Below are positions 1 through 64,000 of a stretch of DNA of 64,000 bases, piece after piece. The position numbers and the translations under genes were made by a program. Location of the stretch: assembly GCA_947567625.1 (NCBI GenBank), contig CANONN010000001.1, positions 62,001-126,000 of the forward strand, given 5' to 3'. The notes under the pieces were generated by a model. That model was not told the DNA's origin. It did no database searches and was given only the letters and a program-made list of their open reading frames with translations. Every line of letters starts with the position of its first letter. Within the stretch, counting starts at the first letter, position 1. Origin of the DNA: an uncultured Roseburia sp. Lineage in GTDB: Bacteria; Bacillota; Clostridia; Lachnospirales; Lachnospiraceae.

Positions 1-2315
1 TCAGACAAGTAAAGATTGCATTTTTGCTTTATTTCATTTAGGGCCTCATCGACTGACATCTCGCCCTTTAGCGCCTTCTCCCCCTGCTCTAAGACAATCT
101 CCTTGATCACCTCATCCATGCAGACCGGCTTTTCGGCCGCCGTAAGAATACCGGTGATCTTTTCTACTACCTCGTCCGACAGATTTACAAATGACAGATG
201 ATAGTCATCCCCCTCCGTTGTGGAAACACTGACACCGGCATTTCCCTCATTGCCGTCATAGGCATGTTTTTCCTGCTCGCACAGTGTGTCGTAGGCCGTG
301 CGGTTCACCGGAAAGCCGTTGTAGGAAAGCGTCTGACAGTCCACTCCGAACAGCGTCCTCAAAAAATCCTCCGCACATTCGGCTGTATCCGTACCCTCAA
401 GGATACCGGCCAATTGATACACACCAAACCCTTTTACCGCATCCGTATTTGCAGGGCCAAAATTCCAGCCATGCTGCTGATTCATTGAATGGAGCATGAC
501 AAGCTCTGACGTGTCGACTAACGTCCCATAACCCAGTTTCGCTTCTTTCATGACTACGCCAAACGCATCCAGAGAGCCAAAGAGCGACGCATCGAGTTCA
601 GGGTCGAAATAATCCACGTTTTCACTTTCGTGCGGCTCGGCATCATAAATCTGTTTTGCACATGACAGATATTGCTTTAGGGCCTCCTCTTTTAGCTTTC
701 CGCTCTCGTCAAACCATCCTGCGGAGTCCGCATAATACAGTTTTTCCAGCAGCTCTGCCGCACCGCGCATCGGAAAAATCTTGCTCTCCCCGGCCGCCTT
801 TTTGCCGGTCACGTAATCCGCCAGTTTTGTGAGGCTTGCTCCCGCTGCAAGCGCCTCCTCGTCCCCATTCACCAGACTGACGTAAAATCTCGCCGGGAAT
901 TGATAGATCGCTCCGTTCTTTTGATATGCCTTTTTTACATTCTCAAATACGCCCTCACTGCCATCGATTTCTTCCACAACCGCACTGATATCTTTTAACA
1001 TTCCTTTTTCAATATAGCTCTCCACCGGGAGCCCGTCTAAGATCAATACGTCCGGCCCGTTGCCCGCCAAAATATCCGTGTTGAGCGCGCGGATCGCGTC
1101 CTGCGCGGTGACGCCGTCCTCCCCGGACCTGCCGATTTGCAGACTCACAAAAACATCCTGGTGATTTTTCTGATAGCTGGAAACTGCCTGGCGCAGGAAC
1201 GTGGCGTCTTTTAACGCATAGATTTTCAGCTCCTTCTCCGGCATGGTGGGGACCGTTTCGTCGTATACATATTTCAGCAGCTTGGAGGTTCCCGAACCTT
1301 CTATGATCGTGAGATAAAACTGCCTTTCGTCCACCATCATCAGGTTTAAGAAACTCACCGACGTATCCCCCATGGTGCACAGCGGACCGTAGATCAGCTG
1401 TTCGTTAATACTGCTCCCTCTCGCATGGCCGAACAGTCCCTGGTGGTTGACATAAAAGATCATATCCTCACCGCCCCCGCCGGCAAAAGCCAGCGGCCTT
1501 CCATATTCGCTGTTCTTGTCCGTAAGGCTGCGATCGGCCGCGATCATCTCATCCAACAGCCCGTCTGCCTCCCACGCGGTGCCGTCCGCACTGTTGACCA
1601 TTGTAATGCCGTCCTCCGACACCGCCAGCACCTGATTGCCCGCAATGCCGAAATAGCGCACATTCTTTTCTTCCAGATCAATCAGCATCTCACACGTTCC
1701 ATTCTCGATATCGGCCCGGTAAAAATAACTGTTGAGATTTTCTATGATCAGATTGCCCGCCGTGTCAAAAGCACAATCCACCGGCGTCGCCGCATACTTC
1801 TGGTTCTGGCTTTCCAGATTGGGGATAATCAGCTCTTTTTTCTCCATGCTGCCATCCGGCCGGATGATGCCTGCCATTATGCTGCCGTCTTTGTCACTGT
1901 TTGACATCAGTCCCACTACCGTGCCGTCCGAGCGGATGGCAGAGCTAAACATATAGGCATCAAACACCTCTTCCAACTGCCCCGCATCGAGCGAAAGCGC
2001 CGTAAAGCTTTCCCCGCCATCCCCGGACACCTGCACCCCAAAACTGTCACTATCCGCGCTGCGCGCAAATAATTCTATACTGCCGTCCGCGAGCAGCGCT
2101 GCGGACAATATACCTTTGACATTCTCCGGCAGCAAAACCTCCGACTCCATAAATCTTCCCTTGCTGCCAGAGGAGGCGCCCTCACCGGCAATCTGCGTCG
2201 CTTGCGCGTCCACCCGCTCGCCGTCCACGGAAACCGGCTCCCTGCCGCACCCGCCAAGTCCTGCCACAAGCAGCATCCCGCCAAGCAGCAGGCTTACCAT
2301 TTTCTTTACTTTCAT
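1..2315 (-). CDS. Extracellular solute-binding lipoprotein with N-terminal propeller-like region (3' end cut by window)
   Basis: The frame is open from an ATG at 2315 to the window edge, about 771 codons with no stop, so the C-terminus lies outside. A good ribosome-binding site (AAAGGAGAAG) precedes the ATG. The product begins with a lipoprotein signal (LVAGLGGC, lipid Cys23), so it should be anchored on the outer face of the membrane. Residues ~50-330 contain repeated DGS/SGDGGESF-type turns resembling BNR/beta-propeller blades. From ~350 onward it resembles family 1 ABC solute-binding proteins (ATFLRQAVSSYQKNHQDV, NTDILAGNGPDVLILDG). In Lachnospiraceae such fusions usually bind oligosaccharides or other nutrients. 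No permease gene is visible here, so the substrate is unknown. Confidence 0.8.
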   Translation of the reverse strand, partial: MKVKKMVSLLLGGMLLVAGLGGCGREPVSVDGERVDAQATQIAGEGASSGSKGRFMESEVLLPENVKGILSAALLADGSIELFARSADSDSFGVQVSGDGGESFTALSLDAGQLEEVFDAYMFSSAIRSDGTVVGLMSNSDKDGSIMAGIIRPDGSMEKKELIIPNLESQNQKYAATPVDCAFDTAGNLIIENLNSYFYRADIENGTCEMLIDLEEKNVRYFGIAGNQVLAVSEDGITMVNSADGTAWEADGLLDEMIAADRSLTDKNSEYGRPLAFAGGGGEDMIFYVNHQGLFGHARGSSINEQLIYGPLCTMGDTSVSFLNLMMVDERQFYLTIIEGSGTSKLLKYVYDETVPTMPEKELKIYALKDATFLRQAVSSYQKNHQDVFVSLQIGRSGEDGVTAQDAIRALNTDILAGNGPDVLILDGLPVESYIEKGMLKDISAVVEEIDGSEGVFENVKKAYQKNGAIYQFPARFYVSLVNGDEEALAAGASLTKLADYVTGKKAAGESKIFPMRGAAELLEKLYYADSAGWFDESGKLKEEALKQYLSCAKQIYDAEPHESENVDYFDPELDASLFGSLDAFGVVMKEAKLGYGTLVDTSELVMLHSMNQQHGWNFGPANTDAVKGFGVYQLAGILEGTDTAECAEDFLRTLFGVDCQTLSYNGFPVNRTAYDTLCEQEKHAYDGNEGNAGVSVSTTEGDDYHLSFVNLSDEVVEKITGILTAAEKPVCMDEVIKEIVLEQGEKALKGEMSVDEALNEIKQKCNLYLS

Positions 2316-2472
2316 TTTACTTCTCCTTTCGCCGCATACGCGGCATTTTATTCAGGGGAATTTTGCCGTCAAACTTATCTTTTCGATTCCCTCCGCGATC
2401 ATCCTTATCCTATCAGAAGTTTCTTTAAATATCCTTTAAGGCACGCTTAAATTTTTTGTTTCTTTTTAAGTG

Positions 2473-2634
2473 AGAAACGAGTAACAGTTCACCTCAGGAC
2501 TTTGCACTCGCTGCAAAGTCCGTAAGAACGCGTATATCTAGCCAAGCGGGAATCTGGCTCTTTGTCGAAGACAAACTTTAAATGAGCCGGATTCCGTAAC
2601 TATGAAGCCGAAGGCTGAATGGTTACAGAAACGA
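2473..2634. mobile_element. IS66-type MITE, copy 1, with 8-bp target duplication
   Basis: The element proper is 2481-2626 (146 bp), starting GTAACAGTTCA and ending TGAATGGTTAC, so the ends are imperfect inverted repeats. It is flanked by a perfect 8-bp direct repeat AGAAACGA (2473-2480 and 2627-2634). It has no coding capacity and contains an internal hairpin (GGACTTTGCA / TGCAAAGTCC). It is nearly identical to the copy at 23418-23563. IS66-family elements have termini beginning GTAA and make 8-bp duplications, so I infer a non-autonomous IS66 derivative. It fills most of the 419-bp gap between the lipoprotein gene and the DUF6440 gene. Confidence 0.85.
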
Positions 2635-2734
2635 GGAAAAAATATCGTTATTGTATTGTGATTTCGTCTGGCATGTGCTATCATTTCCGTGTCATACTTC
2701 ACAGTAATACAATCGTTACAGAATGGAGGATTTT

Positions 2735-2896
2735 ATGGATCGTTTTAAAAAGGTATACAGCCAGGGAACCGTCAATGTCGTGGAGATTTGGGTGGACAAG
2801 GAAACCGGTATCAATTATGTATTTCACCGGAGCGGATATGCCGGCGGCTTCACACCCCTGTTAGACAAAGAGGGGAAACCGGTAGTAACATCATAA
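2735..2896 (+). CDS. DUF6440-like small protein (53 aa)
   Basis: A 54-codon frame starts at an ATG preceded by GGAGG (spacing 6) and ends at TAA 2894-2896. The product starts MDRFKKVYSQG and carries the sequence DKETGINYVFHRSGYAGG followed by TPLLDKEGKPVV. This pattern is typical of the short DUF6440 proteins common in Clostridia. No signal peptide or membrane segment is present, so it is probably cytosolic, and its function is unknown. A strong intrinsic terminator follows about 50 bp downstream, so it appears to be a single-gene unit. Confidence 0.8.
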   Translation: MDRFKKVYSQGTVNVVEIWVDKETGINYVFHRSGYAGGFTPLLDKEGKPVVTS

Positions 2897-2946
2897 TTTT
2901 TTTATCATTAATGACAACAAATTACAGCGGCTGTCAGGACAGCACC

Positions 2947-2985
2947 AAACAGCGGTAAAACAATCAAAGTTTTACCGCTGTTTTT
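2947..2985 (+). terminator. Intrinsic terminator after the DUF6440 gene
   Basis: A perfect 15-bp stem (AAACAGCGGTAAAAC pairing with GTTTTACCGCTGTTT) with a 7-nt loop is followed by a T-run. It separates the small gene from the two-component system downstream. Confidence 0.85.
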
Positions 2986-3060
2986 GCTTAAAGAATCTTT
3001 TAAGGAATTTATGTTATAATAAAACAAACTATATGGTATCAGGCAGAAAGGAATTTCCAA

Positions 3061-3744
3061 ATGTATATTTTGCTGATCGAAGACGACAAAAATCTATGCG
3101 ACACCTTATCTTTTCAGCTAAAACAGGAGCATTACGACGTCGATATCTGCCACGACGGGCGGGACGGGCTCGATCTGATATTGCAGGACGCCTATGATCT
3201 CATCCTGCTCGACCGGATGCTGCCCACGATGAACGGTTTAATCGTTTTAAAAAAAGCCCGTGCCGCGGGAATTAAAACGCCGGTCATTGTCATCACCGCT
3301 CTGGGGGAGCTGTATGACCGCATCGAAGGGCTCGACGGCGGCGCCGACGACTACATGGTAAAACCGTTTGCCTACGAAGAACTGTCCGCGCGTATCCGCT
3401 CCCTTGGCAGAAGAAGCGGCAAATGGGAGGCGCAGGAGATACTCACTTACGGCGACATCTGCTATGATGTGGAAATCCGCGAGCTGAGCGGCCCCAAAGG
3501 CAGTCTGATGCTCTCCGGCCGGGAAGGACGGCTTGCGGAAGTGTTTCTGCGGGAACCGGAAACACTGCTGCGCCGCATGGTGATATTGTCGCGGGTCTGG
3601 GGCGCGGATGCCGCCGTGGAGGAGGGAAACCTCGACACTTATATGCATTTTTTAAGGAAACGTTTTTTAACCGTGGGAAGTACACTCTCCCTCACCACCA
3701 TACGGGGTGTGGGATATCGATTGGAGCCGCCGCATGTTTCATAA
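3061..3744 (+). CDS. OmpR/PhoB-family response regulator
   Basis: The 227-aa product has a receiver domain (about 1-115) with the acidic pair D8/D9, phospho-acceptor D51 in LLLDRMLP and K101 in YMVKPF. A winged-helix DNA-binding domain (about 125-225) ends with the usual TIRGVGYRLE. The ribosome-binding site AAAGGAA lies 9 nt before the ATG, and a TATAAT-like -10 occurs at 3015-3020 without a clear -35. The partner kinase gene overlaps the 3' end by 11 bp, so the two are translationally coupled. The protein should act as a transcription factor phosphorylated by that kinase. The target genes are not evident; the adjacent solute-binding lipoprotein is divergent and 700 bp away. Confidence 0.93.
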   Translation: MYILLIEDDKNLCDTLSFQLKQEHYDVDICHDGRDGLDLILQDAYDLILLDRMLPTMNGLIVLKKARAAGIKTPVIVITALGELYDRIEGLDGGADDYMVKPFAYEELSARIRSLGRRSGKWEAQEILTYGDICYDVEIRELSGPKGSLMLSGREGRLAEVFLREPETLLRRMVILSRVWGADAAVEEGNLDTYMHFLRKRFLTVGSTLSLTTIRGVGYRLEPPHVS

Positions 3745-5029
3745 ATTACACCGCCAAATGACTTTTTTTTGCACCGCCGTTACCGGCATCATAGTGATCG
3801 CTCTGACCGCGGCATGTCTCCTTGTCGCCGAAAGCGGATTGAAAAAGAGCAGTTACGCTTCTTTTCTCAATGAGAGCAGTTCCTTTCTCTCACATTTACA
3901 GGAGCAAAACACGATCTCCCTCTCCTATCTCAATCAGCTCCGCGAAAAGAACAACTTTGAGTTCGTGCTCTACGAAAACGGCAATCCTCTGTTTTTCCAA
4001 CACCTGACTCTGCCGGAACAGGCACTGGGAAAGGACTTTATCGATCTCGCCATAAATACTGCCGAACAGACCTATCTTTTTCCCCTGTTTTCCGACAAGG
4101 GTAGCCGTCTTGGCAGTCACATCGAATTCACACTCACTCGGCCAGGCCACGGTCTCTACTATATCTGCGCCGCAAAAATCCCCAAAGAAAACAGCCTGCT
4201 TTCCGCGCTGATCTTTTGTTCGTTTGCGCCTCTTAGGCAGCAGATCATCAGGCAGCGACTGTCATTTGCCCTCGCCGACCTGCTCGGCATCCTGCTGCTG
4301 GCCGCTTTTTCCTGGTTCTTTACGGGACGCATGTTGGGACCCATCGAAGAAAATAACAGGCGCCAGACCCATTTTATCGCCTCGGCCTCCCACGAGCTGC
4401 GCACGCCGCTCGCAGTCATTCTCTCCGGCCTGGAAGCTTACGAAAAGTCCGCCGATACGTCAGACCGGCAGCATTTTAAAGATCTCATGCAGCGGGAAGT
4501 GCGCAGGATGCAGCGCCTGATTTCCGATATGCTGCTGCTGGCAAATTCCGACGCCAACTCTTTAACGCTGAAAACGGAAGACTGTCAGCCGGACGAGCTG
4601 CTGCTCGCCACTTACGAAAAATATGAACTTTTGGCCGCTCAAAAACAAATCTCCCTAAAGCTTCGGCTTCCGAAAGCTCCTCTGCCCGATATCGTATGCG
4701 ACAGAGAATGTATCCTTCAGGTATTGTCCATTCTGACAGACAACGCCCTGGCCTACACGCCGCCGGGGGGCACCGTGACTTTGTCCGCGGAGCCGGCGGC
4801 CAGAACGGGCTCTGTCCTGTTTCAGGTCCAAGATACCGGCTGCGGCGTGCCGGACGCGGACAAAATCCAAATCTTTGAACGCTTTTACCGCGCACAAAAT
4901 TCCCGCACCGACAAAGAACACTTCGGCCTTGGTCTTTGTCTTGCAAAGGAGATCGCAGAAGCGCACGGCGGTAAAATTTTTGTGGACGACGCCAAGGGAG
5001 GCGGGGCATGCTTTTGTTTCATTTTATAA
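3734..5029 (+). CDS. Sensor histidine kinase (HisKA/HATPase), partner of the regulator upstream
   Basis: The start chosen is the ATG at 3734, inside the regulator's last codons, because GGAG sits 7 nt before it. This gives 431 aa. Membrane segments are visible at about 11-33 and 177-197 and enclose a ~140-residue extracytoplasmic sensor region. The H-box is FIASASHELRTPLA with phospho-accepting H220. The ATP-binding domain shows the N-box (LTDNALAYTPPGG), the G1 box DTGCGV, FERFYRA and the G2 box GLGLCLAKEI. I see no clear HAMP domain between TM2 and the H-box. The signal is unknown. Confidence 0.92.
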   Translation: MFHKLHRQMTFFCTAVTGIIVIALTAACLLVAESGLKKSSYASFLNESSSFLSHLQEQNTISLSYLNQLREKNNFEFVLYENGNPLFFQHLTLPEQALGKDFIDLAINTAEQTYLFPLFSDKGSRLGSHIEFTLTRPGHGLYYICAAKIPKENSLLSALIFCSFAPLRQQIIRQRLSFALADLLGILLLAAFSWFFTGRMLGPIEENNRRQTHFIASASHELRTPLAVILSGLEAYEKSADTSDRQHFKDLMQREVRRMQRLISDMLLLANSDANSLTLKTEDCQPDELLLATYEKYELLAAQKQISLKLRLPKAPLPDIVCDRECILQVLSILTDNALAYTPPGGTVTLSAEPAARTGSVLFQVQDTGCGVPDADKIQIFERFYRAQNSRTDKEHFGLGLCLAKEIAEAHGGKIFVDDAKGGGACFCFIL

Positions 5030-5189
5030 AGATACGCCCCTTTCCGCCACATCAGATCAGAACTCCTTAGTTTTTAAGTAGCAAAAATTACCAATCATAT
5101 TTTGATGTTTTATACAGATAATAGAATCAGAAACCGCAAGTAATCATTGTGGTTTTCATACAAAAAGATTTGACTATGGAGGAAAAAAA

Positions 5190-5405
5190 ATGAGTTCATC
5201 AAACAATTCTAGCTCTAATCAGATGAGCGTACCGGAAGCAAAAGAGGCTATGAACCGTTTCAAACAGGAAGTTGCAAGCGAACTTGGAGTACCTTTAAAA
5301 GAGGGTTACAACGGTGATCTTACTTCCAGACAGGCTGGTTCTATCGGCGGCGAGATGGTAAAGAAAATGATCCAGAGACAGGAGGAGCAGATGTCCGGCA
5401 GATAA
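5190..5405 (+). CDS. Alpha/beta-type small acid-soluble spore protein (SASP)
   Basis: The 71-aa protein coats and protects spore DNA and is degraded by the GPR protease at germination. It shows the family signatures EVASELGVPLKEGYNGDLTS (GPR site region) and GGEMVKKMI. The N-terminus is rich in Ser/Asn. A strong GGAGGAA ribosome-binding site precedes the ATG. Such genes are read by sigma-G in the forespore; I could not identify a convincing sigma-G promoter in the 160 bp upstream. The gene is monocistronic and is followed by a strong terminator. It is direct evidence that the organism forms spores. Confidence 0.95.
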   Translation: MSSSNNSSSNQMSVPEAKEAMNRFKQEVASELGVPLKEGYNGDLTSRQAGSIGGEMVKKMIQRQEEQMSGR

Positions 5406-5460
5406 ATCCGGGATTGCTTCTAAAAGCATAGCATAAACGTGCTGTGTACAGATTCAACCC

Positions 5461-5512
5461 AAAGAGGGTGACACCCCGTCATATCTGATATGATTGGGTG
5501 TCACCCTCTTTC
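5461..5512. terminator. Bidirectional intrinsic terminator between the SASP gene and the GNAT remnant
   Basis: A 16-bp stem (AAAGAGGGTGACACCC with GGGTGTCACCCTCTTT) encloses a ~20-nt AT-rich loop. It lies between two converging units and can serve both. Confidence 0.85.
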
Positions 5513-5526
5513 TACTCGATTACTCC

Positions 5527-5696
5527 TTATCCCCCAATGATTCTGTCCTGTTCCACAGCCATATACCATTGCGGGATCCGATTTCCCCGCCAGACATTCC
5601 TCCATGCTCTCTAAATACGCCTCATATGGAATGTCCCACTTCTCATGGAACCAGCGGGCCGCCTGCTCCTTCCATTCGGGTCTGTCAGTCAGCGTA
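5527..5696 (-). pseudogene. N-terminal remnant of a GNAT acetyltransferase, frameshifted
   Basis: Directly behind the DJ-1 gene, a frame encodes LTDRPEWKEQAARWFHEKW and YEAYLESMEECLAGKS, a typical N-terminal segment of clostridial GNAT acetyltransferases. After GKS the continuation (IPQWYMAVEQDRIIGG) is in another frame, so one base has been gained or lost near 5571-5577. A TAA at 5527-5529 and then the terminator end the homology. The acetyl-CoA-binding half is absent and the start has been merged with the end of the DJ-1 gene. This is a decayed gene, not a functional one. Confidence 0.7.
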
Positions 5697-6236
5697 CACC
5701 AGCCCGCTCTTAATCGTTTCCACCGCCGCATCATCAGCAAAATAACGGACAATCGCAAGCGCAAACGCGATCGCCGTGCCCATGCCGCGGCTGGTAATGA
5801 TGTTTTCATCCCTGACTACGGGTTCAAACCGGACGTTGGCACCGCACAGCTTGTCCTCGTGGCCCGGATGGCAGGTGGCGTCTTTTCCTTTCAAGATACC
5901 GGCTGCTCCAAGCACTCCGGGCGCCGCGCAGATAGCGGCGACTAATTTTTTCTGTTCGGCAAACCGGCAGACAATCTCACCTACCTTCCCGCTTGCCCCG
6001 AGTTTTAATGTGCCCGGCATACCTCCCGGCAGTACGATGCCGTCATAGGAATCATAGTCCGCCTCCCCCGCCGTGACATCCGCCAGAAACGTGATGCCGT
6101 GGGAGCCTGTCACCTCTCTGTGGTCGGCGATGGAGATCATCTCAATCTCCATATTGGCACGGCGCATAACATCCACGACCGTAAGCCCCTCGATCTCCTC
6201 GCATCCGTCCGCCATAAAAATTCCGATTTTACTCAT
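5685..6236 (-). CDS. DJ-1/PfpI family protein (YajL/ThiJ-like)
   Basis: The 183-aa protein belongs to the DJ-1 superfamily. Its nucleophile-elbow cysteine is C103 in AAICAAPGVLG, with the partner glutamate near E15 (DGCEEIE) and the oxyanion-side loop VLPGGMPG. Members act as stress-protective chaperones or glyoxalase/deglycase-type enzymes in the cytosol; the exact activity cannot be read from sequence. Length and motifs are complete. The ribosome-binding site is GGGAACGGGAATG-like. Its last codons overlap the start of the GNAT remnant. Confidence 0.9.
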   Translation of the reverse strand: MSKIGIFMADGCEEIEGLTVVDVMRRANMEIEMISIADHREVTGSHGITFLADVTAGEADYDSYDGIVLPGGMPGTLKLGASGKVGEIVCRFAEQKKLVAAICAAPGVLGAAGILKGKDATCHPGHEDKLCGANVRFEPVVRDENIITSRGMGTAIAFALAIVRYFADDAAVETIKSGLVYAD

Positions 6237-6382
6237 TCCCGTTCCCCTTTCTTTTTGTTTGCTTTTTCTCTCTCTTTTATTTCGTGGCCTGCTCGCCTCT
6301 TCGTAGCCCGCTTGCCTCCTCCTCTTTGTCTTTCCATTGTAGCAAAAAACAAGCCGTGTGTAAAGAACGCCCCGACGTCTTA

Positions 6383-6424
6383 AATTGTCCCCAAACCGAT
6401 TCCAATTGTCCCCAAACCGATTCC
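6383..6424. repeat. Two exact 21-bp direct repeats upstream of the FIST gene
   Basis: The unit AATTGTCCCCAAACCGATTC plus one C occurs twice head to tail (6383-6403 and 6404-6424), followed by a further AAT. Twenty-one bases is two helical turns, so a protein could bind both copies on one face of the DNA. The repeats lie in the 302-bp divergent gap between the DJ-1 gene and the FIST gene, about 115 bp before the FIST start. They are a candidate operator; no regulator is known. Confidence 0.7.
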
Positions 6425-6538
6425 AATACTCCTAAAAAAGTATACAATTATCATACAGTCTGCTACAATAAATATAGTTGGTATTGCCGTCCGGTATCAA
6501 ACACGACCGATTACCCACGGAATTAGGAGGAAATCCAT

Positions 6539-7636
6539 ATGAAAACAGTTTCAAGACAAGGCAGCTTCGCGGATGCGGTAGCGCATGCAGCAGCAACACT
6601 GTGCGACTGCACTTTTATCATTTATTGCGCCGACGATTAGCATTTTGCACAAATCAGCGCAAAATTACACGAGTTGCTGCCTGATACGCCAATGATCGGG
6701 ACAACCGGATTCATGCTCGATGAAAACGGCAGCTTTTCCGAGGGCATCACAGCCCTTGGCTTTGAAAAAAATGAGGCGGAAGTCTATGTGGGCACAATGC
6801 GCCGCACCGACACATGCCCCATCAAATACCTCCCGGAATTGAGAGAATGTGTCGACAAGATTTACCAAAAATATAAAGACACGCTCTGTCTGGAATTTGC
6901 CACCGGTTATGAGGAAAAAATTGTCTCCACGATGAAAATATGTTTAGAGCCGGTCGGGGTAAGGCTGTTGGGCGGAACTTCGGGCAACACCGGCGAGGGA
7001 CAGCCTAAAAAGGTTGCATGCAACGGAGAAGTACTGACCGATGCCGTTGCCTATGCAGTGATCGGAAGTAAAATTGGCAAAATTGAAATCGTCAAAGAAA
7101 ACCTCTTTCGCGCCAGGCCCCAAACCCATATGGTCACCCGCGCCTCAGCAGACGGCAGAACTGTCTTTGAGATAGACGGCCGCAAGGCGATGGATGTCTA
7201 CGAGGAGGAACTGGGCTATTCCGATGCCAACGTCACAGACGGTGTGTTCCAAAATCCGTTGTGCCGCATCGTTGGCGCCGACAATTACATAACGGCCATC
7301 TTTAGCTTTAATCCTGACCGCAGTATCTCAACTTATAAAAATGTCCAAAAAAACGACTTGATCTGCTTTACCAATATCGAGGAAAATTACCAGGACTATA
7401 TGAAACATACCATGCAAAAAGCAACCGGTTCACATCGCGTCGCGGGCATCATTTCCATCAACTGTATTTTGCGTTATCTGTTTTTTGAAAGTAATTCTTA
7501 TACCCCCGCCTATGCCAGAATGATGCAGGAAATGTCAAACCATACCCATTTTGGCATGATCAGCGACGGCGAACAATATGTAGAGCAACACGTCAACCAG
7601 TCTATGGTCTGTGCTATTTTTACAAAAGATCACTGA
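6539..7636 (+). pseudogene. FIST-domain sensor gene interrupted by an in-frame amber codon
   Basis: An excellent ribosome-binding site (AGGAGG) precedes an ATG at 6539. The reading frame is FIST-like from the first codons to the TAA at 7636, except for a TAG at codon 34 (6638-6640), between YCADD and HFAQISAKLHELL. Without that codon the product would be 365 aa with FIST_N (about 20-200) and FIST_C (about 210-340) domains. These bind small ligands such as amino acids and feed signalling modules. A restart at a TTG near 6674 has no ribosome-binding site and would miss the first beta-strands. Either the gene is dead, the codon is read through, or the base is a sequencing error. The chemoreceptor gene begins 33 bp downstream. 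Confidence 0.75.
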
Positions 7637-7669
7637 TTTCAAAATAAAAAGAAAGGTATAGTAACAATC

Positions 7670-8629
7670 ATGTTTGGCAGAACAAAAAGAGAAGCGGCGC
7701 CATTATTTAAAACCGTAAAAATCCGTCTGGGTTCTATCTTAGACGCCATCGATTTTCTACTCCGAAAACACAGAGACATTACGGAAGAAGAAGAACAGAC
7801 CTTAAAAGATGTGGCGGCAATTGAGCATGTTGCAAAGCAACTCCAGGATAAATCAGAAACAATCATGGACAACGTAAACCAATTCAGCGAACAGTTCAAA
7901 GATATTATTACCGTAAACGAAGATTTACAAAATGTGGCGGAAGATATCGTGACTACGAGTATCAACGGCAATAACAAAATGTCTAAGCTGATTGAAGAAA
8001 TTTCCGACATGAAAGGTTCTATTCATGAAATACACGAGGTCCTGAACGAATTCATGACAGCATTTGAAGAAATCCGCGGCACGACAGAAAATATTGCTCA
8101 AATTGCCTCTCAGACAAATCTGCTGGCGTTAAATGCTAATATCGAAGCGGCAAGAGCCGGAGAGGCGGGAAAAGGCTTCGCCGTCGTTGCCGATGAAATT
8201 AACAAACTTGCATCCAGCACAAAGATTCTGGCCGGTCAAATCAACGGTACTATGGCAAATGTTGAAGCACGGGAGCATAAACTGTTGGAAAGTTTTGAAG
8301 CCATGAACCTTCTGGTAGACGGCAATGTCGAAAATGCCAAAGACACACAGGGAACCATCTCCAGTTTTAATTCCATCGCGCAGAGCGTCAAAGAAAAAAC
8401 AGAGCGCACCGTCGATAACGTTCTCAACGCACAGGCGGAAACCGGAAATATCCGAAACGAAATTGAAAATGAAATGGATATGTACACGGGACTGGATATG
8501 ACTGTGCTGAACCTGAAAAAACAACTGTCGCGCAAAAGCGTACTGTTTGAAGATATCTATAATATTCTCGGACAATTGACCTATATATGTGAAGAATATG
8601 ATAAAAAAGATATGATAGCCGACAGTTAA
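7670..8629 (+). CDS. Soluble methyl-accepting chemotaxis-type signalling protein
   Basis: The 319-aa protein has no membrane segment or recognisable input domain. Residues ~60-290 are helical coiled coil with the nearly invariant receptor hairpin tip at about 147-176 ([20 protein letters not shown]), which contacts CheW/CheA. An AGAAAGG ribosome-binding site precedes the ATG. Its position 33 bp behind the FIST gene suggests that the FIST protein is the detached sensor for this receptor. No che or flagellar genes are visible in the window. The product should act in the cytosol in chemoreceptor arrays or in a related signalling role. Confidence 0.88.
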
Positions 8630-8663
8630 AGGCCATTCATCCATATAAACATGGAGGTACGAA

Positions 8664-9128
8664 ATGAACATTCCCATGGAAATCGAACGCAAATATCTGA
8701 TTGCCAAACTGCCGGACAATCTGGAACAGTACGATTATAAAGATATCGAACAGGGCTACTTAAATACAGATCCCGTCGTGCGCATCCGCCGCTCCGGCGA
8801 GAAATACACCCTGACCTACAAGGGAAGCGGCCTGATGATGCGGGAGGAGTACAATCTCCTTTTAAACGAAGAAGCCTATTACCATCTGCGCGAAAAAGTG
8901 GACGGGCGCATCATCAAAAAAAGACGCTACCTGATTCCCTATCAGATGGGAGAGAATGAGTATCTCATCGAGCTCGACGTATTTGAAGGCGACCTAAAAC
9001 CCCTGCTGCTGGCGGAGGTGGAATTTGAGACCAGGGAGGCGGCCAACTCTTTCGTGCCGCCCGACTGGTTCGGCGAAGACGTTACGTTTTCGATGACATA
9101 CCACAACAGTAACTTAAGCAGGCTATAA
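8664..9128 (+). CDS. CYTH domain protein (inorganic triphosphatase-like)
   Basis: The 154-aa protein opens with the family signature ExExK (E6, E8, K10 in MEIERKYLI). It has the expected alternating charged strands (VRIRRSGEKYTLTYKG, IKKRRYLI, LIELDVFEG, LAEVEFE) that form the triphosphate tunnel. CYTH enzymes hydrolyse inorganic triphosphate or related organic triphosphates with Mg2+. Length fits the single-domain bacterial form. GGAGG lies 8 nt before the ATG. Its stop overlaps the 3' end of the convergent methyltransferase gene by 6 bp. Confidence 0.88.
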   Translation: MNIPMEIERKYLIAKLPDNLEQYDYKDIEQGYLNTDPVVRIRRSGEKYTLTYKGSGLMMREEYNLLLNEEAYYHLREKVDGRIIKKRRYLIPYQMGENEYLIELDVFEGDLKPLLLAEVEFETREAANSFVPPDWFGEDVTFSMTYHNSNLSRL

Positions 9129-10352
9129 TTTTTCCGCTGTAATCCGTCCCGACTCCTGGAGCAGCCGGTACAGCGTAGGCTCGAAGTGATACTCCTCCAT
9201 CATCGCCGCCACCTCTGCGAGATATTTCTTTTTGGCGGCGGACGGCACGATCTTTGCAAACGCACTGTCCCCCAATGCGCGGGGACTTCCCGTCTGCACT
9301 GCGCGAATCAATATATTTTTGGGGGTGTGGGCCAAATCTACAAATTCAAGCAGCTGCGTCTTATAGCCGCAGTATTCTAAAAGATTGCCGCGCACGGCGT
9401 CCGTCAAGAGCGCCGAAAAGCGCTCTTTTACGATGCCATAGCGCGTCATGAGTGAAAATCGGTCGGACTTGATCTGACGGTTGATCTCATGCTGGCAGCA
9501 GGGCACGGAAAAGATCATCTTGGCCCCCCAGCAGATTGCGTGGTAGAGCGCGTAATCGGTAGCGGTATCGCAGGCGTGAAGCGTCACCACCATATCGACC
9601 GGGAAAGAAGCCTGATACCCGCTGATCTCTCCGATCTCAAAGCGCAGCTGATCGTAACCGTACTTTTGGGCGGTGCGGTTACAGTCGCGGATCACTTCCT
9701 CTTTGAGGTCAAGGCCAACAATTTCCACTTCTTTCCCTCTGATTTCATGTAAATAGTAATAGAGCACGAACGTCAGATATGACTTGCCGCAGCCAAAGTC
9801 TATGATATTTAAGCGCTCGCCGGCATAGTCGTGCAGCCCGTCCTCGACAATTTCGAGGAAGCGGTTGATCTGACGGTATTTGTCATACATCGCATGTATC
9901 ACTTTGCCCTCTTTCGTAAAAATCCCCATATCGACGAGCGGCGGAATAACCTCTCCCTCCGGCAGCAGATACTTTTTGGAGCGGTTGTGGGAAGTCACGG
10001 CTTTCGGCCTGTTGGCGCTCTTGCCGCTTATCCGGTAGGTCACTTTTCCCTTTTTGGAGATCAAGAGCCCATGCTCTTTTTGCCCATCCCAGGCGTTTAC
10101 CTGCAAATACTGCCCCGTTACAGCAGAAATCAGGTATTCCACCAGATGTTCCTTGGAAATATTCTGGTGAAATACCTGTTTTTGTGTGTAAGCCGCCGCC
10201 TGATAGCAGGCCTCCTTTTCTTCGACCACAATCTTGTGGTATGCCGCTTCGCCTGCCGGTTTGCTGATCACGAGCTTATAGGGCTCCGCCGCTGCGATAC
10301 GCTGCAATTGCTCCGCGAGTTCCAGCTTGAACGCTTCCGCTTTCTTATCCAT
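9123..10352 (-). CDS. Class I SAM-dependent methyltransferase (METTL25/RRNAD1-like)
   Basis: The 409-aa product has an N-terminal region of about 170 residues followed by a Rossmann methyltransferase fold. The SAM loop is NIIDFGCGKSYLTF, the acidic strand end is VEIVGLDLKEE, and a later motif VTLHACDTATDYAL is followed by FSVPCCQHEI. The last two are characteristic of the METTL25-type family. The substrate is unknown, possibly RNA. I place the start at 10352, not at upstream alternatives. The upstream in-frame codons are the interspersed 5'-UTR element, and a GGGGA ribosome-binding site lies at its edge. Confidence 0.85.
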   Translation of the reverse strand: MDKKAEAFKLELAEQLQRIAAAEPYKLVISKPAGEAAYHKIVVEEKEACYQAAAYTQKQVFHQNISKEHLVEYLISAVTGQYLQVNAWDGQKEHGLLISKKGKVTYRISGKSANRPKAVTSHNRSKKYLLPEGEVIPPLVDMGIFTKEGKVIHAMYDKYRQINRFLEIVEDGLHDYAGERLNIIDFGCGKSYLTFVLYYYLHEIRGKEVEIVGLDLKEEVIRDCNRTAQKYGYDQLRFEIGEISGYQASFPVDMVVTLHACDTATDYALYHAICWGAKMIFSVPCCQHEINRQIKSDRFSLMTRYGIVKERFSALLTDAVRGNLLEYCGYKTQLLEFVDLAHTPKNILIRAVQTGSPRALGDSAFAKIVPSAAKKKYLAEVAAMMEEYHFEPTLYRLLQESGRITAEKL

Positions 10353-10456
10353 AAAAATCCCCATTTCCGCATTGCGAACGACGTTCGCATTTGCTTTTTG
10401 CGCAATAGCGACTTTGTGTAAGCCATTATGGCTTTGCAGCGCGCAGACACAAGATC
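10353..10456 (-). repeat. Interspersed 5'-UTR element, copy A (before the methyltransferase gene)
   Basis: In gene orientation it runs from CTTGTGTCTGCGCGCTGC through the hairpin AAGCCATAATGGCTT, then GCGCAAAAAGC, then the palindrome TGCGAACGTCGTTCGCA, and ends AATGCGGAAATGGGGATTTTT just before the ATG. The final GAAATG is exactly 9 nt from the start codon, as in copies B, C and D. It sits between the DUF1653 gene (ends 10474) and the methyltransferase gene. Its upstream half is in another frame than in copies B and C. Confidence 0.9.
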
Positions 10457-10473
10457 TGGCCTTTGTATTTCCC

Positions 10474-11397
10474 CTAAAATCTGCCCCGCTCACTCTCATA
10501 GCGCTGCTTGGTGCGGATACAATATTTGAGCTGCTCATAGCGGTCCATAATATCCCCCTCCGGTATCACCACATCGCTGACGACCGCCATATTGTTGATC
10601 ATCCGATCGTCCACACAGTCGCGCATCGACACTAAAATATTGTAGCGCTCTTCAAGATCGTCCGTATCCAAAAACTCCATGAACTTGGGGTGAATCTGTT
10701 CCCCGCCGGCCGGCGTATCCTCCTCTCCGCCTGACGTAAGCTGCTCTTCATCGTCAGGCGAACGATTCTCTTTCCGGCCTGACGAGAACTTCTCTTCATC
10801 GTCAGGCGAACGATCGTCTTTCCGGTCTGACGAGGGCTGCTCTTCATCGTCAGGCGAACGATTCTCTTTCCGGCCTGACAAGAATTTCTTTTCATCGTCA
10901 GGCGAACGATTCTCTTTCCGGTCTGACGAGAATTTCTCTTCATCGTCAGGCGAACGATTCTCTTTCCGGCCTGACGAGGGCTGCTCTTCTCTGCGGCCGG
11001 ATGCCTGCGCTTCACTCCCGGCAGCAGCCGTGTCAGCGTCAGTTGGCACATCCATCATAAAGCGTATGGCAAGCCGCTCTACCAGTTCGTCCTCCGGGGA
11101 TACCGGCGGTTTCTTCTCCTCTTCCCGGCGCTTGGCCTCTGCACTGTATTGCATGCCAAGATCTTGTCTCTCTACCCGCTCAAAACGGTACTTTTGTACC
11201 ACGTCCGGGTATTTTTGATGGTCCACCTCGCCGGTAAACATCTCCAGAGGTCTTGCGTATACGCTGTAATCCCCATACAATGCCTGATAGATCACAAGCT
11301 CCTCGCCCGTCTCCGTGTGGGAGGCTACGGCGATCACCTGATACAGTTTATTTTTGAAATGACGATACAGTTCTCCGCACTTTGGTGTATACTCCAT
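10474..11397 (-). CDS. DUF1653 protein with internal repeat tract
   Basis: The 307-aa product has an N-terminal DUF1653 domain (about 1-75: CGELYRHFKNKLYQVIAVA, LVIYQALYGDYSVYARPLEMF). A linker and a charged repeat region (144-223) follow. A conserved-looking C-terminal helical domain (about 235-307, FMEFLDTDDLEERYNILVSM) ends it. DUF1653 folds are small beta domains of unknown function. The central tract is five 16-residue repeats rich in Arg, Ser, Asp and Glu and is probably disordered. The gene is upstream of the methyltransferase on the same strand, separated by the UTR element. Confidence 0.8.
   Translation of the reverse strand: MEYTPKCGELYRHFKNKLYQVIAVASHTETGEELVIYQALYGDYSVYARPLEMFTGEVDHQKYPDVVQKYRFERVERQDLGMQYSAEAKRREEEKKPPVSPEDELVERLAIRFMMDVPTDADTAAAGSEAQASGRREEQPSSGRKENRSPDDEEKFSSDRKENRSPDDEKKFLSGRKENRSPDDEEQPSSDRKDDRSPDDEEKFSSGRKENRSPDDEEQLTSGGEEDTPAGGEQIHPKFMEFLDTDDLEERYNILVSMRDCVDDRMINNMAVVSDVVIPEGDIMDRYEQLKYCIRTKQRYESERGRF
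10729..10968 (-). repeat. Coding minisatellite, five 48-bp units inside the DUF1653 gene
   Basis: Five 16-codon units read RKENRSPDDEEKFSSD with small changes (for example RKDDRSP, EEQPSSD, EEQLTSG). The DNA copies are also very similar, so the array is young and can change length in whole units without shifting the frame. It lies in the linker between the two conserved domains. Confidence 0.9.
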
Positions 11398-11563
11398 GCT
11401 GTCACTCTCTTTCTTGCGCTCTCCAAAAGTTACACTGCCGCAAAGAATCCCGGCAGTTATATGATTTTATTATAAACATTTTGGCAAGATTTCTCAACTG
11501 GAAAATGTTGCTTGCAACGCGGATTTTTTGGCCATTTAGTATTACAGCCAAACGGTTACCGTG

Positions 11564-11905
11564 TCACACGAAATCTTCGCGCATCGGCTGAAAGATATCC
11601 AAAAGAATCCCCGCTTCCAGGCAGACACAGCCATGCTCGACCGCATTTCTTTTTAACAGGCAGTCCCCGGCGCGCACAATCTTTTTTTGGCCGTCAACCG
11701 TAAATTCAAACTCCCCGCTGACCACATATGTAATCTGCGTGTGCGGATGATGGTGCATGGCACCGACGGCGCCCTGTTCAAAATGATTCTCCACACACAT
11801 CATCTCGTCCGCGTAAGCCAAAACCTTGCGTTCCACCCCCGCGGCCGCCTGCTCGCCCGAAATATCACTGTTAAAATTCCACACCTGATTTTTTGTAGTT
11901 TTCAT
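11564..11905 (-). CDS. Small cupin-domain protein
   Basis: The 113-aa single cupin has the metal-binding histidine cluster HHHPHTQ (motif 1, about 51-57) and the second motif GDCLLKRNAVEHG (about 80-92), with the beta-strand TYVVSGEFEFTVDG between them. Such proteins bind a divalent metal and can be isomerases, dioxygenases or sensors. The reaction cannot be predicted here. AAAGGAG lies 7 nt before the ATG. It appears to be a single gene between two minisatellites. Confidence 0.85.
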   Translation of the reverse strand: MKTTKNQVWNFNSDISGEQAAAGVERKVLAYADEMMCVENHFEQGAVGAMHHHPHTQITYVVSGEFEFTVDGQKKIVRAGDCLLKRNAVEHGCVCLEAGILLDIFQPMREDFV

Positions 11906-11934
11906 TCTGCTCTCCTTTACTCTTTACCAACAAA

Positions 11935-12253
11935 CCTCTTGTATCTCTTCTGTCCGGTCTGTCTCAATACACTTGTATTTCTTCTATACTCTTCCTGTCT
12001 GTCTCAATGCTCTTGTATTTCTTTTTTTCTATACTCTTCCTGTCTGTCTCAATGCTCTTGTATTTCTTTTTTTCTATACTCTTCCATTATATCTCAATAC
12101 TCTTGTATCTCTTCTTTTCTTCTATACTTTTCCTGTCTGTCTCAATACTCTTGTATCTCTTTTTTCTTCTATTCTCTTTCTATCTCAATACTCATATATC
12201 TCTTCTTTTTTTCTATACTCATCCGGCTTGTCTCAATACTCGCGAATCTCTTC
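11935..12253 (-). repeat. Minisatellite of about eight 38-48 bp units extending from the 3' end of the DctP-like gene
   Basis: Read on the minus strand, the unit is GAAATACAAGAGCATTGAGA followed by CAGACAGGAAGAGTATAGAA plus a short A-rich stretch of variable length. The first unit contains the last six codons and stop of the neighbouring DctP-like gene (GAAGAGATTCGCGAGTATTG + A), so the array looks like serial duplication of the gene's 3' end. It fills the whole 327-bp gap to the cupin gene; I see no promoter or terminator in it. Confidence 0.85.
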
Positions 12254-13249
12254 GATGATATCGAGATATTCCCCACAATACTTTTCATAAACGCCCTGCA
12301 TCGCCGCCTGGAACTTTCTTTTTTCTTCCTGTGATAATTCTACCACCACGGTCCCATTGGCCACCGCAATTTCTCTTGACCGCTCCTCGCGCTCTTTCCA
12401 AAGCTCCCTCTCATAGAGTGCAGACTCCCGCGCGCAGACGCGCAGGATCTCCTGATCTTCTGCCGAGAGCTTCTCCCAGGTAAATCTCGAGCAGAGCTGC
12501 AATTCGGGTATCCTCGAGTGCTCGTCAATCGTGTAATAGGGCGCAACCTCGTAATGCGTTGTCGATTCATAGGACGGCCAGTTATTCTCGGCCCCCTCCA
12601 CCACGCCGCGCTCCATGGCGGAATAGACATCTGCATAGGTGATGGGCACCGCCGTCGCCCCCAGCGCTTCCACAATATCTTTCATCGTGTCGGATTCCTG
12701 CACACGGACCCGCATCCCCTGCATATCGGCAAGACTGGTGACGGGTTTGTCCGTAGAATAAAAATTCCTCGCCCCCGCATCATACCACGAGAGGCCGATC
12801 AGATCAATCTGCCTTGTCTCCGCCAGAAACTCGTCTCCAAGCTGCCCCTCGAGCACCCGCCACATATGCTCGGAATCCTGGTACAGATACGGCATTTGCA
12901 GCACATTCATCTTCGGCACGGCGTCCGCCACCTGCGCCAGCGACACGCGCGCAAAGTCTATGCCGCCGTAGCGCATCTGATTGATAACCTCGGTCTCACT
13001 GCCGAGCACAGCGCCCGACTTGACCAGAATCTGTATGCGCCCTTCGGTTCGCTCCGCGACCAGCTCGGCAAACCTCTTGCCGCCCTCTGTCGTCGGGTAA
13101 TCTTCCGCCTGGTTTTCGGCATAGGTAAACACATATTCCGGCGGCGCCGTGCGGAGCGGCTTCTGCCCAATGATCCAGTATATGCACACCGCCACCAGCA
13201 AGATCAGAACCACCGGCAGAATAATCTTAAATTTCCCTTTAATTTTCAT
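12233..13249 (-). CDS. DctP-like TRAP solute receptor, membrane anchored, linked to a two-component system
   Basis: The chosen start (13249) has GAGG 6 nt upstream; an ATG at 13261 overlapping the regulator stop is the alternative. The 338-aa product has one N-terminal membrane segment (about 9-29) and no lipobox cysteine. The body is a DctP/TRAP receptor: SGAVLGSETEVINQMRYGGI, VLQMPYLYQDSEHMW, GMRVRVQESDTMKDIVEALG (with the substrate-carboxylate Arg) and ERGVVEGAENNWPSY. It lies directly behind the kinase and regulator genes, and a second, lipoprotein DctP is encoded with the permease. I infer that this copy presents the substrate to the kinase and does not act in transport. Confidence 0.85.
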   Translation of the reverse strand: MKIKGKFKIILPVVLILLVAVCIYWIIGQKPLRTAPPEYVFTYAENQAEDYPTTEGGKRFAELVAERTEGRIQILVKSGAVLGSETEVINQMRYGGIDFARVSLAQVADAVPKMNVLQMPYLYQDSEHMWRVLEGQLGDEFLAETRQIDLIGLSWYDAGARNFYSTDKPVTSLADMQGMRVRVQESDTMKDIVEALGATAVPITYADVYSAMERGVVEGAENNWPSYESTTHYEVAPYYTIDEHSRIPELQLCSRFTWEKLSAEDQEILRVCARESALYERELWKEREERSREIAVANGTVVVELSQEEKRKFQAAMQGVYEKYCGEYLDIIEEIREY

Positions 13250-13257
13250 TGGCGCCC

Positions 13258-14046
13258 TCATTTCTGCCGCAAAATGTTCAGCCTGTAATCGCTGGGCGTC
13301 ATCCCCATCATCCGCTTAAACACCTTGGCAAAATAGTTGGAATCACGATACCCCACCTTTAAACTGATATCCTTGATATTGATCGACACGTCCGCCAAAA
13401 GCGCTTTCGACTGCTCCACACGGTATTCCGATAGATAGACCACAAAACTCTTGTCGAAACACTGTTTAAACAGCTTACAAAAGTAGGCGTCGGAATAATT
13501 GAGCGAACTGGCAATCTCCTGCAGCGAAATGTCATCCATATAATGTTTCTCGATATAACCTCTGATATAATCTGTCACTGCGTTGGCACGGATATTTTCA
13601 GCGAAAGTCCCCTCCTTTCCCTCCTCCGCTCCGTCCGGCTGCTGTGCGGTATTTTTCGGCGCCTCTAGCTGCTCGTCAGTCCTGCGGATTGCCTCCTCAA
13701 GCACCATGACAAGCTCCTCCTCCGTCCCTGGCTTTAGCAGATAATCTAAGGCTCCCACAGAGATCGCGCGCTTCGCATAGCTGAACTCGTCAAAGGCCGT
13801 CAAAAATATGATACAGATTTTTTTGTGTTGTTCCCTGATTCGTTCCGCCGCCGCAAGGCCGTTGATTCCCGGCATCTCGATATCGAGAAGCGCAATATGG
13901 CAGTTTTCCCGCTCAAAAAGCTCCACCGCTTCCCTGCCGTTGACCGCTTCCACCACCTCCAATTGGCTCATGAAATTTTTCTCGATTCTCTTTCTCACCA
14001 CTCTGCGCTCTATGGATTCATCATCCGCCACCAAAATGCGATACAT
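13258..14046 (-). CDS. Response regulator with AraC-type DNA-binding domain
   Basis: The 262-aa product has a receiver domain (about 1-120) with D8/D9, phospho-acceptor D55 in IALLDIEMPG and K105 in DYLLKPG. A charged linker follows, then two AraC helix-turn-helix motifs (about 165-260: ISLQEIASSLNYSDAYFCKL and ISLKVGYRDSNYFAKVFK). This is the YesN-type architecture. The kinase gene ends 12 bp upstream and the DctP-like gene overlaps or follows immediately, so the three form one unit. It should activate the TRAP genes in response to their substrate. Confidence 0.92.
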   Translation of the reverse strand: MYRILVADDESIERRVVRKRIEKNFMSQLEVVEAVNGREAVELFERENCHIALLDIEMPGINGLAAAERIREQHKKICIIFLTAFDEFSYAKRAISVGALDYLLKPGTEEELVMVLEEAIRRTDEQLEAPKNTAQQPDGAEEGKEGTFAENIRANAVTDYIRGYIEKHYMDDISLQEIASSLNYSDAYFCKLFKQCFDKSFVVYLSEYRVEQSKALLADVSINIKDISLKVGYRDSNYFAKVFKRMMGMTPSDYRLNILRQK

Positions 14047-14058
14047 CCCTTCGCCCCC

Positions 14059-15555
14059 CTATTCCTGCTGCCTTTTTTCTTTCTGCGGTATCTTTAGGAC
14101 CGCCACTGTCCCCACGTCTTTTCTGCTGTATATGTGCATACTCCCGTTCTCATACATCGCATAAATTCTCCGATAGACATTGGATATCCCGATGCCGCTG
14201 CGCGCATCCGACCGGTCCTCCAGCCGCCGCTGCAACTCCTCCCGCTGCTCTGCCGTCATACCCACACCGCTGTCGGCAACCGTTATGTGAAGCAAATCTT
14301 GCGTCTGCCAGATACGAATACGAATCTTCCCGCCCTCCTCTTTCGGCGAAAGCCCATGGATAATGGCATTTTCCACCAAGGGCTGAAACGTGTATGTGGG
14401 CACCCATACTTTTTGGTCGTTCACCTGGTTATCAATCACATAGAGGACTCTGCTGCCAAACCGCATCTGCTGTAAATACAGGTAGTCCTCGACCACCTTA
14501 AGTTCACGCGCCAAAATCACCTCCGCCTCCGGCGTCTTTAAGTTATAGCGAAACAGAGAGCTTAACGCCTGAATCATCTTCTCCGTCGTCACGGCATCCT
14601 CCAGCGTCGCCATACCGCCGATGACGTTTAGCGTGTTAAACAGAAAATGCGGCTGAATCTGGCTCTTTAACAGTTCCAGATTCATCGACTCAAGACGCTT
14701 TTCCGTCTCCAGCATCGCCCGCTCCTCTTCGTGCAGCAAATCAAGCGTTTTTCGCTTTTCCTCCAGCGCCATGATATATTCCCCGGTCGCATACTTCATT
14801 TTGTTAAACGCGTGCACCAGCTCCCCCATCTCGTCCTCATTGTCTACCGTCACATCCTCCACAAAAAAATCATTGGCTGCAATTTTTTTTGATATCCGTA
14901 CCAATTTCATGATCGGGTCCACGATCGCCTGATAGGTCAGGCGGCTCATGCGCACCATGACAAACAACAGGAGGTAACCGATCACTCCGACGATAATCGG
15001 CACGCGCACCAGCCATGGCACCATCTTTTGGTAGACGGTGCTGCCCGACACCAAAGTCTCCGACATCAACATTTTGGCGTACCCCTGTAAATAATCCTGC
15101 ATATCATACACTTCATAGAGCCTGCGGATATAGCCCGTCTCTCCCTCGGGCAGCTCCAGCATCGTATCTCTCCGCTCCCGGTACACTTCATAACAGTTGC
15201 GGATTGACCATGTCCTCGCATAGCGCTCCTCCCCGATCTTGGCATAATCAAAAGGCATCGCCTCGACTGCCTTTCTGGTTTCCTCGATAGCCAGAAGCAT
15301 TCTGGCCTTTGTATCATCCTGCCCGTTTTTGATGTAGGCGCGAAACAGCGCCCTCTCATTCTCCAGGCACCCCGACAGATTGCTGCACTTTACGTTGTCC
15401 TGTAGAATATTGTTAAAATCCAGCAGCGAAAAGCGTACCATCCACAGATTTAAGAGCACAGACAATATAATAATGAGCAGCATGACCCCCGTGTAGCTGA
15501 CAATCTTTTCTTTGATGGTGATCGATAGCCATATTTTGTAAAACCGTTTGCGCAT
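14059..15555 (-). CDS. YesM/LytS-type sensor histidine kinase of the TRAP locus
   Basis: The start at 15555 has GGGAGG with 7-nt spacing; upstream in-frame ATGs have no such site. The 498-aa protein has a TM at about 20-40, an extracellular sensor domain (41-178), a second TM at about 181-202 and a HAMP linker (about 205-258). The atypical His-kinase box has phospho-acceptor H303 in QPHFLFNTLN. The ATPase domain shows LVENAIIHGL, VADSGVGM and SGIGISNVYRR. It is partner of the AraC-type regulator and probably reads the DctP-like receptor. Confidence 0.92.
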   Translation of the reverse strand: MRKRFYKIWLSITIKEKIVSYTGVMLLIIILSVLLNLWMVRFSLLDFNNILQDNVKCSNLSGCLENERALFRAYIKNGQDDTKARMLLAIEETRKAVEAMPFDYAKIGEERYARTWSIRNCYEVYRERRDTMLELPEGETGYIRRLYEVYDMQDYLQGYAKMLMSETLVSGSTVYQKMVPWLVRVPIIVGVIGYLLLFVMVRMSRLTYQAIVDPIMKLVRISKKIAANDFFVEDVTVDNEDEMGELVHAFNKMKYATGEYIMALEEKRKTLDLLHEEERAMLETEKRLESMNLELLKSQIQPHFLFNTLNVIGGMATLEDAVTTEKMIQALSSLFRYNLKTPEAEVILARELKVVEDYLYLQQMRFGSRVLYVIDNQVNDQKVWVPTYTFQPLVENAIIHGLSPKEEGGKIRIRIWQTQDLLHITVADSGVGMTAEQREELQRRLEDRSDARSGIGISNVYRRIYAMYENGSMHIYSRKDVGTVAVLKIPQKEKRQQE

Positions 15556-15714
15556 CCCATTGCCTCCCGATTTCTTAAAGATGCGCTTTCTGCATCTTTT
15601 GCGCCCGTGCATATGAAAAAGCATCACTTTACTAATAAAGTAAAAATGGCAGCAGCGTGAGTCTGCCGAAATGCATTTCCATTCCGGCAGCGCTCACGCG
15701 ATCGCCGCCTTAAA

Positions 15715-16191
15715 TCACTGACTCTGTCCAATCTTTTCTTTTACTGCCTGATAAAATGATTCTTTCTCTCTGCCAAGCATCCTGTCGCTGAGCATATAGC
15801 CATGTCTCGCATCTGAAAATAATATCAGCATCTTGTATTCTCTGACGATTCCCCGCATCTTACTCCAGGGTATCGTCTCCCGCTGCTGTCCCACCGCGAC
15901 ATGCAGTCCCCGCTCGTCAAAATGGAGCTCCATATCCCGCGGAATCACCGCCGCCTGCCCCTTGGCCTTTAGATAGACGGCGAAAGGCTGCAATACCGGG
16001 AATAAAATACACCCCAGGAACATCAATACTTGCAAGATATCGTTGGCCTGATAAAAGAATTTTCCCGTCAATATGATAATCGCCACAGTAAATACGATAT
16101 TGCACACACCTATGACGGAACGGTAAGTTCGACGCATCGACAACCGCCACAGATCAAACGGCGTAATATTACTTTTAAATGTGTAATCCAT
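15715..16191 (-). CDS. YcxB-like membrane protein
   Basis: The 158-aa protein starts DYTFKSNITPFDLWRLSMRR and has two membrane segments (about 26-46 and 53-73). A cytoplasmic YcxB-like C-terminal domain (LHFDERGLHVAVGQQRETIP, WSKMRGIVREYKMLILF) follows. Members are widespread in Firmicutes and of unknown function. It lies between the TRAP permease (dctM ends 15 bp upstream) and the kinase gene, on the same strand, so it is probably co-transcribed with them. Confidence 0.78.
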   Translation of the reverse strand: MDYTFKSNITPFDLWRLSMRRTYRSVIGVCNIVFTVAIIILTGKFFYQANDILQVLMFLGCILFPVLQPFAVYLKAKGQAAVIPRDMELHFDERGLHVAVGQQRETIPWSKMRGIVREYKMLILFSDARHGYMLSDRMLGREKESFYQAVKEKIGQSQ

Positions 16192-16206
16192 AGGCTCTCC
16201 CGCAAT

Positions 16207-17511
16207 TTAACCTGTATAGCCGCCCCAAACTCTCGGCAGGAACAAGCTGATCTCAGGTATAAAGGTCAATAGCAGCAATACAACAATCATGCAAAGATAG
16301 AACGGCAGTGTCGCCTTTACGACTTTCTCCATCTTTACTTTCCCGACCGCGGAACCGATAAAAAGCACGGCGCCTACCGGCGGCGTCAAAAGACCGATAC
16401 CACAGTTTAATACGATCATAATACCAAACTGTATCGGATCGATACCGATCGCCGTTGCAATCGGAAGCAAAATAGGCGTTGCAATCAAAATAATCGGCGC
16501 CATATCCATAATACATCCGAGAACCAGTAAAATCAAGTTTAATAACAATGCAATGATAATCGGGTTATCCGTCAAGCCAATAATCGCCTCTGATGCCAAC
16601 GTCGGCACATGCAGCGTAGTAAGGCAGTATCCGAAGATGCTCGACGTTGCAATCAATATCAGCACGATAGACAACGTGTCGACACACTGCTCTAAAATAT
16701 GCCATACGCCTTTCCAGTTTACACCTTTATAGATAAATACACTGACAATCAAACTGTAGATAACGGCAATTGCCGCGGACTCAGTCGCCGTAAACCAACC
16801 GGCTACAACGCCGACCACGACGATCACGACCGCACCCAGCGCCCAGAAAGAAATAATAAACTGTTTTCCCAGCGCCTTGATACTGAACTTATCACCCTTT
16901 GGATATTTTCTTCTCTTTGAGATAATAAAAGAGCCAACCATCAGGGAGATCGCCAACAGCGCGCCCGGCAGATAACCGGCGAGAAACAGGCTTCCCACGG
17001 AAACACCGCCGGCTGACATCGCGTAGATAACCATATTATGGCTCGGCGGCACCAAAAGGCCCTCACAAGAGGAAGTAATCGTGACCGCCGTGGAAAAATC
17101 GCCGTCATACCCCTGATCTACCATCATCGGAATCAGGATACTTCCGAGAGAAGCCGTATCCGCAGCCGCAGAACCGGAAATCCCCCCGAAAAAGTAGGAT
17201 GCCACGATATTTACCATCGCCATGCCTCCAGTCATCCAGCCCACACAGGCGTTGGCTAGTGCAATCAGCTTTTCCGATATGCCTCCGGTGCCCATCAGAC
17301 ATCCCATCGTGATAAAGAACGGCACGGCCATCAAACTGAAAGAACTGATACCTTTCACCATCTGCTGACAGATCGTCGTCAACGGCAGCCCCTGCGATAA
17401 CAGGCAAAAAAGGGAAGACAAGGCTACCGCATATGCAATAGGAAATCTCAAAAATATCATCACAATAAAACTAATCAGCAATACTGCGATTGCAATCGTC
17501 TGCGTACTCAT
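16207..17511 (-). CDS. dctM: TRAP transporter large permease subunit DctM
   Basis: The 434-aa protein is hydrophobic throughout, with about 12-13 predicted membrane helices. It has the DctM signatures PFFITMGCLMGTGGISEKLI, FGGISGSAAADTASLGSILI, PSHNMVIYAMSAGGVS and NPIIIALLLNLILLVLG. It forms the sodium-coupled channel part of a tripartite ATP-independent periplasmic transporter. Its ATG overlaps the dctQ stop by 4 bp (ATGA). The substrate is likely an organic acid but cannot be named from sequence. Confidence 0.93.
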   Translation of the reverse strand: MSTQTIAIAVLLISFIVMIFLRFPIAYAVALSSLFCLLSQGLPLTTICQQMVKGISSFSLMAVPFFITMGCLMGTGGISEKLIALANACVGWMTGGMAMVNIVASYFFGGISGSAAADTASLGSILIPMMVDQGYDGDFSTAVTITSSCEGLLVPPSHNMVIYAMSAGGVSVGSLFLAGYLPGALLAISLMVGSFIISKRRKYPKGDKFSIKALGKQFIISFWALGAVVIVVVGVVAGWFTATESAAIAVIYSLIVSVFIYKGVNWKGVWHILEQCVDTLSIVLILIATSSIFGYCLTTLHVPTLASEAIIGLTDNPIIIALLLNLILLVLGCIMDMAPIILIATPILLPIATAIGIDPIQFGIMIVLNCGIGLLTPPVGAVLFIGSAVGKVKMEKVVKATLPFYLCMIVVLLLLTFIPEISLFLPRVWGGYTG

Positions 17512-18035
17512 ATAGTCTTCTCCTCCTTTACAAAGATTCCTTTGATATGATTATAAATTGCCTCCAACTCAAAAATAATCATAGCAAAACCCGCGAGCGG
17601 CACCGGAAAATACATCCAGAACTTAGACAGCCACGGCATACTGACATAGCTTGCTTTCGCGCCAAGTCCGGTCGCATACTGTAATCCGACCACTACCATA
17701 ACAATCGCCAGGATAAACACACAGATATCCGCAAGGATATCTAAAAACTTGATCAATCCTTTCGGCAGATAGCGGTCGAGCGCCGTCATACGGATATGCG
17801 CGCCCCTGCGGATGGCAAGAGCAGCCGAGAGCACCGCCATATAGGACATCAGCGTCAGCACTACTTCCTCGCTCCAAGCCGGATCGGGAACAAAAGATAC
17901 ATAACGTCCGATAACGGCCATTGTCGTAATTGCAATATCCGCAATCAAAAGTATTTTACATACAAAGAGAACGATTTTATATGTAATATCGTACGCCGGC
18001 TTTATTTTATCGACAGTCTCAAAAAATTTGGACAT
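17508..18035 (-). CDS. dctQ: TRAP transporter small permease subunit DctQ
   Basis: The 175-aa protein has four membrane helices and the DctQ pattern PDPAWSEEVVLTLMSYMAVL followed by AALAIRRGAHIRMTAL. It bridges the receptor to DctM. AAGGAGG lies 9 nt before the ATG. A terminator-like hairpin lies between it and dctP, which would allow the receptor gene to be expressed above the permease genes. Confidence 0.92.
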   Translation of the reverse strand: MSKFFETVDKIKPAYDITYKIVLFVCKILLIADIAITTMAVIGRYVSFVPDPAWSEEVVLTLMSYMAVLSAALAIRRGAHIRMTALDRYLPKGLIKFLDILADICVFILAIVMVVVGLQYATGLGAKASYVSMPWLSKFWMYFPVPLAGFAMIIFELEAIYNHIKGIFVKEEKTI

Positions 18036-18063
18036 CTTCTCTACCTCCTTCTATTTTTTAAGG

Positions 18064-18105
18064 TAAAAAAGGGTACAGAGGGAGTGAGTTCGCTCTGTAC
18101 CCAAA
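18064..18105 (-). terminator. Hairpin with T-run between dctP and dctQ
   Basis: On the minus strand GGGTACAGAG pairs with CTCTGTACCC around a ~12-nt loop and is followed by TTTTTT. It lies inside the operon, 35 bp after the dctP stop, and probably causes partial termination so that the binding protein outnumbers the membrane subunits. Confidence 0.8.
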
Positions 18106-18138
18106 ACACACTGCAAGATGTTGCTTATTGGTGTGATT

Positions 18139-19251
18139 TTACTGCATATCTACGATCTGCTGATATAAGTCTTCCTGACCTTTGATATTCTCTTCGATAA
18201 CAGGTTTTACAGCCTCCTGCCACGGTGCCATATCGGTAACTTCCACAACATTACAGCCATCTGCCTTTAACTGGTCAAGCACTTCCTTCTCTGCGCTCTC
18301 GGAAATCTCACGGTTGTATGCAGATGCGATCTCGCCTGCCTGCATCAGGATATCCTGCTGCTCTGCTGTCAGAGAATTCCAAGCGTCGTCAGTGATGATA
18401 ACCTGAATCGCGCCCAATGTATGTGCATCTAAGATCAGGTTGTTTGCCACTTCCGGAAATGCGTTGGATTTGTAGTTTGCAATCGGCTGCTCTGCGCCGT
18501 CAACCACACCCGTCTGCAATGCGGAATACAGCTCGCCGAACGCCACTACCGTCGGGTTTGCGCCAAGTCCCTCAACAAGACCGTTCATAACCGGGTCGTT
18601 AGAAACGCGAAGTTTCATGCCTGCCAGATCTTCGATGCCGGAAACCGGATCAACCGTAAAGAAATGACGGAAACCTTCTTCTCCGTAGAAAAGACCTCTC
18701 ACACCGCTGCCGTTCTCGGACGGCTCAAGCAAGAACTCGTCTGCCAGATCAGAGGTGGCAAAGTTCCAGAAATGCTCACGGCTCACAAACGTGTATGGAA
18801 GCGAGAGAAGCATAGACTTCTGTCCGCCGTAGCTTGTAAGGGCAAATGCAGAGATACGCGACATCTGGATCGTACCGCCGCCGCCGAGCATGGTGTCAAG
18901 TACATCGTTCTCGGAACCGAGCACGCCGCTGGCCTGCACATCAATGATAATAGAACCGCCGGACAACTCCTCCACGGTCTCTTTAAACTTTGTCGCCGTC
19001 TGCCCTACGATGGTATCCAACGGATTTACCTCGGCATAAACTAATGTCACGGCATCACCCGCCGGAGCCGGTGCATCATTTGCATCGTCATTTGCGTCAT
19101 TTGTGTCATTTGCGTCGTTGTTGGCGTCCGCCTGATTGTTCTGCGCGTCGTTATTGGCGTTGGTATCCGGCTCTTTCACACCGCATGCCGCCATAGACGC
19201 CACCATTGCTGCACATAATAAAGCTGATATTACTTTCTTTTTCATTTTCAA
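18139..19251 (-). CDS. dctP: TRAP transporter substrate-binding lipoprotein DctP
   Basis: The 370-aa product begins with a lipoprotein signal (lipobox MAAC, Cys22) followed by a low-complexity Asn/Asp/Ala linker (about 28-66). The mature domain shows DctP features: AEVNPLDTIVGQTATKFKET, SGVLGSENDVLDTMLGGGG, GMKLRVSNDPVMNGLVEGLG with the conserved Arg, and LQTGVVDGAEQPIANY. It binds the substrate outside the cell and delivers it to DctQ/DctM. AAGGAGGG precedes the ATG. It is the first gene of the TRAP unit. Confidence 0.93.
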   Translation of the reverse strand: MKMKKKVISALLCAAMVASMAACGVKEPDTNANNDAQNNQADANNDANDTNDANDDANDAPAPAGDAVTLVYAEVNPLDTIVGQTATKFKETVEELSGGSIIIDVQASGVLGSENDVLDTMLGGGGTIQMSRISAFALTSYGGQKSMLLSLPYTFVSREHFWNFATSDLADEFLLEPSENGSGVRGLFYGEEGFRHFFTVDPVSGIEDLAGMKLRVSNDPVMNGLVEGLGANPTVVAFGELYSALQTGVVDGAEQPIANYKSNAFPEVANNLILDAHTLGAIQVIITDDAWNSLTAEQQDILMQAGEIASAYNREISESAEKEVLDQLKADGCNVVEVTDMAPWQEAVKPVIEENIKGQEDLYQQIVDMQ

Positions 19252-19286
19252 ACCCTCCTTGTTCCTGTGATAACATTTTATGTCTC

Positions 19287-19319
19287 AATGAACTTTACAA
19301 TATCATTATAAAGTTCATT
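19287..19319. promoter_or_regulatory. Inverted repeat over a -10-like box upstream of dctP
   Basis: An 11-bp perfect inverted repeat (AATGAACTTTA and TAAAGTTCATT) with an 11-bp spacer lies 36-68 bp before the dctP start. On the minus strand a TATAAT (19305-19310) overlaps it. It is a candidate operator for the regulator of the TRAP genes or for another repressor. I see no good -35 box. Confidence 0.5.
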
Positions 19320-19368
19320 ATGCACAAAAGATACAAGACATTTTTTAGATTATTAGTACAATTTTAAC

Positions 19369-20061
19369 CTATGGGCCTTGCAAAATGACCGCTCCGTAAA
19401 TATAATCCTGAATCAGCTCCGTCACTTCCTCTTTCACACCCGCCTGCTCACAAAACTTATAAAAGTAAAGCAGAAAATTGTCGCGCAGGTAATTCGCTAT
19501 CATCTGGTTGCGCTGCTCATTTTCCAGCTCCCCCAGCGCCTCTTTCGGCCCGTGCAGCAGATAATAGGCGAGTGCAAAAAATTCCGGCGCCTGCCACCCC
19601 ATGGCGTCTGCAAAAACCGCCCGCAGGTTTTCGAGCTCACTGCGCAGCATCAGAAGCGCCCCGGGCTGCCGCAGGCTGTCGCGCGAGATGCTCTCCATAT
19701 AGCTGCGCGTGGAAATAAAATCCGCATCATCCTCCCGCAGCAAGCACACATGCGTGACCTGGTGCAGATCTCTCGTAAACTGAGCGATATTTCTAACAAT
19801 CTCCTCCTCGCCGCACAGCCCCATCCCCTCTAACAGGCGCTCGATCGTCCGGTTCGCGCGCTCTAAGCTGGCATACGCTTTCTGGTAACCGCTGTTTAGT
19901 CTGGCTCCTTCCTCTATGGCTTCCTGCAGTTCCTTTACGTTTTTATTGGCAGAGGTCTTGTCCATTCCCGCGTCCATCAGCCGCTTCTTTAAGCTTTTTA
20001 TGCTGTTTCTCAGCTCGTTCGCCCTCTTTTTTTCCTCTGATTTTTCTCCAAAGATCGCCAC
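19369..20061 (-). CDS. Hypothetical coiled-coil protein (230 aa)
   Basis: The GTG start at 20061 has AAAGGAGG with 7-nt spacing. The first ~100 residues are highly charged and helical (EEKKRANELRNSIKSLKKRL and following), compatible with a coiled coil. The rest is helical with aromatic residues near the end (NYLRDNFLLYFYKFCEQAG). There is no signal peptide or membrane segment. I do not recognise a family. It is transcribed away from the gene at 20332 and stands alone between that gene and the TRAP operon. Confidence 0.65.
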   Translation of the reverse strand: MAIFGEKSEEKKRANELRNSIKSLKKRLMDAGMDKTSANKNVKELQEAIEEGARLNSGYQKAYASLERANRTIERLLEGMGLCGEEEIVRNIAQFTRDLHQVTHVCLLREDDADFISTRSYMESISRDSLRQPGALLMLRSELENLRAVFADAMGWQAPEFFALAYYLLHGPKEALGELENEQRNQMIANYLRDNFLLYFYKFCEQAGVKEEVTELIQDYIYGAVILQGP

Positions 20062-20213
20062 CCGCCTGCCTCCTTTCGTCTGCTGCCCTTTCCGCCGCGG
20101 CTATCACGGCTCACCGCGGCTTTTTCATAATCATCTCATTCACACTACTGCGTTGCTTTTATTTTACATGAACTTCGCCTGCCTGTCATTTTATTTTTTA
20201 CTTTTACCTAATC

Positions 20214-20240
20214 TTTACATTCACGTGAACTTCATGTAAA
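20214..20240. promoter_or_regulatory. Inverted repeat TTTACAT / ATGTAAA in the divergent gap
   Basis: TTTACAT (20214-20220) and ATGTAAA (20234-20240) bracket TCACGTGAACTTC. A related sequence, TTTACATGAACTTC, lies 50 bp to the left at 20163-20176. The repeated half-site TTTACATGAA followed by C or G and TTC suggests paired binding sites between the gene starting at 20332 and the divergent gene at 20061. Confidence 0.4.
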
Positions 20241-20331
20241 ATTACTTTTGCTCCGCCATGACAGGACGGCGCATGACGGAACATGAATGATATCGGCAGA
20301 ATTCTAAGCATTTTTTGGGGGGAGGATTGCG

Positions 20332-20619
20332 ATGATCGGGAGTAAAGATATTTTAAGTTTGAATTTTTATAAGAAAGAACAGTTTACGGGCAGCTACCGC
20401 GGTATGCGCTACTGCATCAAAAAAGTTTCAGAAAACGAAACGGATTTGTTTCGCGTCACGTTCTGGCCCGGCCCATACTGCTATGACGCGACGGACGAGT
20501 CTCGAAAAACCTCCGCCGTGTTTCCGTTTACGGAGGAGGGAAAACAACAGGCAGTCGTTTATCTGAACGAACAGTGGGAATTAAATAAGGAGCTGTTTGC
20601 ACAGTGTGCCTATCGCTAA
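20332..20619 (+). CDS. Conserved hypothetical protein (95 aa)
   Basis: The product begins MIGSKDILSLNFYKKEQFTG, continues SYRGMRYCIKKV and FRVTFWPGPYCYDATDES, and ends with an amphipathic helix. It is small, soluble and lacks a signal peptide. I recognise the type as common in Lachnospiraceae but cannot give a function. GGGGGGAGG lies upstream of the ATG. The strong promoter for the next gene starts 13 bp after its stop. Confidence 0.65.
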   Translation: MIGSKDILSLNFYKKEQFTGSYRGMRYCIKKVSENETDLFRVTFWPGPYCYDATDESRKTSAVFPFTEEGKQQAVVYLNEQWELNKELFAQCAYR

Positions 20620-20631
20620 ACAAAACAAATA

Positions 20632-20660
20632 TTGACGATGCCTGCCATCTTCCCTATAAT
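20632..20660 (+). promoter_or_regulatory. Sigma-A promoter for the cytidylate kinase-like gene
   Basis: TTGACG (20632-20637) and TATAAT (20655-20660) are separated by 17 bp, close to the vegetative consensus. The downstream start codon is 33 bp away. Confidence 0.85.
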
Positions 20661-20692
20661 AGAATTAGAACATCATAAAGGAGGGCTGTACT

Positions 20693-21292
20693 ATGTCAGA
20701 CAAACAATTAATTATCTCAATCGGACGTGAATTCGCCAGCGGAGGACATGAAATCGCGGCTGAGCTGGCCAAACGTTTTTCCCTCCCCCTCTATGATTAC
20801 AATATTATCAGTGAGATTGCAGGCGAAAATCATTCCGATCCTAAGACACTCGAGCGCTACGACGAAGTGCCCAGAAAGCGCGGCATCACCAAGACAGTGC
20901 GCGGCCACAGCAGTTCGATGGCGGAAAATGTAGCGCAGATTCAGTTTGACTTTCTGAAGAACAAAGCGTCATCCGGTGAATCTTTCGTGGTGGTAGGCCG
21001 CTGTTCCGAGGAAATTTTAAAGGAATACGAAGGGCTGATACCGATTTTCATTCTCGCGGACATGGATGTCAAGATCAAGCGCATCGCAGAGTACACCGGC
21101 ATGACAGAGACGGAGGCCGAGGCATTTATCAAAAAACACGGCCGCAAGCGAAGAGCTTACCACAACTACTTCTGCAAATTAAAATGGGCCGACTCGAGAA
21201 ATTACGACATCTGCATCAACAGCAGCCGTCTGGGTATCATAGGCACCACAGACTTTTTGGAAAACTATATCAAAACACGGATTGCCCGTTAG
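20693..21292 (+). CDS. Cytidylate kinase-like family protein
   Basis: The 199-aa P-loop protein starts with IISIGREFASGGHEIAAELA, the modified Walker A loop of the Cytidylate_kin2 family, and has a later strand FVVVGRCSEEIL. It ends with a lid-like region (MTETEAEAFIKKHGRKRRAY) and NYDICINSSRLG. Members are probably nucleotide or nucleoside kinases, but the substrate is not established. AAAGGAGGG precedes the ATG. It has its own promoter and terminator. Confidence 0.87.
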   Translation: MSDKQLIISIGREFASGGHEIAAELAKRFSLPLYDYNIISEIAGENHSDPKTLERYDEVPRKRGITKTVRGHSSSMAENVAQIQFDFLKNKASSGESFVVVGRCSEEILKEYEGLIPIFILADMDVKIKRIAEYTGMTETEAEAFIKKHGRKRRAYHNYFCKLKWADSRNYDICINSSRLGIIGTTDFLENYIKTRIAR

Positions 21293-21327
21293 GCGCGGTT
21301 ATCTTACTGCAAGATTGGTCCGCGTAA

Positions 21328-21389
21328 AAATCCCGGCGAGCGGCAAAATCTGTCTGTTGACAGCCATTGCCGCTCCGCCGGGATTTCTT
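21328..21389 (+). terminator. Intrinsic terminator after the cytidylate kinase-like gene
   Basis: AAATCCCGGCGAGCGGCAA pairs almost perfectly with TTGCCGCTCCGCCGGGATTT and is followed by TTCTTG. Confidence 0.8.
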
Positions 21390-21390
21390 G

Positions 21391-21656
21391 TCGTTCCACT
21401 GTTTGGTGTGCGCAGATTTTATTCCTTGTCGTTTTACTGTTTGATGTAACCAGATTTTATTTCTTGCCGTTTTACTGTTTGACGTACTCAGATTCTATTT
21501 CTTGCCGTTTTACTGTTTCACGTACTCAGATTTTATTTCTTGCCGTTTTACTGTTTCACGTACTCAGATTTCATTTCTTGTCGTTTTACTGTTTGACGTA
21601 CTCAGATTTCATTTCTTGTCGTTCCACTGTTTGGCGTGCGAAGATTTTATTTATGC
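21391..21656. repeat. Minisatellite of seven 38-bp units
   Basis: Seven head-to-tail units of exactly 38 bp, for example TCGTTTTACTGTTTGACGTA followed by CTCAGATTTCATTTCTTG. Copies differ by a few substitutions but never in length. It lies between the terminator and the 3' end of the SGNH-hydrolase gene (stop at 21681). No likely gene runs through it. Confidence 0.92.
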
Positions 21657-21680
21657 TTGGTATATTACATTTAATGACCG

Positions 21681-22577
21681 TTAGCTATTTGACCTGCTTA
21701 ATCTGGAAACCAGCGCCTGCGCGGTCGCCTCGTAATTGTCGCCGGTTCCCGGCGCACTGTCCGTCCCGGTATAGAGACTGTTCAACATAAAGCCGAATAT
21801 GTCCCAGTTTGATTCTTCGTTGTAGTGAATCCCGTCCGTCATCCAATATCCCTTATTCATCAGATAATCATGGCTGTTGATGTACTGAACGCCGCTCACC
21901 GTCTGAAGCCGCTGATTAAAGGAATCAATCGCGCCGTTGCTGTACTCCGGGTCGGATTTTCCCATTGTCGGGTTGACCGACACCAGCTTGAGATTCATCG
22001 TGGCTGCCAGATCGTTATATGTGCTGATATATTTATCTACATTCTCCATATCATTGACACCCAGGGCGCTGACCACCACCCAGTTTTTGATCTCTGTGTG
22101 GTTCTTTTGTATCGCCTCTATCTGTGGCAGCCCGTTCGTTACCATCCAGTCATAACCGATTCCGGGGCAGCAAACCACAAAAAAATTGGGCGTCCCTTCT
22201 ATATTGCAGTCCTCGTTCATCAGATAGATTCTGGAATCTCCCATAAATATGTATCCCGTTTCATACTGATAGGCCGGCATCTGCTCTGCCTCGTAAGGAT
22301 TAGCCCCGGTGTAGGGCGAATACTTGACCGCGCCCTCTCCCTCGGCCACAGTCTCACTCTCCTGCTCTCCCTGCAGCATCTGCGTCATATAGCGGTAGCG
22401 TTCCCCCATCTTTTGGGCAAAGGCGCTCTCTTTGACCCGCTCCACCCTGTCGTATACCGAATCCATGACACCGGCAATCTTCTGCTGGCCTGCTTCACTT
22501 GTCTTAAGCAGTTGCAGCCCCGCGACCACCAGCAAAAATACCACGGAAGTTATCACCGCCCGTTTCATAAACCCCAT
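21681..22577 (-). CDS. SGNH/GDSL-type hydrolase-like membrane-anchored protein
   Basis: The 298-aa product has an N-terminal membrane segment (about 7-24) and a ~75-residue linker. A SGNH-type domain follows with FMGDSRIYLM (block I Ser), ALGVNDMEN (block III Asn) and DGIHYNEES (block V Asp/His). It is therefore likely an extracellular esterase, perhaps acting on acylated cell-wall or capsule sugars. An upstream TTG at 22601 is an alternative start; neither start has a strong ribosome-binding site. Confidence 0.75.
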   Translation of the reverse strand: MGFMKRAVITSVVFLLVVAGLQLLKTSEAGQQKIAGVMDSVYDRVERVKESAFAQKMGERYRYMTQMLQGEQESETVAEGEGAVKYSPYTGANPYEAEQMPAYQYETGYIFMGDSRIYLMNEDCNIEGTPNFFVVCCPGIGYDWMVTNGLPQIEAIQKNHTEIKNWVVVSALGVNDMENVDKYISTYNDLAATMNLKLVSVNPTMGKSDPEYSNGAIDSFNQRLQTVSGVQYINSHDYLMNKGYWMTDGIHYNEESNWDIFGFMLNSLYTGTDSAPGTGDNYEATAQALVSRLSRSNS

Positions 22578-22795
22578 ACTGTTCTCACACTCTTTCTCCA
22601 ATATTCTCTCTATGATTTGTCTTTTCTTTTCATTCTATTATTCTTATATTAAAGTAACAGCTCTTCATGACTATTTTGTGAACACTCTGCAAATTTTTTG
22701 TTAGAACCGCGCAAACATGACAAAAATCATGACGGAAAAATGTATCCTTTTATACTTGCTGCAAGAAATCCTTCCTAATAATGGCGATAAAATGA

Positions 22796-22835
22796 CCGGA
22801 AAAACTGGATTTTCTTAGAAAATCCAGTTCTCCGG
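22796..22835 (-). terminator. Terminator of tRNA-Leu
   Basis: On the minus strand GAACTGGATTTTC pairs with GAAAATCCAGTTTTT within a longer CCGGA/TCCGG frame, and includes the T-run. It lies 13 bp after the tRNA 3' end. Confidence 0.75.
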
Positions 22836-22847
22836 CCATAGCAACAG

Positions 22848-22927
22848 TGCGGGCAACAGGACTTGAACCTGCACGGTCTCCCACTAGAACCTAAATCTAG
22901 CGCGTCTGCCAATTCCGCCATGCCCGC
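22848..22927 (-). tRNA. tRNA-Leu(TAG)
   Basis: The minus strand folds as a complete cloverleaf. The acceptor is GCGGGCA/TGCCCGC, the anticodon arm is CTAGA-TTTAGGT-TCTAG with anticodon TAG, and the T-arm is GCAGG-TTCAAGT-CCTGT. The extra arm (TGGGAGACCGT) fits a class II tRNA. CCA is not encoded. It reads CUN leucine codons. Confidence 0.95.
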
Positions 22928-22999
22928 TGACAAAACACAGTCCGAAAGACCATGTTTTATTATATCCGTATGTATAAAAGATTGCAAGTATTTTCTTCG

Positions 23000-23299
23000 T
23001 CAAGCTTCCGATTCCAGCTTCTGATAGCGCTTCCAGATTTTATTCTCTCCGCAGACATGCTTCGTTCCGTCATCTTCCTTGATGATGTAATCGTTTTCGC
23101 CGATAAAAATGCGCCCTCTTTTTCCCATGACATAAGGACAGACGATCGTGCCGTCCTCCCGTTCCACCTTTACCAGAAAATCCGTCACAATCCATGCCTT
23201 GGTGACAACATCAAACCACGGTTCAAAACCGTCCTCCATTCCTCTGCCGATCTCATATTTTTCCACATCGGCAATCAACTCAACTCTCTTGCATTTCAT
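23000..23299 (-). CDS. Hypothetical protein (99 aa)
   Basis: The ATG at 23299 is preceded by GAGGAGGG with good spacing; a longer frame upstream has no such site. The product (starting MKCKRVELIADVEKYEIGRG) is soluble and ends with a YIIKEDDGTKHVCGENKIWK region. That region vaguely resembles PGDYG-type motifs found in small proteins of unknown function. No neighbouring gene suggests a role. Confidence 0.6.
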   Translation of the reverse strand: MKCKRVELIADVEKYEIGRGMEDGFEPWFDVVTKAWIVTDFLVKVEREDGTIVCPYVMGKRGRIFIGENDYIIKEDDGTKHVCGENKIWKRYQKLESEA

Positions 23300-23409
23300 C
23301 GCACGCCCTCCTCTCTGCCGGTTACGATTCCCTGTGAAGTTTTCCACGAGGTAAGCTTATTATAACACAGTTTCCCATGATATGGTATATTTTTTTACGG
23401 GGCCAAAGC

Positions 23410-23571
23410 GTTTACCTGTAACAGTTCAGCTCAGGACTTTGCACTCGCTGCAAAGTCCGTAAGAACGCGTATATCTAGCCAAGCGGGAATCCGGATCTTT
23501 GTCGAAGACAAACTTTAAATGAGCCGGATTCCATAACTATGAAGCCGAAGGCGGAATCGTTACGTTTACCT
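23410..23571. mobile_element. IS66-type MITE, copy 2, with 8-bp target duplication
   Basis: The element is 23418-23563 (146 bp), GTAACAGTTCAGC to GGCGGAATCGTTAC, flanked by the perfect 8-bp repeat GTTTACCT (23410-23417 and 23564-23571). It is in the same orientation and nearly the same sequence as copy 1. It lies in the 3' end of the gene at 23537-23881 and supplies that gene's last codons and stop. Confidence 0.88.
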
Positions 23572-23881
23572 CCCACGGGTGCTGTTCGCTCATGCCCCAT
23601 GCGAGCAACTCCTGCATCTGACTGTCATACGCTCCGGCAGGCACATACTTTAAGAGAATCTCTTTCAGATAGGACGTCCTCTCATCCCCGGCAACCGCCT
23701 GCTCTTTTCGCGCGCCAAGAAAATCTTTCAATTCATCGGGCCTGATATCCTCTGGAATCGTAAATCCGCAGAGTCCGGCAAGCAGGCCCGCCCCGTAGTA
23801 GTATTCATACAAGCCGGTTATGACCGACTTTTGCATATTGCATTTGATGATCACGCTCTGGCGTGCGATTGACGTTACCAA
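23537..23881 (-). CDS. Hypothetical protein behind spoVAB, C-terminus rewritten by a MITE
   Basis: A 114-aa frame begins 15 bp after spoVAB, apparently at a TTG with a GAGGGAACAGGGAA stretch upstream; an internal ATG at 23836 has no ribosome-binding site. The product is soluble with an acidic centre (YLKEILLKYVPAGAYDSQMQ). I do not recognise a family. The last eight codons (VTIPPSAS and TAG) come from MITE copy 2. Removing the element and one target copy restores a continuous frame ending EVNALAP and TAA, so the original protein ended four residues past the insertion point. Confidence 0.6.
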   Translation of the reverse strand: MVTSIARQSVIIKCNMQKSVITGLYEYYYGAGLLAGLCGFTIPEDIRPDELKDFLGARKEQAVAGDERTSYLKEILLKYVPAGAYDSQMQELLAWGMSEQHPWEVNVTIPPSAS

Positions 23882-23896
23882 TTCCCTGTTCCCTCT

Positions 23897-24325
23897 CTAC
23901 GACACATCCATGCTGTTGATAAAGTAATAGGCCGAGCCGAGCGCCTTGCCCAGAGCCATACCGTACAAAACCCACGCGAGCCCGATCTTGACCTTAAATC
24001 GGCGGAACATAATCGGAAATGTGTTGAGGATCTCCGCCAGCGCAACGGAAATACAGCCCACAAAAATACCTGCGGAAATGCCAAACAGCGCCAGAATCAC
24101 GGAACCAAACGGCAATTGAAACTGCAAAAACACGGAATACAGATTGCCAATGATTCCCCCTAATATGATAGCATTTTCAAACCACAGCATATGATTCGCT
24201 CCATGGCACTTGGCCGCCATGCGGGGCGTGATGCCAATGACCATCAGAAAAGCGAATGTCCCGGCAGAGACGGCGCTTCCAAACATCAGACCCAGCACCG
24301 CCAGCAGAATATGACTACTTAACAT
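23897..24325 (-). CDS. spoVAB: Stage V sporulation protein AB
   Basis: The 142-aa membrane protein has four to five helices and matches SpoVAB: SHILLAVLGLMFGSAVSAGT, FAFLMVIGITPRMA, FENAIILGGIIGNLYSVFLQ. SpoVA proteins form the inner-membrane channel that moves dipicolinic acid into and out of the spore. It overlaps spoVAA by 11 bp. Only the AA-AB pair is here; the AC-AD-AE genes must be elsewhere. Confidence 0.88.
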   Translation of the reverse strand: MLSSHILLAVLGLMFGSAVSAGTFAFLMVIGITPRMAAKCHGANHMLWFENAIILGGIIGNLYSVFLQFQLPFGSVILALFGISAGIFVGCISVALAEILNTFPIMFRRFKVKIGLAWVLYGMALGKALGSAYYFINSMDVS

Positions 24326-24965
24326 CGATACTGTGCCCCTTTCTCCCCGCGTTTTCTATGAACGTAGTATCCACGTCCTGTTCATATTTGCGCATCTGCA
24401 CTTGAAGCGGGGTGGGGTCCGGCGTGATCTTTTTCCTGCCGATATGGTTAAAAAATACGGTGATTCCGATAGCAAGTCCTATACTGTAGCAGATTTCCAG
24501 CTCGCCCACTCCGTCCGGCGCGCTTCCGAGCGCCTGCGTATAGAGCTTTTCAAACACGTCCGTGATGCCGATATCGTTGTTAAACGCCATAATCGTAAAC
24601 GCCGCGCCAAAAAACGTAATCACACACAGCAGCGCCACGAGCGGATACTCCCACCAGTTGGTCTTTGCGGCATTGGGATCAAACTCCAGCACAAAATCGC
24701 TCTCTCCCTCGTTGACCACCAAAACGGCCGGATAGTCTTCATGAATCAGCTCCACAATTTTTAAGACCGAAAACGCGACCTGCTGCTTTTTGGGCTTCTT
24801 ATCGCCCATCCCGTCCGCAAACGAATAGATCTTTTTCTGTTTCAGCTGACGGACGGCGGCGGCATCGCTGCTCTCCATCGTCGCCACATCCTCCAGGGTC
24901 ACATGCCGTTCTTTCACCAGAACGTTTTGCGGTATCTTTATATAGATAATTTCCTGCTGTCCCAT
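24315..24965 (-). CDS. spoVAA: Stage V sporulation protein AA
   Basis: The start at 24965 (MGQQEIIYIKIPQNVLVK) has AAGGG a few bases upstream. The 216-aa protein has a soluble N-terminal half (VTLEDVATMESSDAAAVRQL typical of the family). Two membrane helices follow (YPLVALLCVITFFGAAFTIM and YSIGLAIGITVFFNHIG), with the signature NDIGITDVF between them. It works with SpoVAB in dipicolinate transport during sporulation. Confidence 0.88.
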   Translation of the reverse strand: MGQQEIIYIKIPQNVLVKERHVTLEDVATMESSDAAAVRQLKQKKIYSFADGMGDKKPKKQQVAFSVLKIVELIHEDYPAVLVVNEGESDFVLEFDPNAAKTNWWEYPLVALLCVITFFGAAFTIMAFNNDIGITDVFEKLYTQALGSAPDGVGELEICYSIGLAIGITVFFNHIGRKKITPDPTPLQVQMRKYEQDVDTTFIENAGRKGHSIDVK

Positions 24966-25138
24966 ATGCCCTTCACACATCCCTTCTGTCTGTTTATGCC
25001 GTCCACACAGTGTTTTACCAGCGTAGCCTCCTTTGGCGCCGCATTGGACTTTTGATACTTCATCCAAATGAAAACACCCAGCACAACCATCAGAATGACA
25101 ACGCCGATCAAACATGCACGATATTTTTTCTCACTCAT
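24938..25138 (-). CDS. Small membrane protein upstream of spoVAA
   Basis: A 66-aa frame with AGGAAGGGCAGG before the ATG encodes one membrane helix (ACLIGVVILMVVLGVFIWMK) and a polar tail. It overlaps the spoVAA start by 28 bp, which would couple translation. Its position suggests the first gene of the spoVAA-spoVAB unit. The family is not recognised and the gene might be spurious. Confidence 0.5.
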   Translation of the reverse strand: MSEKKYRACLIGVVILMVVLGVFIWMKYQKSNAAPKEATLVKHCVDGINRQKGCVKGIWDSRKLSI

Positions 25139-25235
25139 ACCTGCCCTTCCTTTCTCAAAAATTGCTAAAGGTAGTATGAGGACAAAAGGGCTTTTCTATA
25201 CCAAAAAGCATATGTTTTTCACAATTTGCGCCAGG

Positions 25236-25880
25236 CTATTCGATCTGTGCCACGCGCGCTTCTAAGATAGCGTCGTTTAATTGCAGCATCTTGGCGTCGA
25301 GCATCGACACAATGCTCGAGCACTCCCGCAGATCGCGGCTGATGTACTCCGGCGCATTTCCCTCAAACTTGTAATAGATCTTATGTTCCAGACTGGCCCA
25401 GAAATCCATGGCCATGGTGCGAATCTGTATCTCGACCTTGGTGTCAATGACGCGGTCCGTCAAAAAGATCGGCACGGTCACCAGCATGTGATAGCTCTTA
25501 TAGCCGCTCTCTTTGGGATGTTTTATATAATCTTTGATGGAAATCACTTTCAGATCATTCTGCTTTCCGATCATCTCCGCCAAGCGGTAGATATCGGATG
25601 TAAACGAGCATACGATACGAATTCCGGCTATGTCGTTTACATAAGTAATCATATTGCCGATCGTAGACTCGTACCCCCGCCGCCGCAGCTTTTTGACAAT
25701 GCTCTCCGGTGACTTCACCCTGGACTTAATGTACTCAATCGGATTGTACTGATGCACCTGCTGAAATTCATCGTTTAAGATCTCAACCTTGGTTCCCACT
25801 TCTTTCAGCGCGGAGCGGTATAAAAAAATAGCCGTATTCCAACTATCAATCCCCTCATTGAGCCTTAATGGTTCCCTCAT
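25236..25880 (-). CDS. Small alarmone synthetase, RelQ/YjbM type ((p)ppGpp synthetase)
   Basis: The 214-aa protein has the RelA/SpoT synthetase domain without hydrolase or regulatory domains. Visible motifs are SRVKSPESIVKKLRRRG, VNDIAGIRIVCSFTSDIYRL, KESGYKSYHMLV and KVEIQIRTMAMDFWASLEHK. It makes ppGpp-type alarmones from GTP/GDP and ATP and controls growth under stress. GGAGGGATTTGG precedes the ATG. It is monocistronic. Confidence 0.92.
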   Translation of the reverse strand: MREPLRLNEGIDSWNTAIFLYRSALKEVGTKVEILNDEFQQVHQYNPIEYIKSRVKSPESIVKKLRRRGYESTIGNMITYVNDIAGIRIVCSFTSDIYRLAEMIGKQNDLKVISIKDYIKHPKESGYKSYHMLVTVPIFLTDRVIDTKVEIQIRTMAMDFWASLEHKIYYKFEGNAPEYISRDLRECSSIVSMLDAKMLQLNDAILEARVAQIE

Positions 25881-26025
25881 CCAAATCCCTCCAAATTAAT
25901 ATCCCCCCAGTAAATGTTTCATTCTTTTATATTATATCATATTTTTGTCCCGCGTGCACATTTCTCACAAAATTTTCGTAATATTTAAAATAATTTTATT
26001 TATTTTAACATTTCAAAATCAAATC

Positions 26026-26289
26026 TTAATCTTCCTCGATCACATGCAGCTCCAAAAAATCAAACGGAATCGTCTCCACGAAGCAATCCTGCCGAAATCT
26101 CGTCTTGGCATGGCGCTTAAACTCCGCGATATTGGCGTCGAGCCAGATCGGCTGCGCCAGATCAAACGCGTACGCGGCCTGCTCTACGGCTCGAAATATT
26201 TTGTGCGTTCTCGTGTCCTCGCCGTCATCTTCCACCGTCATATCCCGCAGCAGACGATTGTCTTTCATTATTTTAAACCAAATCTTCAT
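26026..26289 (-). CDS. Hypothetical protein (87 aa) coupled to the rRNA methyltransferase gene
   Basis: The ATG at 26289 lies inside the last codons of the upstream methyltransferase gene and has GGAGGAG 5 nt before it. The product begins MKIWFKIMKDNRLLRDMTVE and ends ETIPFDFLELHVIEED. It is a conserved-looking, soluble clostridial protein whose function I cannot name. A 17-bp overlap indicates co-transcription and coupled translation. Confidence 0.7.
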   Translation of the reverse strand: MKIWFKIMKDNRLLRDMTVEDDGEDTRTHKIFRAVEQAAYAFDLAQPIWLDANIAEFKRHAKTRFRQDCFVETIPFDFLELHVIEED

Positions 26290-27085
26290 ATGCTCCTCCA
26301 CAATCAGTCTGCCTTTTTTGCCTTAGCGCCTCATACATCAACAGCGAAGCGGAAATCGCCGCGTTTAGGGACTCCACCCGCCCCTCCATGGGAATCCTCA
26401 CGCGCACGTCAGAAAGCTCCGACAGCCCGCGCGTCAGCCCGTTTCCCTCATTGCCGATCAAAAACGCGTTTCCCCCCGCCGTGTAATCGAGAGTATCATA
26501 GCACACCGCTCCCCGTAAGTCCGCCGCGCACAGCCGAATCCGCCGCTGCTTTAACGCCAGAAGTACTTCCGGCAGATCTTCGGCGATGTAGTAGGGAACG
26601 CGATAGATACTGCCCATCGTCGAGCGGATGGTCTTCGGCGAAAACAGATCTGCCGTAGTCTGATTCATCAAAATCCCCGTGATGCCCGCGCCCTCGCCTG
26701 TGCGCAGCATCGTCCCAAGGTTGCCGGGGTCTTGTATGCTCTCGAGGACCAACAACAGCGTATCCTCCCCCTGTAACAGTGCATCGAGCGGATAAACCGG
26801 TATCTTCACCAGCGCCAAAACGCCCTGCGGCGTCCTGGTGTCGGCGGCCGCGTCAAACACCTGGTCCGAAACCACCTCGCAGTCGTATAATTCCAACAGC
26901 GCATTTGCGTCCTCGCTTCCTTGTATGCGCTCTGCGAGATACACCTTCTGCACCCAGTCACACGGCGCCTCCCTCAGCATTTTCATGCCCTCCACCACAA
27001 AAAGCCCCTGTTTTTTGCGTTCTTTGGCTTTTTTTAGCAGTAAGGAAATATTTTTTATCTGCCGGCTGCTGCTGCTGGTAATCAT
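26273..27085 (-). CDS. TrmH/SpoU-family RNA 2'-O-methyltransferase
   Basis: The 270-aa protein has an N-terminal substrate-binding domain (KKQGLFVVEGMKMLREAP). A SpoU methyltransferase domain with the three knot motifs follows: ESIQDPGNLGTMLRTGEGAG, NAFLIGNEGNGLT and RVRIPMEGRVESLNAAISAS. It methylates a ribose in rRNA or tRNA using SAM; the exact site is unknown. GGGGGAAACAT precedes the ATG. Confidence 0.92.
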   Translation of the reverse strand: MITSSSSRQIKNISLLLKKAKERKKQGLFVVEGMKMLREAPCDWVQKVYLAERIQGSEDANALLELYDCEVVSDQVFDAAADTRTPQGVLALVKIPVYPLDALLQGEDTLLLVLESIQDPGNLGTMLRTGEGAGITGILMNQTTADLFSPKTIRSTMGSIYRVPYYIAEDLPEVLLALKQRRIRLCAADLRGAVCYDTLDYTAGGNAFLIGNEGNGLTRGLSELSDVRVRIPMEGRVESLNAAISASLLMYEALRQKRQTDCGGAYEDLV

Positions 27086-27126
27086 ATGTTTCCCCCATAA
27101 AAAGAATTACTTGGTAATTTTATAAA

Positions 27127-27185
27127 GTAAAAAAGAATAGCCATCACACCTCTTACGATCTCTCCTTCGTGCAACAGCTATTCCG
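27127..27185 (-). terminator. Terminator after pfkA
   Basis: On the minus strand GGAATAGC pairs with GCTATTC across a ~34-nt loop, followed by TTTTTT. It lies just before the rRNA methyltransferase gene. Confidence 0.65.
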
Positions 27186-27198
27186 GTTTCAAGTCTAT

Positions 27199-28173
27199 CT
27201 ACAATGACAGATTCACGCTGATCTGATATTGATACTCTGAAATCTCTTTGGACATCGAAAGCGCCTCGTCGATATCAAAATCGACAAAGTCTCCGTGGCG
27301 ATACCCGACAACGCGGTTGCTCTTGCCCTGACACAGCAAATCAACCGCCAGCGCCCCCATCGTGGAAGCGTACACGCGGTCTTTACAGGTCGGGCTCCCG
27401 CCGCGCTGCATATGTCCGAGAATCGTAGCGCGCGTCTCGACGCCTGTGGCGGCTTCGATACGTTTCGCCATGCTCGCCGAGTGGCCGATACCCTCGGCAT
27501 TGATGATAATATGATGCTGTTTCCCGTGCTTTCTGTTTTCAATGATATGATTGACAATCTTCTGCTCATCGTAATCGTAGCGCTCCGGCAGAAGAATGTC
27601 CTCCGCCCCGTTGGCGATGCCGCACCAGAGTGCGATATAGCCAGCTCCGCGCCCCATCACTTCGATGATACTGCACCGCTCGTGTGAGGTCGAGGTATCA
27701 CGCACCTTGTCGATCGCTTCCATGGCAGTGTTGACTGCCGTGTCAAATCCGATCGTGTACTCGGTACATGCGATATCGAGGTCGATCGTGCCCGGAAGTC
27801 CGATGGTGCTCACGCCAAGCGCTGCCAGTTTCTGCGCCCCGCGGAAAGAACCGTCTCCTCCAATGACAATGACGCCGTCAATCCCGTGCTTTTTACAAAT
27901 CTCGGCGCCTTTCTTCTGTCCCTCTTCCGTCGTAAACTCCTTACAGCGCGCCGTCTGTAAGATCGTGCCGCCGCGCTGAATGATATCGGAGACGTCTTTT
28001 GCCACCATCTCCTCAATCTCCTCCTGCAAAAGCCCCGCATAACCGCGCTTAATACCAACGACTCTCTTCCCCTGCGCCGCCGCCTCACGCACCACTGCAC
28101 GGATTGCCGCATTCATTCCGGGCGCATCACCGCCGCTTGTTAAAACACCGATTGTGTTAATCTCTTTTGCCAT
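27199..28173 (-). CDS. pfkA: ATP-dependent 6-phosphofructokinase
   Basis: The 324-aa enzyme phosphorylates fructose 6-phosphate to fructose 1,6-bisphosphate in glycolysis. It shows the ATP site GVLTSGGDAPGMNAAIRAVV, the ATP-type glycine in IGGDGSF, and RCSIIEVMGRGAGYIAL and ILGHMQRGGSP. The catalytic loop reads PGTIDLDI, not PGTIDNDI; both aspartates are kept. GGAGG precedes the ATG. It lies 53 bp behind dnaE on the same strand. Confidence 0.95.
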   Translation of the reverse strand: MAKEINTIGVLTSGGDAPGMNAAIRAVVREAAAQGKRVVGIKRGYAGLLQEEIEEMVAKDVSDIIQRGGTILQTARCKEFTTEEGQKKGAEICKKHGIDGVIVIGGDGSFRGAQKLAALGVSTIGLPGTIDLDIACTEYTIGFDTAVNTAMEAIDKVRDTSTSHERCSIIEVMGRGAGYIALWCGIANGAEDILLPERYDYDEQKIVNHIIENRKHGKQHHIIINAEGIGHSASMAKRIEAATGVETRATILGHMQRGGSPTCKDRVYASTMGALAVDLLCQGKSNRVVGYRHGDFVDFDIDEALSMSKEISEYQYQISVNLSL

Positions 28174-28225
28174 TTAACCTTTTCCTCCTACAAAGCCCAT
28201 TCATATAATTACCATTTTAATCTCT

Positions 28226-31200
28226 TTACAGATTCTTTTCAATGTTCTTTTCTACAACTTTTACATTATTTTTCCCCAAAAAGTTAGTTAAAATGTTCAC
28301 AATCTCCGGCCGAATCTGTATGTTGTACTGATTCCCCAGACGCTTCATGGCTTTCTCCGCCGAAAGATAGATCACCACACTGTCCGCGCCGTCCGAATCG
28401 TGCAGCAGCTCAAACAGCTTCGTCTCCTTTTGCTCATAGGCGCTGCGGTCATCAAATTGCAGCCAGAGCTCACTCCTTGCTTGTGCGAACGAATAGACCG
28501 CCTCACAGACCAGCCTGCCGTTTTTGTCATCCTCCACATCGGCCTTGCCGCGGATAAACACTTTTTCGTCCTCGTTTAACAGCGTCTGATAGCGCTCATA
28601 CTGACTGGGGAATACGATAATCTCAAGAGTGCCATAAAGATCTTCGACGGTGAGATAGGCCATCGTCTTATTGGTCCTGGTAAATTTTACTTTCTTTTCG
28701 GCGATCATTCCCCCCACCATCACATGCGCTCCGTCCGCAATACGCGTCCTGCCGGTATCCTCATCCATCAAAAAGTCGGTGGTGACGGCGTTTGTGTTCT
28801 TCCGCCATTTATTCTCGTAATCCTCCAGCGGATGGCCGCTTAAGTAGATGCCCAAAACCTCTTTCTCAAAGCCCAGCTTTTCCTCCTTGCCAAATTCGCC
28901 CACGTCAGGATACTGCACGTCGAAGCTTTTCTTTTCCTCCTCACAGACAAAATCGAACAGCGTCATCTGCCCCGCTAAGTTCTTTTTCCGCTCATTGGTC
29001 AGCCGATCGAGCATCACCAGATAAGTGAGCAGCATCTGCTTTCTCGTCCCGTCGAGACTATCGCAGGCGCCGGCCTTGATGAGATTTTCGAGCGCCTTTT
29101 TATTGACCTCCTTGTCGCAGACCCGCTCCAAAAGGTTGCGCAGCGTCGGGAAGCTGCCATTTTCGTCCCGCTCCCTGATGATCGTATCGACGACATTGCG
29201 CCCCAGGCTCTTGATGGCATAGAGCCCGTAACGTATGGCCCCGTCCTCCGTCGTAAACACGCCCTCCCCGGCGTTGACATCCGGCGGCAGAACCTTGATG
29301 CCCATCTCACGGCAGGTATAGATATAGCCGTACACCTTGTGGGGCTGGTCGATCACGGAGGTCATCAGCGCCGCCATAAATTCCACCGGGTAATAGTATT
29401 TTAAATAGGCCGTCTGGTAGGCCACCACGGCGTAAGCGGCCGCGTGTGATTTGTTGAACGCATATTTCGCGAAATCGACCATCGAATCGTAGATCTGGTT
29501 GGCCGCCGCCTCGCTGATGCCGTTTTTGATACATCCGGCAATATGCTGCTCCTCGTTGCCGTAAACGAAATTCTGCCGCTCGGCGTCGATAATATACTGT
29601 TTCTTTTTGCTCATGGCGCGGCGGATATTGTCCGCCTGCCCCATCGTATAGCCCGCCAGATTCTGCACGATCTGCATTACCTGCTCCTGATAGACGATGC
29701 AGCCATAGGTCGGCTCTAAGATCGGAATCAGCTCCGGGCAGACGTAGGTGGCACTCTGCGGCTCGTTTTTGCCTTTGATATATTTGGGTATAAAGTCCAT
29801 GGGGCCCGGCCGGTAGAGGGAGATGCCGGCAATCACATCCTCTAGGCTCTGCGGCTTTAGCTCTTTCATAAAGCTCTTCATGCCGCCGCTCTCAAGCTGG
29901 AAGATGCCGTCGCACCTGCCGGTGCCAATGGAGTCTAAGACTTTTTTGTCATGGTAATCAATGGCGTCCACGTCGATGGACACGCCATGGTTTTTTTGTA
30001 TCAGCTCTACCGCGTCCTTGATCACCGTCAGGGTCCGCAGTCCCAAAAAATCCATCTTCAAAAGTCCCAGCTCTTCGATCGTAGTCATGACAAACTGCGT
30101 GGTGATCGTCCCGTCGGCGGCGCGTGAGAGCGGCACATACTCATCCATGGCCTCCTGGGAGATCACAACGCCCGCCGCGTGCATAGAGGTATGGCGCGGC
30201 AGACCCTCCAAACGTTTTGACATATCAATCAATCGCTTTACCTGCTCGTCCGTCTCGTACATGGCGCGAAGCTCCGCGTTGATCTGAAGCGCCCGGTCGA
30301 TGGTGATATTGAGCTCAAAGGGAATCGCCTTGGCAATCATATCGCAGAACGCGTACGGCAGGTCCATGACGCGGCCGACGTCCCGGATAACGCCCTTTGC
30401 GGCGAGTGTTCCGAATGTGATGATCTGGGTCACGCAATCCTTGCCGTACTTTTCTACGACATAATTGATGACCTCGCCGCGTCTTTCATAACAAAAGTCA
30501 ATGTCGATATCCGGCATGGTGACGCGCTCAGGATTTAAGAACCGCTCAAACAACAGATTGTACTTGATCGGGTCGATGTTGGTAATCCCCATCGCATAGG
30601 AGGCCAGGCTGCCCGCGGCGCTTCCCCGCCCGGGCCCTACCGGGATATCGTGTGTCCTGGCAAAATTGATAAAATCCCACACAATCAGAAAATAATCCAC
30701 ATATCCCATCTTCTGAATCACCGACAGCTCGTAATCAAGCTGTGCCAGGTGTTTCTCGTGCGTATCGGGATAGCGCTTCACAAGCCCTTCATGGCATAAT
30801 TTGTTGAGGTATTGCCACGCGGTGTACCCCTCCGGCACATCAAACCTTGGCAGCTTCGTCACGCCAAATTCGATCTCCACCTCACAGCGCTTTGCAATCT
30901 TTTGGGTATTCTCAAGCGCCTGCGGGGCAAACGCAAACAAACGCCGCATTTCCTCCTCGGACTTGACATAATACTGCCCGCCCTCATAGCGCATCCGGTT
31001 TTCATCGGACAATTTTTTCCCGGTCTGCAGGCACAGCAAAATATCGTGCGGCTCCACGTCGTCGGCGTATGTATAGTGCACATCATTCGTGGCGGCAAGC
31101 TCGATGCCAAGCTCCTCGCTCATGCGCATCAGCCCGGAATTGACGGTGCGCTGCGCCGGTATGCCGTGGTCCTGCATTTCCAGGAAAAAATTGCCTTTGC

Positions 31201-31699
31201 CAAAACACGTCTCATATTTGAGTGCCGCGCGTTTGGCCTCCTCATACATGCCTTTGGCCAGATAGCGCTGTACCTCGCCGGCCAGGCAGGCGCTTAAGGC
31301 AATGAGGCCCTCATGGTACGTCTCCAAAAGCTCCATGTCCACACGCGGTTTGTAGTAATATCCTTCCACAAACCCTTTGGACACCAGCTTCATGAGATTG
31401 CTGTATCCGGTATTGTTTTCCGCCAGCAGTACCAGATGGTAATAGCGGTCATCGCCGGCCGCCGTTTCCCTGTCGAAGCGGGAACCCGGCGCCACATAGA
31501 CTTCGCACCCCAGGATCGGACGTATCCCCTGTGCCTTTGCCTCCTTGTAAAAGTCAATCACGCCGTACATCACGCCGTGGTCGGTGATGGCGGCGCTGTC
31601 CATGCCAAGCTCTTTCACACGGGCAACATATTCTTTTATCTTGTTGGAACCGTCCAAAAGACTGTATTCCGTATGCACATGCAGGTGGGCAAAAGACAT
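28226..31699 (-). CDS. dnaE: DNA polymerase III alpha subunit, DnaE type
   Basis: The start at 31699 (MSFAHLHVHTEYSLLDGS) has AAAGGAGGAGG upstream. The 1157-aa protein has the PHP domain first, then the palm with GPGRGSAAGSLASYAMGI and the acidic motif PDIDIDFCYERR. The fingers, HhH and OB-fold regions follow (HVMVGGMIAEKKVKFTRTNK). This is the DnaE1/E3-like replicative or accessory polymerase of Firmicutes, distinct from PolC because it lacks an internal exonuclease. It is followed by pfkA, an arrangement common in Firmicutes. Confidence 0.95.
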   Translation of the reverse strand: MSFAHLHVHTEYSLLDGSNKIKEYVARVKELGMDSAAITDHGVMYGVIDFYKEAKAQGIRPILGCEVYVAPGSRFDRETAAGDDRYYHLVLLAENNTGYSNLMKLVSKGFVEGYYYKPRVDMELLETYHEGLIALSACLAGEVQRYLAKGMYEEAKRAALKYETCFGKGNFFLEMQDHGIPAQRTVNSGLMRMSEELGIELAATNDVHYTYADDVEPHDILLCLQTGKKLSDENRMRYEGGQYYVKSEEEMRRLFAFAPQALENTQKIAKRCEVEIEFGVTKLPRFDVPEGYTAWQYLNKLCHEGLVKRYPDTHEKHLAQLDYELSVIQKMGYVDYFLIVWDFINFARTHDIPVGPGRGSAAGSLASYAMGITNIDPIKYNLLFERFLNPERVTMPDIDIDFCYERRGEVINYVVEKYGKDCVTQIITFGTLAAKGVIRDVGRVMDLPYAFCDMIAKAIPFELNITIDRALQINAELRAMYETDEQVKRLIDMSKRLEGLPRHTSMHAAGVVISQEAMDEYVPLSRAADGTITTQFVMTTIEELGLLKMDFLGLRTLTVIKDAVELIQKNHGVSIDVDAIDYHDKKVLDSIGTGRCDGIFQLESGGMKSFMKELKPQSLEDVIAGISLYRPGPMDFIPKYIKGKNEPQSATYVCPELIPILEPTYGCIVYQEQVMQIVQNLAGYTMGQADNIRRAMSKKKQYIIDAERQNFVYGNEEQHIAGCIKNGISEAAANQIYDSMVDFAKYAFNKSHAAAYAVVAYQTAYLKYYYPVEFMAALMTSVIDQPHKVYGYIYTCREMGIKVLPPDVNAGEGVFTTEDGAIRYGLYAIKSLGRNVVDTIIRERDENGSFPTLRNLLERVCDKEVNKKALENLIKAGACDSLDGTRKQMLLTYLVMLDRLTNERKKNLAGQMTLFDFVCEEEKKSFDVQYPDVGEFGKEEKLGFEKEVLGIYLSGHPLEDYENKWRKNTNAVTTDFLMDEDTGRTRIADGAHVMVGGMIAEKKVKFTRTNKTMAYLTVEDLYGTLEIIVFPSQYERYQTLLNEDEKVFIRGKADVEDDKNGRLVCEAVYSFAQARSELWLQFDDRSAYEQKETKLFELLHDSDGADSVVIYLSAEKAMKRLGNQYNIQIRPEIVNILTNFLGKNNVKVVEKNIEKNL

Positions 31700-31748
31700 A
31701 GGGCGCCTCCTCCTTTTCATCGTATCCGTTGTCTCACTCTGTAACCTT

Positions 31749-32600
31749 TTAAATCTGTTTTAACTTCTCGACTCCCGCCGCAAGCTCCTTATGCTCTAAA
31801 TCCATAATCCTGCCCTCATCGGCCCTTTTCGCATACGCCGGGTCGAGCGGCAGCTTGCCGAATACCGGCAGCCCCAGGTCGGCAGCCACTTCCTCCACAT
31901 GGCTCTCGCCGAACAGTTTGATCTCTCTGCCGCAGTCGGGGCACTTGAGATAACTGAAATTCTCGACCAGGCCGAGCACCGGCACATGCATCATGTCCGC
32001 CATGTTGTACGCTTTCTTTACAATCATCTGCACGAGCTCCTGCGGCGACGTCACGATCACAACCCCGTCCACCGGCAGTGACTGAAACACCGTGAGCGGA
32101 ACATCCCCGGTTCCCGGCGGCATATCGACAAACAGATAATCAAGGTCTCCCCACACGGTCTCGTTCCAAAACTGCTTGACAACGCCGGCGATCACCGGGC
32201 CGCGCCAGATCACCGGCGCCTCCTCGTCATCGAGCAGCAGATTGACCGAAACGATCTTCACGCCGTTCTCCGCCTCCATCGGCACCATACCACCCTCGCC
32301 TCCAACAAGCTGGCCGTGTACGCCGAATATTTTGGGTATCGAAGGCCCTGTGACGTCCGCGTCCATAATGCCCACCTGGTAACCTGCCTTCGCCATGGCG
32401 CAGGCGAGCGAGGCCGTGACAAATGATTTGCCGACGCCGCCTTTGCCGCTGACAATACCGACCACTTTCTTGATATGGGAAAACTCATTCATCGGCTCTT
32501 TTCCGATTCCGTTTCCATTCCCTTTTTTGTTACTCGGGCAGCCCTCGCAGCTCTCCTTGCTGCAGGTGGATGCTCCGCTGCAATTACTATTCTCTGGCAT
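31749..32600 (-). CDS. Mrp/NBP35-type P-loop ATPase (Fe-S cluster carrier)
   Basis: The start at 32600 follows the UTR element; the in-frame codons upstream are the element. The 283-aa product begins with a Cys-rich segment (CSGASTCSKESCEGC) as in Nbp35. It then has the deviant Walker A GIVSGKGGVGKSFVTASLAC, the switch VDMPPGTGD and a C-terminal CxxC (LKCPDCG). Such proteins dimerise and hand Fe-S clusters to apoproteins. It lies upstream of dnaE on the same strand. Confidence 0.92.
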   Translation of the reverse strand: MPENSNCSGASTCSKESCEGCPSNKKGNGNGIGKEPMNEFSHIKKVVGIVSGKGGVGKSFVTASLACAMAKAGYQVGIMDADVTGPSIPKIFGVHGQLVGGEGGMVPMEAENGVKIVSVNLLLDDEEAPVIWRGPVIAGVVKQFWNETVWGDLDYLFVDMPPGTGDVPLTVFQSLPVDGVVIVTSPQELVQMIVKKAYNMADMMHVPVLGLVENFSYLKCPDCGREIKLFGESHVEEVAADLGLPVFGKLPLDPAYAKRADEGRIMDLEHKELAAGVEKLKQI

Positions 32601-32732
32601 AATTTTCTCCATTTCTGCATTGCGAACGATGTTCGCATTAGCTTTATTGCGCATATCGAGTTTGTGTAAGCCATAAATGGCTTTGCAACGCGCAGACACA
32701 AATCTCGCGATTGAAAATTTTAATTTTCAATC
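32601..32732 (-). repeat. Interspersed 5'-UTR element, copy B (before the Mrp gene)
   Basis: In gene orientation it has an AT-rich perfect palindrome (32709-32732, arms GATTGAAAATT and AATTTTCAATC). Then come GATTTGTGTCTGCGCGTTGC, the hairpin AAGCCATTTATGGCTT, GCGCAATAAAGC and the hairpin TGCGAACATCGTTCGCA. It ends AATGCAGAAATGGAGAAAATT directly before the ATG. Sequence is nearly identical to copy C. Confidence 0.92.
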
Positions 32733-32834
32733 TTCCTCCTATATTCTGCATTGCAAACTATCGTTGCATGAATTCTTTGCGCACAGCAAGTCTGTGTATG
32801 TCATAGATGGCTTTCCCTTGTGCTGACACAAATC
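32733..32834 (-). repeat. Interspersed 5'-UTR element, diverged copy B' in tandem upstream of copy B
   Basis: In gene orientation it starts GATTTGTGTCAGCACAAGGG and has the degraded hairpin AAGCCATCTATGACATAC. It keeps GCGCAAAGAATTC and the stem TGCAAC/GTTTGCA, then ends AATGCAGAATATAGGAGGAA. The landmarks occur in the same order and spacing as in the other copies. A full AGGAGG occurs where the other copies place their ribosome-binding site. Confidence 0.8.
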
Positions 32835-32878
32835 TTTCCAAAATAAACACAAGAGAACGCATCCCTTGTTTCAGACAA

Positions 32879-32921
32879 ATAGAGCAGCATAAACAAATTT
32901 CGTCTATACTGCTCTATTATA
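32879..32921 (-). promoter_or_regulatory. Probable promoter region and start-site hairpin of the Mrp gene
   Basis: On the minus strand a TATAAT (32916-32921) is followed at once by an inverted repeat (AATAGAGCAG ... CTGCTCTATT, 32879-32920). A hairpin at the very 5' end would stabilise the long leader (about 300 nt) that contains elements B' and B. The -35 region is poor. Confidence 0.45.
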
Positions 32922-33011
32922 ACAGATTCTTTTAAAAATTAAACATCTTCCTTTTGTTTTTCCCGGAAAACATTTCACGATTCCGCTTCCTGGCTACAGA
33001 TTCATCGGTCT

Positions 33012-33170
33012 GTTTATTTGTAACAGTTCAGCCTGCGGCTTCACTGTTACGGAATCCGCTCCATTAGAAGTTTGCCTGCGGCAAAGGAGCGGATTCTTGG
33101 CTATTGGGCATTACTGGCTGCTAACTGCGCAGCAGGTGCGCAGTTGCAGGCTGAACTGTTACGTTTATTT
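33012..33170. mobile_element. IS66-type MITE, copy 3, on the etfA stop codon
   Basis: The element is 33020-33162 (143 bp) with perfect 17-bp terminal inverted repeats (GTAACAGTTCAGCCTGC and its complement). The 8-bp target duplication is GTTTATTT (33012-33019 and 33163-33170). It aligns to copies 1 and 2 in the opposite orientation but has diverged inside. The right-hand target copy contains the complement of the etfA stop TAA. Confidence 0.9.
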
Positions 33171-34211
33171 CGCCATTTCTTCCTTCAATGCTGCGGTCAA
33201 TGCCGGAACAATCTTGTTCAGGTCTCCGACTAAGCCGTAATCTGCCACATCAAAGATCGGAGCGTCCTCGTCCTTGTTGATCGCGACGATCAAATCAGAA
33301 TCTTCCATACCGGCAACGTGCTGAATCGCGCCGGAGATACCGATCGCGAAATAAATCTGCGGACGAACCGTTTTTCCGGTCTGACCTACCTGTAAATCAA
33401 CCGGCTGCCAGCCGTTCTCCACAACGGCGCGGGAACAGCTCACGGTTCCGCCGAGCACTTCTGCCAGATCATCCAACAATTTAAAATTCTCTTTGGAGCC
33501 GACGCCGCGTCCGCCGGATACCAAAATCTTTGCTTCCATGATATTGGCCGTATTCTTTACCGCCTTTACGATATTGAGAATCTCAACATAGCGGTTGTTC
33601 TCCTCAAATCCCGGGTTGAACTCGACCATGTTCGCTTTTGCGCCTGCAATCGGAGCGATTTTCTGCATAACGCCCGGACGAACGGTTGCCATCTGCGGAC
33701 GATTATCCGGGCAGGCGATCGTTGCGATCGTGTTGCCGCCAAATGCCGGACGTGTCATAAGGAGCTGATTGTGCTTCTGCTCATCCTCTTTGCCCGGCGC
33801 TGCCACCAGCGGGAAATCACCGATCTCAAGAGAGGTACAGTCGGCGGTAAGTCCCGTCTTTACTCTCGCGGAAACGGTAGGGCCAAGGTCACGGCCGATC
33901 GCGGTTGCGCCGACCAACACGATGTCCGGTTTGTACTCGTTAATGACAGAGGATAATGCATGAGCATATGGCTCTGTTCTGTACTCTTTCAATGCCGGGT
34001 CATCGACAACAATCACCTTGTCCGCGCCGTACTCCGCCAACTGGTCAGCCAGATCTTTGACACCGGAACCAATCAATACAGCCGTCACGTCAGTATTCAA
34101 ATCTTTTGCTAAGTCTTTACCTTTTCCGAGCAGCTCAAATGCAACGCCGTCCAATACGTTATCTACCTGCTGTGCAAAGACAAATACTCCCTTATATTCT
34201 TCTAAAGCCAT
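33165..34211 (-). CDS. etfA: Electron transfer flavoprotein alpha subunit
   Basis: The product from the ATG at 34211 is 348 aa (MALEEYKGVFVFAQQVDN); a GTG 12 bp upstream is an alternative. It has the N-terminal EtfA domain with LVGATAIGRDLGPTVSARV and the FAD domain with SGGRGVGSKENFKLLDDLAE, CSRAVVENGW and YFAIGISGAIQHVAGM. With EtfB it passes electrons to butyryl-CoA dehydrogenase, and in clostridia the complex bifurcates electrons to ferredoxin. It is last in the operon and has a MITE directly at its stop. Confidence 0.95.
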   Translation of the reverse strand: MALEEYKGVFVFAQQVDNVLDGVAFELLGKGKDLAKDLNTDVTAVLIGSGVKDLADQLAEYGADKVIVVDDPALKEYRTEPYAHALSSVINEYKPDIVLVGATAIGRDLGPTVSARVKTGLTADCTSLEIGDFPLVAAPGKEDEQKHNQLLMTRPAFGGNTIATIACPDNRPQMATVRPGVMQKIAPIAGAKANMVEFNPGFEENNRYVEILNIVKAVKNTANIMEAKILVSGGRGVGSKENFKLLDDLAEVLGGTVSCSRAVVENGWQPVDLQVGQTGKTVRPQIYFAIGISGAIQHVAGMEDSDLIVAINKDEDAPIFDVADYGLVGDLNKIVPALTAALKEEMAK

Positions 34212-34239
34212 TTTTTTCACCACTTTTCCTTATATTTGA

Positions 34240-35022
34240 TTAGATAATGTGTTTCTCTTTAAACTTGCCAATCAGATAATTGACTGCCTCTGTCGGGTCA
34301 AGGTTTACTTTCTCTCCGGCGCCTTTGGCCACCTTGTCGGATGCTTTTGCAATCTTAGTCGGAGAACCCTTTAAACCAAGGTCGGAATCATCGACATCCT
34401 TTAAATCGTTTCTGCCCCAGACCGTAACTTCTTTGTCGCACGCATCAAAGATGCCGCCCGGCGTCATATAACGAGGTACGTTCAATTCAGAAAGAGCGGT
34501 AATCAGGCAGGGCATCTTCGCCTTCAGCTCATGATATCTGTCCTCATACTGACGTTTTACAACAACGGAATCTCCCTCCACTTTGATATCCGCCGCATAG
34601 GAGATCACCGGAAGTCCCAGGTGCTCTGCGATCTGCGGTCCCACCTGCGCGGTATCGCCGTCGATCGCCTGACGTCCTGTGATAATCAAATCATACTCCA
34701 AATTGCGCAGAGCTCCGGCGATCGTAGTGGAGGTAGCCCATGTATCGGCTCCGCCGAGCACTCTGTCGGTCACGAGAACCGCTTCGTCGGCTCCCATTGC
34801 CATCGCCTCGCGAAGCACTGCGTCCGCCTTAGGAAGTCCCATGGTGAGTACCGTTACTTTTGCGCCTGTCTCATCTTTAATTCTAAGAGCCGCTTCAAGA
34901 CCAGCTTTGTCATCTGGATTCATGATAGCAAGCATTGCCGCTCGATCAAGTGTTCCGTCCGGGTTGAACTTTACGCCGCCCTTGGTATCCGGAACCTGTT
35001 TAATACATACTACGATATTCAT
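34240..35022 (-). CDS. etfB: Electron transfer flavoprotein beta subunit
   Basis: The 260-aa protein has the EtfB start MNIVVCIKQVPDTKGGVKFN, the nucleotide-binding stretch AVLVTDRVLGGADTWATSTT and LIITGRQAIDGDTAQVGPQI. It partners EtfA and, in bifurcating Etf, holds the FAD that splits NADH electrons. GGAGTG precedes the ATG. It lies between bcd and etfA, with gaps of 33 and 28 bp. Confidence 0.95.
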   Translation of the reverse strand: MNIVVCIKQVPDTKGGVKFNPDGTLDRAAMLAIMNPDDKAGLEAALRIKDETGAKVTVLTMGLPKADAVLREAMAMGADEAVLVTDRVLGGADTWATSTTIAGALRNLEYDLIITGRQAIDGDTAQVGPQIAEHLGLPVISYAADIKVEGDSVVVKRQYEDRYHELKAKMPCLITALSELNVPRYMTPGGIFDACDKEVTVWGRNDLKDVDDSDLGLKGSPTKIAKASDKVAKGAGEKVNLDPTEAVNYLIGKFKEKHII

Positions 35023-35055
35023 GTATTTTTCACTCCTTATGTTATAATTATTTGA

Positions 35056-36210
35056 CTATTTCAGTAACGCACCAGAGATTACCATACGCTGCACTTCGCT
35101 GGTTCCCTCATAAATCTCAGTAATCTTCGCATCGCGCATCATGCGCTCTACGTCATACTCTCTGATATATCCGTATCCGCCGAACAGCTGAACGACTTCT
35201 GTCGTCACTGCCATTGCGGTCTCTGCGGCAAACAATTTTGCCTTCGCCGCCTCAACGGAATATACTTTCTGTGTCGCTTTTGCCATAGCCGCCTTGTATA
35301 CAAGAAGCTGTGCCGCCTCAATCCGCGCAGCCATGTCCGCAAGCTTAAACTGCGTATTCTGCTGCTGTGCGATCGAACGTCCGAACTGTTTTCTCTCCTT
35401 GGTATATGCAATTACCCGGTCCAGTGCGCCCTCTGCGATACCGAGCGCCTGCGAAGCGATACCGATACGTCCGCCGTCCAAGGTGTGCATCGCGATCGGG
35501 AAACCTTTTCCCTCGGCTCCCAGGAGGTTTTCCTTCGGGATTCTGCAATCTTCAAAAATCAACTCATAGGTAGAGGAACCGCGGATACCCATCTTCTTCT
35601 CTTTGGTTCCAAACGAGAAGCCCGGAGCTCCCTTATCTACGATAAATGCGGAAAAGTTTTTCTTTTTTCTGCCCCTCTTATCCTCTGTGATGCTGGTGAT
35701 GGCGATCACGATATAAACGTCCGCCACTTTACCGTTCGTGATAAAGCATTTGGAGCCGTTTAATACCCACTCGTCGCCGTCGAGCACCGCCTTGGTCTGC
35801 GCACCCTGCGCGTCGGTACCGGCGCCCGGCTCTGTCAGCGCGAAAGCGCCGATCTTCTCGCCCGAAGCAAGCGCGGTCACATATTTTTGTTTCTGCTCCT
35901 CGGTGCCGTATGTCATAATCGGGTCGATACACAGAGAAGTGTGTGCGGATACGATAACGCCCGTCGTGGCGCATACTTTGGATAACTCCTCCACGCACAT
36001 TACATATGTAAGCGGATCACAGCCCTGTCCGCCGTACTCTTTGGGTACGGGGATTCCCATGAAGCCGTATTTCTGCATTTTTTTGACGGTCTCCATCGGG
36101 AACTCTTCTGTCTCATCTACTTCCTGGGCCAAAGGCTTTACCTCTGTCTCGGCAAACTCGCGGAACAGAGCGCGGGCCATTTCATGTTTCTTGTCTAAAG
36201 TGAAATCCAT
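35056..36210 (-). CDS. bcd: Butyryl-CoA dehydrogenase
   Basis: The 384-aa acyl-CoA dehydrogenase reduces crotonyl-CoA to butyryl-CoA with Etf. It shows the flavin site [18 protein letters not shown] and [17 protein letters not shown]. It also has [20 protein letters not shown], the catalytic-base region [20 protein letters not shown] and [17 protein letters not shown]. Length is normal. GGAGG precedes the ATG. Confidence 0.95.
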
Positions 36211-36238
36211 GATATAAATTCCTCCATAAATTTAATTT

Positions 36239-37111
36239 TTACTGAGCGTCAACCGGTGTCTTCGTGCGATCTGCATTATATACATAGAAACCTTTTCCGC
36301 TCTTAGCGCCGAGATTGCCGCCGCGAACCATCTTGCGAATCAACGGGCAGGCACGGTATTTGCTGTCGCCGGTCTCTTTGTAGAGTACATCCATGATCGC
36401 AAGGCAGATATCAAGGCCGATAAAATCTCCCAGCTCAAGCGGTCCCATCGGATGATTGGCGCCGAGCTTCATAGCCGCGTCGATACCGGCGATATCGGAA
36501 ACGCCCTCCATCTTAATAAATGCAGCCTCGTTGATCATCGGGATTAAGATACGGTTTACGACAAAACCTGCGGCTTCATTTACCTGCACCGGTGTCTTGC
36601 CGATCTCCTCAGAGATCTTCTTGATTGCAGCTACCGTTTCCTCCGGTGTGTTTACTCCCGCGATCACCTCGATTAACTTCATGCGGTCAGCCGGATTAAA
36701 GAAGTGCATACCTACCATAGGACGGGTGAGTCCGTTTCCGATCTCCGTAATGGAAAGGCTGGAGGTGTTGGAAGCAAAGATACACTCCGGTTTCGCAATT
36801 TTATCCAGCTCCTGGAATGTCGTCTTCTTCACATTCATGTCCTCAAACGCCGCCTCTACGATCAAATCGCAGTCTGCGCAGAGATTCTCTTTTAAGCCGG
36901 CCGTAATCTTGGATAAGATCGCATCCACCGCTTCCTGTGTCATCTTGCCTTTTTCTACAAGACGCGCATATCCTTTTGCGATCTTGTCCTTTCCGCCGTC
37001 AGCCCACTCCTGCTTGATATCGCACAGCGCTACCTCGTAGCCGTCTACCTGTGCAAATGCCTTTGCGATACCTTGACCCATGGTTCCTGCTCCAATTACA
37101 CCAACTTTCAT
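36239..37111 (-). CDS. hbd: 3-hydroxybutyryl-CoA dehydrogenase
   Basis: The 290-aa enzyme reduces acetoacetyl-CoA to 3-hydroxybutyryl-CoA with NAD(P)H. It has the dinucleotide loop VGVIGAGTMGQGIAKAFAQ and SNTSSLSITEIGNGLTRP. The catalytic-His region is MVGMHFFNPADRMKLIEVI, followed by EAAGFVVNRILIPMINEAAF and NHPMGPLELGDFIGLD. GGAGG lies before the ATG. It follows thl after a 184-bp gap and precedes bcd by 28 bp; no crotonase gene lies between. Confidence 0.95.
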   Translation of the reverse strand: MKVGVIGAGTMGQGIAKAFAQVDGYEVALCDIKQEWADGGKDKIAKGYARLVEKGKMTQEAVDAILSKITAGLKENLCADCDLIVEAAFEDMNVKKTTFQELDKIAKPECIFASNTSSLSITEIGNGLTRPMVGMHFFNPADRMKLIEVIAGVNTPEETVAAIKKISEEIGKTPVQVNEAAGFVVNRILIPMINEAAFIKMEGVSDIAGIDAAMKLGANHPMGPLELGDFIGLDICLAIMDVLYKETGDSKYRACPLIRKMVRGGNLGAKSGKGFYVYNADRTKTPVDAQ

Positions 37112-37220
37112 GTTAGTCCCTCCTGATAAAATTTAATTTATTTGATAGTTTTATTGTAGAAATATCTTTATATGATAGAATACTTTTCCATCCGCACAGT
37201 GCGGATACCACTGCCAGATG

Positions 37221-37310
37221 GAAAAGTCTGCTGATATTTTAAAGCAATCCCTGATTATACTTTAAAACGATGCCTGCTTGTACTGTAAGCGACGCCTAGT
37301 TGTATTTCTC
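37221..37310 (-). repeat. Degenerate 22-23 bp tandem repeats from the thl 3' end
   Basis: Four diverged units follow one another on the minus strand, the first (GAGAAATACAACTAGGCGTC + GC) containing the last codons and stop of thl. The second is TTACAGTACAAGCAGGCATC + GT. Identity between neighbours is only about 60-70 percent. The rest of the 184-bp thl-hbd gap holds a stem (ACTTTTCCATC / GATGGAAAAGT) without a T-run. Confidence 0.4.
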
Positions 37311-38483
37311 AACGATCGTCGAGCAGCCCATGCCGCCGCCGATACATAAGGTTGCAAGACCTCTGTTTGCCCCTCTCTTCTGCATTTCATGCAGCAGCGT
37401 AACAAGGATACGGCAGCCGGAAGCTCCCACCGGATGGCCGAGCGCGATCGCACCACCGTTTACGTTTACTTTTGACATATCGAAATCGAGGTCTCTTGCC
37501 ACTGCGAGAGACTGTGCTGCAAACGCCTCGTTTGCCTCGATCAGGTCCATATCGTTGATGGTAAGCCCAGTTCTCTCCAATACTTTTCTGGTGGAAGCGA
37601 CAGGTCCTACGCCCATGATCTCCGGCTCAACACCGCCGAGAGCGCCGGCAACCCATGTAGCCATCGGCACAACGCCGAGTTCTTTTGCCTTCTCCTCGCT
37701 CATGACAACGATAGCGGCAGCGCCGTCGTTGATACCGGAAGCGTTGCCGGCCGTCACAAGACCGCCCTCTTTGCCGGAGCAGCATTTTAATTTAGCCAAT
37801 GTCTCGGTTGTGGTGCCGGCACGCGGGCCCTCGTCGGTCACAAAGTCAACCATCTCTTTCTTTACCTTGATCGGCACCGGAACGATCTCGTCCTTAAACT
37901 TGCCCTCGGCGATCGCTTTCTCACATTTCTGCTGGCTGTTTGCAGAGAACTCGTCCAGCTCTTCTCTGGTAAGGCCATATTTATCACATACGTTTTCTGC
38001 CGTAATCATCATATGATAGTGGTTAAATGCATCGGTCAGCGCGTCATTCACCATGGTATCAATGATCGTCGCGTTGTTCATACGATATCCAAAACGAGCT
38101 TTTGTCATAGCATACGGCGCCATAGACATGTTCTCCATACCGCCTGCGACAACGATGTCAGCCTGGCCGGCCAAAATCTGGGCAGCCGCCTCATTGACAC
38201 ACTTTAAACCGGAACCGCAGACAACGTTTAACGTTACGGCAGGAACTTCGATCGGCAGTCCCGCTTTGATGGAGGACTGACGTGCAACGTTCTGTCCCTG
38301 TGCAGCCTGAATTACGCATCCCATCAACACTTCGTCGACCATCTCCGGCTTAACGCCGGCCCGGTTTAACGCTTCTTTGATCACAATTGCTCCAAGATCC
38401 GCAACCGGAGTATTGCTTAACGCTCCACCCATTTTACCGATTGCTGTACGACATGCACCTGCTAAAACTACTTTCTTTGCCAT
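37296..38483 (-). CDS. thl: Acetyl-CoA acetyltransferase (thiolase)
   Basis: The 395-aa thiolase condenses two acetyl-CoA to acetoacetyl-CoA, the first step of butyrate formation. It has the nucleophilic Cys in [43 protein letters not shown] and [17 protein letters not shown]. The last Cys lies in [18 protein letters not shown] precedes the ATG. It is the first gene of the thl-hbd-bcd-etfB-etfA unit and lies behind a Rex-type operator. Confidence 0.96.
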
Positions 38484-38518
38484 TTTCTCGTCTCCTTTTT
38501 TTTATTTGTGAAATTATG

Positions 38519-38536
38519 CTGTTAAATTTTTAACAA
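38519..38536. promoter_or_regulatory. Rex-type operator in the thl leader
   Basis: On the minus strand TTGTTAAAAATTTAACAG matches the Rex consensus TTGTTAANNNNTTAACAA at all but the last of its fixed bases. It lies 36-53 bp before the thl start. Rex is the NADH/NAD+-sensing repressor known to control thl, bcd/etf and alcohol genes in clostridia. Binding downstream of the promoter would block elongation or initiation when NADH is low. Confidence 0.8.
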
Positions 38537-38650
38537 TCTTCTATAAAAAAAATAAAACCCGGCTGCTGTCGCCAAAATTTATTTTTCTTGTCGCAAATCT
38601 TTAGACTGTCTGTATTTAACGCATATTTTACAATGTCTCAACACGGTTTT

Positions 38651-38679
38651 ATGCTACCATACTTCTACTTTAATTGCAA
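38651..38679 (-). promoter_or_regulatory. Probable sigma-A promoter of the butyrate operon
   Basis: On the minus strand TTGCAA (38674-38679) and TAGCAT (38651-38656) are 17 bp apart. A second, weaker pair TTGAGA/TAAATA lies about 35 bp further downstream. The leader from here to thl is about 160 nt and contains the Rex site. Confidence 0.5.
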
Positions 38680-38802
38680 TAGTTTTATTCTTTTTTCATA
38701 CATAGACAGATTATTTTACCGCTTTTTTCGTTAAAATTACCGAACCGGCGCGTGCGGCGTCCCCGAAGGTCCGCCGCTCTTATGCCTTGTCCCCGCTTTT
38801 CG

Positions 38803-39957
38803 TCAATAAAAGACATGATTGCCGATGACAATTCCCGAGATAATGCCGTTATTCACGCGAAAATAAAGACAACTTAACGTGATGTTACCGTTAAGCACCT
38901 CCTGCGCCGCCTGCATACAGCCGTCGCTCACGCCGGCTTGCAGCCGGTAGGCCAGCCTGCCGCTGGCAACCGGGGAAAACTGGCCACTCTGGTAGATCAC
39001 GCCGGACACCGTATTCGGGAAGTAGGAACTCTTGACCCGATTCATGATGACGCTTCCCACCGCCAGCTTGCCCTCGTAGGACTCTGCCCCCGCTTCACAT
39101 TCTATGATCGCCCCCAGCAAATATGCATCGCTCTCCGCCGGCGTGTAGGTGACGCCGGAGAGATTTTCCTGCTCCTGCTCTTTGATCGCCTTTAAGCGCG
39201 CGGCATCTTCCTTTGCTTTTTTTATCTCCAGCTCTTTCTCGTAGGCTTCCATTTTGGCCAACTTGGCTGAGATATCGTCCACGTCGGATTTCGCGTCCGC
39301 AAGCTGCGCGTCCGAGAGCCACAGATCGTTCTGTGTGGTGCGGATTAACCCGTCCACAGAATCCTTTTTCTCTTTCATCTCCACTTCCATGGCGACAAGC
39401 TCGTCCAATTTGGTCTCCAATTGACGCTTATTTGCCGCGATCTGCTCTTTTTGCTCCACATACTCTTCCAAGAGCCTGCGGTCATAACTGTTTAATTCGA
39501 TCATATAGGCGGCGCGGTTCAAAAAATCCGAAAAAGAGCTGCCCTCCATGAGGCTCTCCCAATCCGAGGAAAGACTGTTCTCATACATATATTGGATGCG
39601 GACTTTCATGTCGGCGTACTGTTTTTGCTGCGTTTCTTCCGCCTCCTCGAGCGAAAGCCTTGCCTCCTCAATCTGCTGCGTCTGTGCGGCGATCGACTGC
39701 TCCAATTCATTGATCGTTCCGGTCAGCTCCGTCATTTTGCGATTCAATCCATTGAGCTGATTCTCAAGCCCCTCTTTCTCCTGCTCAATGTCATTGACCA
39801 GATCCTGCGCTTCCTCCCTCTGGTCCTTCAGATCATTAATCTGGTCTTTTGCCTTGTCGATATCCTTTTGTGTTGTCCGGGCAAAGGTAGTCGTAACCGT
39901 AAGACACAACAGCAAAAAAAACGCCGACCCTATTTTTTTCCAAAATCTGCCTCTCAT
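38803..39957 (-). CDS. Secreted cell-wall hydrolase: PcsB-like coiled coil plus SleB-type catalytic domain
   Basis: The 384-aa protein has a signal peptide (cleavage near TFA-RTT, about 26) and a long coiled coil (about 30-265, Glu/Gln/Lys-rich heptads as in PcsB/YvcE N-domains). The C-terminal cell-wall hydrolase domain (about 280-384) shows LLGAIIECEAGAESYEGKLA with the catalytic Glu, VGSVIMNRVKSSYFPNTVSG, VIYQSGQFSPV and LYFRVNNG. Domains of this type cleave cortex or wall peptidoglycan. AGGGG precedes the ATG. Confidence 0.88.
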   Translation of the reverse strand: MRGRFWKKIGSAFFLLLCLTVTTTFARTTQKDIDKAKDQINDLKDQREEAQDLVNDIEQEKEGLENQLNGLNRKMTELTGTINELEQSIAAQTQQIEEARLSLEEAEETQQKQYADMKVRIQYMYENSLSSDWESLMEGSSFSDFLNRAAYMIELNSYDRRLLEEYVEQKEQIAANKRQLETKLDELVAMEVEMKEKKDSVDGLIRTTQNDLWLSDAQLADAKSDVDDISAKLAKMEAYEKELEIKKAKEDAARLKAIKEQEQENLSGVTYTPAESDAYLLGAIIECEAGAESYEGKLAVGSVIMNRVKSSYFPNTVSGVIYQSGQFSPVASGRLAYRLQAGVSDGCMQAAQEVLNGNITLSCLYFRVNNGIISGIVIGNHVFY

Positions 39958-40079
39958 TTGTCTGACCCCTCTTGTCGATGATCGCTTGTATTTTCATATT
40001 GGTTTTTATTATAACACAGCCCCATTCCGAACGCAAGTTCGTTTTCCCTTTTAAATTTATGCAAAAATAAATTACTGTA

Positions 40080-40108
40080 TTGACAAACGCGTATATAAAG
40101 TGTATATG
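40080..40108 (+). promoter_or_regulatory. Sigma-A promoter of the GntR-ABC operon
   Basis: TTGACA (40080-40085) and TATATG (40103-40108) are spaced by 17 bp. The -10 box is covered by the inverted repeat listed separately. Confidence 0.75.
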
Positions 40109-40120
40109 TAGTTATATACA
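40101..40120. promoter_or_regulatory. Probable GntR (YtrA-type) operator
   Basis: A perfect inverted repeat TGTATAT-N6-ATATACA overlaps the -10 box of the operon promoter. YtrA-subfamily repressors commonly bind AT-rich palindromes at their own promoters, and this operon encodes one (41843-42217). I infer autorepression. Confidence 0.7.
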
Positions 40121-40154
40121 GTAAATGTACACGCAAAGGACGGTGACAAAACGC

Positions 40155-41045
40155 ATGATCGAGCTGAAACATCTCACCAAACGCTGGGACGGTTTTACTT
40201 TACATGATATCTCGGCAAAACTGCCGACCGGCTATATCGTCGGCCTGATCGGGCCAAACGGGTCCGGCAAGACAACCCTCTTACAACTGCTGCTGGGTTT
40301 ATATCAGCCCACGGCCGGAGGAATGACCATAGATGGGAAAAATTATGACAGCGCGGAATGTACGCTTCACGACGCGCTCGGATTTGTCTTGCAGGAACGT
40401 TTATTCGACGGCAATTATTCTTTGGAAGAAAATGCCGATCTCTATGGCAGTTATTACAGCCGCTACGAGCGGGAAACGTTCCGCTCCTACTGTCAGCGCT
40501 TCGGGCTGAACCCGCTTTGCCGCTACCGGACGCTCTCCAAGGGGGAAGAGCTCAAATTTCAATTTGCGTTTGCGCTCTCGCACCATCCTGTATGGCTGTT
40601 ACTCGATGAACCGACGGGCAACTTTGACCCTAAATTCCGCAGTGAATTCCTCCGCCTGCTAAAGGCGTTTGTCGCCGATGAAAACCACGGAATTGTGCTG
40701 GCGACCCACCTGACCGATGATCTCGACCGGCTCGCCGACTATATTTTATATCTGGAAAAAGGAGAGTTACTGCTTTCTATGGACGTGGAGGAGATGCGCC
40801 AAGCGTTCCGCCTGGTAGCCGGAGAAACTTACAAGGTCAGATTGCTGCCGGAAGAACATGTGATCCTGCGGCAGGAGAATGAATTTGGCGCCAAAGCGCT
40901 GGTGCGCCACAGAGCTTACATGCAGTATGACAAAGCGCTCCATGTCGCTTCGCCAAGCATCGAAGAGCTCATGTATTTTATGACCAAGCGAAAGAAACCA
41001 CTTCCTGATTTTAATAAGGATGCGTCCCGTGATACCTTTTCCTGA
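40155..41045 (+). CDS. ABC transporter ATP-binding protein 1 of the GntR-linked module
   Basis: The start at 40155 (MIELKHLTKRWDG) has GGTGA upstream; an earlier in-frame ATG at 40125 has no ribosome-binding site. The 296-aa protein has Walker A GLIGPNGSGKTTLLQLL, a signature-like motif in YRTLSKGEELKFQFAFALS, Walker B VWLLLDEPTGNFDP and the switch His in VLATHLTDD. The last ~90 residues are a variable extension. It powers the membrane proteins encoded next. The module may export a peptide or lipid-active compound. Confidence 0.88.
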   Translation: MIELKHLTKRWDGFTLHDISAKLPTGYIVGLIGPNGSGKTTLLQLLLGLYQPTAGGMTIDGKNYDSAECTLHDALGFVLQERLFDGNYSLEENADLYGSYYSRYERETFRSYCQRFGLNPLCRYRTLSKGEELKFQFAFALSHHPVWLLLDEPTGNFDPKFRSEFLRLLKAFVADENHGIVLATHLTDDLDRLADYILYLEKGELLLSMDVEEMRQAFRLVAGETYKVRLLPEEHVILRQENEFGAKALVRHRAYMQYDKALHVASPSIEELMYFMTKRKKPLPDFNKDASRDTFS

Positions 41046-41129
41046 CCGCAAAAATATGCCCTGCGATCTTAATACCAGAACATATATTGTTCACTAAAAT
41101 GCCGCTTGCGCGGCGGAATGAGAGGATTT

Positions 41130-41846
41130 ATGAACCGAAAAATCTGGAGGGACTACTGGAAGATCTGGCGCCTTCGCCAGATCACGGCGCCCTGGAAAGA
41201 GCGCGCTTATTTTACCACTTTATGGATGCCTGTCTATCTGCTTTTTGTGCTTCCCTGTATCTGGATAGAGACGATGCAGGAGGCGGCCCCGGTGTATTAT
41301 TGTTATCTGATACCCGTGTTATGGGGAACGTTCACTGCCCACAGAATACCGTTTGGCCTTCCCAAGATCGCCTACCTCATCCCCATGTCAGCGGCGGACA
41401 GGAAGCATTATCTGGTTGGCATGTACTGGTTGAAGGTGGCCATCCCGCTCACGTTTTCTCTCGCCGCCATGCTGACGGTGCGGTTCCTTGCCTGGATGGA
41501 CTGGTATGAATTCTTTTTTGGTATTCTTATGCAGCTGCTTTTGTCCATGGTAATACAACTGACGGCTGACCGCCTGCCCGCAGAACAAAAGAAAGGAACC
41601 TTAGCCCACGTTGGCGCCTGGTCTATTTTCGCCATGTGTTTTGGAACCGTTTTTTTGGCGACGGCGCCGTTGTGGATTGTCATCGCCGAGTCAAAACCTG
41701 CCAATTACCGATGGGCATTTGCAGTCATTTTATGCTTACAGGCATTATTGACGCTCAAATGTATGCGTTATTATGGGGCATTATTAAAAAACAGCATGTT
41801 CTACGAAAGTTGTCTTAAAACAACTGTTACAGAGAGGTCAAAATGA
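41130..41846 (+). CDS. Membrane protein of the GntR-linked ABC module (1)
   Basis: The 238-aa protein has about six membrane helices (MPVYLLFVLPCIWIET, FFFGILMQLLLSMVIQLTAD and VFLATAPLWIVIAE are clear). It has no known motif. The start with AGAGG at 4-nt spacing is preferred; an ATG at 41118 is possible. It follows the ATPase gene and overlaps the GntR gene by 4 bp, so it is likely the permease for ATPase 1. Confidence 0.75.
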   Translation: MNRKIWRDYWKIWRLRQITAPWKERAYFTTLWMPVYLLFVLPCIWIETMQEAAPVYYCYLIPVLWGTFTAHRIPFGLPKIAYLIPMSAADRKHYLVGMYWLKVAIPLTFSLAAMLTVRFLAWMDWYEFFFGILMQLLLSMVIQLTADRLPAEQKKGTLAHVGAWSIFAMCFGTVFLATAPLWIVIAESKPANYRWAFAVILCLQALLTLKCMRYYGALLKNSMFYESCLKTTVTERSK

Positions 41847-42217
41847 TTAAAATTGTGATACAACCGCAGGGGACGCTTGCCATATACGAGCAGATCGTCT
41901 ATCAGCTAAAAAACGCGATTGTGCAGGGAGGGCTTGTGGCAGGCGAAGCCCTTCCCTCCATCCGCGCCCTCGCAGCAGAATTGCAGGTCAGCGTGATTAC
42001 GACCAAGCGCGCCTACGAAGAGCTGGAAAAAGAAGGGTTGCTGCGCTCCGTCGCCGGAAAAGGTTTCTATGTCTGTGAAAACAATACGGATTATCTGCGT
42101 GAAAAACAGTTGATGATGCTGGAAAACCGCTTGTCGGAGCTGATCGAGGAGGCAAAGGGGGCCGGGCTCGACTGTGAGGAGCTCATAGAAATGGTGCGGA
42201 CTTTATATGGGGTATAG
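41843..42217 (+). CDS. GntR-family regulator, YtrA subfamily
   Basis: The 124-aa protein has the GntR winged helix (IYEQIVYQLKNAIVQGGLVA, ALPSIRALAAELQVSVITTK, RAYEELEKEGLLRSVAGKGF). Only a short ~45-residue C-terminal helical tail for dimerisation follows, which defines the YtrA type. These repressors usually control their own ABC-transporter operon in response to cell-envelope stress or antibiotics. It overlaps the upstream membrane-protein gene by 4 bp. Confidence 0.92.
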   Translation: MIKIVIQPQGTLAIYEQIVYQLKNAIVQGGLVAGEALPSIRALAAELQVSVITTKRAYEELEKEGLLRSVAGKGFYVCENNTDYLREKQLMMLENRLSELIEEAKGAGLDCEELIEMVRTLYGV

Positions 42218-42255
42218 ACGAAGGATAAGTGTGAACAATAAATTTTTCACACGGC

Positions 42256-42371
42256 GATTTGTGTCTGCGCGCTGCAAAGCCATACTGGCTTACCATAATG
42301 GCTTACACAAAGTCGCTTATGCGCAAAAAGCAAATGCGAACGTCGTTCGCAATGCAGAAATGAGGATTGGT
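42256..42371 (+). repeat. Interspersed 5'-UTR element, copy D (before ABC ATPase 2)
   Basis: The sequence runs GATTTGTGTCTGCGCGCTGC, an enlarged hairpin (AAGCCAT ... ATGGCTT), ATGCGCAAAAAGC, the palindrome TGCGAACGTCGTTCGCA and AATGCAGAAATGAGGATTGG, 1 nt before the ATG. Directly upstream, GTGTGAA and TTCACAC (42229-42252) form a hairpin at the place where copies B and C have a hairpin of different sequence. It is inside an operon, between the GntR gene and the ATPase gene. Confidence 0.9.
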
Positions 42372-43028
42372 ATGGAACAGGAATTATTGAAGCTTGCACA
42401 AGTATCTGGAAAGAAAAACAAAGGATTTGTACTATCGAACATCAGTTTTTCTCTGCCGGCTGGCTATATTATGGGAATCGCGGGGAAGAACGGCGCGGGA
42501 AAAACGACCCTGATCGACTATATCATCCATCCGGTAAAACAGTATACCGGCAGTATGACACTTCTGGGCGAAGAAATCCATGACAATCCCGTGAAAATGC
42601 GGGATAAAATTGGTTTTGTCTCCGACAACAATCACTTTTTTCTGGAGCGGTCCGCAAAACAGAACGCACAAATTACCGGAGTCCTCTATGACAACTGGGA
42701 TATGGATCTGTTTTTTCAGGCCATGGACCGCATGGAGCTCTCGCCGTCAAAAGTGGTGGGAAAAATGTCGCGCGGAGAGCAGATGCGTTTCCAGATGGCC
42801 TACGCCATGGCACATCGGCCGGTATTGTATCTGCTCGACGAGGTGACCGCGGGCATGGACCCCGTCTTTCGCATTGATTTCTTCCGGGTGCTGCAGCAAG
42901 TGATCGCAGAGGAACAGGCATCGGTGCTGATGACAAGCCATATCGAGGAGGAACTCGGCCGCAAAATGGACTATATCGGCGTGCTGGAGAACGGTAAACT
43001 GATCTCGTTTGAAGAGCAGGCAGGTTAA
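42372..43028 (+). CDS. ABC transporter ATP-binding protein 2 of the GntR-linked module
   Basis: The start at 42372 lies 9 nt after the element's GAAATG, with AGGA as ribosome-binding site. The 218-aa protein has Walker A GIAGKNGAGKTTLIDYII, the signature region VVGKMSRGEQMRFQMAYAMA, Walker B VLYLLDEVTAGMDP and the switch His in LMTSHIEEE. It resembles YtrB-type ATPases paired with YtrA regulators. The membrane partner follows. Confidence 0.9.
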   Translation: MEQELLKLAQVSGKKNKGFVLSNISFSLPAGYIMGIAGKNGAGKTTLIDYIIHPVKQYTGSMTLLGEEIHDNPVKMRDKIGFVSDNNHFFLERSAKQNAQITGVLYDNWDMDLFFQAMDRMELSPSKVVGKMSRGEQMRFQMAYAMAHRPVLYLLDEVTAGMDPVFRIDFFRVLQQVIAEEQASVLMTSHIEEELGRKMDYIGVLENGKLISFEEQAG

Positions 43029-43086
43029 TGTGCATAACAAAAAGCGATCATACAGGCGTAAGCCGGGCAGAAAGGAGCGGAACGAT

Positions 43087-43626
43087 ATGATAAGCATCCG
43101 GGAAGAACTGACACAGGAAAAGAAAAAGCAGAGGGAAAAAATCAGGGAATTCGAGCAGCTGCAATTATCCTATCAGGCATATGGCCTGCCGCCGCAGCTT
43201 GCCGGCTGGCTGGGATATTTGTACTGTGTCATTCTGGCGGCTTTCTTTCCGGCACAGACGTTTGTCGAGTACGACAACGGTATGTCGGCCGTCATCTATA
43301 TGATGTACCTATGGGTAACGTTTGGCACGCAATTGCACCTGATGCCATATATGCAGTTCAAGGAGCAGAAAAAAAACGTCTCCGTTCTGCAAAAAATCAA
43401 ATATCTCCCGGTCGATCTTGTGGAAGTAAAAATCGTGTGGATGGGTTATCTGCTGAACTATATCAAGAAAATCTTTTTGCTTGCACTGATCGCGCAGTTT
43501 TCCATATCACTTTTGCTCTATCATGAAATCACACGCTGGAATCTGCTGCACGTAGTTATCATCGCGGCGTCTCCCCTGCTTATCAACGGGTTGACCATCC
43601 TTTGCGCGCACTATCCCCGGAAATAA
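43087..43626 (+). CDS. Membrane protein of the GntR-linked ABC module (2)
   Basis: The 179-aa product starts MISIREELTQEKKKQREKIR (cytoplasmic, charged) and then has about four membrane helices (YLYCVILAAFFPAQTFVEY, MMYLWVTFGTQLHLMPYM, IFLLALIAQFSISLLLYHEI, VVIIAASPLLINGLTILCAH). AAAGGAG precedes the ATG. It is probably the permease for ATPase 2 and the last gene of the operon. No family is recognised. Confidence 0.75.
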   Translation: MISIREELTQEKKKQREKIREFEQLQLSYQAYGLPPQLAGWLGYLYCVILAAFFPAQTFVEYDNGMSAVIYMMYLWVTFGTQLHLMPYMQFKEQKKNVSVLQKIKYLPVDLVEVKIVWMGYLLNYIKKIFLLALIAQFSISLLLYHEITRWNLLHVVIIAASPLLINGLTILCAHYPRK

Positions 43627-43663
43627 CCCTGCCGCAACTTTCTCGAGTTTTTCTCATTTCTGA

Positions 43664-43692
43664 TTGTATTTATTTTTATATTATGTTATCAT
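43664..43692 (+). promoter_or_regulatory. Possible promoter for the degenerate HD-GYP gene
   Basis: TTGTAT (43664-43669) and TATCAT (43687-43692) are spaced by 17 bp, about 90 bp before the start codon. Confidence 0.45.
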
Positions 43693-43783
43693 AAATGGTA
43701 GATAAAAGTGCCCGAAGCAGGGCTGCGGATACGGCAGATATACAGGTTCCTGCCGCATCCGTATAATACGGAGGTGTTGCAAT

Positions 43784-45064
43784 ATGCAATTTGTGAAAAC
43801 AGCGGATTTATTGCCCGGCATGCGTCTGGCAAAACCAATCTATAATAAAATGGGCGTCTTGTTGTACGAGCGCGATACCAAGCTCACCATACAGGGTATC
43901 AACAGTATTGAGAATTTCGGTCTCATCGGCATCTTTATTTTGGAGCCGGCAGAGCCGCTGCCGCCGCTGTCCAAAGAAGATATCGAGTTCGAGCAGTTTC
44001 AAACCATCTATATGTTCAAGTTAAAAGAGAATATGGATGCGATTCAAAAGGGAAAGATACCCGAAACTTTGATGGAGCTCGTGGCGAATATTCAGTCCCG
44101 TTACGGCACCTTAGACCACAAAGTAAATTTTGTACAGACTCTGCGCAGTTCCGCAGATCTTGTCTATAAGCACTCCATCAGTGTGGCGATTCTCACCACT
44201 ATGATAGCAAAGCGCTTACATATCAAGCCTCTGGAAAGCTCCGCCCTCACCACTGCCGCACTCCTCTACAAATTTGGCTACCTGTATATTCCACAGGCAA
44301 TTCTCGACAAAGGAACCGATCTGGCACAGGGTGACCTCGATTTCGTGCAGTTGAACATGGAGCGCGGATATGAAGCTTTGCGTCCCGCGTTTGAAGAGTC
44401 CAATCTGCCCAAGCTTTCCCTGGAAATTATACAGCAGTCGATCTTCGCCAAAAGCAACAAGCAGACGATCAAGCCGCCCTCACACGGCATCAAGATCATG
44501 CTCGACGTCTTAAAAGTTTCGGAGCGTTTTGACCAGATGACCGCTATGAATATCGACAAACCTCCCGTCTCCGAGCTGTCCGCGATGGGCTATCTGCGTG
44601 CGCATCGCGCGCTGTATAATCCAAGAGTCGTCGGCGCTCTCGGCGAATGTATCAATATACTGCCGACCGGCGCTTGCGTCGATCTCTCTGACGGCGAAAA
44701 AGCCCTGGTTCTCGTGGACAACGCGGCAGATTTTTCCCATCCTATGGTATTAAAGTTTTCCGACAATAAGATCTACGATTTGAGCGACCCGGCAGTCGCG
44801 CAGAATCTGTGGGTGACGGATATCATGAAGACGATGGATAACCGCATCGCCATAGACGAAGAGACGCTCAAGCAGTTTAAGGGCGACAAATATATTATGA
44901 ACACCACAGCCCGTTTCCAGAAAAAGAAATTGGAGCTGGCTTCCAAAGAGTTAAAAAAGCCAAAACCCGCGGCAACTACCGCCGCAGCGCCGGCGCCCAA
45001 CGTGGCACCGACCGGGTCTGCTTCCGCGGCAAACGCCCCCGCAAAACGCATGAAGCTGCGATAG
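43784..45064 (+). CDS. Degenerate HD-GYP domain protein (probably inactive phosphodiesterase)
   Basis: The 426-aa protein has an N-terminal domain (about 1-60, VKTADLLPGMRLAKPIYNKM) shared with HD-GYP proteins. A helical HD fold follows: YKHSISVAILTTMIAKRL keeps H130. The metal-binding HD pair is replaced (LLYKFGYLYIP where active enzymes have LLHDIGKLxIP), and the HHExxDGxGYP motif is missing. Cyclic-di-GMP hydrolysis is therefore unlikely, and a binding or scaffold role is plausible. The C-terminus (about 388-426) is an Ala/Pro-rich tail ending in basic residues. GGAGG precedes the ATG. Confidence 0.8.
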   Translation: MQFVKTADLLPGMRLAKPIYNKMGVLLYERDTKLTIQGINSIENFGLIGIFILEPAEPLPPLSKEDIEFEQFQTIYMFKLKENMDAIQKGKIPETLMELVANIQSRYGTLDHKVNFVQTLRSSADLVYKHSISVAILTTMIAKRLHIKPLESSALTTAALLYKFGYLYIPQAILDKGTDLAQGDLDFVQLNMERGYEALRPAFEESNLPKLSLEIIQQSIFAKSNKQTIKPPSHGIKIMLDVLKVSERFDQMTAMNIDKPPVSELSAMGYLRAHRALYNPRVVGALGECINILPTGACVDLSDGEKALVLVDNAADFSHPMVLKFSDNKIYDLSDPAVAQNLWVTDIMKTMDNRIAIDEETLKQFKGDKYIMNTTARFQKKKLELASKELKKPKPAATTAAAPAPNVAPTGSASAANAPAKRMKLR

Positions 45065-45160
45065 CTTTATCGCGGATACCAATCGAGTAGGGAAGAGCCA
45101 ACTTCCCCCACTCGCCGCGCGCCGCATAGCGGTATGTTTCCGCTGCACGGGGTTGTGAAT

Positions 45161-45206
45161 AAAACGGCAGGATATCATGTAAATGATGTCCTGCCGCGTT
45201 TTTCTT
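45161..45206. terminator. Terminator between the HD-GYP-like gene and the convergent response regulator
   Basis: AAACGGCAGGATATCAT pairs with ATGATGTCCTGCCGCGTTT (one bulge), followed by TTTCTTTT on the plus strand and preceded by A's that give a U-tract on the other strand. Confidence 0.8.
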
Positions 45207-45267
45207 TTACAATTCCCGTCATGGCGCAAGAGGCGGCATTGCCGCCTTTGGCCGCTTAAAATTCTTC

Positions 45268-45957
45268 TCACACTTTAAAACGATATCCCACGCCCCAGAT
45301 TGTCTCTATATACTGCGGCTTATTGGTATTCATCTCGATCTTCTCACGAATCTTCTTAATGTGCACCGTGACCGTGGCGATATCTCCCACCGACTCCATA
45401 TCCCATATTTCCCGAAACAGTTCTTCCTTGGTAAACACATGATTGGAATTTTCCGCGAGGAACGTCAACAAATCAAACTCTTTGGTGGTAAACTGTTTCT
45501 CCTCGCCGTTAATCCAGACGCGCCGCGCGGTCTTGTCTATGCGGATTCCCCGTATCTCCACCATGTCATTCTCCGGCGTATTGCTCGCGATCAAACGCTC
45601 GTAGCGGGCGAGATGCGCTTTGACGCGCGCTACCATCTCGCTGGGCGAAAACGGCTTGGTGATGTAATCGTCCGCGCCTAGTCCCAGGCCCCTGATCTTG
45701 TCAATATCATCTTTTTTGGCGGAAACCATCAAAATCGGGGTGTTTTTTTCTTCCCTGATCTGCCGGCAGATTTCAAAACCGTCGATGCCCGGCAGCATCA
45801 GATCGAGAATAAACATGTCAAAATCCTCCTCCAACGCGCGCTTTAACCCCACGAGACCGTCATTCTCGATCTCCACCTCAAAACCGCTCAATTCGAGATA
45901 GTCCTTTTCCAGATCTGCAATTGCAACCTCATCCTCAACAATCAATACCTTGCTCAT
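45268..45957 (-). CDS. OmpR-family response regulator
   Basis: The 229-aa product has a receiver domain with E8/D9, phospho-acceptor D52 in MFILDLMLPGIDG and K101 in DYITKPF. A winged helix (about 130-228) ends IETIWGVGYRFKV. AGGAGG lies 7 nt before the ATG. Its start overlaps the kinase gene by 23 bp, so it is coupled to it. The organisation resembles VanR/WalR-like regulators; targets are unknown. Confidence 0.93.
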   Translation of the reverse strand: MSKVLIVEDEVAIADLEKDYLELSGFEVEIENDGLVGLKRALEEDFDMFILDLMLPGIDGFEICRQIREEKNTPILMVSAKKDDIDKIRGLGLGADDYITKPFSPSEMVARVKAHLARYERLIASNTPENDMVEIRGIRIDKTARRVWINGEEKQFTTKEFDLLTFLAENSNHVFTKEELFREIWDMESVGDIATVTVHIKKIREKIEMNTNKPQYIETIWGVGYRFKV

Positions 45958-47065
45958 TGATAACCTCCTGATATTTTCTGATCACAAAATACATCACGGT
46001 GCCGATCGACTCTTTGCTGGTGGCCCAGATCTTACCGCCGTGATCTTCTATAATTTTCTTTACAATGGAAAGACCGATACCGCTTCCGCCGGTGGCGGAA
46101 TTGCGTGCGGCGTCCGCCCGGTAAAACCGCTCGAAAATATAGGGCAGGTCCTGCGCTGCGATACCGCTCCCGTTATCCTCAAGCTCCACCTGGATAAAAT
46201 CGCCCACGTCCTTGATGCGGATATTGATAAACCCGCTCTGCTTGTTCAGATACTTGATGGAGTTGCCGATGATATTGTGAATCACCCGCCGAAGCTGTTC
46301 CGGGTCCGCGATGATCTGCACCTGATCGTCGACATAATTATAGTATCCAAGCCCAATGTTTTTGGACTCAAGGTCAAGACCGATCTCCTCCACGCAGTCG
46401 TTAAAATACTCGGAAACGTTGATGCGCGCGAAATTGTACGGAATCCGGTTGGTGTCGATCTTCGCGTAAAGCGTCAATTCGTTGATTAACGTATCCATCT
46501 CATTGGCCTTGTTATAGATCGTGCGGATATACTTTTCCTGCTTTTCCGGTGTGTCCGCCACACCGTCGATCAATCCTTCCGCATACCCTTTGAGCGCGGT
46601 GATCGGCGTCTTGAGATCGTGCGCGATATTGTTGATCAGCGCTTTATTTTCCCATTCGCCGGATATCTTTTCCTCGGCGCTCTCCTTCAGCCGCTGCCGC
46701 ATTTCCTCGAAACTGCGGCACAGCTCGCCGATCTCATCCTCACTGTCCACCTCGAGCGTAAAGTCAAGGTTGCCCTCTTTTATGTTCTGCGCCGCGACCT
46801 GCAACTTTTTGATCGGATTGAGCAGGCTCGTGTAAATCCATACGGAGAGCATACATGCCGTCAGCAGCAAAATCACCACAACCGCAATCAGCACATCCAT
46901 CAGCAAATACTTGAACTCCGGCACATTTCTCTCCAATATGCCGTATGTCTGCTGAATCGTGCGCACCTGAATCTTAAAAAAAAACGTGAGCACAAGCATG
47001 GCGAGCAATATCGGCGCAAAGATACTGATACAAAATGATATGAGGAGCTTATTTCTAAATTTCAT
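45935..47065 (-). CDS. Sensor histidine kinase (HAMP-HisKA-HATPase)
   Basis: The start at 47065 (MKFRNKLLISFCISIFAPIL) has AGAGG 7 nt upstream. The 376-aa protein has TM1 at about 8-30, a very short (~20 residue) external loop and TM2 at about 55-78. HAMP (about 80-132) is followed by the H-box NNIAHDLKTPITALKG with H149 and an ATPase domain with IIGNSIKYL, ELEDNGSGI, FERFYRAD and GGSGIGLSIVKKI. The small sensor loop suggests an intramembrane-sensing kinase, typically for envelope stress. A TATAAT at 47180-47185 (minus) may be its -10. Confidence 0.92.
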   Translation of the reverse strand: MKFRNKLLISFCISIFAPILLAMLVLTFFFKIQVRTIQQTYGILERNVPEFKYLLMDVLIAVVVILLLTACMLSVWIYTSLLNPIKKLQVAAQNIKEGNLDFTLEVDSEDEIGELCRSFEEMRQRLKESAEEKISGEWENKALINNIAHDLKTPITALKGYAEGLIDGVADTPEKQEKYIRTIYNKANEMDTLINELTLYAKIDTNRIPYNFARINVSEYFNDCVEEIGLDLESKNIGLGYYNYVDDQVQIIADPEQLRRVIHNIIGNSIKYLNKQSGFINIRIKDVGDFIQVELEDNGSGIAAQDLPYIFERFYRADAARNSATGGSGIGLSIVKKIIEDHGGKIWATSKESIGTVMYFVIRKYQEVINEQGIDC

Positions 47066-47236
47066 AATAATACCTCTCGTCCGCTCCCGCAGGCGCCAAT
47101 GCAAAAATAGCCGAACCATCCCGCACAAAATCCGCCCTTTCCAAAAGAAATAGGAGCCGCACAATCTGTGACAACTCCTATTATACCACGAAAGGCGCCA
47201 AAACCTATGCCTTTTCCATAAAATAATCTAAAGTTT

Positions 47237-48424
47237 TTATAAATACTTTTTGAGGCTGTCCGCCTTATCGACCGCCTCCCACGGAAGCTCTAAGTCGGTG
47301 CGGCCAAAGTGCCCGTAAGCCGCCGTCTGCTTGTAGATCGGTCTGCGCAAATCGAGCATCTTGATGATACCTGCCGGTCTCAAATCAAAATTCTCACGGA
47401 TGATATCGACAAGCTTTTCGTCGGAAAGCTTGCCGGTGCCGAATGTATCCACCATCACGGAGGTAGGCTGCGCCACGCCGATGGCATAGGACAGCTGAAT
47501 CTCACACTTGTCCGCCAGCCCGGCCGCCACTATGTTTTTCGCCACATAACGCGCCGCATAAGCCGCGGAGCGGTCAACCTTCGTACAGTCCTTTCCCGAA
47601 AAAGCGCCGCCGCCATGGCGCGCATATCCGCCGTAAGTGTCAACGATAATTTTTCTTCCGGTCAGTCCCGCGTCTCCGTGCGGCCCGCCGATGACGAAAC
47701 GGCCGGTCGGATTGATAAAGAACTTGGTGTCCGCGTCGACCATTTCTCCCGGTAAAATGGGATCAAACACATACTTTTTAATGTCGGCGTGAATCTGCTC
47801 CTGTGTGACGTCCGGGTCGTGCTGCGTCGAACAAACGACCGCTTCCAGGCGCACCGGTTTATCGTTTTCATCGTACTCCACCGATACCTGCGTCTTGCCG
47901 TCCGGGCGCAGATAAGCCAATGTGCCGTCTTTTCTGACCTTCGTCAGCTGCAATGCCAGCTTATGTGCCAGAGAAATCGGGTACGGCATATACTCCGCCG
48001 TCTCATTGGTGGCATAACCAAACATCATGCCCTGGTCTCCGGCGCCGATCGCCTCGATCTGCTCGTCGGTCATCTTATTCTCTCTCGCCTCAAGCGCCTT
48101 GTCCACTCCCATGGCGATATCCGGCGACTGCTGATCGAGCGCCACCAACACGGCACAGGTATTGCCGTCGAAGCCGGTCTTTGCGTCGTCGTAGCCGATT
48201 TCATTTACGGTCTGTCTCACGAGCGCCGGAATATCCAGCTGTGCTTTCGTCGTAATCTCCCCCGTCACCAGTACAAATCCGGTGCAGCTCGCCGTCTCGC
48301 AGGCAACCCGGCTCATCGGGTCCGCCGCCATGCAGGCATCCAAGATCGCATCCGACACTGCGTCGCAGACTTTGTCGGGATGTCCTTCTGTCACTGATTC
48401 CGATGTAAATAATCTTTTTTCCAT
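47237..48424 (-). CDS. metK: S-adenosylmethionine synthetase
   Basis: The 395-aa enzyme makes SAM from methionine and ATP. Signatures include [16 protein letters not shown] with the catalytic His, [48 protein letters not shown] and [20 protein letters not shown]. It is preceded by a ~480-nt leader with a SAM-I riboswitch and three further hairpins, so its product feeds back on its own transcription. Confidence 0.97.
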
Positions 48425-48605
48425 TTGTAATCTCCATTTCTACGTTATCGTCAGGTCTCTCCTCTGCACCCGATAACGTGCGGCTGCAGGGTACCGGGCA
48501 CTCCTCCCGGTATCGGTCGCAGATTTTCTTATTAAGAAAGGTTCCCTTTCATCTGGAAAAGCCCCCTTCTTAACGCCGCGGCGCTGCAAGGTCCCTCCAA
48601 AATGA
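48425..48605 (-). other. Structured leader segment between the SAM riboswitch terminator and metK
   Basis: The ~180-nt transcript segment contains three strong stems. The first has TTAAGAAGG with CCTTTCTTAA arms (48513-48575 region). The second is GATACCGGGAGGAGTGCCCGGTACC-like, with GTACCGGG/CCCGGTAT arms (48495-48515). The third, ACGTTATCG with CGATAACGT, encloses a purine-rich loop and ends ~13 nt before the metK start. None has a T-run. I do not recognise it as a described riboswitch. Confidence 0.55.
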
Positions 48606-48608
48606 AAT

Positions 48609-48641
48609 GAAAAAATCCACTTGCGAATAACAAGTGGACGG
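48609..48641 (-). terminator. Expression-platform terminator of the metK SAM-I riboswitch
   Basis: On the minus strand TCCACTTG pairs with CAAGTGGA around TTATTCG and is followed by TTTTTTC. It lies ~30 nt after the closing P1 strand of the aptamer, as expected for transcription control. Confidence 0.85.
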
Positions 48642-48669
48642 ATAGATATACTCTGTATACATTTACCAA

Positions 48670-48812
48670 ATCCTCTTATTGTTCAAACATCCATGCTCTT
48701 TACCAAAGTAAAAAAGCATCTACAGACTGCTCGCTCAGGTTGGCACCTTCCATACGGGGTTGCCGTGACTTCACAGATCCTTTGTATCTCCATCACCTCT
48801 GAATAAGAAAAT
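48670..48812 (-). ncRNA. SAM-I (S-box) riboswitch upstream of metK
   Basis: On the minus strand the aptamer opens with CTTATTCAGAGGTGATGGAG and has the core GTGAAGTCACGGCAACC, then GGTGCCAACCTGAGCGAGCA. It closes with AATAAGAGG, whose AATAAGA pairs with the opening TCTTATT (P1). These are the conserved S-box segments in the right order. With SAM bound, P1 forms and the downstream terminator stops transcription, lowering metK expression. Confidence 0.9.
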
Positions 48813-48842
48813 TCTGTTCGCTATGCAATTGTCTACAAACAG

Positions 48843-48871
48843 ACATTACACCCAAACGGCAATTCTGTCAA
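48843..48871 (-). promoter_or_regulatory. Sigma-A promoter of metK
   Basis: On the minus strand TTGACA (48866-48871) and TAATGT (48843-48848) are 17 bp apart. It lies ~30 bp upstream of the riboswitch and back-to-back with the HD-GYP promoter. Confidence 0.85.
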
Positions 48872-48879
48872 GCTTTTTA

Positions 48880-48908
48880 TTGACTTTTATTTTGCATCGT
48901 TCTATAAT
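48880..48908 (+). promoter_or_regulatory. Sigma-A promoter of the HD-GYP gene
   Basis: TTGACT (48880-48885) and TATAAT (48903-48908) are 17 bp apart. Its -35 box is only 8 bp from the -35 box of the divergent metK promoter. Confidence 0.85.
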
Positions 48909-48953
48909 ATACATTGGTAAATCTGATTGCATTTTAGAAAGAGGATGTCTAAT

Positions 48954-50045
48954 ATGAGAACAGTGAACACAAATGAATTAAGTATAGGCATGATAACTGC
49001 CGCGGACATTTTGTCGGAGACCGGACAGCAGATCATCGATAAGGGAACGGTATTGACAAAACGCCTGATCATGCGTCTGACCTTTTACAAAATCCCGTCT
49101 ATTCCGGTGGAGGATGAACAGGTGGAAGGGCAGGTACTGACAGCACCCGAAACAAAAACCGTCAATGCCTCCTACTCTCAAAAGTTAAAATCTTCTCAAG
49201 AATTCCAGTCCTTTCAGATCGACCATTCTCTTTTGTTAGCCGCCATCAAAGACAATCTGGAGGATTTTGTCAACAAAGGCACCCCCATAGATACAGATAC
49301 CCTGTTACAGCAGACCGTTACGCTGTATGAGTCCTGCAGCACTTCGCTGGAATTATTCGATATGCTGCACAATATGCGCTCCTCCAATGATACCGTGTAC
49401 AATCATTCCCTGAATGTGGCACTGATCAGCCGCCGTTTAGGCCGCTGGCTGAAACTGGACGAAACGACACAGGATACGATCACACTCGCAGGGCTTCTCC
49501 ACGATATCGGCAAATTAAAGATTCCCGAGGAAATCTTAAACAAACCCGGCAAATACACCGACGAAGAGTTTGAATTAATCAAAAACCATCCGAAGATGGG
49601 CTATGACCTGCTTGAACCGCTCGCCTTGGACAGCCACATCAAAAAGGCTGCCCTCGCGCATCATGAGCGCTGTGACGGTTCCGGCTATCCTATGGGACTC
49701 TCGCAGGAGTACACCGACGATTGCGCCCTCTTGATCGCGATCGCGGACGTCTACGACGCCATGACCGCCGCCAGGCCGCACCGCCCGCCGCTCTGTCCGT
49801 TTCAGGTGATCTCCAATTTTGAACAGGACGGCCTACAGAAATATAAGCCCAAATACATACTCACATTCTTACAGCATATGGCGAGCATGTATCAGAATAA
49901 CCGCGTATTGCTGAGCGACGGCCGCAGCGCCAACATTGTAATGCTCAATCAAAACTGTCTGTCCAAACCGATTATACAGTTTGACGACAGCAGCTGCCTC
50001 GATTTGTCTACACAGCCCGAGCTTTCCATTCAGGCGGTATTATAA
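48954..50045 (+). CDS. HD-GYP domain phosphodiesterase (cyclic-di-GMP specific, predicted)
   Basis: The start at 48954 (MRTVNTNELSIG) has GAGG upstream; ATGs at 48927 and 48945 are less well placed. The 363-aa protein has an N-terminal ~60-residue domain, a linker and a full HD-GYP domain (about 135-290). It shows H151 in YNHSLNVA, HDIGK at 183-187, KIPEEILNKPG, and HHERCDGSGYP at 236-246. DVYDAMTA follows as metal ligand. It should hydrolyse cyclic-di-GMP or a related dinucleotide in the cytosol. It is the active counterpart of the degenerate protein at 43784. Confidence 0.92.
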   Translation: MRTVNTNELSIGMITAADILSETGQQIIDKGTVLTKRLIMRLTFYKIPSIPVEDEQVEGQVLTAPETKTVNASYSQKLKSSQEFQSFQIDHSLLLAAIKDNLEDFVNKGTPIDTDTLLQQTVTLYESCSTSLELFDMLHNMRSSNDTVYNHSLNVALISRRLGRWLKLDETTQDTITLAGLLHDIGKLKIPEEILNKPGKYTDEEFELIKNHPKMGYDLLEPLALDSHIKKAALAHHERCDGSGYPMGLSQEYTDDCALLIAIADVYDAMTAARPHRPPLCPFQVISNFEQDGLQKYKPKYILTFLQHMASMYQNNRVLLSDGRSANIVMLNQNCLSKPIIQFDDSSCLDLSTQPELSIQAVL

Positions 50046-50102
50046 AAACAAACTTTACACAACTTCCAAGGCTTTAAGCAGCTTGCACGGCAAGTTTTTT
50101 AT

Positions 50103-50147
50103 AAAGCGGTACGTTGGCGTGACAGCCAGTGTACCGCTTTTGTTTTG
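50103..50147 (+). terminator. Terminator of the HD-GYP gene
   Basis: AAAGCGGTAC and GTACCGCTTT form a 10-bp stem extended by TGGC/GCCA inside, followed by TGTTTTG. Confidence 0.75.
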
Positions 50148-50174
50148 CACCATATCATGAAACTATCAGCGAAA

Positions 50175-50609
50175 ACGCACAGGGCGCGGTCATACAAAAC
50201 GGCCTGATCGACTATGGCGGCGGTTTTTCGGAAACAGGCAGACCAAATGAACTTTGGAGTTTTGGGGAAGAAGTTTATTCTATATTAAAGAAATATCTCG
50301 ATATCAGACTCCGCATGAAAGAATATATAAAATCAGTGATGGATGAGGCAAGCGCAAACGGCTCGCCGGTCATCCGCACGATGTTTTATGAGTTTCCAGA
50401 AGATGAAGCCTGCTGGAATATAGACGACCAGTATATGTTCGGCCCCAAATATCTGGTGGCGCCGGTGATGTATCAGGGCATGACACAGTCTCATATATTT
50501 GCCGCGTGGCAGTTGGCGTAACATTCACAGCGGGGAACGCATCGAGGACGCGCAGCACATCACGGCCGCCGCCCCGCTCGACGTAATACCGGTCTATGAG
50601 AAGCAGTAA
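50175..50609 (+). pseudogene. C-terminal remnant of a GH31 alpha-glycosidase, frameshifted
   Basis: The first part encodes TGRPNELWSFGEEVYSILKK, RMKEYIKSVMDEASANGSPV and RTMFYEFPEDEACW, then DDQYMFGPKYLVAPVMYQGM. This is typical of the end of the (beta/alpha)8 barrel of YicI-like GH31 enzymes. After GMTQS the homology continues in the next frame (IYLPRGSWRNIHSGERIEDA, then APLDVIPVYEKQ and TAA 50607-50609), so a frameshift lies near 50488-50495. The catalytic two-thirds of the gene are missing. It sits directly behind a terminator without promoter or start codon. Confidence 0.8.
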
Positions 50610-50680
50610 AACATCATCAGCTGCCGAATTTGCATACGGTCAGGCAATTGCGCCGTATGCAGACGGCAGCTGATATGGTT
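50608..50680 (-). terminator. Long hairpin after murA
   Basis: CATATCAGCTGCCGTCTGCATACGG-like and CCGTATGCAAATTCGGCAGCTGATG-like arms pair imperfectly and are followed on the minus strand by GTTTTAC. The T-run is weak. It may act as terminator for murA. Confidence 0.5.
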
Positions 50681-50689
50681 CCCTATTGT

Positions 50690-51982
50690 TTAGGACACTT
50701 TCAGTGTAAATTTCTGTATCTCTTTTTCCGTCGAGACCTTCTCGATCAGAGCGCCAAGCCCAGCCAGCTTGTGCTCAAACTCCTCATAGCCGCGCTCTAT
50801 ATAATAGATATCATCGACCACGGTGATTCCCTCCGCCGCCAGCCCGGCGATCACCAGAGCTGCGCCCGCGCGCAGATCGGGCGCGTTGACTCTCGCCCCG
50901 GTATAATTCTTGATGCCGTCAATGATGGCAATGTTGCTCTCCACCTTGATACTCGCGCCCATGCGCGTCAGCTCATCCACATACTTAAAGCGGTTCTCAA
51001 AAATACTCTCGGTCACGGTGCTGGTGCCGCGCGCCAAGCCTAACACCACCGCCATCTGCGGCTGCATATCCGTCGGGAATCCCGGATAAGGCAGCGTCGT
51101 CACCTGCGTATGGCGCAGCCTGCGGGCAGATACCACGCGCACGGCGTCATCAAACTCCTCGACCTCACAGCCGATCTCAAGCAGCTTGGCGCTGATGGAC
51201 TCCAGATGCTTGGGGATCACATTTTTCACCATGATATCCCCTTTCGTGGCCGCCGCAGCCATCATGAAGGTCCCGGCCTCGATCTGATCGGGAATAATGG
51301 AATACTCTGTCTTGTGCAGACGTTCCACTCCGACAATGCGTATCACATCGGTGCCCGCGCCGCGGATATTGGCTCCCATGCTGTTTAAGAAATTGGCCAC
51401 GTCAACCACATGCGGCTCTTTGGCGGCATTTTCAATGATCGTCTTGCCCTCCGCCTTGGCGGCAGCCATCATGATATTGATCGTCGCACCAACGGAAATC
51501 TTATCGAGATAGATATGCGTTCCCACCAGCCGCTCCGCGGAGGCGATCACAAGCCCATGGCGGATATCGACCGTAGCGCCCAGCGCCTGAAAGCCTTTGA
51601 GATGGAGATTGATCGGCCTGCTGCCGATATTACAGCCGCCCGGCAGTGCAACCTCCGCCTTTTTATATTTTCCCAGAAGCGCCCCGATCAGATAATAGGA
51701 AGCGCGGATTTTGCGTATATACTCATTGTCTACATTGAAATCACGAATAAACGAGCCATTCATCTTTACCGTATGGGCATCCACACGTTCCACCATGGCT
51801 CCGATTTCCTGTATTGCGTTTAACAGTACATTAATGTCCCGCACATTGGGAATATTTTCAATCGTAACAGTCTCATCCGTCATCACGGCAGCGGATAATA
51901 TCGCCAGCGCCGCATTTTTTGCACCGCCGATCTCCACTTCTCCCACCAACGGATTGCCACCTTTAACCACATACTGTTCCAT
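50690..51982 (-). CDS. murA: UDP-N-acetylglucosamine 1-carboxyvinyltransferase
   Basis: The 430-aa enzyme adds enolpyruvate to UDP-GlcNAc, the first committed step of peptidoglycan synthesis. It has K22/N23 in GGAKNAAL and the catalytic C117 in LPGGCNIGSRP, the residue attacked by fosfomycin. PYPGFPTDMQPQMAV and YEEFEHKLAGLGALI are also present. Length is normal. The ribosome-binding site is weak. It is not in an operon with the other mur gene at the window's end. Confidence 0.96.
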   Translation of the reverse strand: MEQYVVKGGNPLVGEVEIGGAKNAALAILSAAVMTDETVTIENIPNVRDINVLLNAIQEIGAMVERVDAHTVKMNGSFIRDFNVDNEYIRKIRASYYLIGALLGKYKKAEVALPGGCNIGSRPINLHLKGFQALGATVDIRHGLVIASAERLVGTHIYLDKISVGATINIMMAAAKAEGKTIIENAAKEPHVVDVANFLNSMGANIRGAGTDVIRIVGVERLHKTEYSIIPDQIEAGTFMMAAAATKGDIMVKNVIPKHLESISAKLLEIGCEVEEFDDAVRVVSARRLRHTQVTTLPYPGFPTDMQPQMAVVLGLARGTSTVTESIFENRFKYVDELTRMGASIKVESNIAIIDGIKNYTGARVNAPDLRAGAALVIAGLAAEGITVVDDIYYIERGYEEFEHKLAGLGALIEKVSTEKEIQKFTLKVS

Positions 51983-52113
51983 AACTAAACGACCATGCCT
52001 TTCAACGTAATCCTTTTACTCCATACAAATACGTTATTATAATTATTACTGTACCCATTTGTCAAGTAAATTACATTTACAAATTTATTTCATTTGTGTT
52101 GCAAACGTTGTCA

Positions 52114-53646
52114 CTACTGAATATATTTTAACGGATTTACCGGCGAACCGTTAATATAAATCTCAAAATGAAGATGCGGCCCCGTTGAACGTCCGGTGTT
52201 GCCGCTCAAGGCAATCGGCTCTCCCTGCTCGACATGCTGCCCTACATGCACCAAGATCTTGCTGTTGTGCGCATAGCGCGTCATTCTTCCATCCGGATGG
52301 CTGATCACCACATTATTGCCATAGCCGCCGCTGTTATAGCCGGCCTGCACGACTGTCCCCGCACTCGAGGCAAATACCGTCGTCCCGATCGAACACGCGT
52401 AATCCACGCCCTTGTGCAGCCTTCCCCAGCGGTATCCGTAACCGGAACTGAATCTGCCGCCATTGAGGGGCTTGATATAAGTGGGCGGTTTGATCGTGCC
52501 GCGCTCGATCACCGCGGCCACCGACTCCACCATAACCGTCTGCTGCGCCAGATTCCTGCTGACCTCAAAGCCGTTTTCATATACTACCACGTCATTGCGC
52601 TCTCGGTGCCCGGTGCTGCCCTCCTGCAAAACGACTTCTTTCGTCGTATACCAATTGTCATTTTTGACAATGACCGGCGTCTTTTCGTAGTCTTCTTCGT
52701 ACACCTCTCCCATGACAAGGCGAAGCTTCAAATCCGGCTCCGGCACGGCAATGATCAGTTCCTGCCCTTCGCGCAAGGTGTCCGCATCCTCCATATGGTT
52801 GAGCTTCACAAGCTCAGACACGGTTGTGCCGTAGTCCAATGCAATCACGGAAAGACAGTCACCACTCTCTACTACATATATCTTATTCGATTCTTTCTGT
52901 TTTGTGACTTCTGTGAGCGCGTTTGTCAGATCGGACAGTCCGTCAGGGTCCACATAGGAGCGGTAAACACTCACCTGCTCGACAAAGGAGAGATCGAGCA
53001 GGCCGGTCTGATACGCCTCTCTGCCGCCCGGCGAGCCGAGCATCTGTCCATGCCACGCGGCCACGCCCGCAAAATGCCCGTCATTCTCAGCCTCTTTTTG
53101 TTCTTCGGGTGCGCCGCGCCGCTCTAAAGAAGCCTCCATAATCCCGTCTATCAACAAATCTTCCCCGCGAAAGCAGACTCCGTAGGCATCTTCCTCATCG
53201 GACGGCTGCTTGACGCGCTCCAAAAATACTTTCACCTCATCCAGTGTGGCAAAGGTCGCCCGAAAATCCTCCACAGCCACCGTATACGCCTGCACGCGGC
53301 CTCCCGGCTGCTTTCCCCGCAGAACCGTCTTAATCGCCTCGAAAAGCTCTGGTTTCGTCATCAGAGGGGTAAAGACGGCCCGCTCTGTCTTACAGCTCCA
53401 ATCGAACGCAAGAAACAGTCTGTCGCTCTGTTCTAACGCCAGGGCACGCCTTGCCTGCAAAAAAACCTGCTCCACATCGGTATCCGCCGCCACGGCGCCG
53501 ACGACCTCTCCGTCCACTACAACCTGCAAAAAACTTTGCCCGAGAGAAATCTGCCTGGAAAACGCGGCCAGAAAGAGGAGCACTGCCGCTACGGCCACAA
53601 GAAATAGTTGTATGCCCGCTGATTTACTGATCTTTATCTTCTGCAT
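52114..53646 (-). CDS. Membrane-anchored M23 peptidase with LysM and G5-like domains
   Basis: The start at 53646 (MQKIKISKSAG) gives 510 aa. It has an N-terminal TM (about 11-27), a ~220-residue region, and LysM (KIYVVESGDCLSVIALDYGT). A G5-type segment follows (TTKEVVLQEGSTGHRERNDV). The M23 endopeptidase domain has metal ligands in HKGVDYA and HLHFEIY (RFSSGYGYRWGRLHKGVD). It should cleave or bind peptidoglycan outside the cell, like spore or division-associated LytM proteins. It is followed by murA and preceded by the foldase gene. Confidence 0.9.
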   Translation of the reverse strand: MQKIKISKSAGIQLFLVAVAAVLLFLAAFSRQISLGQSFLQVVVDGEVVGAVAADTDVEQVFLQARRALALEQSDRLFLAFDWSCKTERAVFTPLMTKPELFEAIKTVLRGKQPGGRVQAYTVAVEDFRATFATLDEVKVFLERVKQPSDEEDAYGVCFRGEDLLIDGIMEASLERRGAPEEQKEAENDGHFAGVAAWHGQMLGSPGGREAYQTGLLDLSFVEQVSVYRSYVDPDGLSDLTNALTEVTKQKESNKIYVVESGDCLSVIALDYGTTVSELVKLNHMEDADTLREGQELIIAVPEPDLKLRLVMGEVYEEDYEKTPVIVKNDNWYTTKEVVLQEGSTGHRERNDVVVYENGFEVSRNLAQQTVMVESVAAVIERGTIKPPTYIKPLNGGRFSSGYGYRWGRLHKGVDYACSIGTTVFASSAGTVVQAGYNSGGYGNNVVISHPDGRMTRYAHNSKILVHVGQHVEQGEPIALSGNTGRSTGPHLHFEIYINGSPVNPLKYIQ

Positions 53647-53776
53647 ATCACATATTTCCTTCCTCACATACTGTTTCTCCAAAAACACCCACCGGCCACG
53701 TTTTGCCTGATGGGTGCTGTTTGTTTCTGTTCGTCTGCCTATTCCTGCCGGCATTTTACATGGTCAGTATTTGCCG

Positions 53777-54820
53777 TCACTCTTCTTCTGTCGTTGCTGT
53801 CTCGCTCCCGGATTGCGAACTCTCCGCCGTGGTGGTAAACAGATTGTCAAATGTAATCGTTCCGACTGCTTTTTCGTCCACCGTCCATGCGATATCTTCT
53901 TTCCAGCCCTCCAAGGTCTCGTCATAGAGCGTCGTTTCGCGCTCTGTCACGATCGACTTCTTGGTGGCGTCGGTCGCTTCGCGGTCCATCTCCTTATCCA
54001 GGCGCACTACATAATAATAGGTGTCGGTATCAATGACGTCTGACACCGCTCCCTCTTTGGCCGAACGCAGCGCTGTGATCACCGCCTCGTCAAAAGTATC
54101 GTCATCCGCGGTAAAGCTTGCCGTACTTACGGTGTATTCGTAATCTTCAGCGACATCCTCCAGCGTGCCGGCCTTTGCCTCCGCGGCAAACTGGTCAACT
54201 TTTTCTTTTAAAGCATCCATATCCGCAGACACCGAGTCCGCATCATCGGATTCTGACGCCTTTTCCACACGCACATAAGAAAAAGTACCTGTCTTTGCCT
54301 CCTCGTCGGACACCTCCTTGTCCACATCGGCGATCATCGCCTTGCGCATCTTTGCCGCTATGGTTGAAAGGCGCAGGTATTCTTCGACGTACTCCTGGTC
54401 CGCTCCCATGGCGTCGATGGCCTTCTTGCTGTTGTCCGCCAAAAACTGCTCCGCCGCGGCCTTAATGTCCGCAAGCTCCTGCTCGCTTACCGTCACCTGA
54501 TACTCTTCCATGTGGCGCTCTAAGGTATAGATATTTTTTAGGGAATCCATGACGCCGTTTACCAGGTCATCTTTCATCGTACTGCCGTTGCCGTACAAAT
54601 CGGCTGTCCAGAGGTCGTCCCCTTTGTTAAAATACATCTTATATATATCGTCATAACTTGCCTGCTGGTATCTTGCTATAAAATTTACCAAGCCAAGCTC
54701 CACATCCGTGTCCTCAAAATGAGCCGCGGACGCCCCTTTATTGATACCGCCGCAGCCGCCCGTCAGCGACGCCGCCATCACCGCGCTTAATAGTAACGCT
54801 GTCAGTCTTTTTGCTTTCAT
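53777..54820 (-). CDS. PrsA/SurA-like foldase lipoprotein
   Basis: The start at 54820 (MKAKRLTALLLSAVMAASLT) gives 347 aa with a lipobox around GGC (Cys23). The N-terminal half is helical (chaperone-like). Residues ~185-290 resemble a divergent parvulin rotamase (AEDYEYTVSTASFTADDDTF, ALRSAKEGAVSDVIDTDTYY, YVVRLDKEMDRE). The Thr/Ser/Glu-rich tail is low complexity. It probably assists folding of secreted proteins at the membrane. It follows mfd on the same strand, an arrangement common in Firmicutes. Confidence 0.82.
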   Translation of the reverse strand: MKAKRLTALLLSAVMAASLTGGCGGINKGASAAHFEDTDVELGLVNFIARYQQASYDDIYKMYFNKGDDLWTADLYGNGSTMKDDLVNGVMDSLKNIYTLERHMEEYQVTVSEQELADIKAAAEQFLADNSKKAIDAMGADQEYVEEYLRLSTIAAKMRKAMIADVDKEVSDEEAKTGTFSYVRVEKASESDDADSVSADMDALKEKVDQFAAEAKAGTLEDVAEDYEYTVSTASFTADDDTFDEAVITALRSAKEGAVSDVIDTDTYYYVVRLDKEMDREATDATKKSIVTERETTLYDETLEGWKEDIAWTVDEKAVGTITFDNLFTTTAESSQSGSETATTEEE

Positions 54821-54931
54821 ATATTTTATTACCTTCTTCCTCATTGCTGTGTGTAATGTCAGGCGGATATACCGGGTGGCAACGCCCTCTGGCATTACAG
54901 TTGCTTCCTATTATAGCCTTTATTGAGCTAT

Positions 54932-57900
54932 TTAGCAATCACTTTCAGAAAAAACTGTCCTGGCATCCTCCAAAAACTGCCCGAGCACCTTTAAAACATC
55001 GACATTCTTATCTCTGGAATTGGCGTAGAGCAAATATTCCAGCCGCGGCGCTTTGGCATCGGGTATAAACTTAAGCCGTCCCTCATATCTCTTAAGCAGC
55101 TCCGGGATTTTGGCCACATCCAGCTTCGCGCGCTCATAAAAACGAAAACACAGCCGTTCGCCTTTCTGCGCGATCTCCGTAAAGTACACGGCATGCGCCA
55201 GGGTTTTTAAGCGCGCCACCGCCAGCAGATTTTCCACCGGCCTGGGGAGATCGCCGAAGCGGTCGATCAATTCCTCCGTAATCTCTTCGGCCTCGTCCTC
55301 GTTATCAATGCCGGCAATGCGCTTATAGATATCCAGCTTCTGAAACTCATTGGGAATATATCCCATGGGAATATAGGCATCGACCGTGATATCGATCGAT
55401 GTGTCGTAGCGCTCCGCCACGGCGGTGCCTTTGGCCTCTTTCACCGCCTCATTGAGCATCTTGCAGTAGAGATCATAGCCGACGGCCTCCATATGGCCGT
55501 GCTGCTCTGCCCCCAGGAGATTGCCGGCCCCCCGTATCTCCAAATCGCGCATGGCAATCTTGAAACCGCTGCCAAGCTCGGTATACTCTTTGATGGCCGC
55601 CAGACGTTTTTCCGCGATCTCTTTTAACATCTTATCCCGCTTATACATCAGGAAAGCGTAAGCCGTGCGGTTTGAGCGCCCGACTCTGCCCCGTAGCTGA
55701 TAGAGCTGGGATAATCCCATATTGTCGGCGTCATGGATAATCATGGTATTGACATTGGAAATATCAAGCCCGGTCTCTATGATCGTCGTCGAAACCAGCA
55801 CGTCGATCTCTCCGTTGATAAAGCGGTACATGATATTTTCAAGCTCCGTTTCTTTCATCTGCCCGTGGGCGTAAGCGACCACGGCCTCCGGCACAAGCGA
55901 GGCCAGCTTCGCCGCCACGTCACCGATCTCGCGCACACGGTTATAGACATAATACGCCTGCCCGCCCCGCGCCAATTCCCTGGACACCGCCTCGCGCACA
56001 AGCTCTTCATTGTACTCCATCACATAAGTCTGAATCGGCAGTCTGTCCATCGGCGGCTCCTCGAGCACGCTCATATCCCGGATGCCAATCAGGCTCATGT
56101 GAAGCGTCCGGGGAATCGGCGTCGCCGTCAAAGTCAGCACGTCGATATTGTTTTTCAACTGCTTGATCTTTTCCTTGTGCCCCACGCCAAACCGCTGCTC
56201 CTCATCCACGACCAGAAGTCCGAGATCTTTGTAGACAATGTCCTTGGACAGCAGCCTGTGCGTACCGATCACAATATCAACCATCCCTTTGCGCAGATTT
56301 TCCACGACTTTTTTTTGTTCCCCAGCGCTGCGGAAACGGCACATAAGCTCCACATTGACCGGAAAATCTTTCATTCGCTGGATAAAGGTATTATAGTGCT
56401 GCTGCGCCAAGATCGTCGTCGGCACCAAAAAGGCCACCTGCTTGCCGTCCTGTACGGCCTTAAACGCTGCGCGTATGGCGATCTCTGTTTTTCCGTAGCC
56501 CACATCGCCGCAGATCAGGCGGTCCATAATTTTTTTGCTCTCCATATCCGCCTTGGTCGCCGCGATTGCAGTCTCCTGGTCCTCCGTCTCCTCAAACGGA
56601 AACATTTCCTCAAATTCCCGCTGCCATACCGTATCCGGCCCGTAGGCAAACCCTTCCTTGCTCTGTCTCGCCGCATAAAGGCGCACCAAATCCGAAGCGA
56701 TCTCTTTTACCGCTCCCCGCACTTTTGTCTTTGTCTTATTCCACTCCTGGCCGCCCAGTTTATTTAACTTCGGCTTTTTGGCGTCCGCGCCCGCATATTT
56801 TTGAATCAGCTCCAGCTGTGTCGCCAAAATATAGAGATTGCCGCCCCCGGCGTATTCGATCTTGATATAATCCTTTAAGGTCTTATCCACCTCTATTTTT
56901 TCGATGCCGCGGTAGATTCCCAGGCCATGATTCTCATGCACGACATAATCGCCGACGCTAAGGTCCGTGAAACTGGCGATTTTTTCCCCTTCGTAGGAGC
57001 GGCGGCGTTTTTTCTTTTTCTTCTCACCGCCGAAAATATCGCTCTCCGAGATCACCACAAACTTTAGCAGGGGATATTCATATCCTTTTTTCACTTTGCC
57101 GTAAGCCGTCATGATCTCCCCGGGCTTCACCAGATGATCGTAATCGTCGGTAAAAAAACTGTTTAATCCCTCCGCGGACAAATCTTCCGCCAGGCGCTTC
57201 GCGCGGCTCTTAGAGCCGGACAAAAGCACCGCCCGATATCCGTTTTTCTTGTATCGCGTCAGGTCTTTCACCAAAAGCTCAAAGCTGTTATTGTAGGGAT
57301 TGACCGTCCTCGTCTCGATATGAAAACGCTCCTCGATGGCGAGATGGGGATTTTTCATATCGAGCGCCACCATAGAGACAAGACGGTAACGCTGCAACCT
57401 GGCTAATACTTCCCTGCACGCGTACAGCTCGCGCATCTGTCCCGGCAGGATATACCCCTTTTCCAGACGCTGTTTCATGCTCTCCGAAAACTCCGTCTCG
57501 GTGGAAATTCCCCGCTCGATGGTGCGGGCCGCCTCATCCAATATGACGATCGTATGCTGCGGGTCAAAATAATCGAGCAGCGACACCCGCTCGCTGCAAA
57601 AATAGGACAGGTAGGCATCGAGACCCGCCGTGATCTCCAACTCTTCCACCTCTTCCCGCAGCTGTTTGGCCGCCGAAATGACCCGATAGGCTTCCTCCGT
57701 TTTCATCTCTTTTCGCATCTTTGCAGAAACCGTATTGGCCTCCCGCATCAAACGCTCAATGCCGTCCCGCTGCTCCTCCTTGGTGAGCACCAGCTCGCAG
57801 GCGGGATAGATGTGAATCTCCTCCTGATTTTCGATGGAGCGCTGGCTTTCCGGGTCAAAGGAGCGGATGGAATCGATCTCATCCCCCCACAGCTCGATGC

Positions 57901-58483
57901 GGTAGGGATTTTCCTCTGTCAGAGGAAATACGTCAAGAATCCCGCCGCGGACCGAAAACTGTCCGCTGGCCTCCGCCTGGTCGTTCTTTTCATAGCCGAG
58001 TTCCACGAGATGGCGGGTAAACTCCCCTAAATCAATCGTATCCCCCACCCGCAGGCCGCGCACCGCCTGAATAAATTTTTCCGGCACAGGCATCGGATTC
58101 ATCAGCGCGTCAAACGTCGTCACTACCGTGCAATTCTTTTCCTCCGCCAGCATTTTGAGCACATTCATCCGCTCCGCCGTCAGCAGATTGCCGCGGATAT
58201 CCGACTGGTAAAATAAGATATCCTTGGCCGGATAATACGCGGTGCGGCGGTCAAAAAAGCGGTATTCGGCACACATTTCCTTGGCTTTTTGCTCATGAAA
58301 AGTGACAATGATTCTGTTTCCAGAACCATTGCCCATGCCGTAGATCATATGTGGTTTTGCCGCGTCGATGCAGCCGGAGATCTGAAGCACACCCGATTTT
58401 TTGCGCTGCCGCCACAGCTCATCCAATTCTTTTAATTCTTCCAACGGAGCAGTAAACGTTTTCACAATTTCTTCCTCATCCAT
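54932..58483 (-). CDS. mfd: Transcription-repair coupling factor
   Basis: The 1183-aa Mfd removes stalled RNA polymerase and recruits UvrA. Visible are the UvrB-like N-domain ([20 protein letters not shown]), the RNA-polymerase-interacting domain ([20 protein letters not shown]), and helicase motifs [36 protein letters not shown] and [37 protein letters not shown] and [16 protein letters not shown] are also present. The TRCF C-terminal domain is present. It lies 17 bp behind pth. Confidence 0.97.
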
Positions 58484-58500
58484 CCGCTAACGCGGCCAAA

Positions 58501-59061
58501 TTAGTTATATAAGTTCATCGCCCGATCTATTTCTTCCTGCACGATCAGTTCAGCGGCCGAGAGCGCCTTGGCGACGGCGTCCTCCACTTCTGCCCGCTCT
58601 TCGCTGGAAAAATGGCCCAGCACATGATCGGCCAGGTCCCAGCCCTTTGGTTTTTCTCCCACCCCGACTTTGATGCGCTGAAACTCCTGCGTGCCGCACA
58701 TGGCGATAATGCTTTTGATGCCGTTATGTCCGCCGGCGCTGCCTTTTGCGCGCACCCTCAGCCGCCCGGGCGCAAGGCTGATATCGTCGTAGATCACCAG
58801 CAATTCGTCTGTCGGATTTAATTTATAATAGTGCAAAAGTTCTGCGACACTCTCACCGCTTAAATTCATATATGTCTGCGGCTTCGCCAGAATGACTTTT
58901 CTCCCGGCAATCACGCCCTTGCCGCAGAGCGCCTTGTTTTTCCTGCTTTCAACTGTAATATTATATTTGTCCGCCATAGCGTCTATGACATCGAACCCCA
59001 CATTGTGGCGGGTGTTCTCATACTGCTTGCCCGGGTTCCCGAGACCGACAATTAAAAACAT
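58501..59061 (-). CDS. pth: Peptidyl-tRNA hydrolase
   Basis: The 186-aa enzyme releases peptides from dropped-off peptidyl-tRNA. It has LIVGLGNPGKQYENTRHNVG with catalytic H19, KPQTYMNLSGESV, VIYDDISLAPG and KGSAGGHNGIKSI. AGGAG precedes the ATG. The order glmU-pth-mfd matches that in Bacillus and many clostridia. Confidence 0.96.
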   Translation of the reverse strand: MFLIVGLGNPGKQYENTRHNVGFDVIDAMADKYNITVESRKNKALCGKGVIAGRKVILAKPQTYMNLSGESVAELLHYYKLNPTDELLVIYDDISLAPGRLRVRAKGSAGGHNGIKSIIAMCGTQEFQRIKVGVGEKPKGWDLADHVLGHFSSEERAEVEDAVAKALSAAELIVQEEIDRAMNLYN

Positions 59062-59084
59062 ACTGTTCTCCTGCTTGCTGTTTT

Positions 59085-59822
59085 CTATCGCTGCCTGCGG
59101 CGTATCACTTCGGCCGCCGCCTTCAACTGTTCTTTATCATTGACGCCGGTGATATCCTCCGCATTCTCCAGCGCAAACGCGTCCACCTTCAGCCCTTTTT
59201 CTTTTATTATGGTGAGCGTGTCGGGAAGATAATATTCTCCCTGCGCGTTATTTGGCGTGATCTGTTCTAACGCTTCCCGCAGCGCGCGGGTGTCAAAAAG
59301 GTACATGCCGGAATTAATCTCGTGGGAGGCGCGCTCTTTCTCACTGGCGTCCTTGTGCTCTACACTCTTTGCAAATAATCCATTTTGATCGCGGATAATC
59401 CTGCCATAGCCATCCGGGTTATCGACCAATGCGGAGAGCACCGTCACCGCATTGCCGTGGCGCTCATGGTAATCGCAAAGCCGCCGCAGTGTTTCGGCCG
59501 TAATTAACGGCGTATCGCCAAACAGTATCATCGTTCTGCCGCTCTCTCCGAGAAAATCACTTGCGCATTTGACCGCATGCCCCGTGCCAAGCTGCTGCTC
59601 CTGCAGCACAAACGTGACATTCTTGTGCGCAATCCGCTCATGCACGATCTCGTATTTATAGCCCACCACCAGACAGATTTCCTCTGCCCCTGCGCCGATG
59701 GCGGCGTCGATGGCATAGTCAACCAGGCATTTGCCTTCTATTGTATGTACCACTTTGGGCAAATCCGATTTCATGCGGGTTCCCTTGCCCGCCGCTAAGA
59801 TCACTGCTTTTAAATCTTTCAT
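59085..59822 (-). CDS. UDP-GlcNAc pyrophosphorylase, GlmU N-terminal domain only
   Basis: The start at 59822 follows UTR element copy C. The 245-aa nucleotidyltransferase has KAVILAAGKGTRMKSDLPKV, LQEQQLGTGHAVKCA, MILFGDTPLITAETL, NPDGYGRIIRD and EINSGMYLFDT, as in the uridylyltransferase half of GlmU. The left-handed beta-helix acetyltransferase half (about 200 residues) is absent and the stop is clean. It should make UDP-GlcNAc from GlcNAc-1-P. Acetylation must come from another enzyme. Confidence 0.9.
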   Translation of the reverse strand: MKDLKAVILAAGKGTRMKSDLPKVVHTIEGKCLVDYAIDAAIGAGAEEICLVVGYKYEIVHERIAHKNVTFVLQEQQLGTGHAVKCASDFLGESGRTMILFGDTPLITAETLRRLCDYHERHGNAVTVLSALVDNPDGYGRIIRDQNGLFAKSVEHKDASEKERASHEINSGMYLFDTRALREALEQITPNNAQGEYYLPDTLTIIKEKGLKVDAFALENAEDITGVNDKEQLKAAAEVIRRRQR

Positions 59823-59954
59823 AATTTTCTCCATTTCTGCATTGCGAACTATGTTCGCATTAGCTTTATTGCGCATATCGAGTTTGTGTAAGCCATAAAT
59901 GGCTTTGCAGCGCGCAGACACAAATCTCGCGATTGAAAATTTTAATTTTCAATC
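59823..59954 (-). repeat. Interspersed 5'-UTR element, copy C (before the glmU-like gene)
   Basis: Nearly identical to copy B over its whole length. It has the AT-rich palindrome (59931-59954), GATTTGTGTCTGCGCGCTGC, the hairpin AAGCCATTTATGGCTT, the hairpin TGCGAACATAGTTCGCA and the end AATGCAGAAATGGAGAAAATT. In the last hairpin only the loop differs from copy B (ATA for ATC). It fills most of the gap between spoVG and the glmU-like gene. Confidence 0.92.
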
Positions 59955-60072
59955 TTTCTTTCATTCCGCCGTCTTTGCGGCATACCGTTGTTTTAAAGCC
60001 TATTTCCTATTTTACAAAATTTTCATGAGATTACAAGCTTTTTATGTAAAATGGATGGCGGTTGACTATGAC

Positions 60073-60122
60073 ATAGAAAAGGGGAGCCGCTACATCGCTG
60101 TACCCCGGTTCCCCTTTTCTAT
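60073..60122 (-). terminator. Terminator after spoVG
   Basis: AGAAAAGGGGA and TCCCCTTTTCT form the stem around a ~25-nt loop that also pairs in part. It would separate spoVG transcription from the glmU-like gene. Confidence 0.75.
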
Positions 60123-60126
60123 GTTT

Positions 60127-60402
60127 TTAATTTTCTGCCTCGTCCATGCGTGTCGTTTCCTCATACTTTTCGAGAATCAGATTTTGTATCCTCTCTCTCG
60201 TGGCCGAATTAATCGGATGGGCAATGTCGCGGTATTCTCCATCGGAAGCCTTACGGCTCGGCATTGCAATAAAAAGCCCTTTCTCTCCCTCGATCACCTT
60301 GATATCGTGTACCACAAACTCTTCATCCAGGGTAATCGATACCACCGCTTTCATTTTTCCCTCTTTTTCCACTTTTCTGATTCTCACATCTGTAATCTGC
60401 AT
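60127..60402 (-). CDS. spoVG: SpoVG regulator
   Basis: The 91-aa protein has the SpoVG sequence: [60 protein letters not shown] and [10 protein letters not shown]. SpoVG is a small nucleic-acid-binding protein involved in septation and sporulation. AAAGGAGATAATT precedes the ATG. It lies next to the glmU-like gene as in Bacillus. Confidence 0.96.
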
Positions 60403-60525
60403 GTCGTAATTATCTCCTTTCGCATTACATGCTTTCTCATAGGTCGATGATACTCAACCTTGGCACTCTTTGATTTGCGCCTATTCACGACGAATAACCT
60501 CATGGCCAGGTAAATTATCTTTGTA

Positions 60526-61644
60526 TTATAAGACGTATCTCGCGTTGTTCTCAAATACAATCTTAATACCATTGTCGCCGCAATAGTAAGTATTTGCTTT
60601 TAATGTATCACGGCTCTCTACGATGCAGTTTTCAATGTGTGTGTTATCGCCAATATATACATCATTTAAAATAATTGAATTTTTAATGACACAATTCTTG
60701 CCAACGAATACTTTCTTGAATAATATGGAATTCTCCACTTTGCTGTTGATGATACAGCCGCTGGCAATCAGACTGTTGCGGATATCCGAACCGACGTTAT
60801 ATTTTGCCGGCGGCAGATCATCCACTTTGGAATAGATCTTTGGCTCATCGCGGAAGAAATAGTTGCGCACCTCCGGCTTGAGGAAATCCATGTTGGTCTG
60901 GTAGTAAGATTCGACTGTGGCTATGTTGTTCCAGTACTCCTGCATCTTATAGCCATAGATGCGCTTCATATTCTTGTAGCGTATCAGGATATCGGTCACA
61001 AAATCCCAGCGGTTCTCCGCGGCGCTGCGCTCTAACATCTCAATCAACTGCCTGCGCCGCATAATATAGATGCCTGCGGAGATTGTATTGGACTGCGACA
61101 CCATCGGCTTCTCCTCGAACTCAATGATTCTCGCGTCCTCGTTCATGCGCACCACGCCAAAGCGGCTCACATCCATACCCTTGTCCATATCCTTGCAGAC
61201 TACCGTGACATCGGCCTTCTTATCAATATGATAATCGAGGATCTTGTTGTAATCAATTTTGTAAACACAGTCGCCGCTCGTGATAATCACATAGGGTTCG
61301 TGGCGCTGTTTGAGAAAACTGATATTCTGATACATGGCGTCCGCCGTTCCCCGGTACCACCAGCTGTTATCGACGGTGACCGTCGGATTAAACACATACA
61401 ATCCGCCCTGCTTTCGTCCAAAGTCCCACCACTTGGAGGAGCTGAGATGTTCGTTTAAGGAGCGCGCGCTGTACTGGGTCAGCACCGCTACCGTCTGCAC
61501 ATGGGAGTTGCTCATGTTGCTGAGCGCAAAATCTATGCTGCGGTAACTTCCTCCCACCGGCATTGCCGCAATTGCACGCTTGTTTGATAATTCCTGCATG
61601 CGGCTGTTATTACCGCCAGCCAAAATAATTCCTACTGCCTTCAT
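60526..61644 (-). CDS. glgD: Glucose-1-phosphate adenylyltransferase subunit GlgD
   Basis: The 372-aa protein is the regulatory-type partner of GlgC. It has a nucleotidyltransferase fold with a changed N-terminal loop (IILAGGNNSRMQELSNKRAI, where GlgC has GGxGxRL), TSGDCVYKIDYNKILDYHID and VVRMNEDARIIEFEEKPM. A C-terminal beta-helix (VENSILFKKVFVGKNCVIKN) follows. In Firmicutes GlgC and GlgD form a heterotetramer making ADP-glucose for glycogen. It follows glgC by 3 bp. Confidence 0.94.
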   Translation of the reverse strand: MKAVGIILAGGNNSRMQELSNKRAIAAMPVGGSYRSIDFALSNMSNSHVQTVAVLTQYSARSLNEHLSSSKWWDFGRKQGGLYVFNPTVTVDNSWWYRGTADAMYQNISFLKQRHEPYVIITSGDCVYKIDYNKILDYHIDKKADVTVVCKDMDKGMDVSRFGVVRMNEDARIIEFEEKPMVSQSNTISAGIYIMRRRQLIEMLERSAAENRWDFVTDILIRYKNMKRIYGYKMQEYWNNIATVESYYQTNMDFLKPEVRNYFFRDEPKIYSKVDDLPPAKYNVGSDIRNSLIASGCIINSKVENSILFKKVFVGKNCVIKNSIILNDVYIGDNTHIENCIVESRDTLKANTYYCGDNGIKIVFENNARYVL

Positions 61645-61647
61645 AAA

Positions 61648-62916
61648 TTAGTCACCTGCCTTAATGATTGCTTCGCCGCTTGCCAAAATGCCATTCGGAT
61701 AATCCGCCTGCTCTGTGACGCCGGATATCGCTGTATTCTTACCGACCGACACGCCGTCCGGGATAACGGAATCTTCTCCGACCGTCACGAGTCCAAACGA
61801 ATAGACGCTTTCATTGAGCTTGTTTGGCACTTCGTCGCCAACGCCAAGGATGACATTGTTTCCGATCCGGCAGTTCTCTGCGATAATGGATTTGTCAATG
61901 ACGACATTGTCCCCGATGCGGGTATCTTTCATGATGATCGAATCTCTCACCACGGTTCCCTTTCCTATGGTGACGCCCGCTCCGATCACACAGCCGTACA
62001 CCTCGCCGTAGATCTCGGAGCCTGACCCGATAATACATCGCTCCACCACGGATTCCGCGGACAAATACTGCGGTTCAATAATATCGCTCTTTGTGTAGAT
62101 CTTCCAGTATTCCTCGTAAAGATTGAACTCCGGAATCAGATGAATCAGCTCCATATTGGCTTCCCAGTAAGAGCCGAGCGTGCCGACGTCCTTCCAGTAT
62201 CCGTTGTACTCATAGGCAAACAGCCGTTGTCCCTTTTCATGGCAATAGGGAATGATATGCTTGCCGAAATCGCACCCGCTCTGATCTTTCATCGCGTAGA
62301 GCGCTTCTTTGAGCACATCCCAGCTAAAGATGTAAATACCCATGGATGCCAGATTACTGCGGGGATGTTCCGGCTTTTCCTCAAACTCCTCGATCTTTTT
62401 ATTCTCATCTGCAATCACAATGCCGAAACGGCCCGCCTCCTCAAGCGGTACGGGCATGGTCGCAATCGTCACGTCGGCGTTGTTCTCCTTGTGAGAGTCA
62501 AGCATGACCTCATAATCCATCTTGTATATGTGATCGCCCGACAAAATAAGCACATACTCCGGGTGGTAGCTCTCCATGTAATCCATGTTCTGAAAAATCG
62601 CATTGGCCGTGCCGGTGTACCACTCGCTGTTTACGCTCCTCTCATACGGCGGAAGCACCGACACGCCTCCGCTGTTACGGTCCAAATCCCAGGGAATCCC
62701 GATACCGATATGGGAATTGAGCCTAAGGGGCTGATACTGCGTCAACACGCCGACTGTATCTATACCGGAATTGATACAATTGCTCAGCGGAAAATCTATG
62801 ATACGGTATTTTCCTCCAAAAGCAACCGCCGGTTTAGCGACTTTCGCTGTAAGCACGCCCAGGCGGCTGCCCTGCCCCCCTGCCAACAACATCGCTATCA
62901 TTTCTTTTCTAACCAC
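61648..62916 (-). CDS. glgC: Glucose-1-phosphate adenylyltransferase catalytic subunit GlgC
   Basis: I choose the GTG at 62916 ([17 protein letters not shown]) because AGAGG lies 8 nt upstream and family members start this way; an ATG at 62922 is possible. The 422-aa enzyme has [56 protein letters not shown] and the C-terminal beta-helix. It makes ADP-glucose from ATP and glucose-1-phosphate. A TATAAT (62963-62968, minus) may be its -10. No glgA or glgB is visible here. Confidence 0.95.
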
Positions 62917-63154
62917 GTCCATCACCTCTCGTCATGTTCTCGTTATCTCTATTTGTATATCCATTATAGCATATACTTACCCGGCTGTATATCATTTTTT
63001 CACAATATAGCGCATCTTTTTTCCTATTTTTCGTCAATTTAGACAAATTTTCGACAGCATGACAAACTTTTTGCCAGCGCCCGCTTTTATTTTCCTGTTA
63101 CACAAAGGCTGTCGAAAGAGTAGGAAAAAACCAATTAATTTTTGCGCAAAACAA

Positions 63155-63183
63155 TTTGCAAATACCACTGTGAAATGTATAAT
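63155..63183 (+). promoter_or_regulatory. Probable sigma-A promoter of murC
   Basis: TTTGCA (63155-63160) and TATAAT (63178-63183) are 17 bp apart, 77 bp before the murC start. The rest of the 343-bp divergent glgC-murC gap is AT-rich and I see nothing else clear in it. Confidence 0.6.
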
Positions 63184-63259
63184 AGACTATATAAGTTGGA
63201 TAATATTGCAATTTGTTTGAACGAAAGCCAGACATATTTTAGCAGAAACGGAGATCACC

Positions 63260-64000
63260 ATGTATCAGATTCAATTTCAACATCCCATACATATTCACTT
63301 TATCGGTATCGGCGGCATCAGTATGAGCGGGCTCGCAGAGATCCTGCTCGCCGAACATTTTATCGTCCAGGGTTCCGATTCCAGGGAAACCGAACTGACG
63401 CGCCGCCTCGCGCAAAAAGGCATAACCGTTTTTTACGGGCAGAGCGCCTCAAATATCACCGACGAGATCGAGCTTGTCGTCTACACCGCGGCCATTCATG
63501 AGGATAACCCGGAGTTCGTTAAAGCCAGAGCGCAAAACATTCCTCTGATGAGCCGGGCCGAGCTTTTAGGCCAGATCATGGACAATTATAACAACTCCAT
63601 CGCCGTCGCCGGCACGCACGGCAAGACGACCACGACTTCGATGATCTCCCATATTCTCCTCGCCGCGGATTGTGACCCCACAATCACGGTCGGCGGCATT
63701 TTAAAAGCGCTGGACGGCAATCTGCGCGTGGGTTCCTCCGATATTTTTGTATCGGAAGCCTGTGAATACACCAACAGTTTCCTACATTTTTATCCCAGAT
63801 ACAGCATCATTCTCAATATAGAAGCAGAACATCTCGATTTTTTCCACGATCTGGAGGATATCCGCGCATCATTTCGCCGCTTTGCCGCAAACACCAAGGA
63901 GGGCGGCGTCATTTTTATCAACGGGGACGTGGAGCGCCACAAAGAGCTGCTTGACGGCCTTCCCGCCCGCACTGTGACGTTCGGGCTGACCGACGGCTGC
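63260..64000 (+). CDS. murC: UDP-N-acetylmuramate--L-alanine ligase (3' end cut by window)
   Basis: The ATG at 63260 has GGAG 6 nt upstream, and the frame is open to the window edge (247 codons). The product has the UDP-binding N-domain (HIHFIGIGGISMSGLAEILL), DSRETELTRRLAQKGI, the ATP loop AVAGTHGKTTTTSMISHILL (GTHGKT at 118-123) and the central-domain EACEYTNSFLHFYP and NIEAEHLDFF. It adds L-Ala to UDP-MurNAc in peptidoglycan synthesis. Confidence 0.96.
   Translation, partial: MYQIQFQHPIHIHFIGIGGISMSGLAEILLAEHFIVQGSDSRETELTRRLAQKGITVFYGQSASNITDEIELVVYTAAIHEDNPEFVKARAQNIPLMSRAELLGQIMDNYNNSIAVAGTHGKTTTTSMISHILLAADCDPTITVGGILKALDGNLRVGSSDIFVSEACEYTNSFLHFYPRYSIILNIEAEHLDFFHDLEDIRASFRRFAANTKEGGVIFINGDVERHKELLDGLPARTVTFGLTDGC

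Follow-up and report, generated by a model that had tools for sequence, protein, structure and literature searches.

What kind of sequence stands, nearly always in the same orientation and at the same distance, directly in front of the start codons of genes that are unrelated to one another? The question is raised by a 64,000-nucleotide stretch from an uncultured Roseburia sp. (the window, by which we mean the whole stretch analysed). An initial annotation had described a structured element in four copies, A to D, and read it either as a cassette for translation initiation, mobile or gene-converted, or as a cis-regulatory RNA.

Copies in the window and their architecture

All four copies were found where they had been placed, each on the coding strand of the downstream gene, and the start of D was moved from 42256 to 42229 to include its leading stem. 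In every copy the terminal GAAATG, which in A is embedded in GGAAATG, lies 9 nt before the ATG, with a purine-rich Shine-Dalgarno (SD) sequence within the gap. The four downstream genes are unrelated, as had been claimed, and Pfam places them in different domain families. However, the description as a four-copy feature did not hold: the 3.42 Mb genome contains far more copies, with 41 places found by blastn and 55 covariance-model matches. The features of the window are as follows.

32601–32732, minus strand: copy B, from P1 to the new SD, before an mrp-type gene; 96.9–99.2% identical to eleven other full-length copies
32709–32732, minus strand: P1 of B, an A/T-rich perfect hairpin at the element 5' end; both partners of two pairs differ between subtypes
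32657–32707, minus strand: P2 of B, stem CGAG.TTTGTG / CACAAA.CTCG, with a loop holding TCTGC, the 5' strand of the pseudoknot, and the P3 module (AAGCCAT/ATGGCTT)
32621–32637, minus strand: P4 module of B, the optional hairpin TGCGAAC-N3-GTTCGCA
32614–32618, minus strand: pseudoknot 3' strand GCAGA of B, directly 5' of AATGGAG (replacement SD); its partner is TCTGC in the P2 loop
32607–32610, minus strand: replacement SD of B, GGAG, carried by the element
32735–32739, minus strand: leftover upstream SD at B, GGAGG, which is the end of an older copy
32744–32835, minus strand: fifth copy, older and degenerate, directly upstream of B and missed by the initial annotation
31749–32600, minus strand: gene after B, Mrp/NUBPL-type ATPase, 283 aa, PF10609
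10353–10460, minus strand: copy A, lacking P1, before a methyltransferase gene
9123–10352, minus strand: gene after A, methyltransferase-domain protein, 409 aa, PF13679
59823–59954, minus strand: copy C, before a nucleotidyltransferase gene
59085–59822, minus strand: gene after C, GlmU-like nucleotidyltransferase, 245 aa, PF00483/PF12804
42229–42371, plus strand: copy D, belonging to the GTGTG subtype and carrying an additional hairpin repeat; an ABC ATPase gene follows
42372–43028, plus strand: gene after D, ABC transporter ATPase, 218 aa, PF00005

The near identity of eleven other full-length copies to B rules out chance as the origin of the repeats. Members of the family measure ~75–150 bp and are built in one order: the P1 hairpin, the P2 stem-loop, optional hairpins, the pseudoknot 3' strand, and then GAAATG with the SD and 5–6 nt leading to the ATG. 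The core shared with other copies consists of P1, P2 and the pseudoknot, whose 3' strand pairs with the P2 loop and which ends just before the new SD. An SD was scored in 102 of 109 copies, and 82% of these had an SD–ATG spacing of 5–6 nt. The hairpins AAGCCAT/ATGGCTT and TGCGAAC-N3-GTTCGCA do occur in all four window copies, as reported initially, but elsewhere they are optional modules and not part of the core. The leading stem is present in B, C and D, in D with another sequence and the same pairing, and is absent from A.

Covariation was seen in the helices and in the pseudoknot. Pseudoknot positions were paired at a frequency of 0.794, compared to 0.728 ± 0.012 with partners swapped (maximum 0.776 in 1000 swaps), the swapped strands thus still pairing at 73%. 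One of the five pair-count measures, that for further pair types, was not extreme (30 and 58 of 500 shuffles reached the value).

Placement at start codons and spread among genomes

We determined the position of the copies in four sets. The blastn set, obtained with a query that stopped before the ATG, comprised 44 rows, 43 of them distinct; 36 copies showed a spacing of 9 nt and three of 10 nt, and the four without a spacing were a copy truncated at a contig end, one that has ATA where the ATG is expected, the inner member of a tandem and the window's degenerate copy. Short frames only were opened by 4 of the 39 spaced copies (50 aa at L016, 22 and 27 aa at L017, 10 aa at L019). The second set, 121 copies from the own genome and its genus relatives (123 model hits, from which a partial one and one truncated at a contig end were left out), contained 104 that run up to an ATG opening a frame of at least 60 aa; the remaining 17 comprised six with 30–59 aa, six with shorter frames and five lacking an ATG. 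For the third we used model R2, built without the SD and the ATG, which acts mainly on sequence because RNAalifold gave a structure without P2 for the underlying alignment A2. An ATG lay within 40 nt of 34 of the 40 places newly fetched with R2, opening a frame of at least 50 aa or one running off the locus. In the fourth set, the family loci from outside the own genome, an ORF of at least 60 aa followed in 24 of 28 cases. The copies are found mostly at the 5' ends of genes, in sense orientation and without random spacing.

A search of Lachnospiraceae genomes uncovered dozens of copies in a patchy distribution. Within the genus sample, 24 of 61 genomes had matches (up to 48) and 37 had none; in a family sample with one genome per genus, 27 of 250 had matches. 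Scanning genome contigs with a pattern gave 14 stretches, every one of them from a single uncultured Roseburia sp. assembly. No plasmid record matched the element. Thirteen phage records did, all named 'Bacteriophage sp.' and all from human faecal samples; the five that we examined are unannotated, and in each the element lies before an ATG. These records may represent bacterial DNA that was carried over into virus-enriched samples. A core pattern matched one stretch in a collection of 2.9 million viral contigs.

Origin of the leaders

Comparison of orthologous loci showed that most starts examined in relatives are free of the element, with 35 empty gene–genome pairs over nine genes; at the 34 relative loci of this set R2 gave no credible match (best E 0.62). 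The start codon is unchanged in eight of the nine genes, the exception being valS, for which relatives start at a different codon. It is also unchanged in mrp, which has the same start and no element in four genomes (G022, G020, G008 and G023), and the orthologous start of the gene after copy C lacks the element in four relatives. Because these empty sites come from other species (~70–83% DNA identity around C), they do not prove pre-insertion junctions. The 5' flanks carry a further trace: GGAG or GAGG was present in 64 of 100 element 5' flanks compared to 89 of 700 control windows. In addition, 12 of 120 copies directly follow a sequence resembling the element's 3' end (at least 10 of 12 letters), compared to 1 of 360 controls.

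The patchy distribution, the empty orthologous sites, the leftover upstream SDs and the stacked copies all support the mobile translation-initiation cassette of the initial annotation. We conclude that the family probably consists of small non-autonomous mobile elements that land in sense orientation in the gap between a gene's SD and its start codon. Some activity would insert the element at this point, and since the element would bring its own SD at a good spacing and leave a ribosome-binding site that is predicted to be accessible, the insertion should be nearly neutral, even in essential genes. Copies could for this reason persist at positions where a different insertion would kill the cell. 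The leader might then decay except for its SD end, which the gene would now need, so that the ribosome-binding site would have been captured.

A second family, characterised by a CCTTCGG hairpin and unrelated to the main one, has the same SD–start habit. This leads us to a broader proposal that we put forward only tentatively, namely that a new class of mobile elements targets the translation start in Lachnospiraceae-type gut bacteria. An enzyme, or a process linked to the mRNA or the ribosome, might recognise the SD and start codon and insert a structured, SD-replacing leader there; at least these two unrelated families would have converged on this site, stacking repeatedly and steadily rewriting the 5' leaders of essential genes.

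A dedicated transposase would not be needed if leaders were exchanged at short stretches of SD homology (GGAGG and the like), through recombination or template switching, as a form of gene conversion between them. This would be consistent with the SD-like sequence that flanks the element on either side, with the stacked copies and with the second family, in which GGAGG is joined to the unit start in 26 of 31 copies. In the main family, however, the spacing from the new SD to the ATG is constant and that from the upstream SD to P1 varies, whereas simple crossing-over between SDs predicts the reverse, and we regard this route as unlikely.

We also considered a cis-regulatory RNA, resembling a riboswitch or a ribosomal leader, in which the pseudoknot by the SD controls translation of a regulon and copies are kept by selection for regulation. 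The covarying helices, the pseudoknot directly 5' of the SD, the fixed spacing and the sense orientation would all suit such an RNA. The gene set, in contrast, argues against a regulon: the downstream genes are unrelated, some of them of essential type, and the housekeeping ones include aminoacyl-tRNA synthetases and EngA/Der. Only one orthologous pair was found among 110 sampled downstream proteins, a sample limited to fetched copies; beyond it there are shared sites, with mrp preceded by one subtype in G000 and another in G006, and with remnants of the element at tktN, purM and fabF of relatives. Within one genus the number of matches per genome ranges from 0 to 48. The letters of the pseudoknot loop and 3' strand differ from copy to copy, leaving no constant aptamer core, the sampled proteins show no shared gene set, and the SD is predicted to be open (modelled openness of the ribosome-binding site 0.56 at the element, compared to 0.475 at genes with a native SD). 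Rfam at the gathering threshold returned only a SAM riboswitch and a tRNA over the window, and no Rfam family matched the element above threshold. Together these results make regulation an improbable reason for the spread.

Intergenic repeats may seem targeted because harmful insertions get lost, and this general argument could be applied to a MITE-like element that inserts at random and survives where tolerated, before start codons. MITEs such as ERIC, RUP and the Correia type are, like the Roseburia element, small, interspersed and without a gene of their own. Yet the window, in a rough gene model, holds 286 intergenic ATGs for 61 genes and nearly all examined copies lie at gene starts, so the placement is not simply explained by an ATG plus selection. 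Unlike MITEs, the element keeps one position and one orientation relative to gene starts and lacks terminal inverted repeats: by inspection, the GATTG/GTGTG and GGAGAAAATT ends are not inverted matches, and the P1 hairpin is at one end. Target-site duplications were not detected either, the best z being ~2.6 in 160 comparisons for each type (50 and 40 copies), which is not convincing. The initial judgement that this is no ordinary MITE agrees with these results, and random insertion is very unlikely.

Equally hard to credit is membership of the single-strand DNA elements related to IS200/IS605 or REP/RAYT, in which a Y1 transposase would recognise the hairpins. Elements of the IS200/IS605 group are not known to make target duplications, and REP sequences are palindromic repeats; the hairpins towards both ends of the Roseburia element, and its lack of inverted repeats and of a detected duplication, would fit. 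The transposase, however, does not track copy number: of seven high-copy genomes, five (G000, G059, G040, G011 and G046; some genomes are drafts) gave no PF01797 match, G053 gave five and G023 one, and PF01797 was present in five of seven genomes without matches to the element. There is also no fixed 4–5 nt target word at the 5' junction. The flank there always ends in AA in the GATTG type and mostly in TA in the GTGTG type, and the 5' end is for this reason uncertain by 2–3 nt. A reverse transcriptase (RVT_1, PF00078), as in group II introns or retroelements, was likewise not supported as the mobiliser, since its presence does not follow copy number: among nine carriers tested it was found in four (G000, G053, G011 and G272) and not found in five (G059, with its 48 matches, G040, G023, G046 and G136). 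No transposase or recombinase that acts on the element came to light.

That the element is a translated N-terminal extension is barely credible, for although the frames of all four genes in the window continue upstream into or through it, a spacing of 10 nt in place of 9 nt and length changes within P1 and P2 put the copies in different frames (by inspection), and most element-free orthologs keep the same start codon. A leader peptide was dropped because, in the copies inspected, B-, GTGTG- and G053-type elements are read in different frames.

Known systems and implications

The bcr1 repeat of the Bacillus cereus group resembles the Roseburia element in being a structured chromosomal repeat with mobile behaviour in a Gram-positive host; we know of no strict SD–ATG insertion or SD replacement by bcr1. 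Rickettsia palindromic elements are alike in another respect, being small repeats of ~150 bp that have entered a wide range of unrelated genes without inactivating them, as recounted in the relevant passages of PMC10969869. They lie within ORFs and are translated in frame, whereas the Roseburia element precedes a start codon that is conserved in most orthologs, supplies a new SD and varies in frame between copies (by inspection), and it does not belong among them. In PMC literature searches, on which this judgement is based, we could not find a description of elements that insert between SD and ATG and replace the SD, and such insertion appears to be undescribed. The main text of PMC8040213 contains none of the terms Lachnospir-, Roseburia, mobile or transpos-.

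If this reading is correct, selfish DNA can enter even essential genes harmlessly by inserting in sense orientation into the SD–ATG gap and bringing a new SD. The ribosome-binding sites of these gut bacteria would then be derived in part from mobile elements and be repeatedly replaced, which would bear on the evolution of leaders, translation rates and operons. It would also raise the question of what it is that identifies translation starts, at the level of DNA or of RNA. The element might be put to use as an insulated translation-initiation part.

One further likeness concerns TD-2 RNA (Rfam RF03162), the reverse strand of whose model resembles P1 and P2. The element at L240 reaches 39 bits against a gathering score of 48.7, and the match is on the opposite strand, where several other elements also give weak matches. 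No match above the cut-off was found in seven genomes, and no match to a TD-2 pattern among the 2.9 million viral contigs. The TD in the name presumably stands for Treponema denticola. The main text of PMC2864571 mentions neither TD-1 nor TD-2. The reverse-strand likeness raises the chance that a relative of the element exists elsewhere, filed on the wrong strand.

Position of the element at start codons

The initial annotation had placed copies A to D, the four window copies, on the coding strand of their respective downstream genes, each ending GAAATG-N9-ATG, and direct reading agreed on both points in all four. With blastn, copy B led to 41 places in its own genome (G000). Among 43 distinct oriented rows from this genome, the GAAATG-type anchor stood 9 nt before the ATG in 36 and 10 nt before it in three; the four exceptions were a copy truncated at a contig end, one with ATA replacing ATG, an inner tandem copy, and a degenerate fifth copy in the window:

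32744-32835, degenerate fifth copy, immediately upstream of copy B

Eleven full-length copies outside the window have flanks unlike those of B and yet are 96.9-99.2% identical to it, so these copies spread recently.

The search model R1 gave 55 matches in the own genome and was matched in 24 of 61 genus genomes and in at least 27 of 250 genomes of a family survey (one per genus, own genome counted; at most 13 candidates scored per genome, making the survey counts lower bounds). The link to start codons extended to the wider set: of 121 copies examined (56 of 57 own and 65 of 66 relative hits, leaving out one truncated at a contig end and another that was partial), 104 ended at the ATG of an ORF of at least 60 aa. 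The other 17 comprised six with an ORF of 30-59 aa, six with shorter ones, and five lacking an ATG, one of which has a TTG there (267 aa). At family loci outside the own genome, such an ORF of at least 60 aa began at the element end in 24 of 28 cases (30 returned, two own).

Because R1 includes the ATG, we built a second model, R2, from the element without the Shine-Dalgarno sequence (SD) and ATG. R2 matched 54 places in the own genome and 29 and 48 in the relatives G053 and G059. Of 40 newly fetched places, 34 had an ATG within 40 nt, with a frame of at least 50 aa or one running off the locus. In four of the remaining six the ATG lay within the matched stretch (L284, 272 aa; L281, 91-99 aa; L249 and L250, 48-62 aa); the last two had an ATA replacing the ATG and a short frame only, respectively.

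Structure of the element

In an alignment of 24 element sequences (19 from the own genome, five from human-gut contigs), the A/T-rich 5' hairpin P1 begins GATTG or GTGTG depending on subtype, or GAGTG in relatives. The stem-loop P2 reads CGAG.TTTGTG/CACAAA.CTCG, shifted in other subtypes to GCGA/TCGC or CAAG/CTTG; AAGCCAT/ATGGCTT and TGCGAAC/GTTCGCA are optional hairpins, and the 3' end is GCGCAGAAATG plus the SD. The conserved pairing initially noted in the stems was borne out by covariation: paired cells, cells changed on both sides and the covariation score exceeded all 500 shuffles. The count of further pair types was not extreme, being reached by 30 and 58 of 500 shuffles in two runs.

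Among 146 collected elements, 134 of them parsable, base pairs frequently join the P2 loop to the strand immediately 5' of the SD, as in TCTGCGCGC:GTGCGCAGA, TCTGTGCGGC:GCCGCGCAGA, TTCTGAGCGA:TCGCTCAGAA, CCGGAGCGC:GCGCTCCGG and TGTCAGAGC:GCTCTGACA; 36 of the 134 have no run longer than five. With anchors chosen without regard to pairing, 112 of the 146 elements yielded 63 unique strand pairs, in which 79.4% of the seven positions were paired vs 72.8 +/- 1.2% with swapped partners (maximum of 1000 swaps, 77.6%), and the first six pairs were all kept in 28 of the 63. A second test gave a mean run of 7.1 vs 5.7 when swapped (99 unique pairs). The pseudoknot signal is real, though shared sequence accounts for much of the pairing. 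By eye, the last hairpin varies from GCGC/GCGC to GCCC/GGGC in some G053 copies, which leaves room for alternative pairing.

The AAGCCAT/ATGGCTT palindrome and other small hairpins change position within the element by subtype (L123, L125, L077, several of L267-L280), as if they were exchangeable modules.

Probable insertion sites and host genes

Of 100 copies, 64 had GGAG or GAGG in the 5' flank; control windows contained either motif in 89 of 700 cases, and native gene starts in 94 of 247. The distance from this upstream SD to P1 is variable (median 4), while 82% of 102 copies place the new SD 5-6 nt from the ATG.

We compared orthologs of nine element-bearing genes: that of copy C in four genomes, and eight others in six genomes, with one to six found per gene. 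From their sequences we take these eight to be valS, tktN, ilvN, yycJ, glyS, fabF, tal and purM; rpiB, deoC and trpC were also queried and yielded no usable relative. The full element was not seen in 35 gene-genome pairs, and R2 found nothing credible in 34 relative loci (two matches only, E 0.62 and 0.76). The element-side ATG was the relatives' start in eight of nine genes, the exception being the presumed valS (L013), where the start codon differs from that of the orthologs and insertion may have been accompanied by a changed N-terminus. By eye, an element-like SD end is kept in tktN of G023 and in purM of G004 and G023, and fabF of G020 carries an apparent divergent short-subtype copy. Orthologs of the gene after B, also read by eye, lack the element in G022, G020, G008 and G023 and show an SD and an unchanged start there; in G006 a different, long-subtype element occupies the very same place; an upstream in-frame ATG makes the start ambiguous in G015, G019 and G004. 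Orthologs for A and D were less similar, with starts not confidently alignable.

Pfam analysis of ten downstream proteins identified, besides the products of the window genes after A to D, tRNA synthetases of classes I and II, a PheRS beta-type chain, EngA/Der, an acyl transferase and a cytosine methylase. The downstream genes, described as unrelated for the window, looked mostly so among 110 proteins: a single ortholog-like interspecies pair appeared (L024/L067, 78% identity; presumably RpiB-like), other similarities being 22-31%. This comparison covers fetched copies only, and some further shared sites exist (G006 mrp; tktN, purM and fabF remnants). Most insertion sites look lineage-specific rather than a conserved regulon.

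An element-like 3' end (at least 10 of 12 letters) directly adjoined P1 in 12 of 120 copies vs 1 of 360 controls; in L022 the adjoining stretch resembles the end of the long subtype. Several copies have immediately 5' of them a GCCGCnnnnGCGGC-type hairpin followed by an ATG/GAGG-like end, perhaps another, older insert:

5' flanks of L032:1538, L024:1513 and L017:1518, GCCGCnnnnGCGGC-type hairpin
about 59955-59990, 5' flank of window copy C, GCCGCnnnnGCGGC-type hairpin

The SD-ATG gap as a proposed landing site

Folding predicted the SD-ATG stretch to be more open than at native SD genes (0.56 vs 0.475; n=98 and 99) and the upstream part of element leaders to be more structured. This structure would probably keep the folded leader clear of the new SD and let translation continue; sense-orientation insertion at the gap would then be nearly harmless, and later decay would spare the SD end. 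A rough gene model of the window counts 286 intergenic ATGs vs 61 genes, so random ATG insertion plus selection should leave most copies elsewhere, and the observed distribution requires either targeting or positive selection at starts. Searches for the Y1 transposase family PF01797 found nothing in five of seven high-copy genomes, and those for the reverse transcriptase family PF00078 nothing in five of nine carriers (several are drafts in which a gene could be missed).

On the element, no Rfam family scored over the threshold, either in the window or at seven further loci; the window did contain:

48673-48809, minus strand, SAM riboswitch (RF00162, 57 bits)

TD-2 (RF03162) gave a weak sub-threshold match on the strand opposite the element (L240, 1498-1593, minus strand), a lead only, by which TD-2 may have a relative of the element on its reverse strand. 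Our literature searches found no description of an SD-ATG insertion element, and passages of a MITE review (PMC10969869) deal with elements that lie mostly between genes or in frame rather than in the SD-ATG gap.

A second repeat, (A/C)AAATCC...CATTTTCCTTCGGAAAACARGGAGG, unrelated to the main element, also adjoins ATGs in relatives, at 43 places in three of ten genomes tested:

L285-L314 (G020, G022, G053), L194 and L201, second-family repeat directly before ATGs

Of 31 copies read, 24 had an ATG within 14 nt with a frame of at least 50 aa or running off the locus; four of the remaining seven were inner tandem units and three lacked a frame of that length. In 26 of the 31, GGAGG directly adjoined the unit's 5' end. 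Because this family independently shows the same habit, it strengthens the idea of the SD-ATG gap as a special landing site. The repeat forms tandem stacks at some genes, and by eye the 5' end of its unit could pair with the leftover GGAGG.
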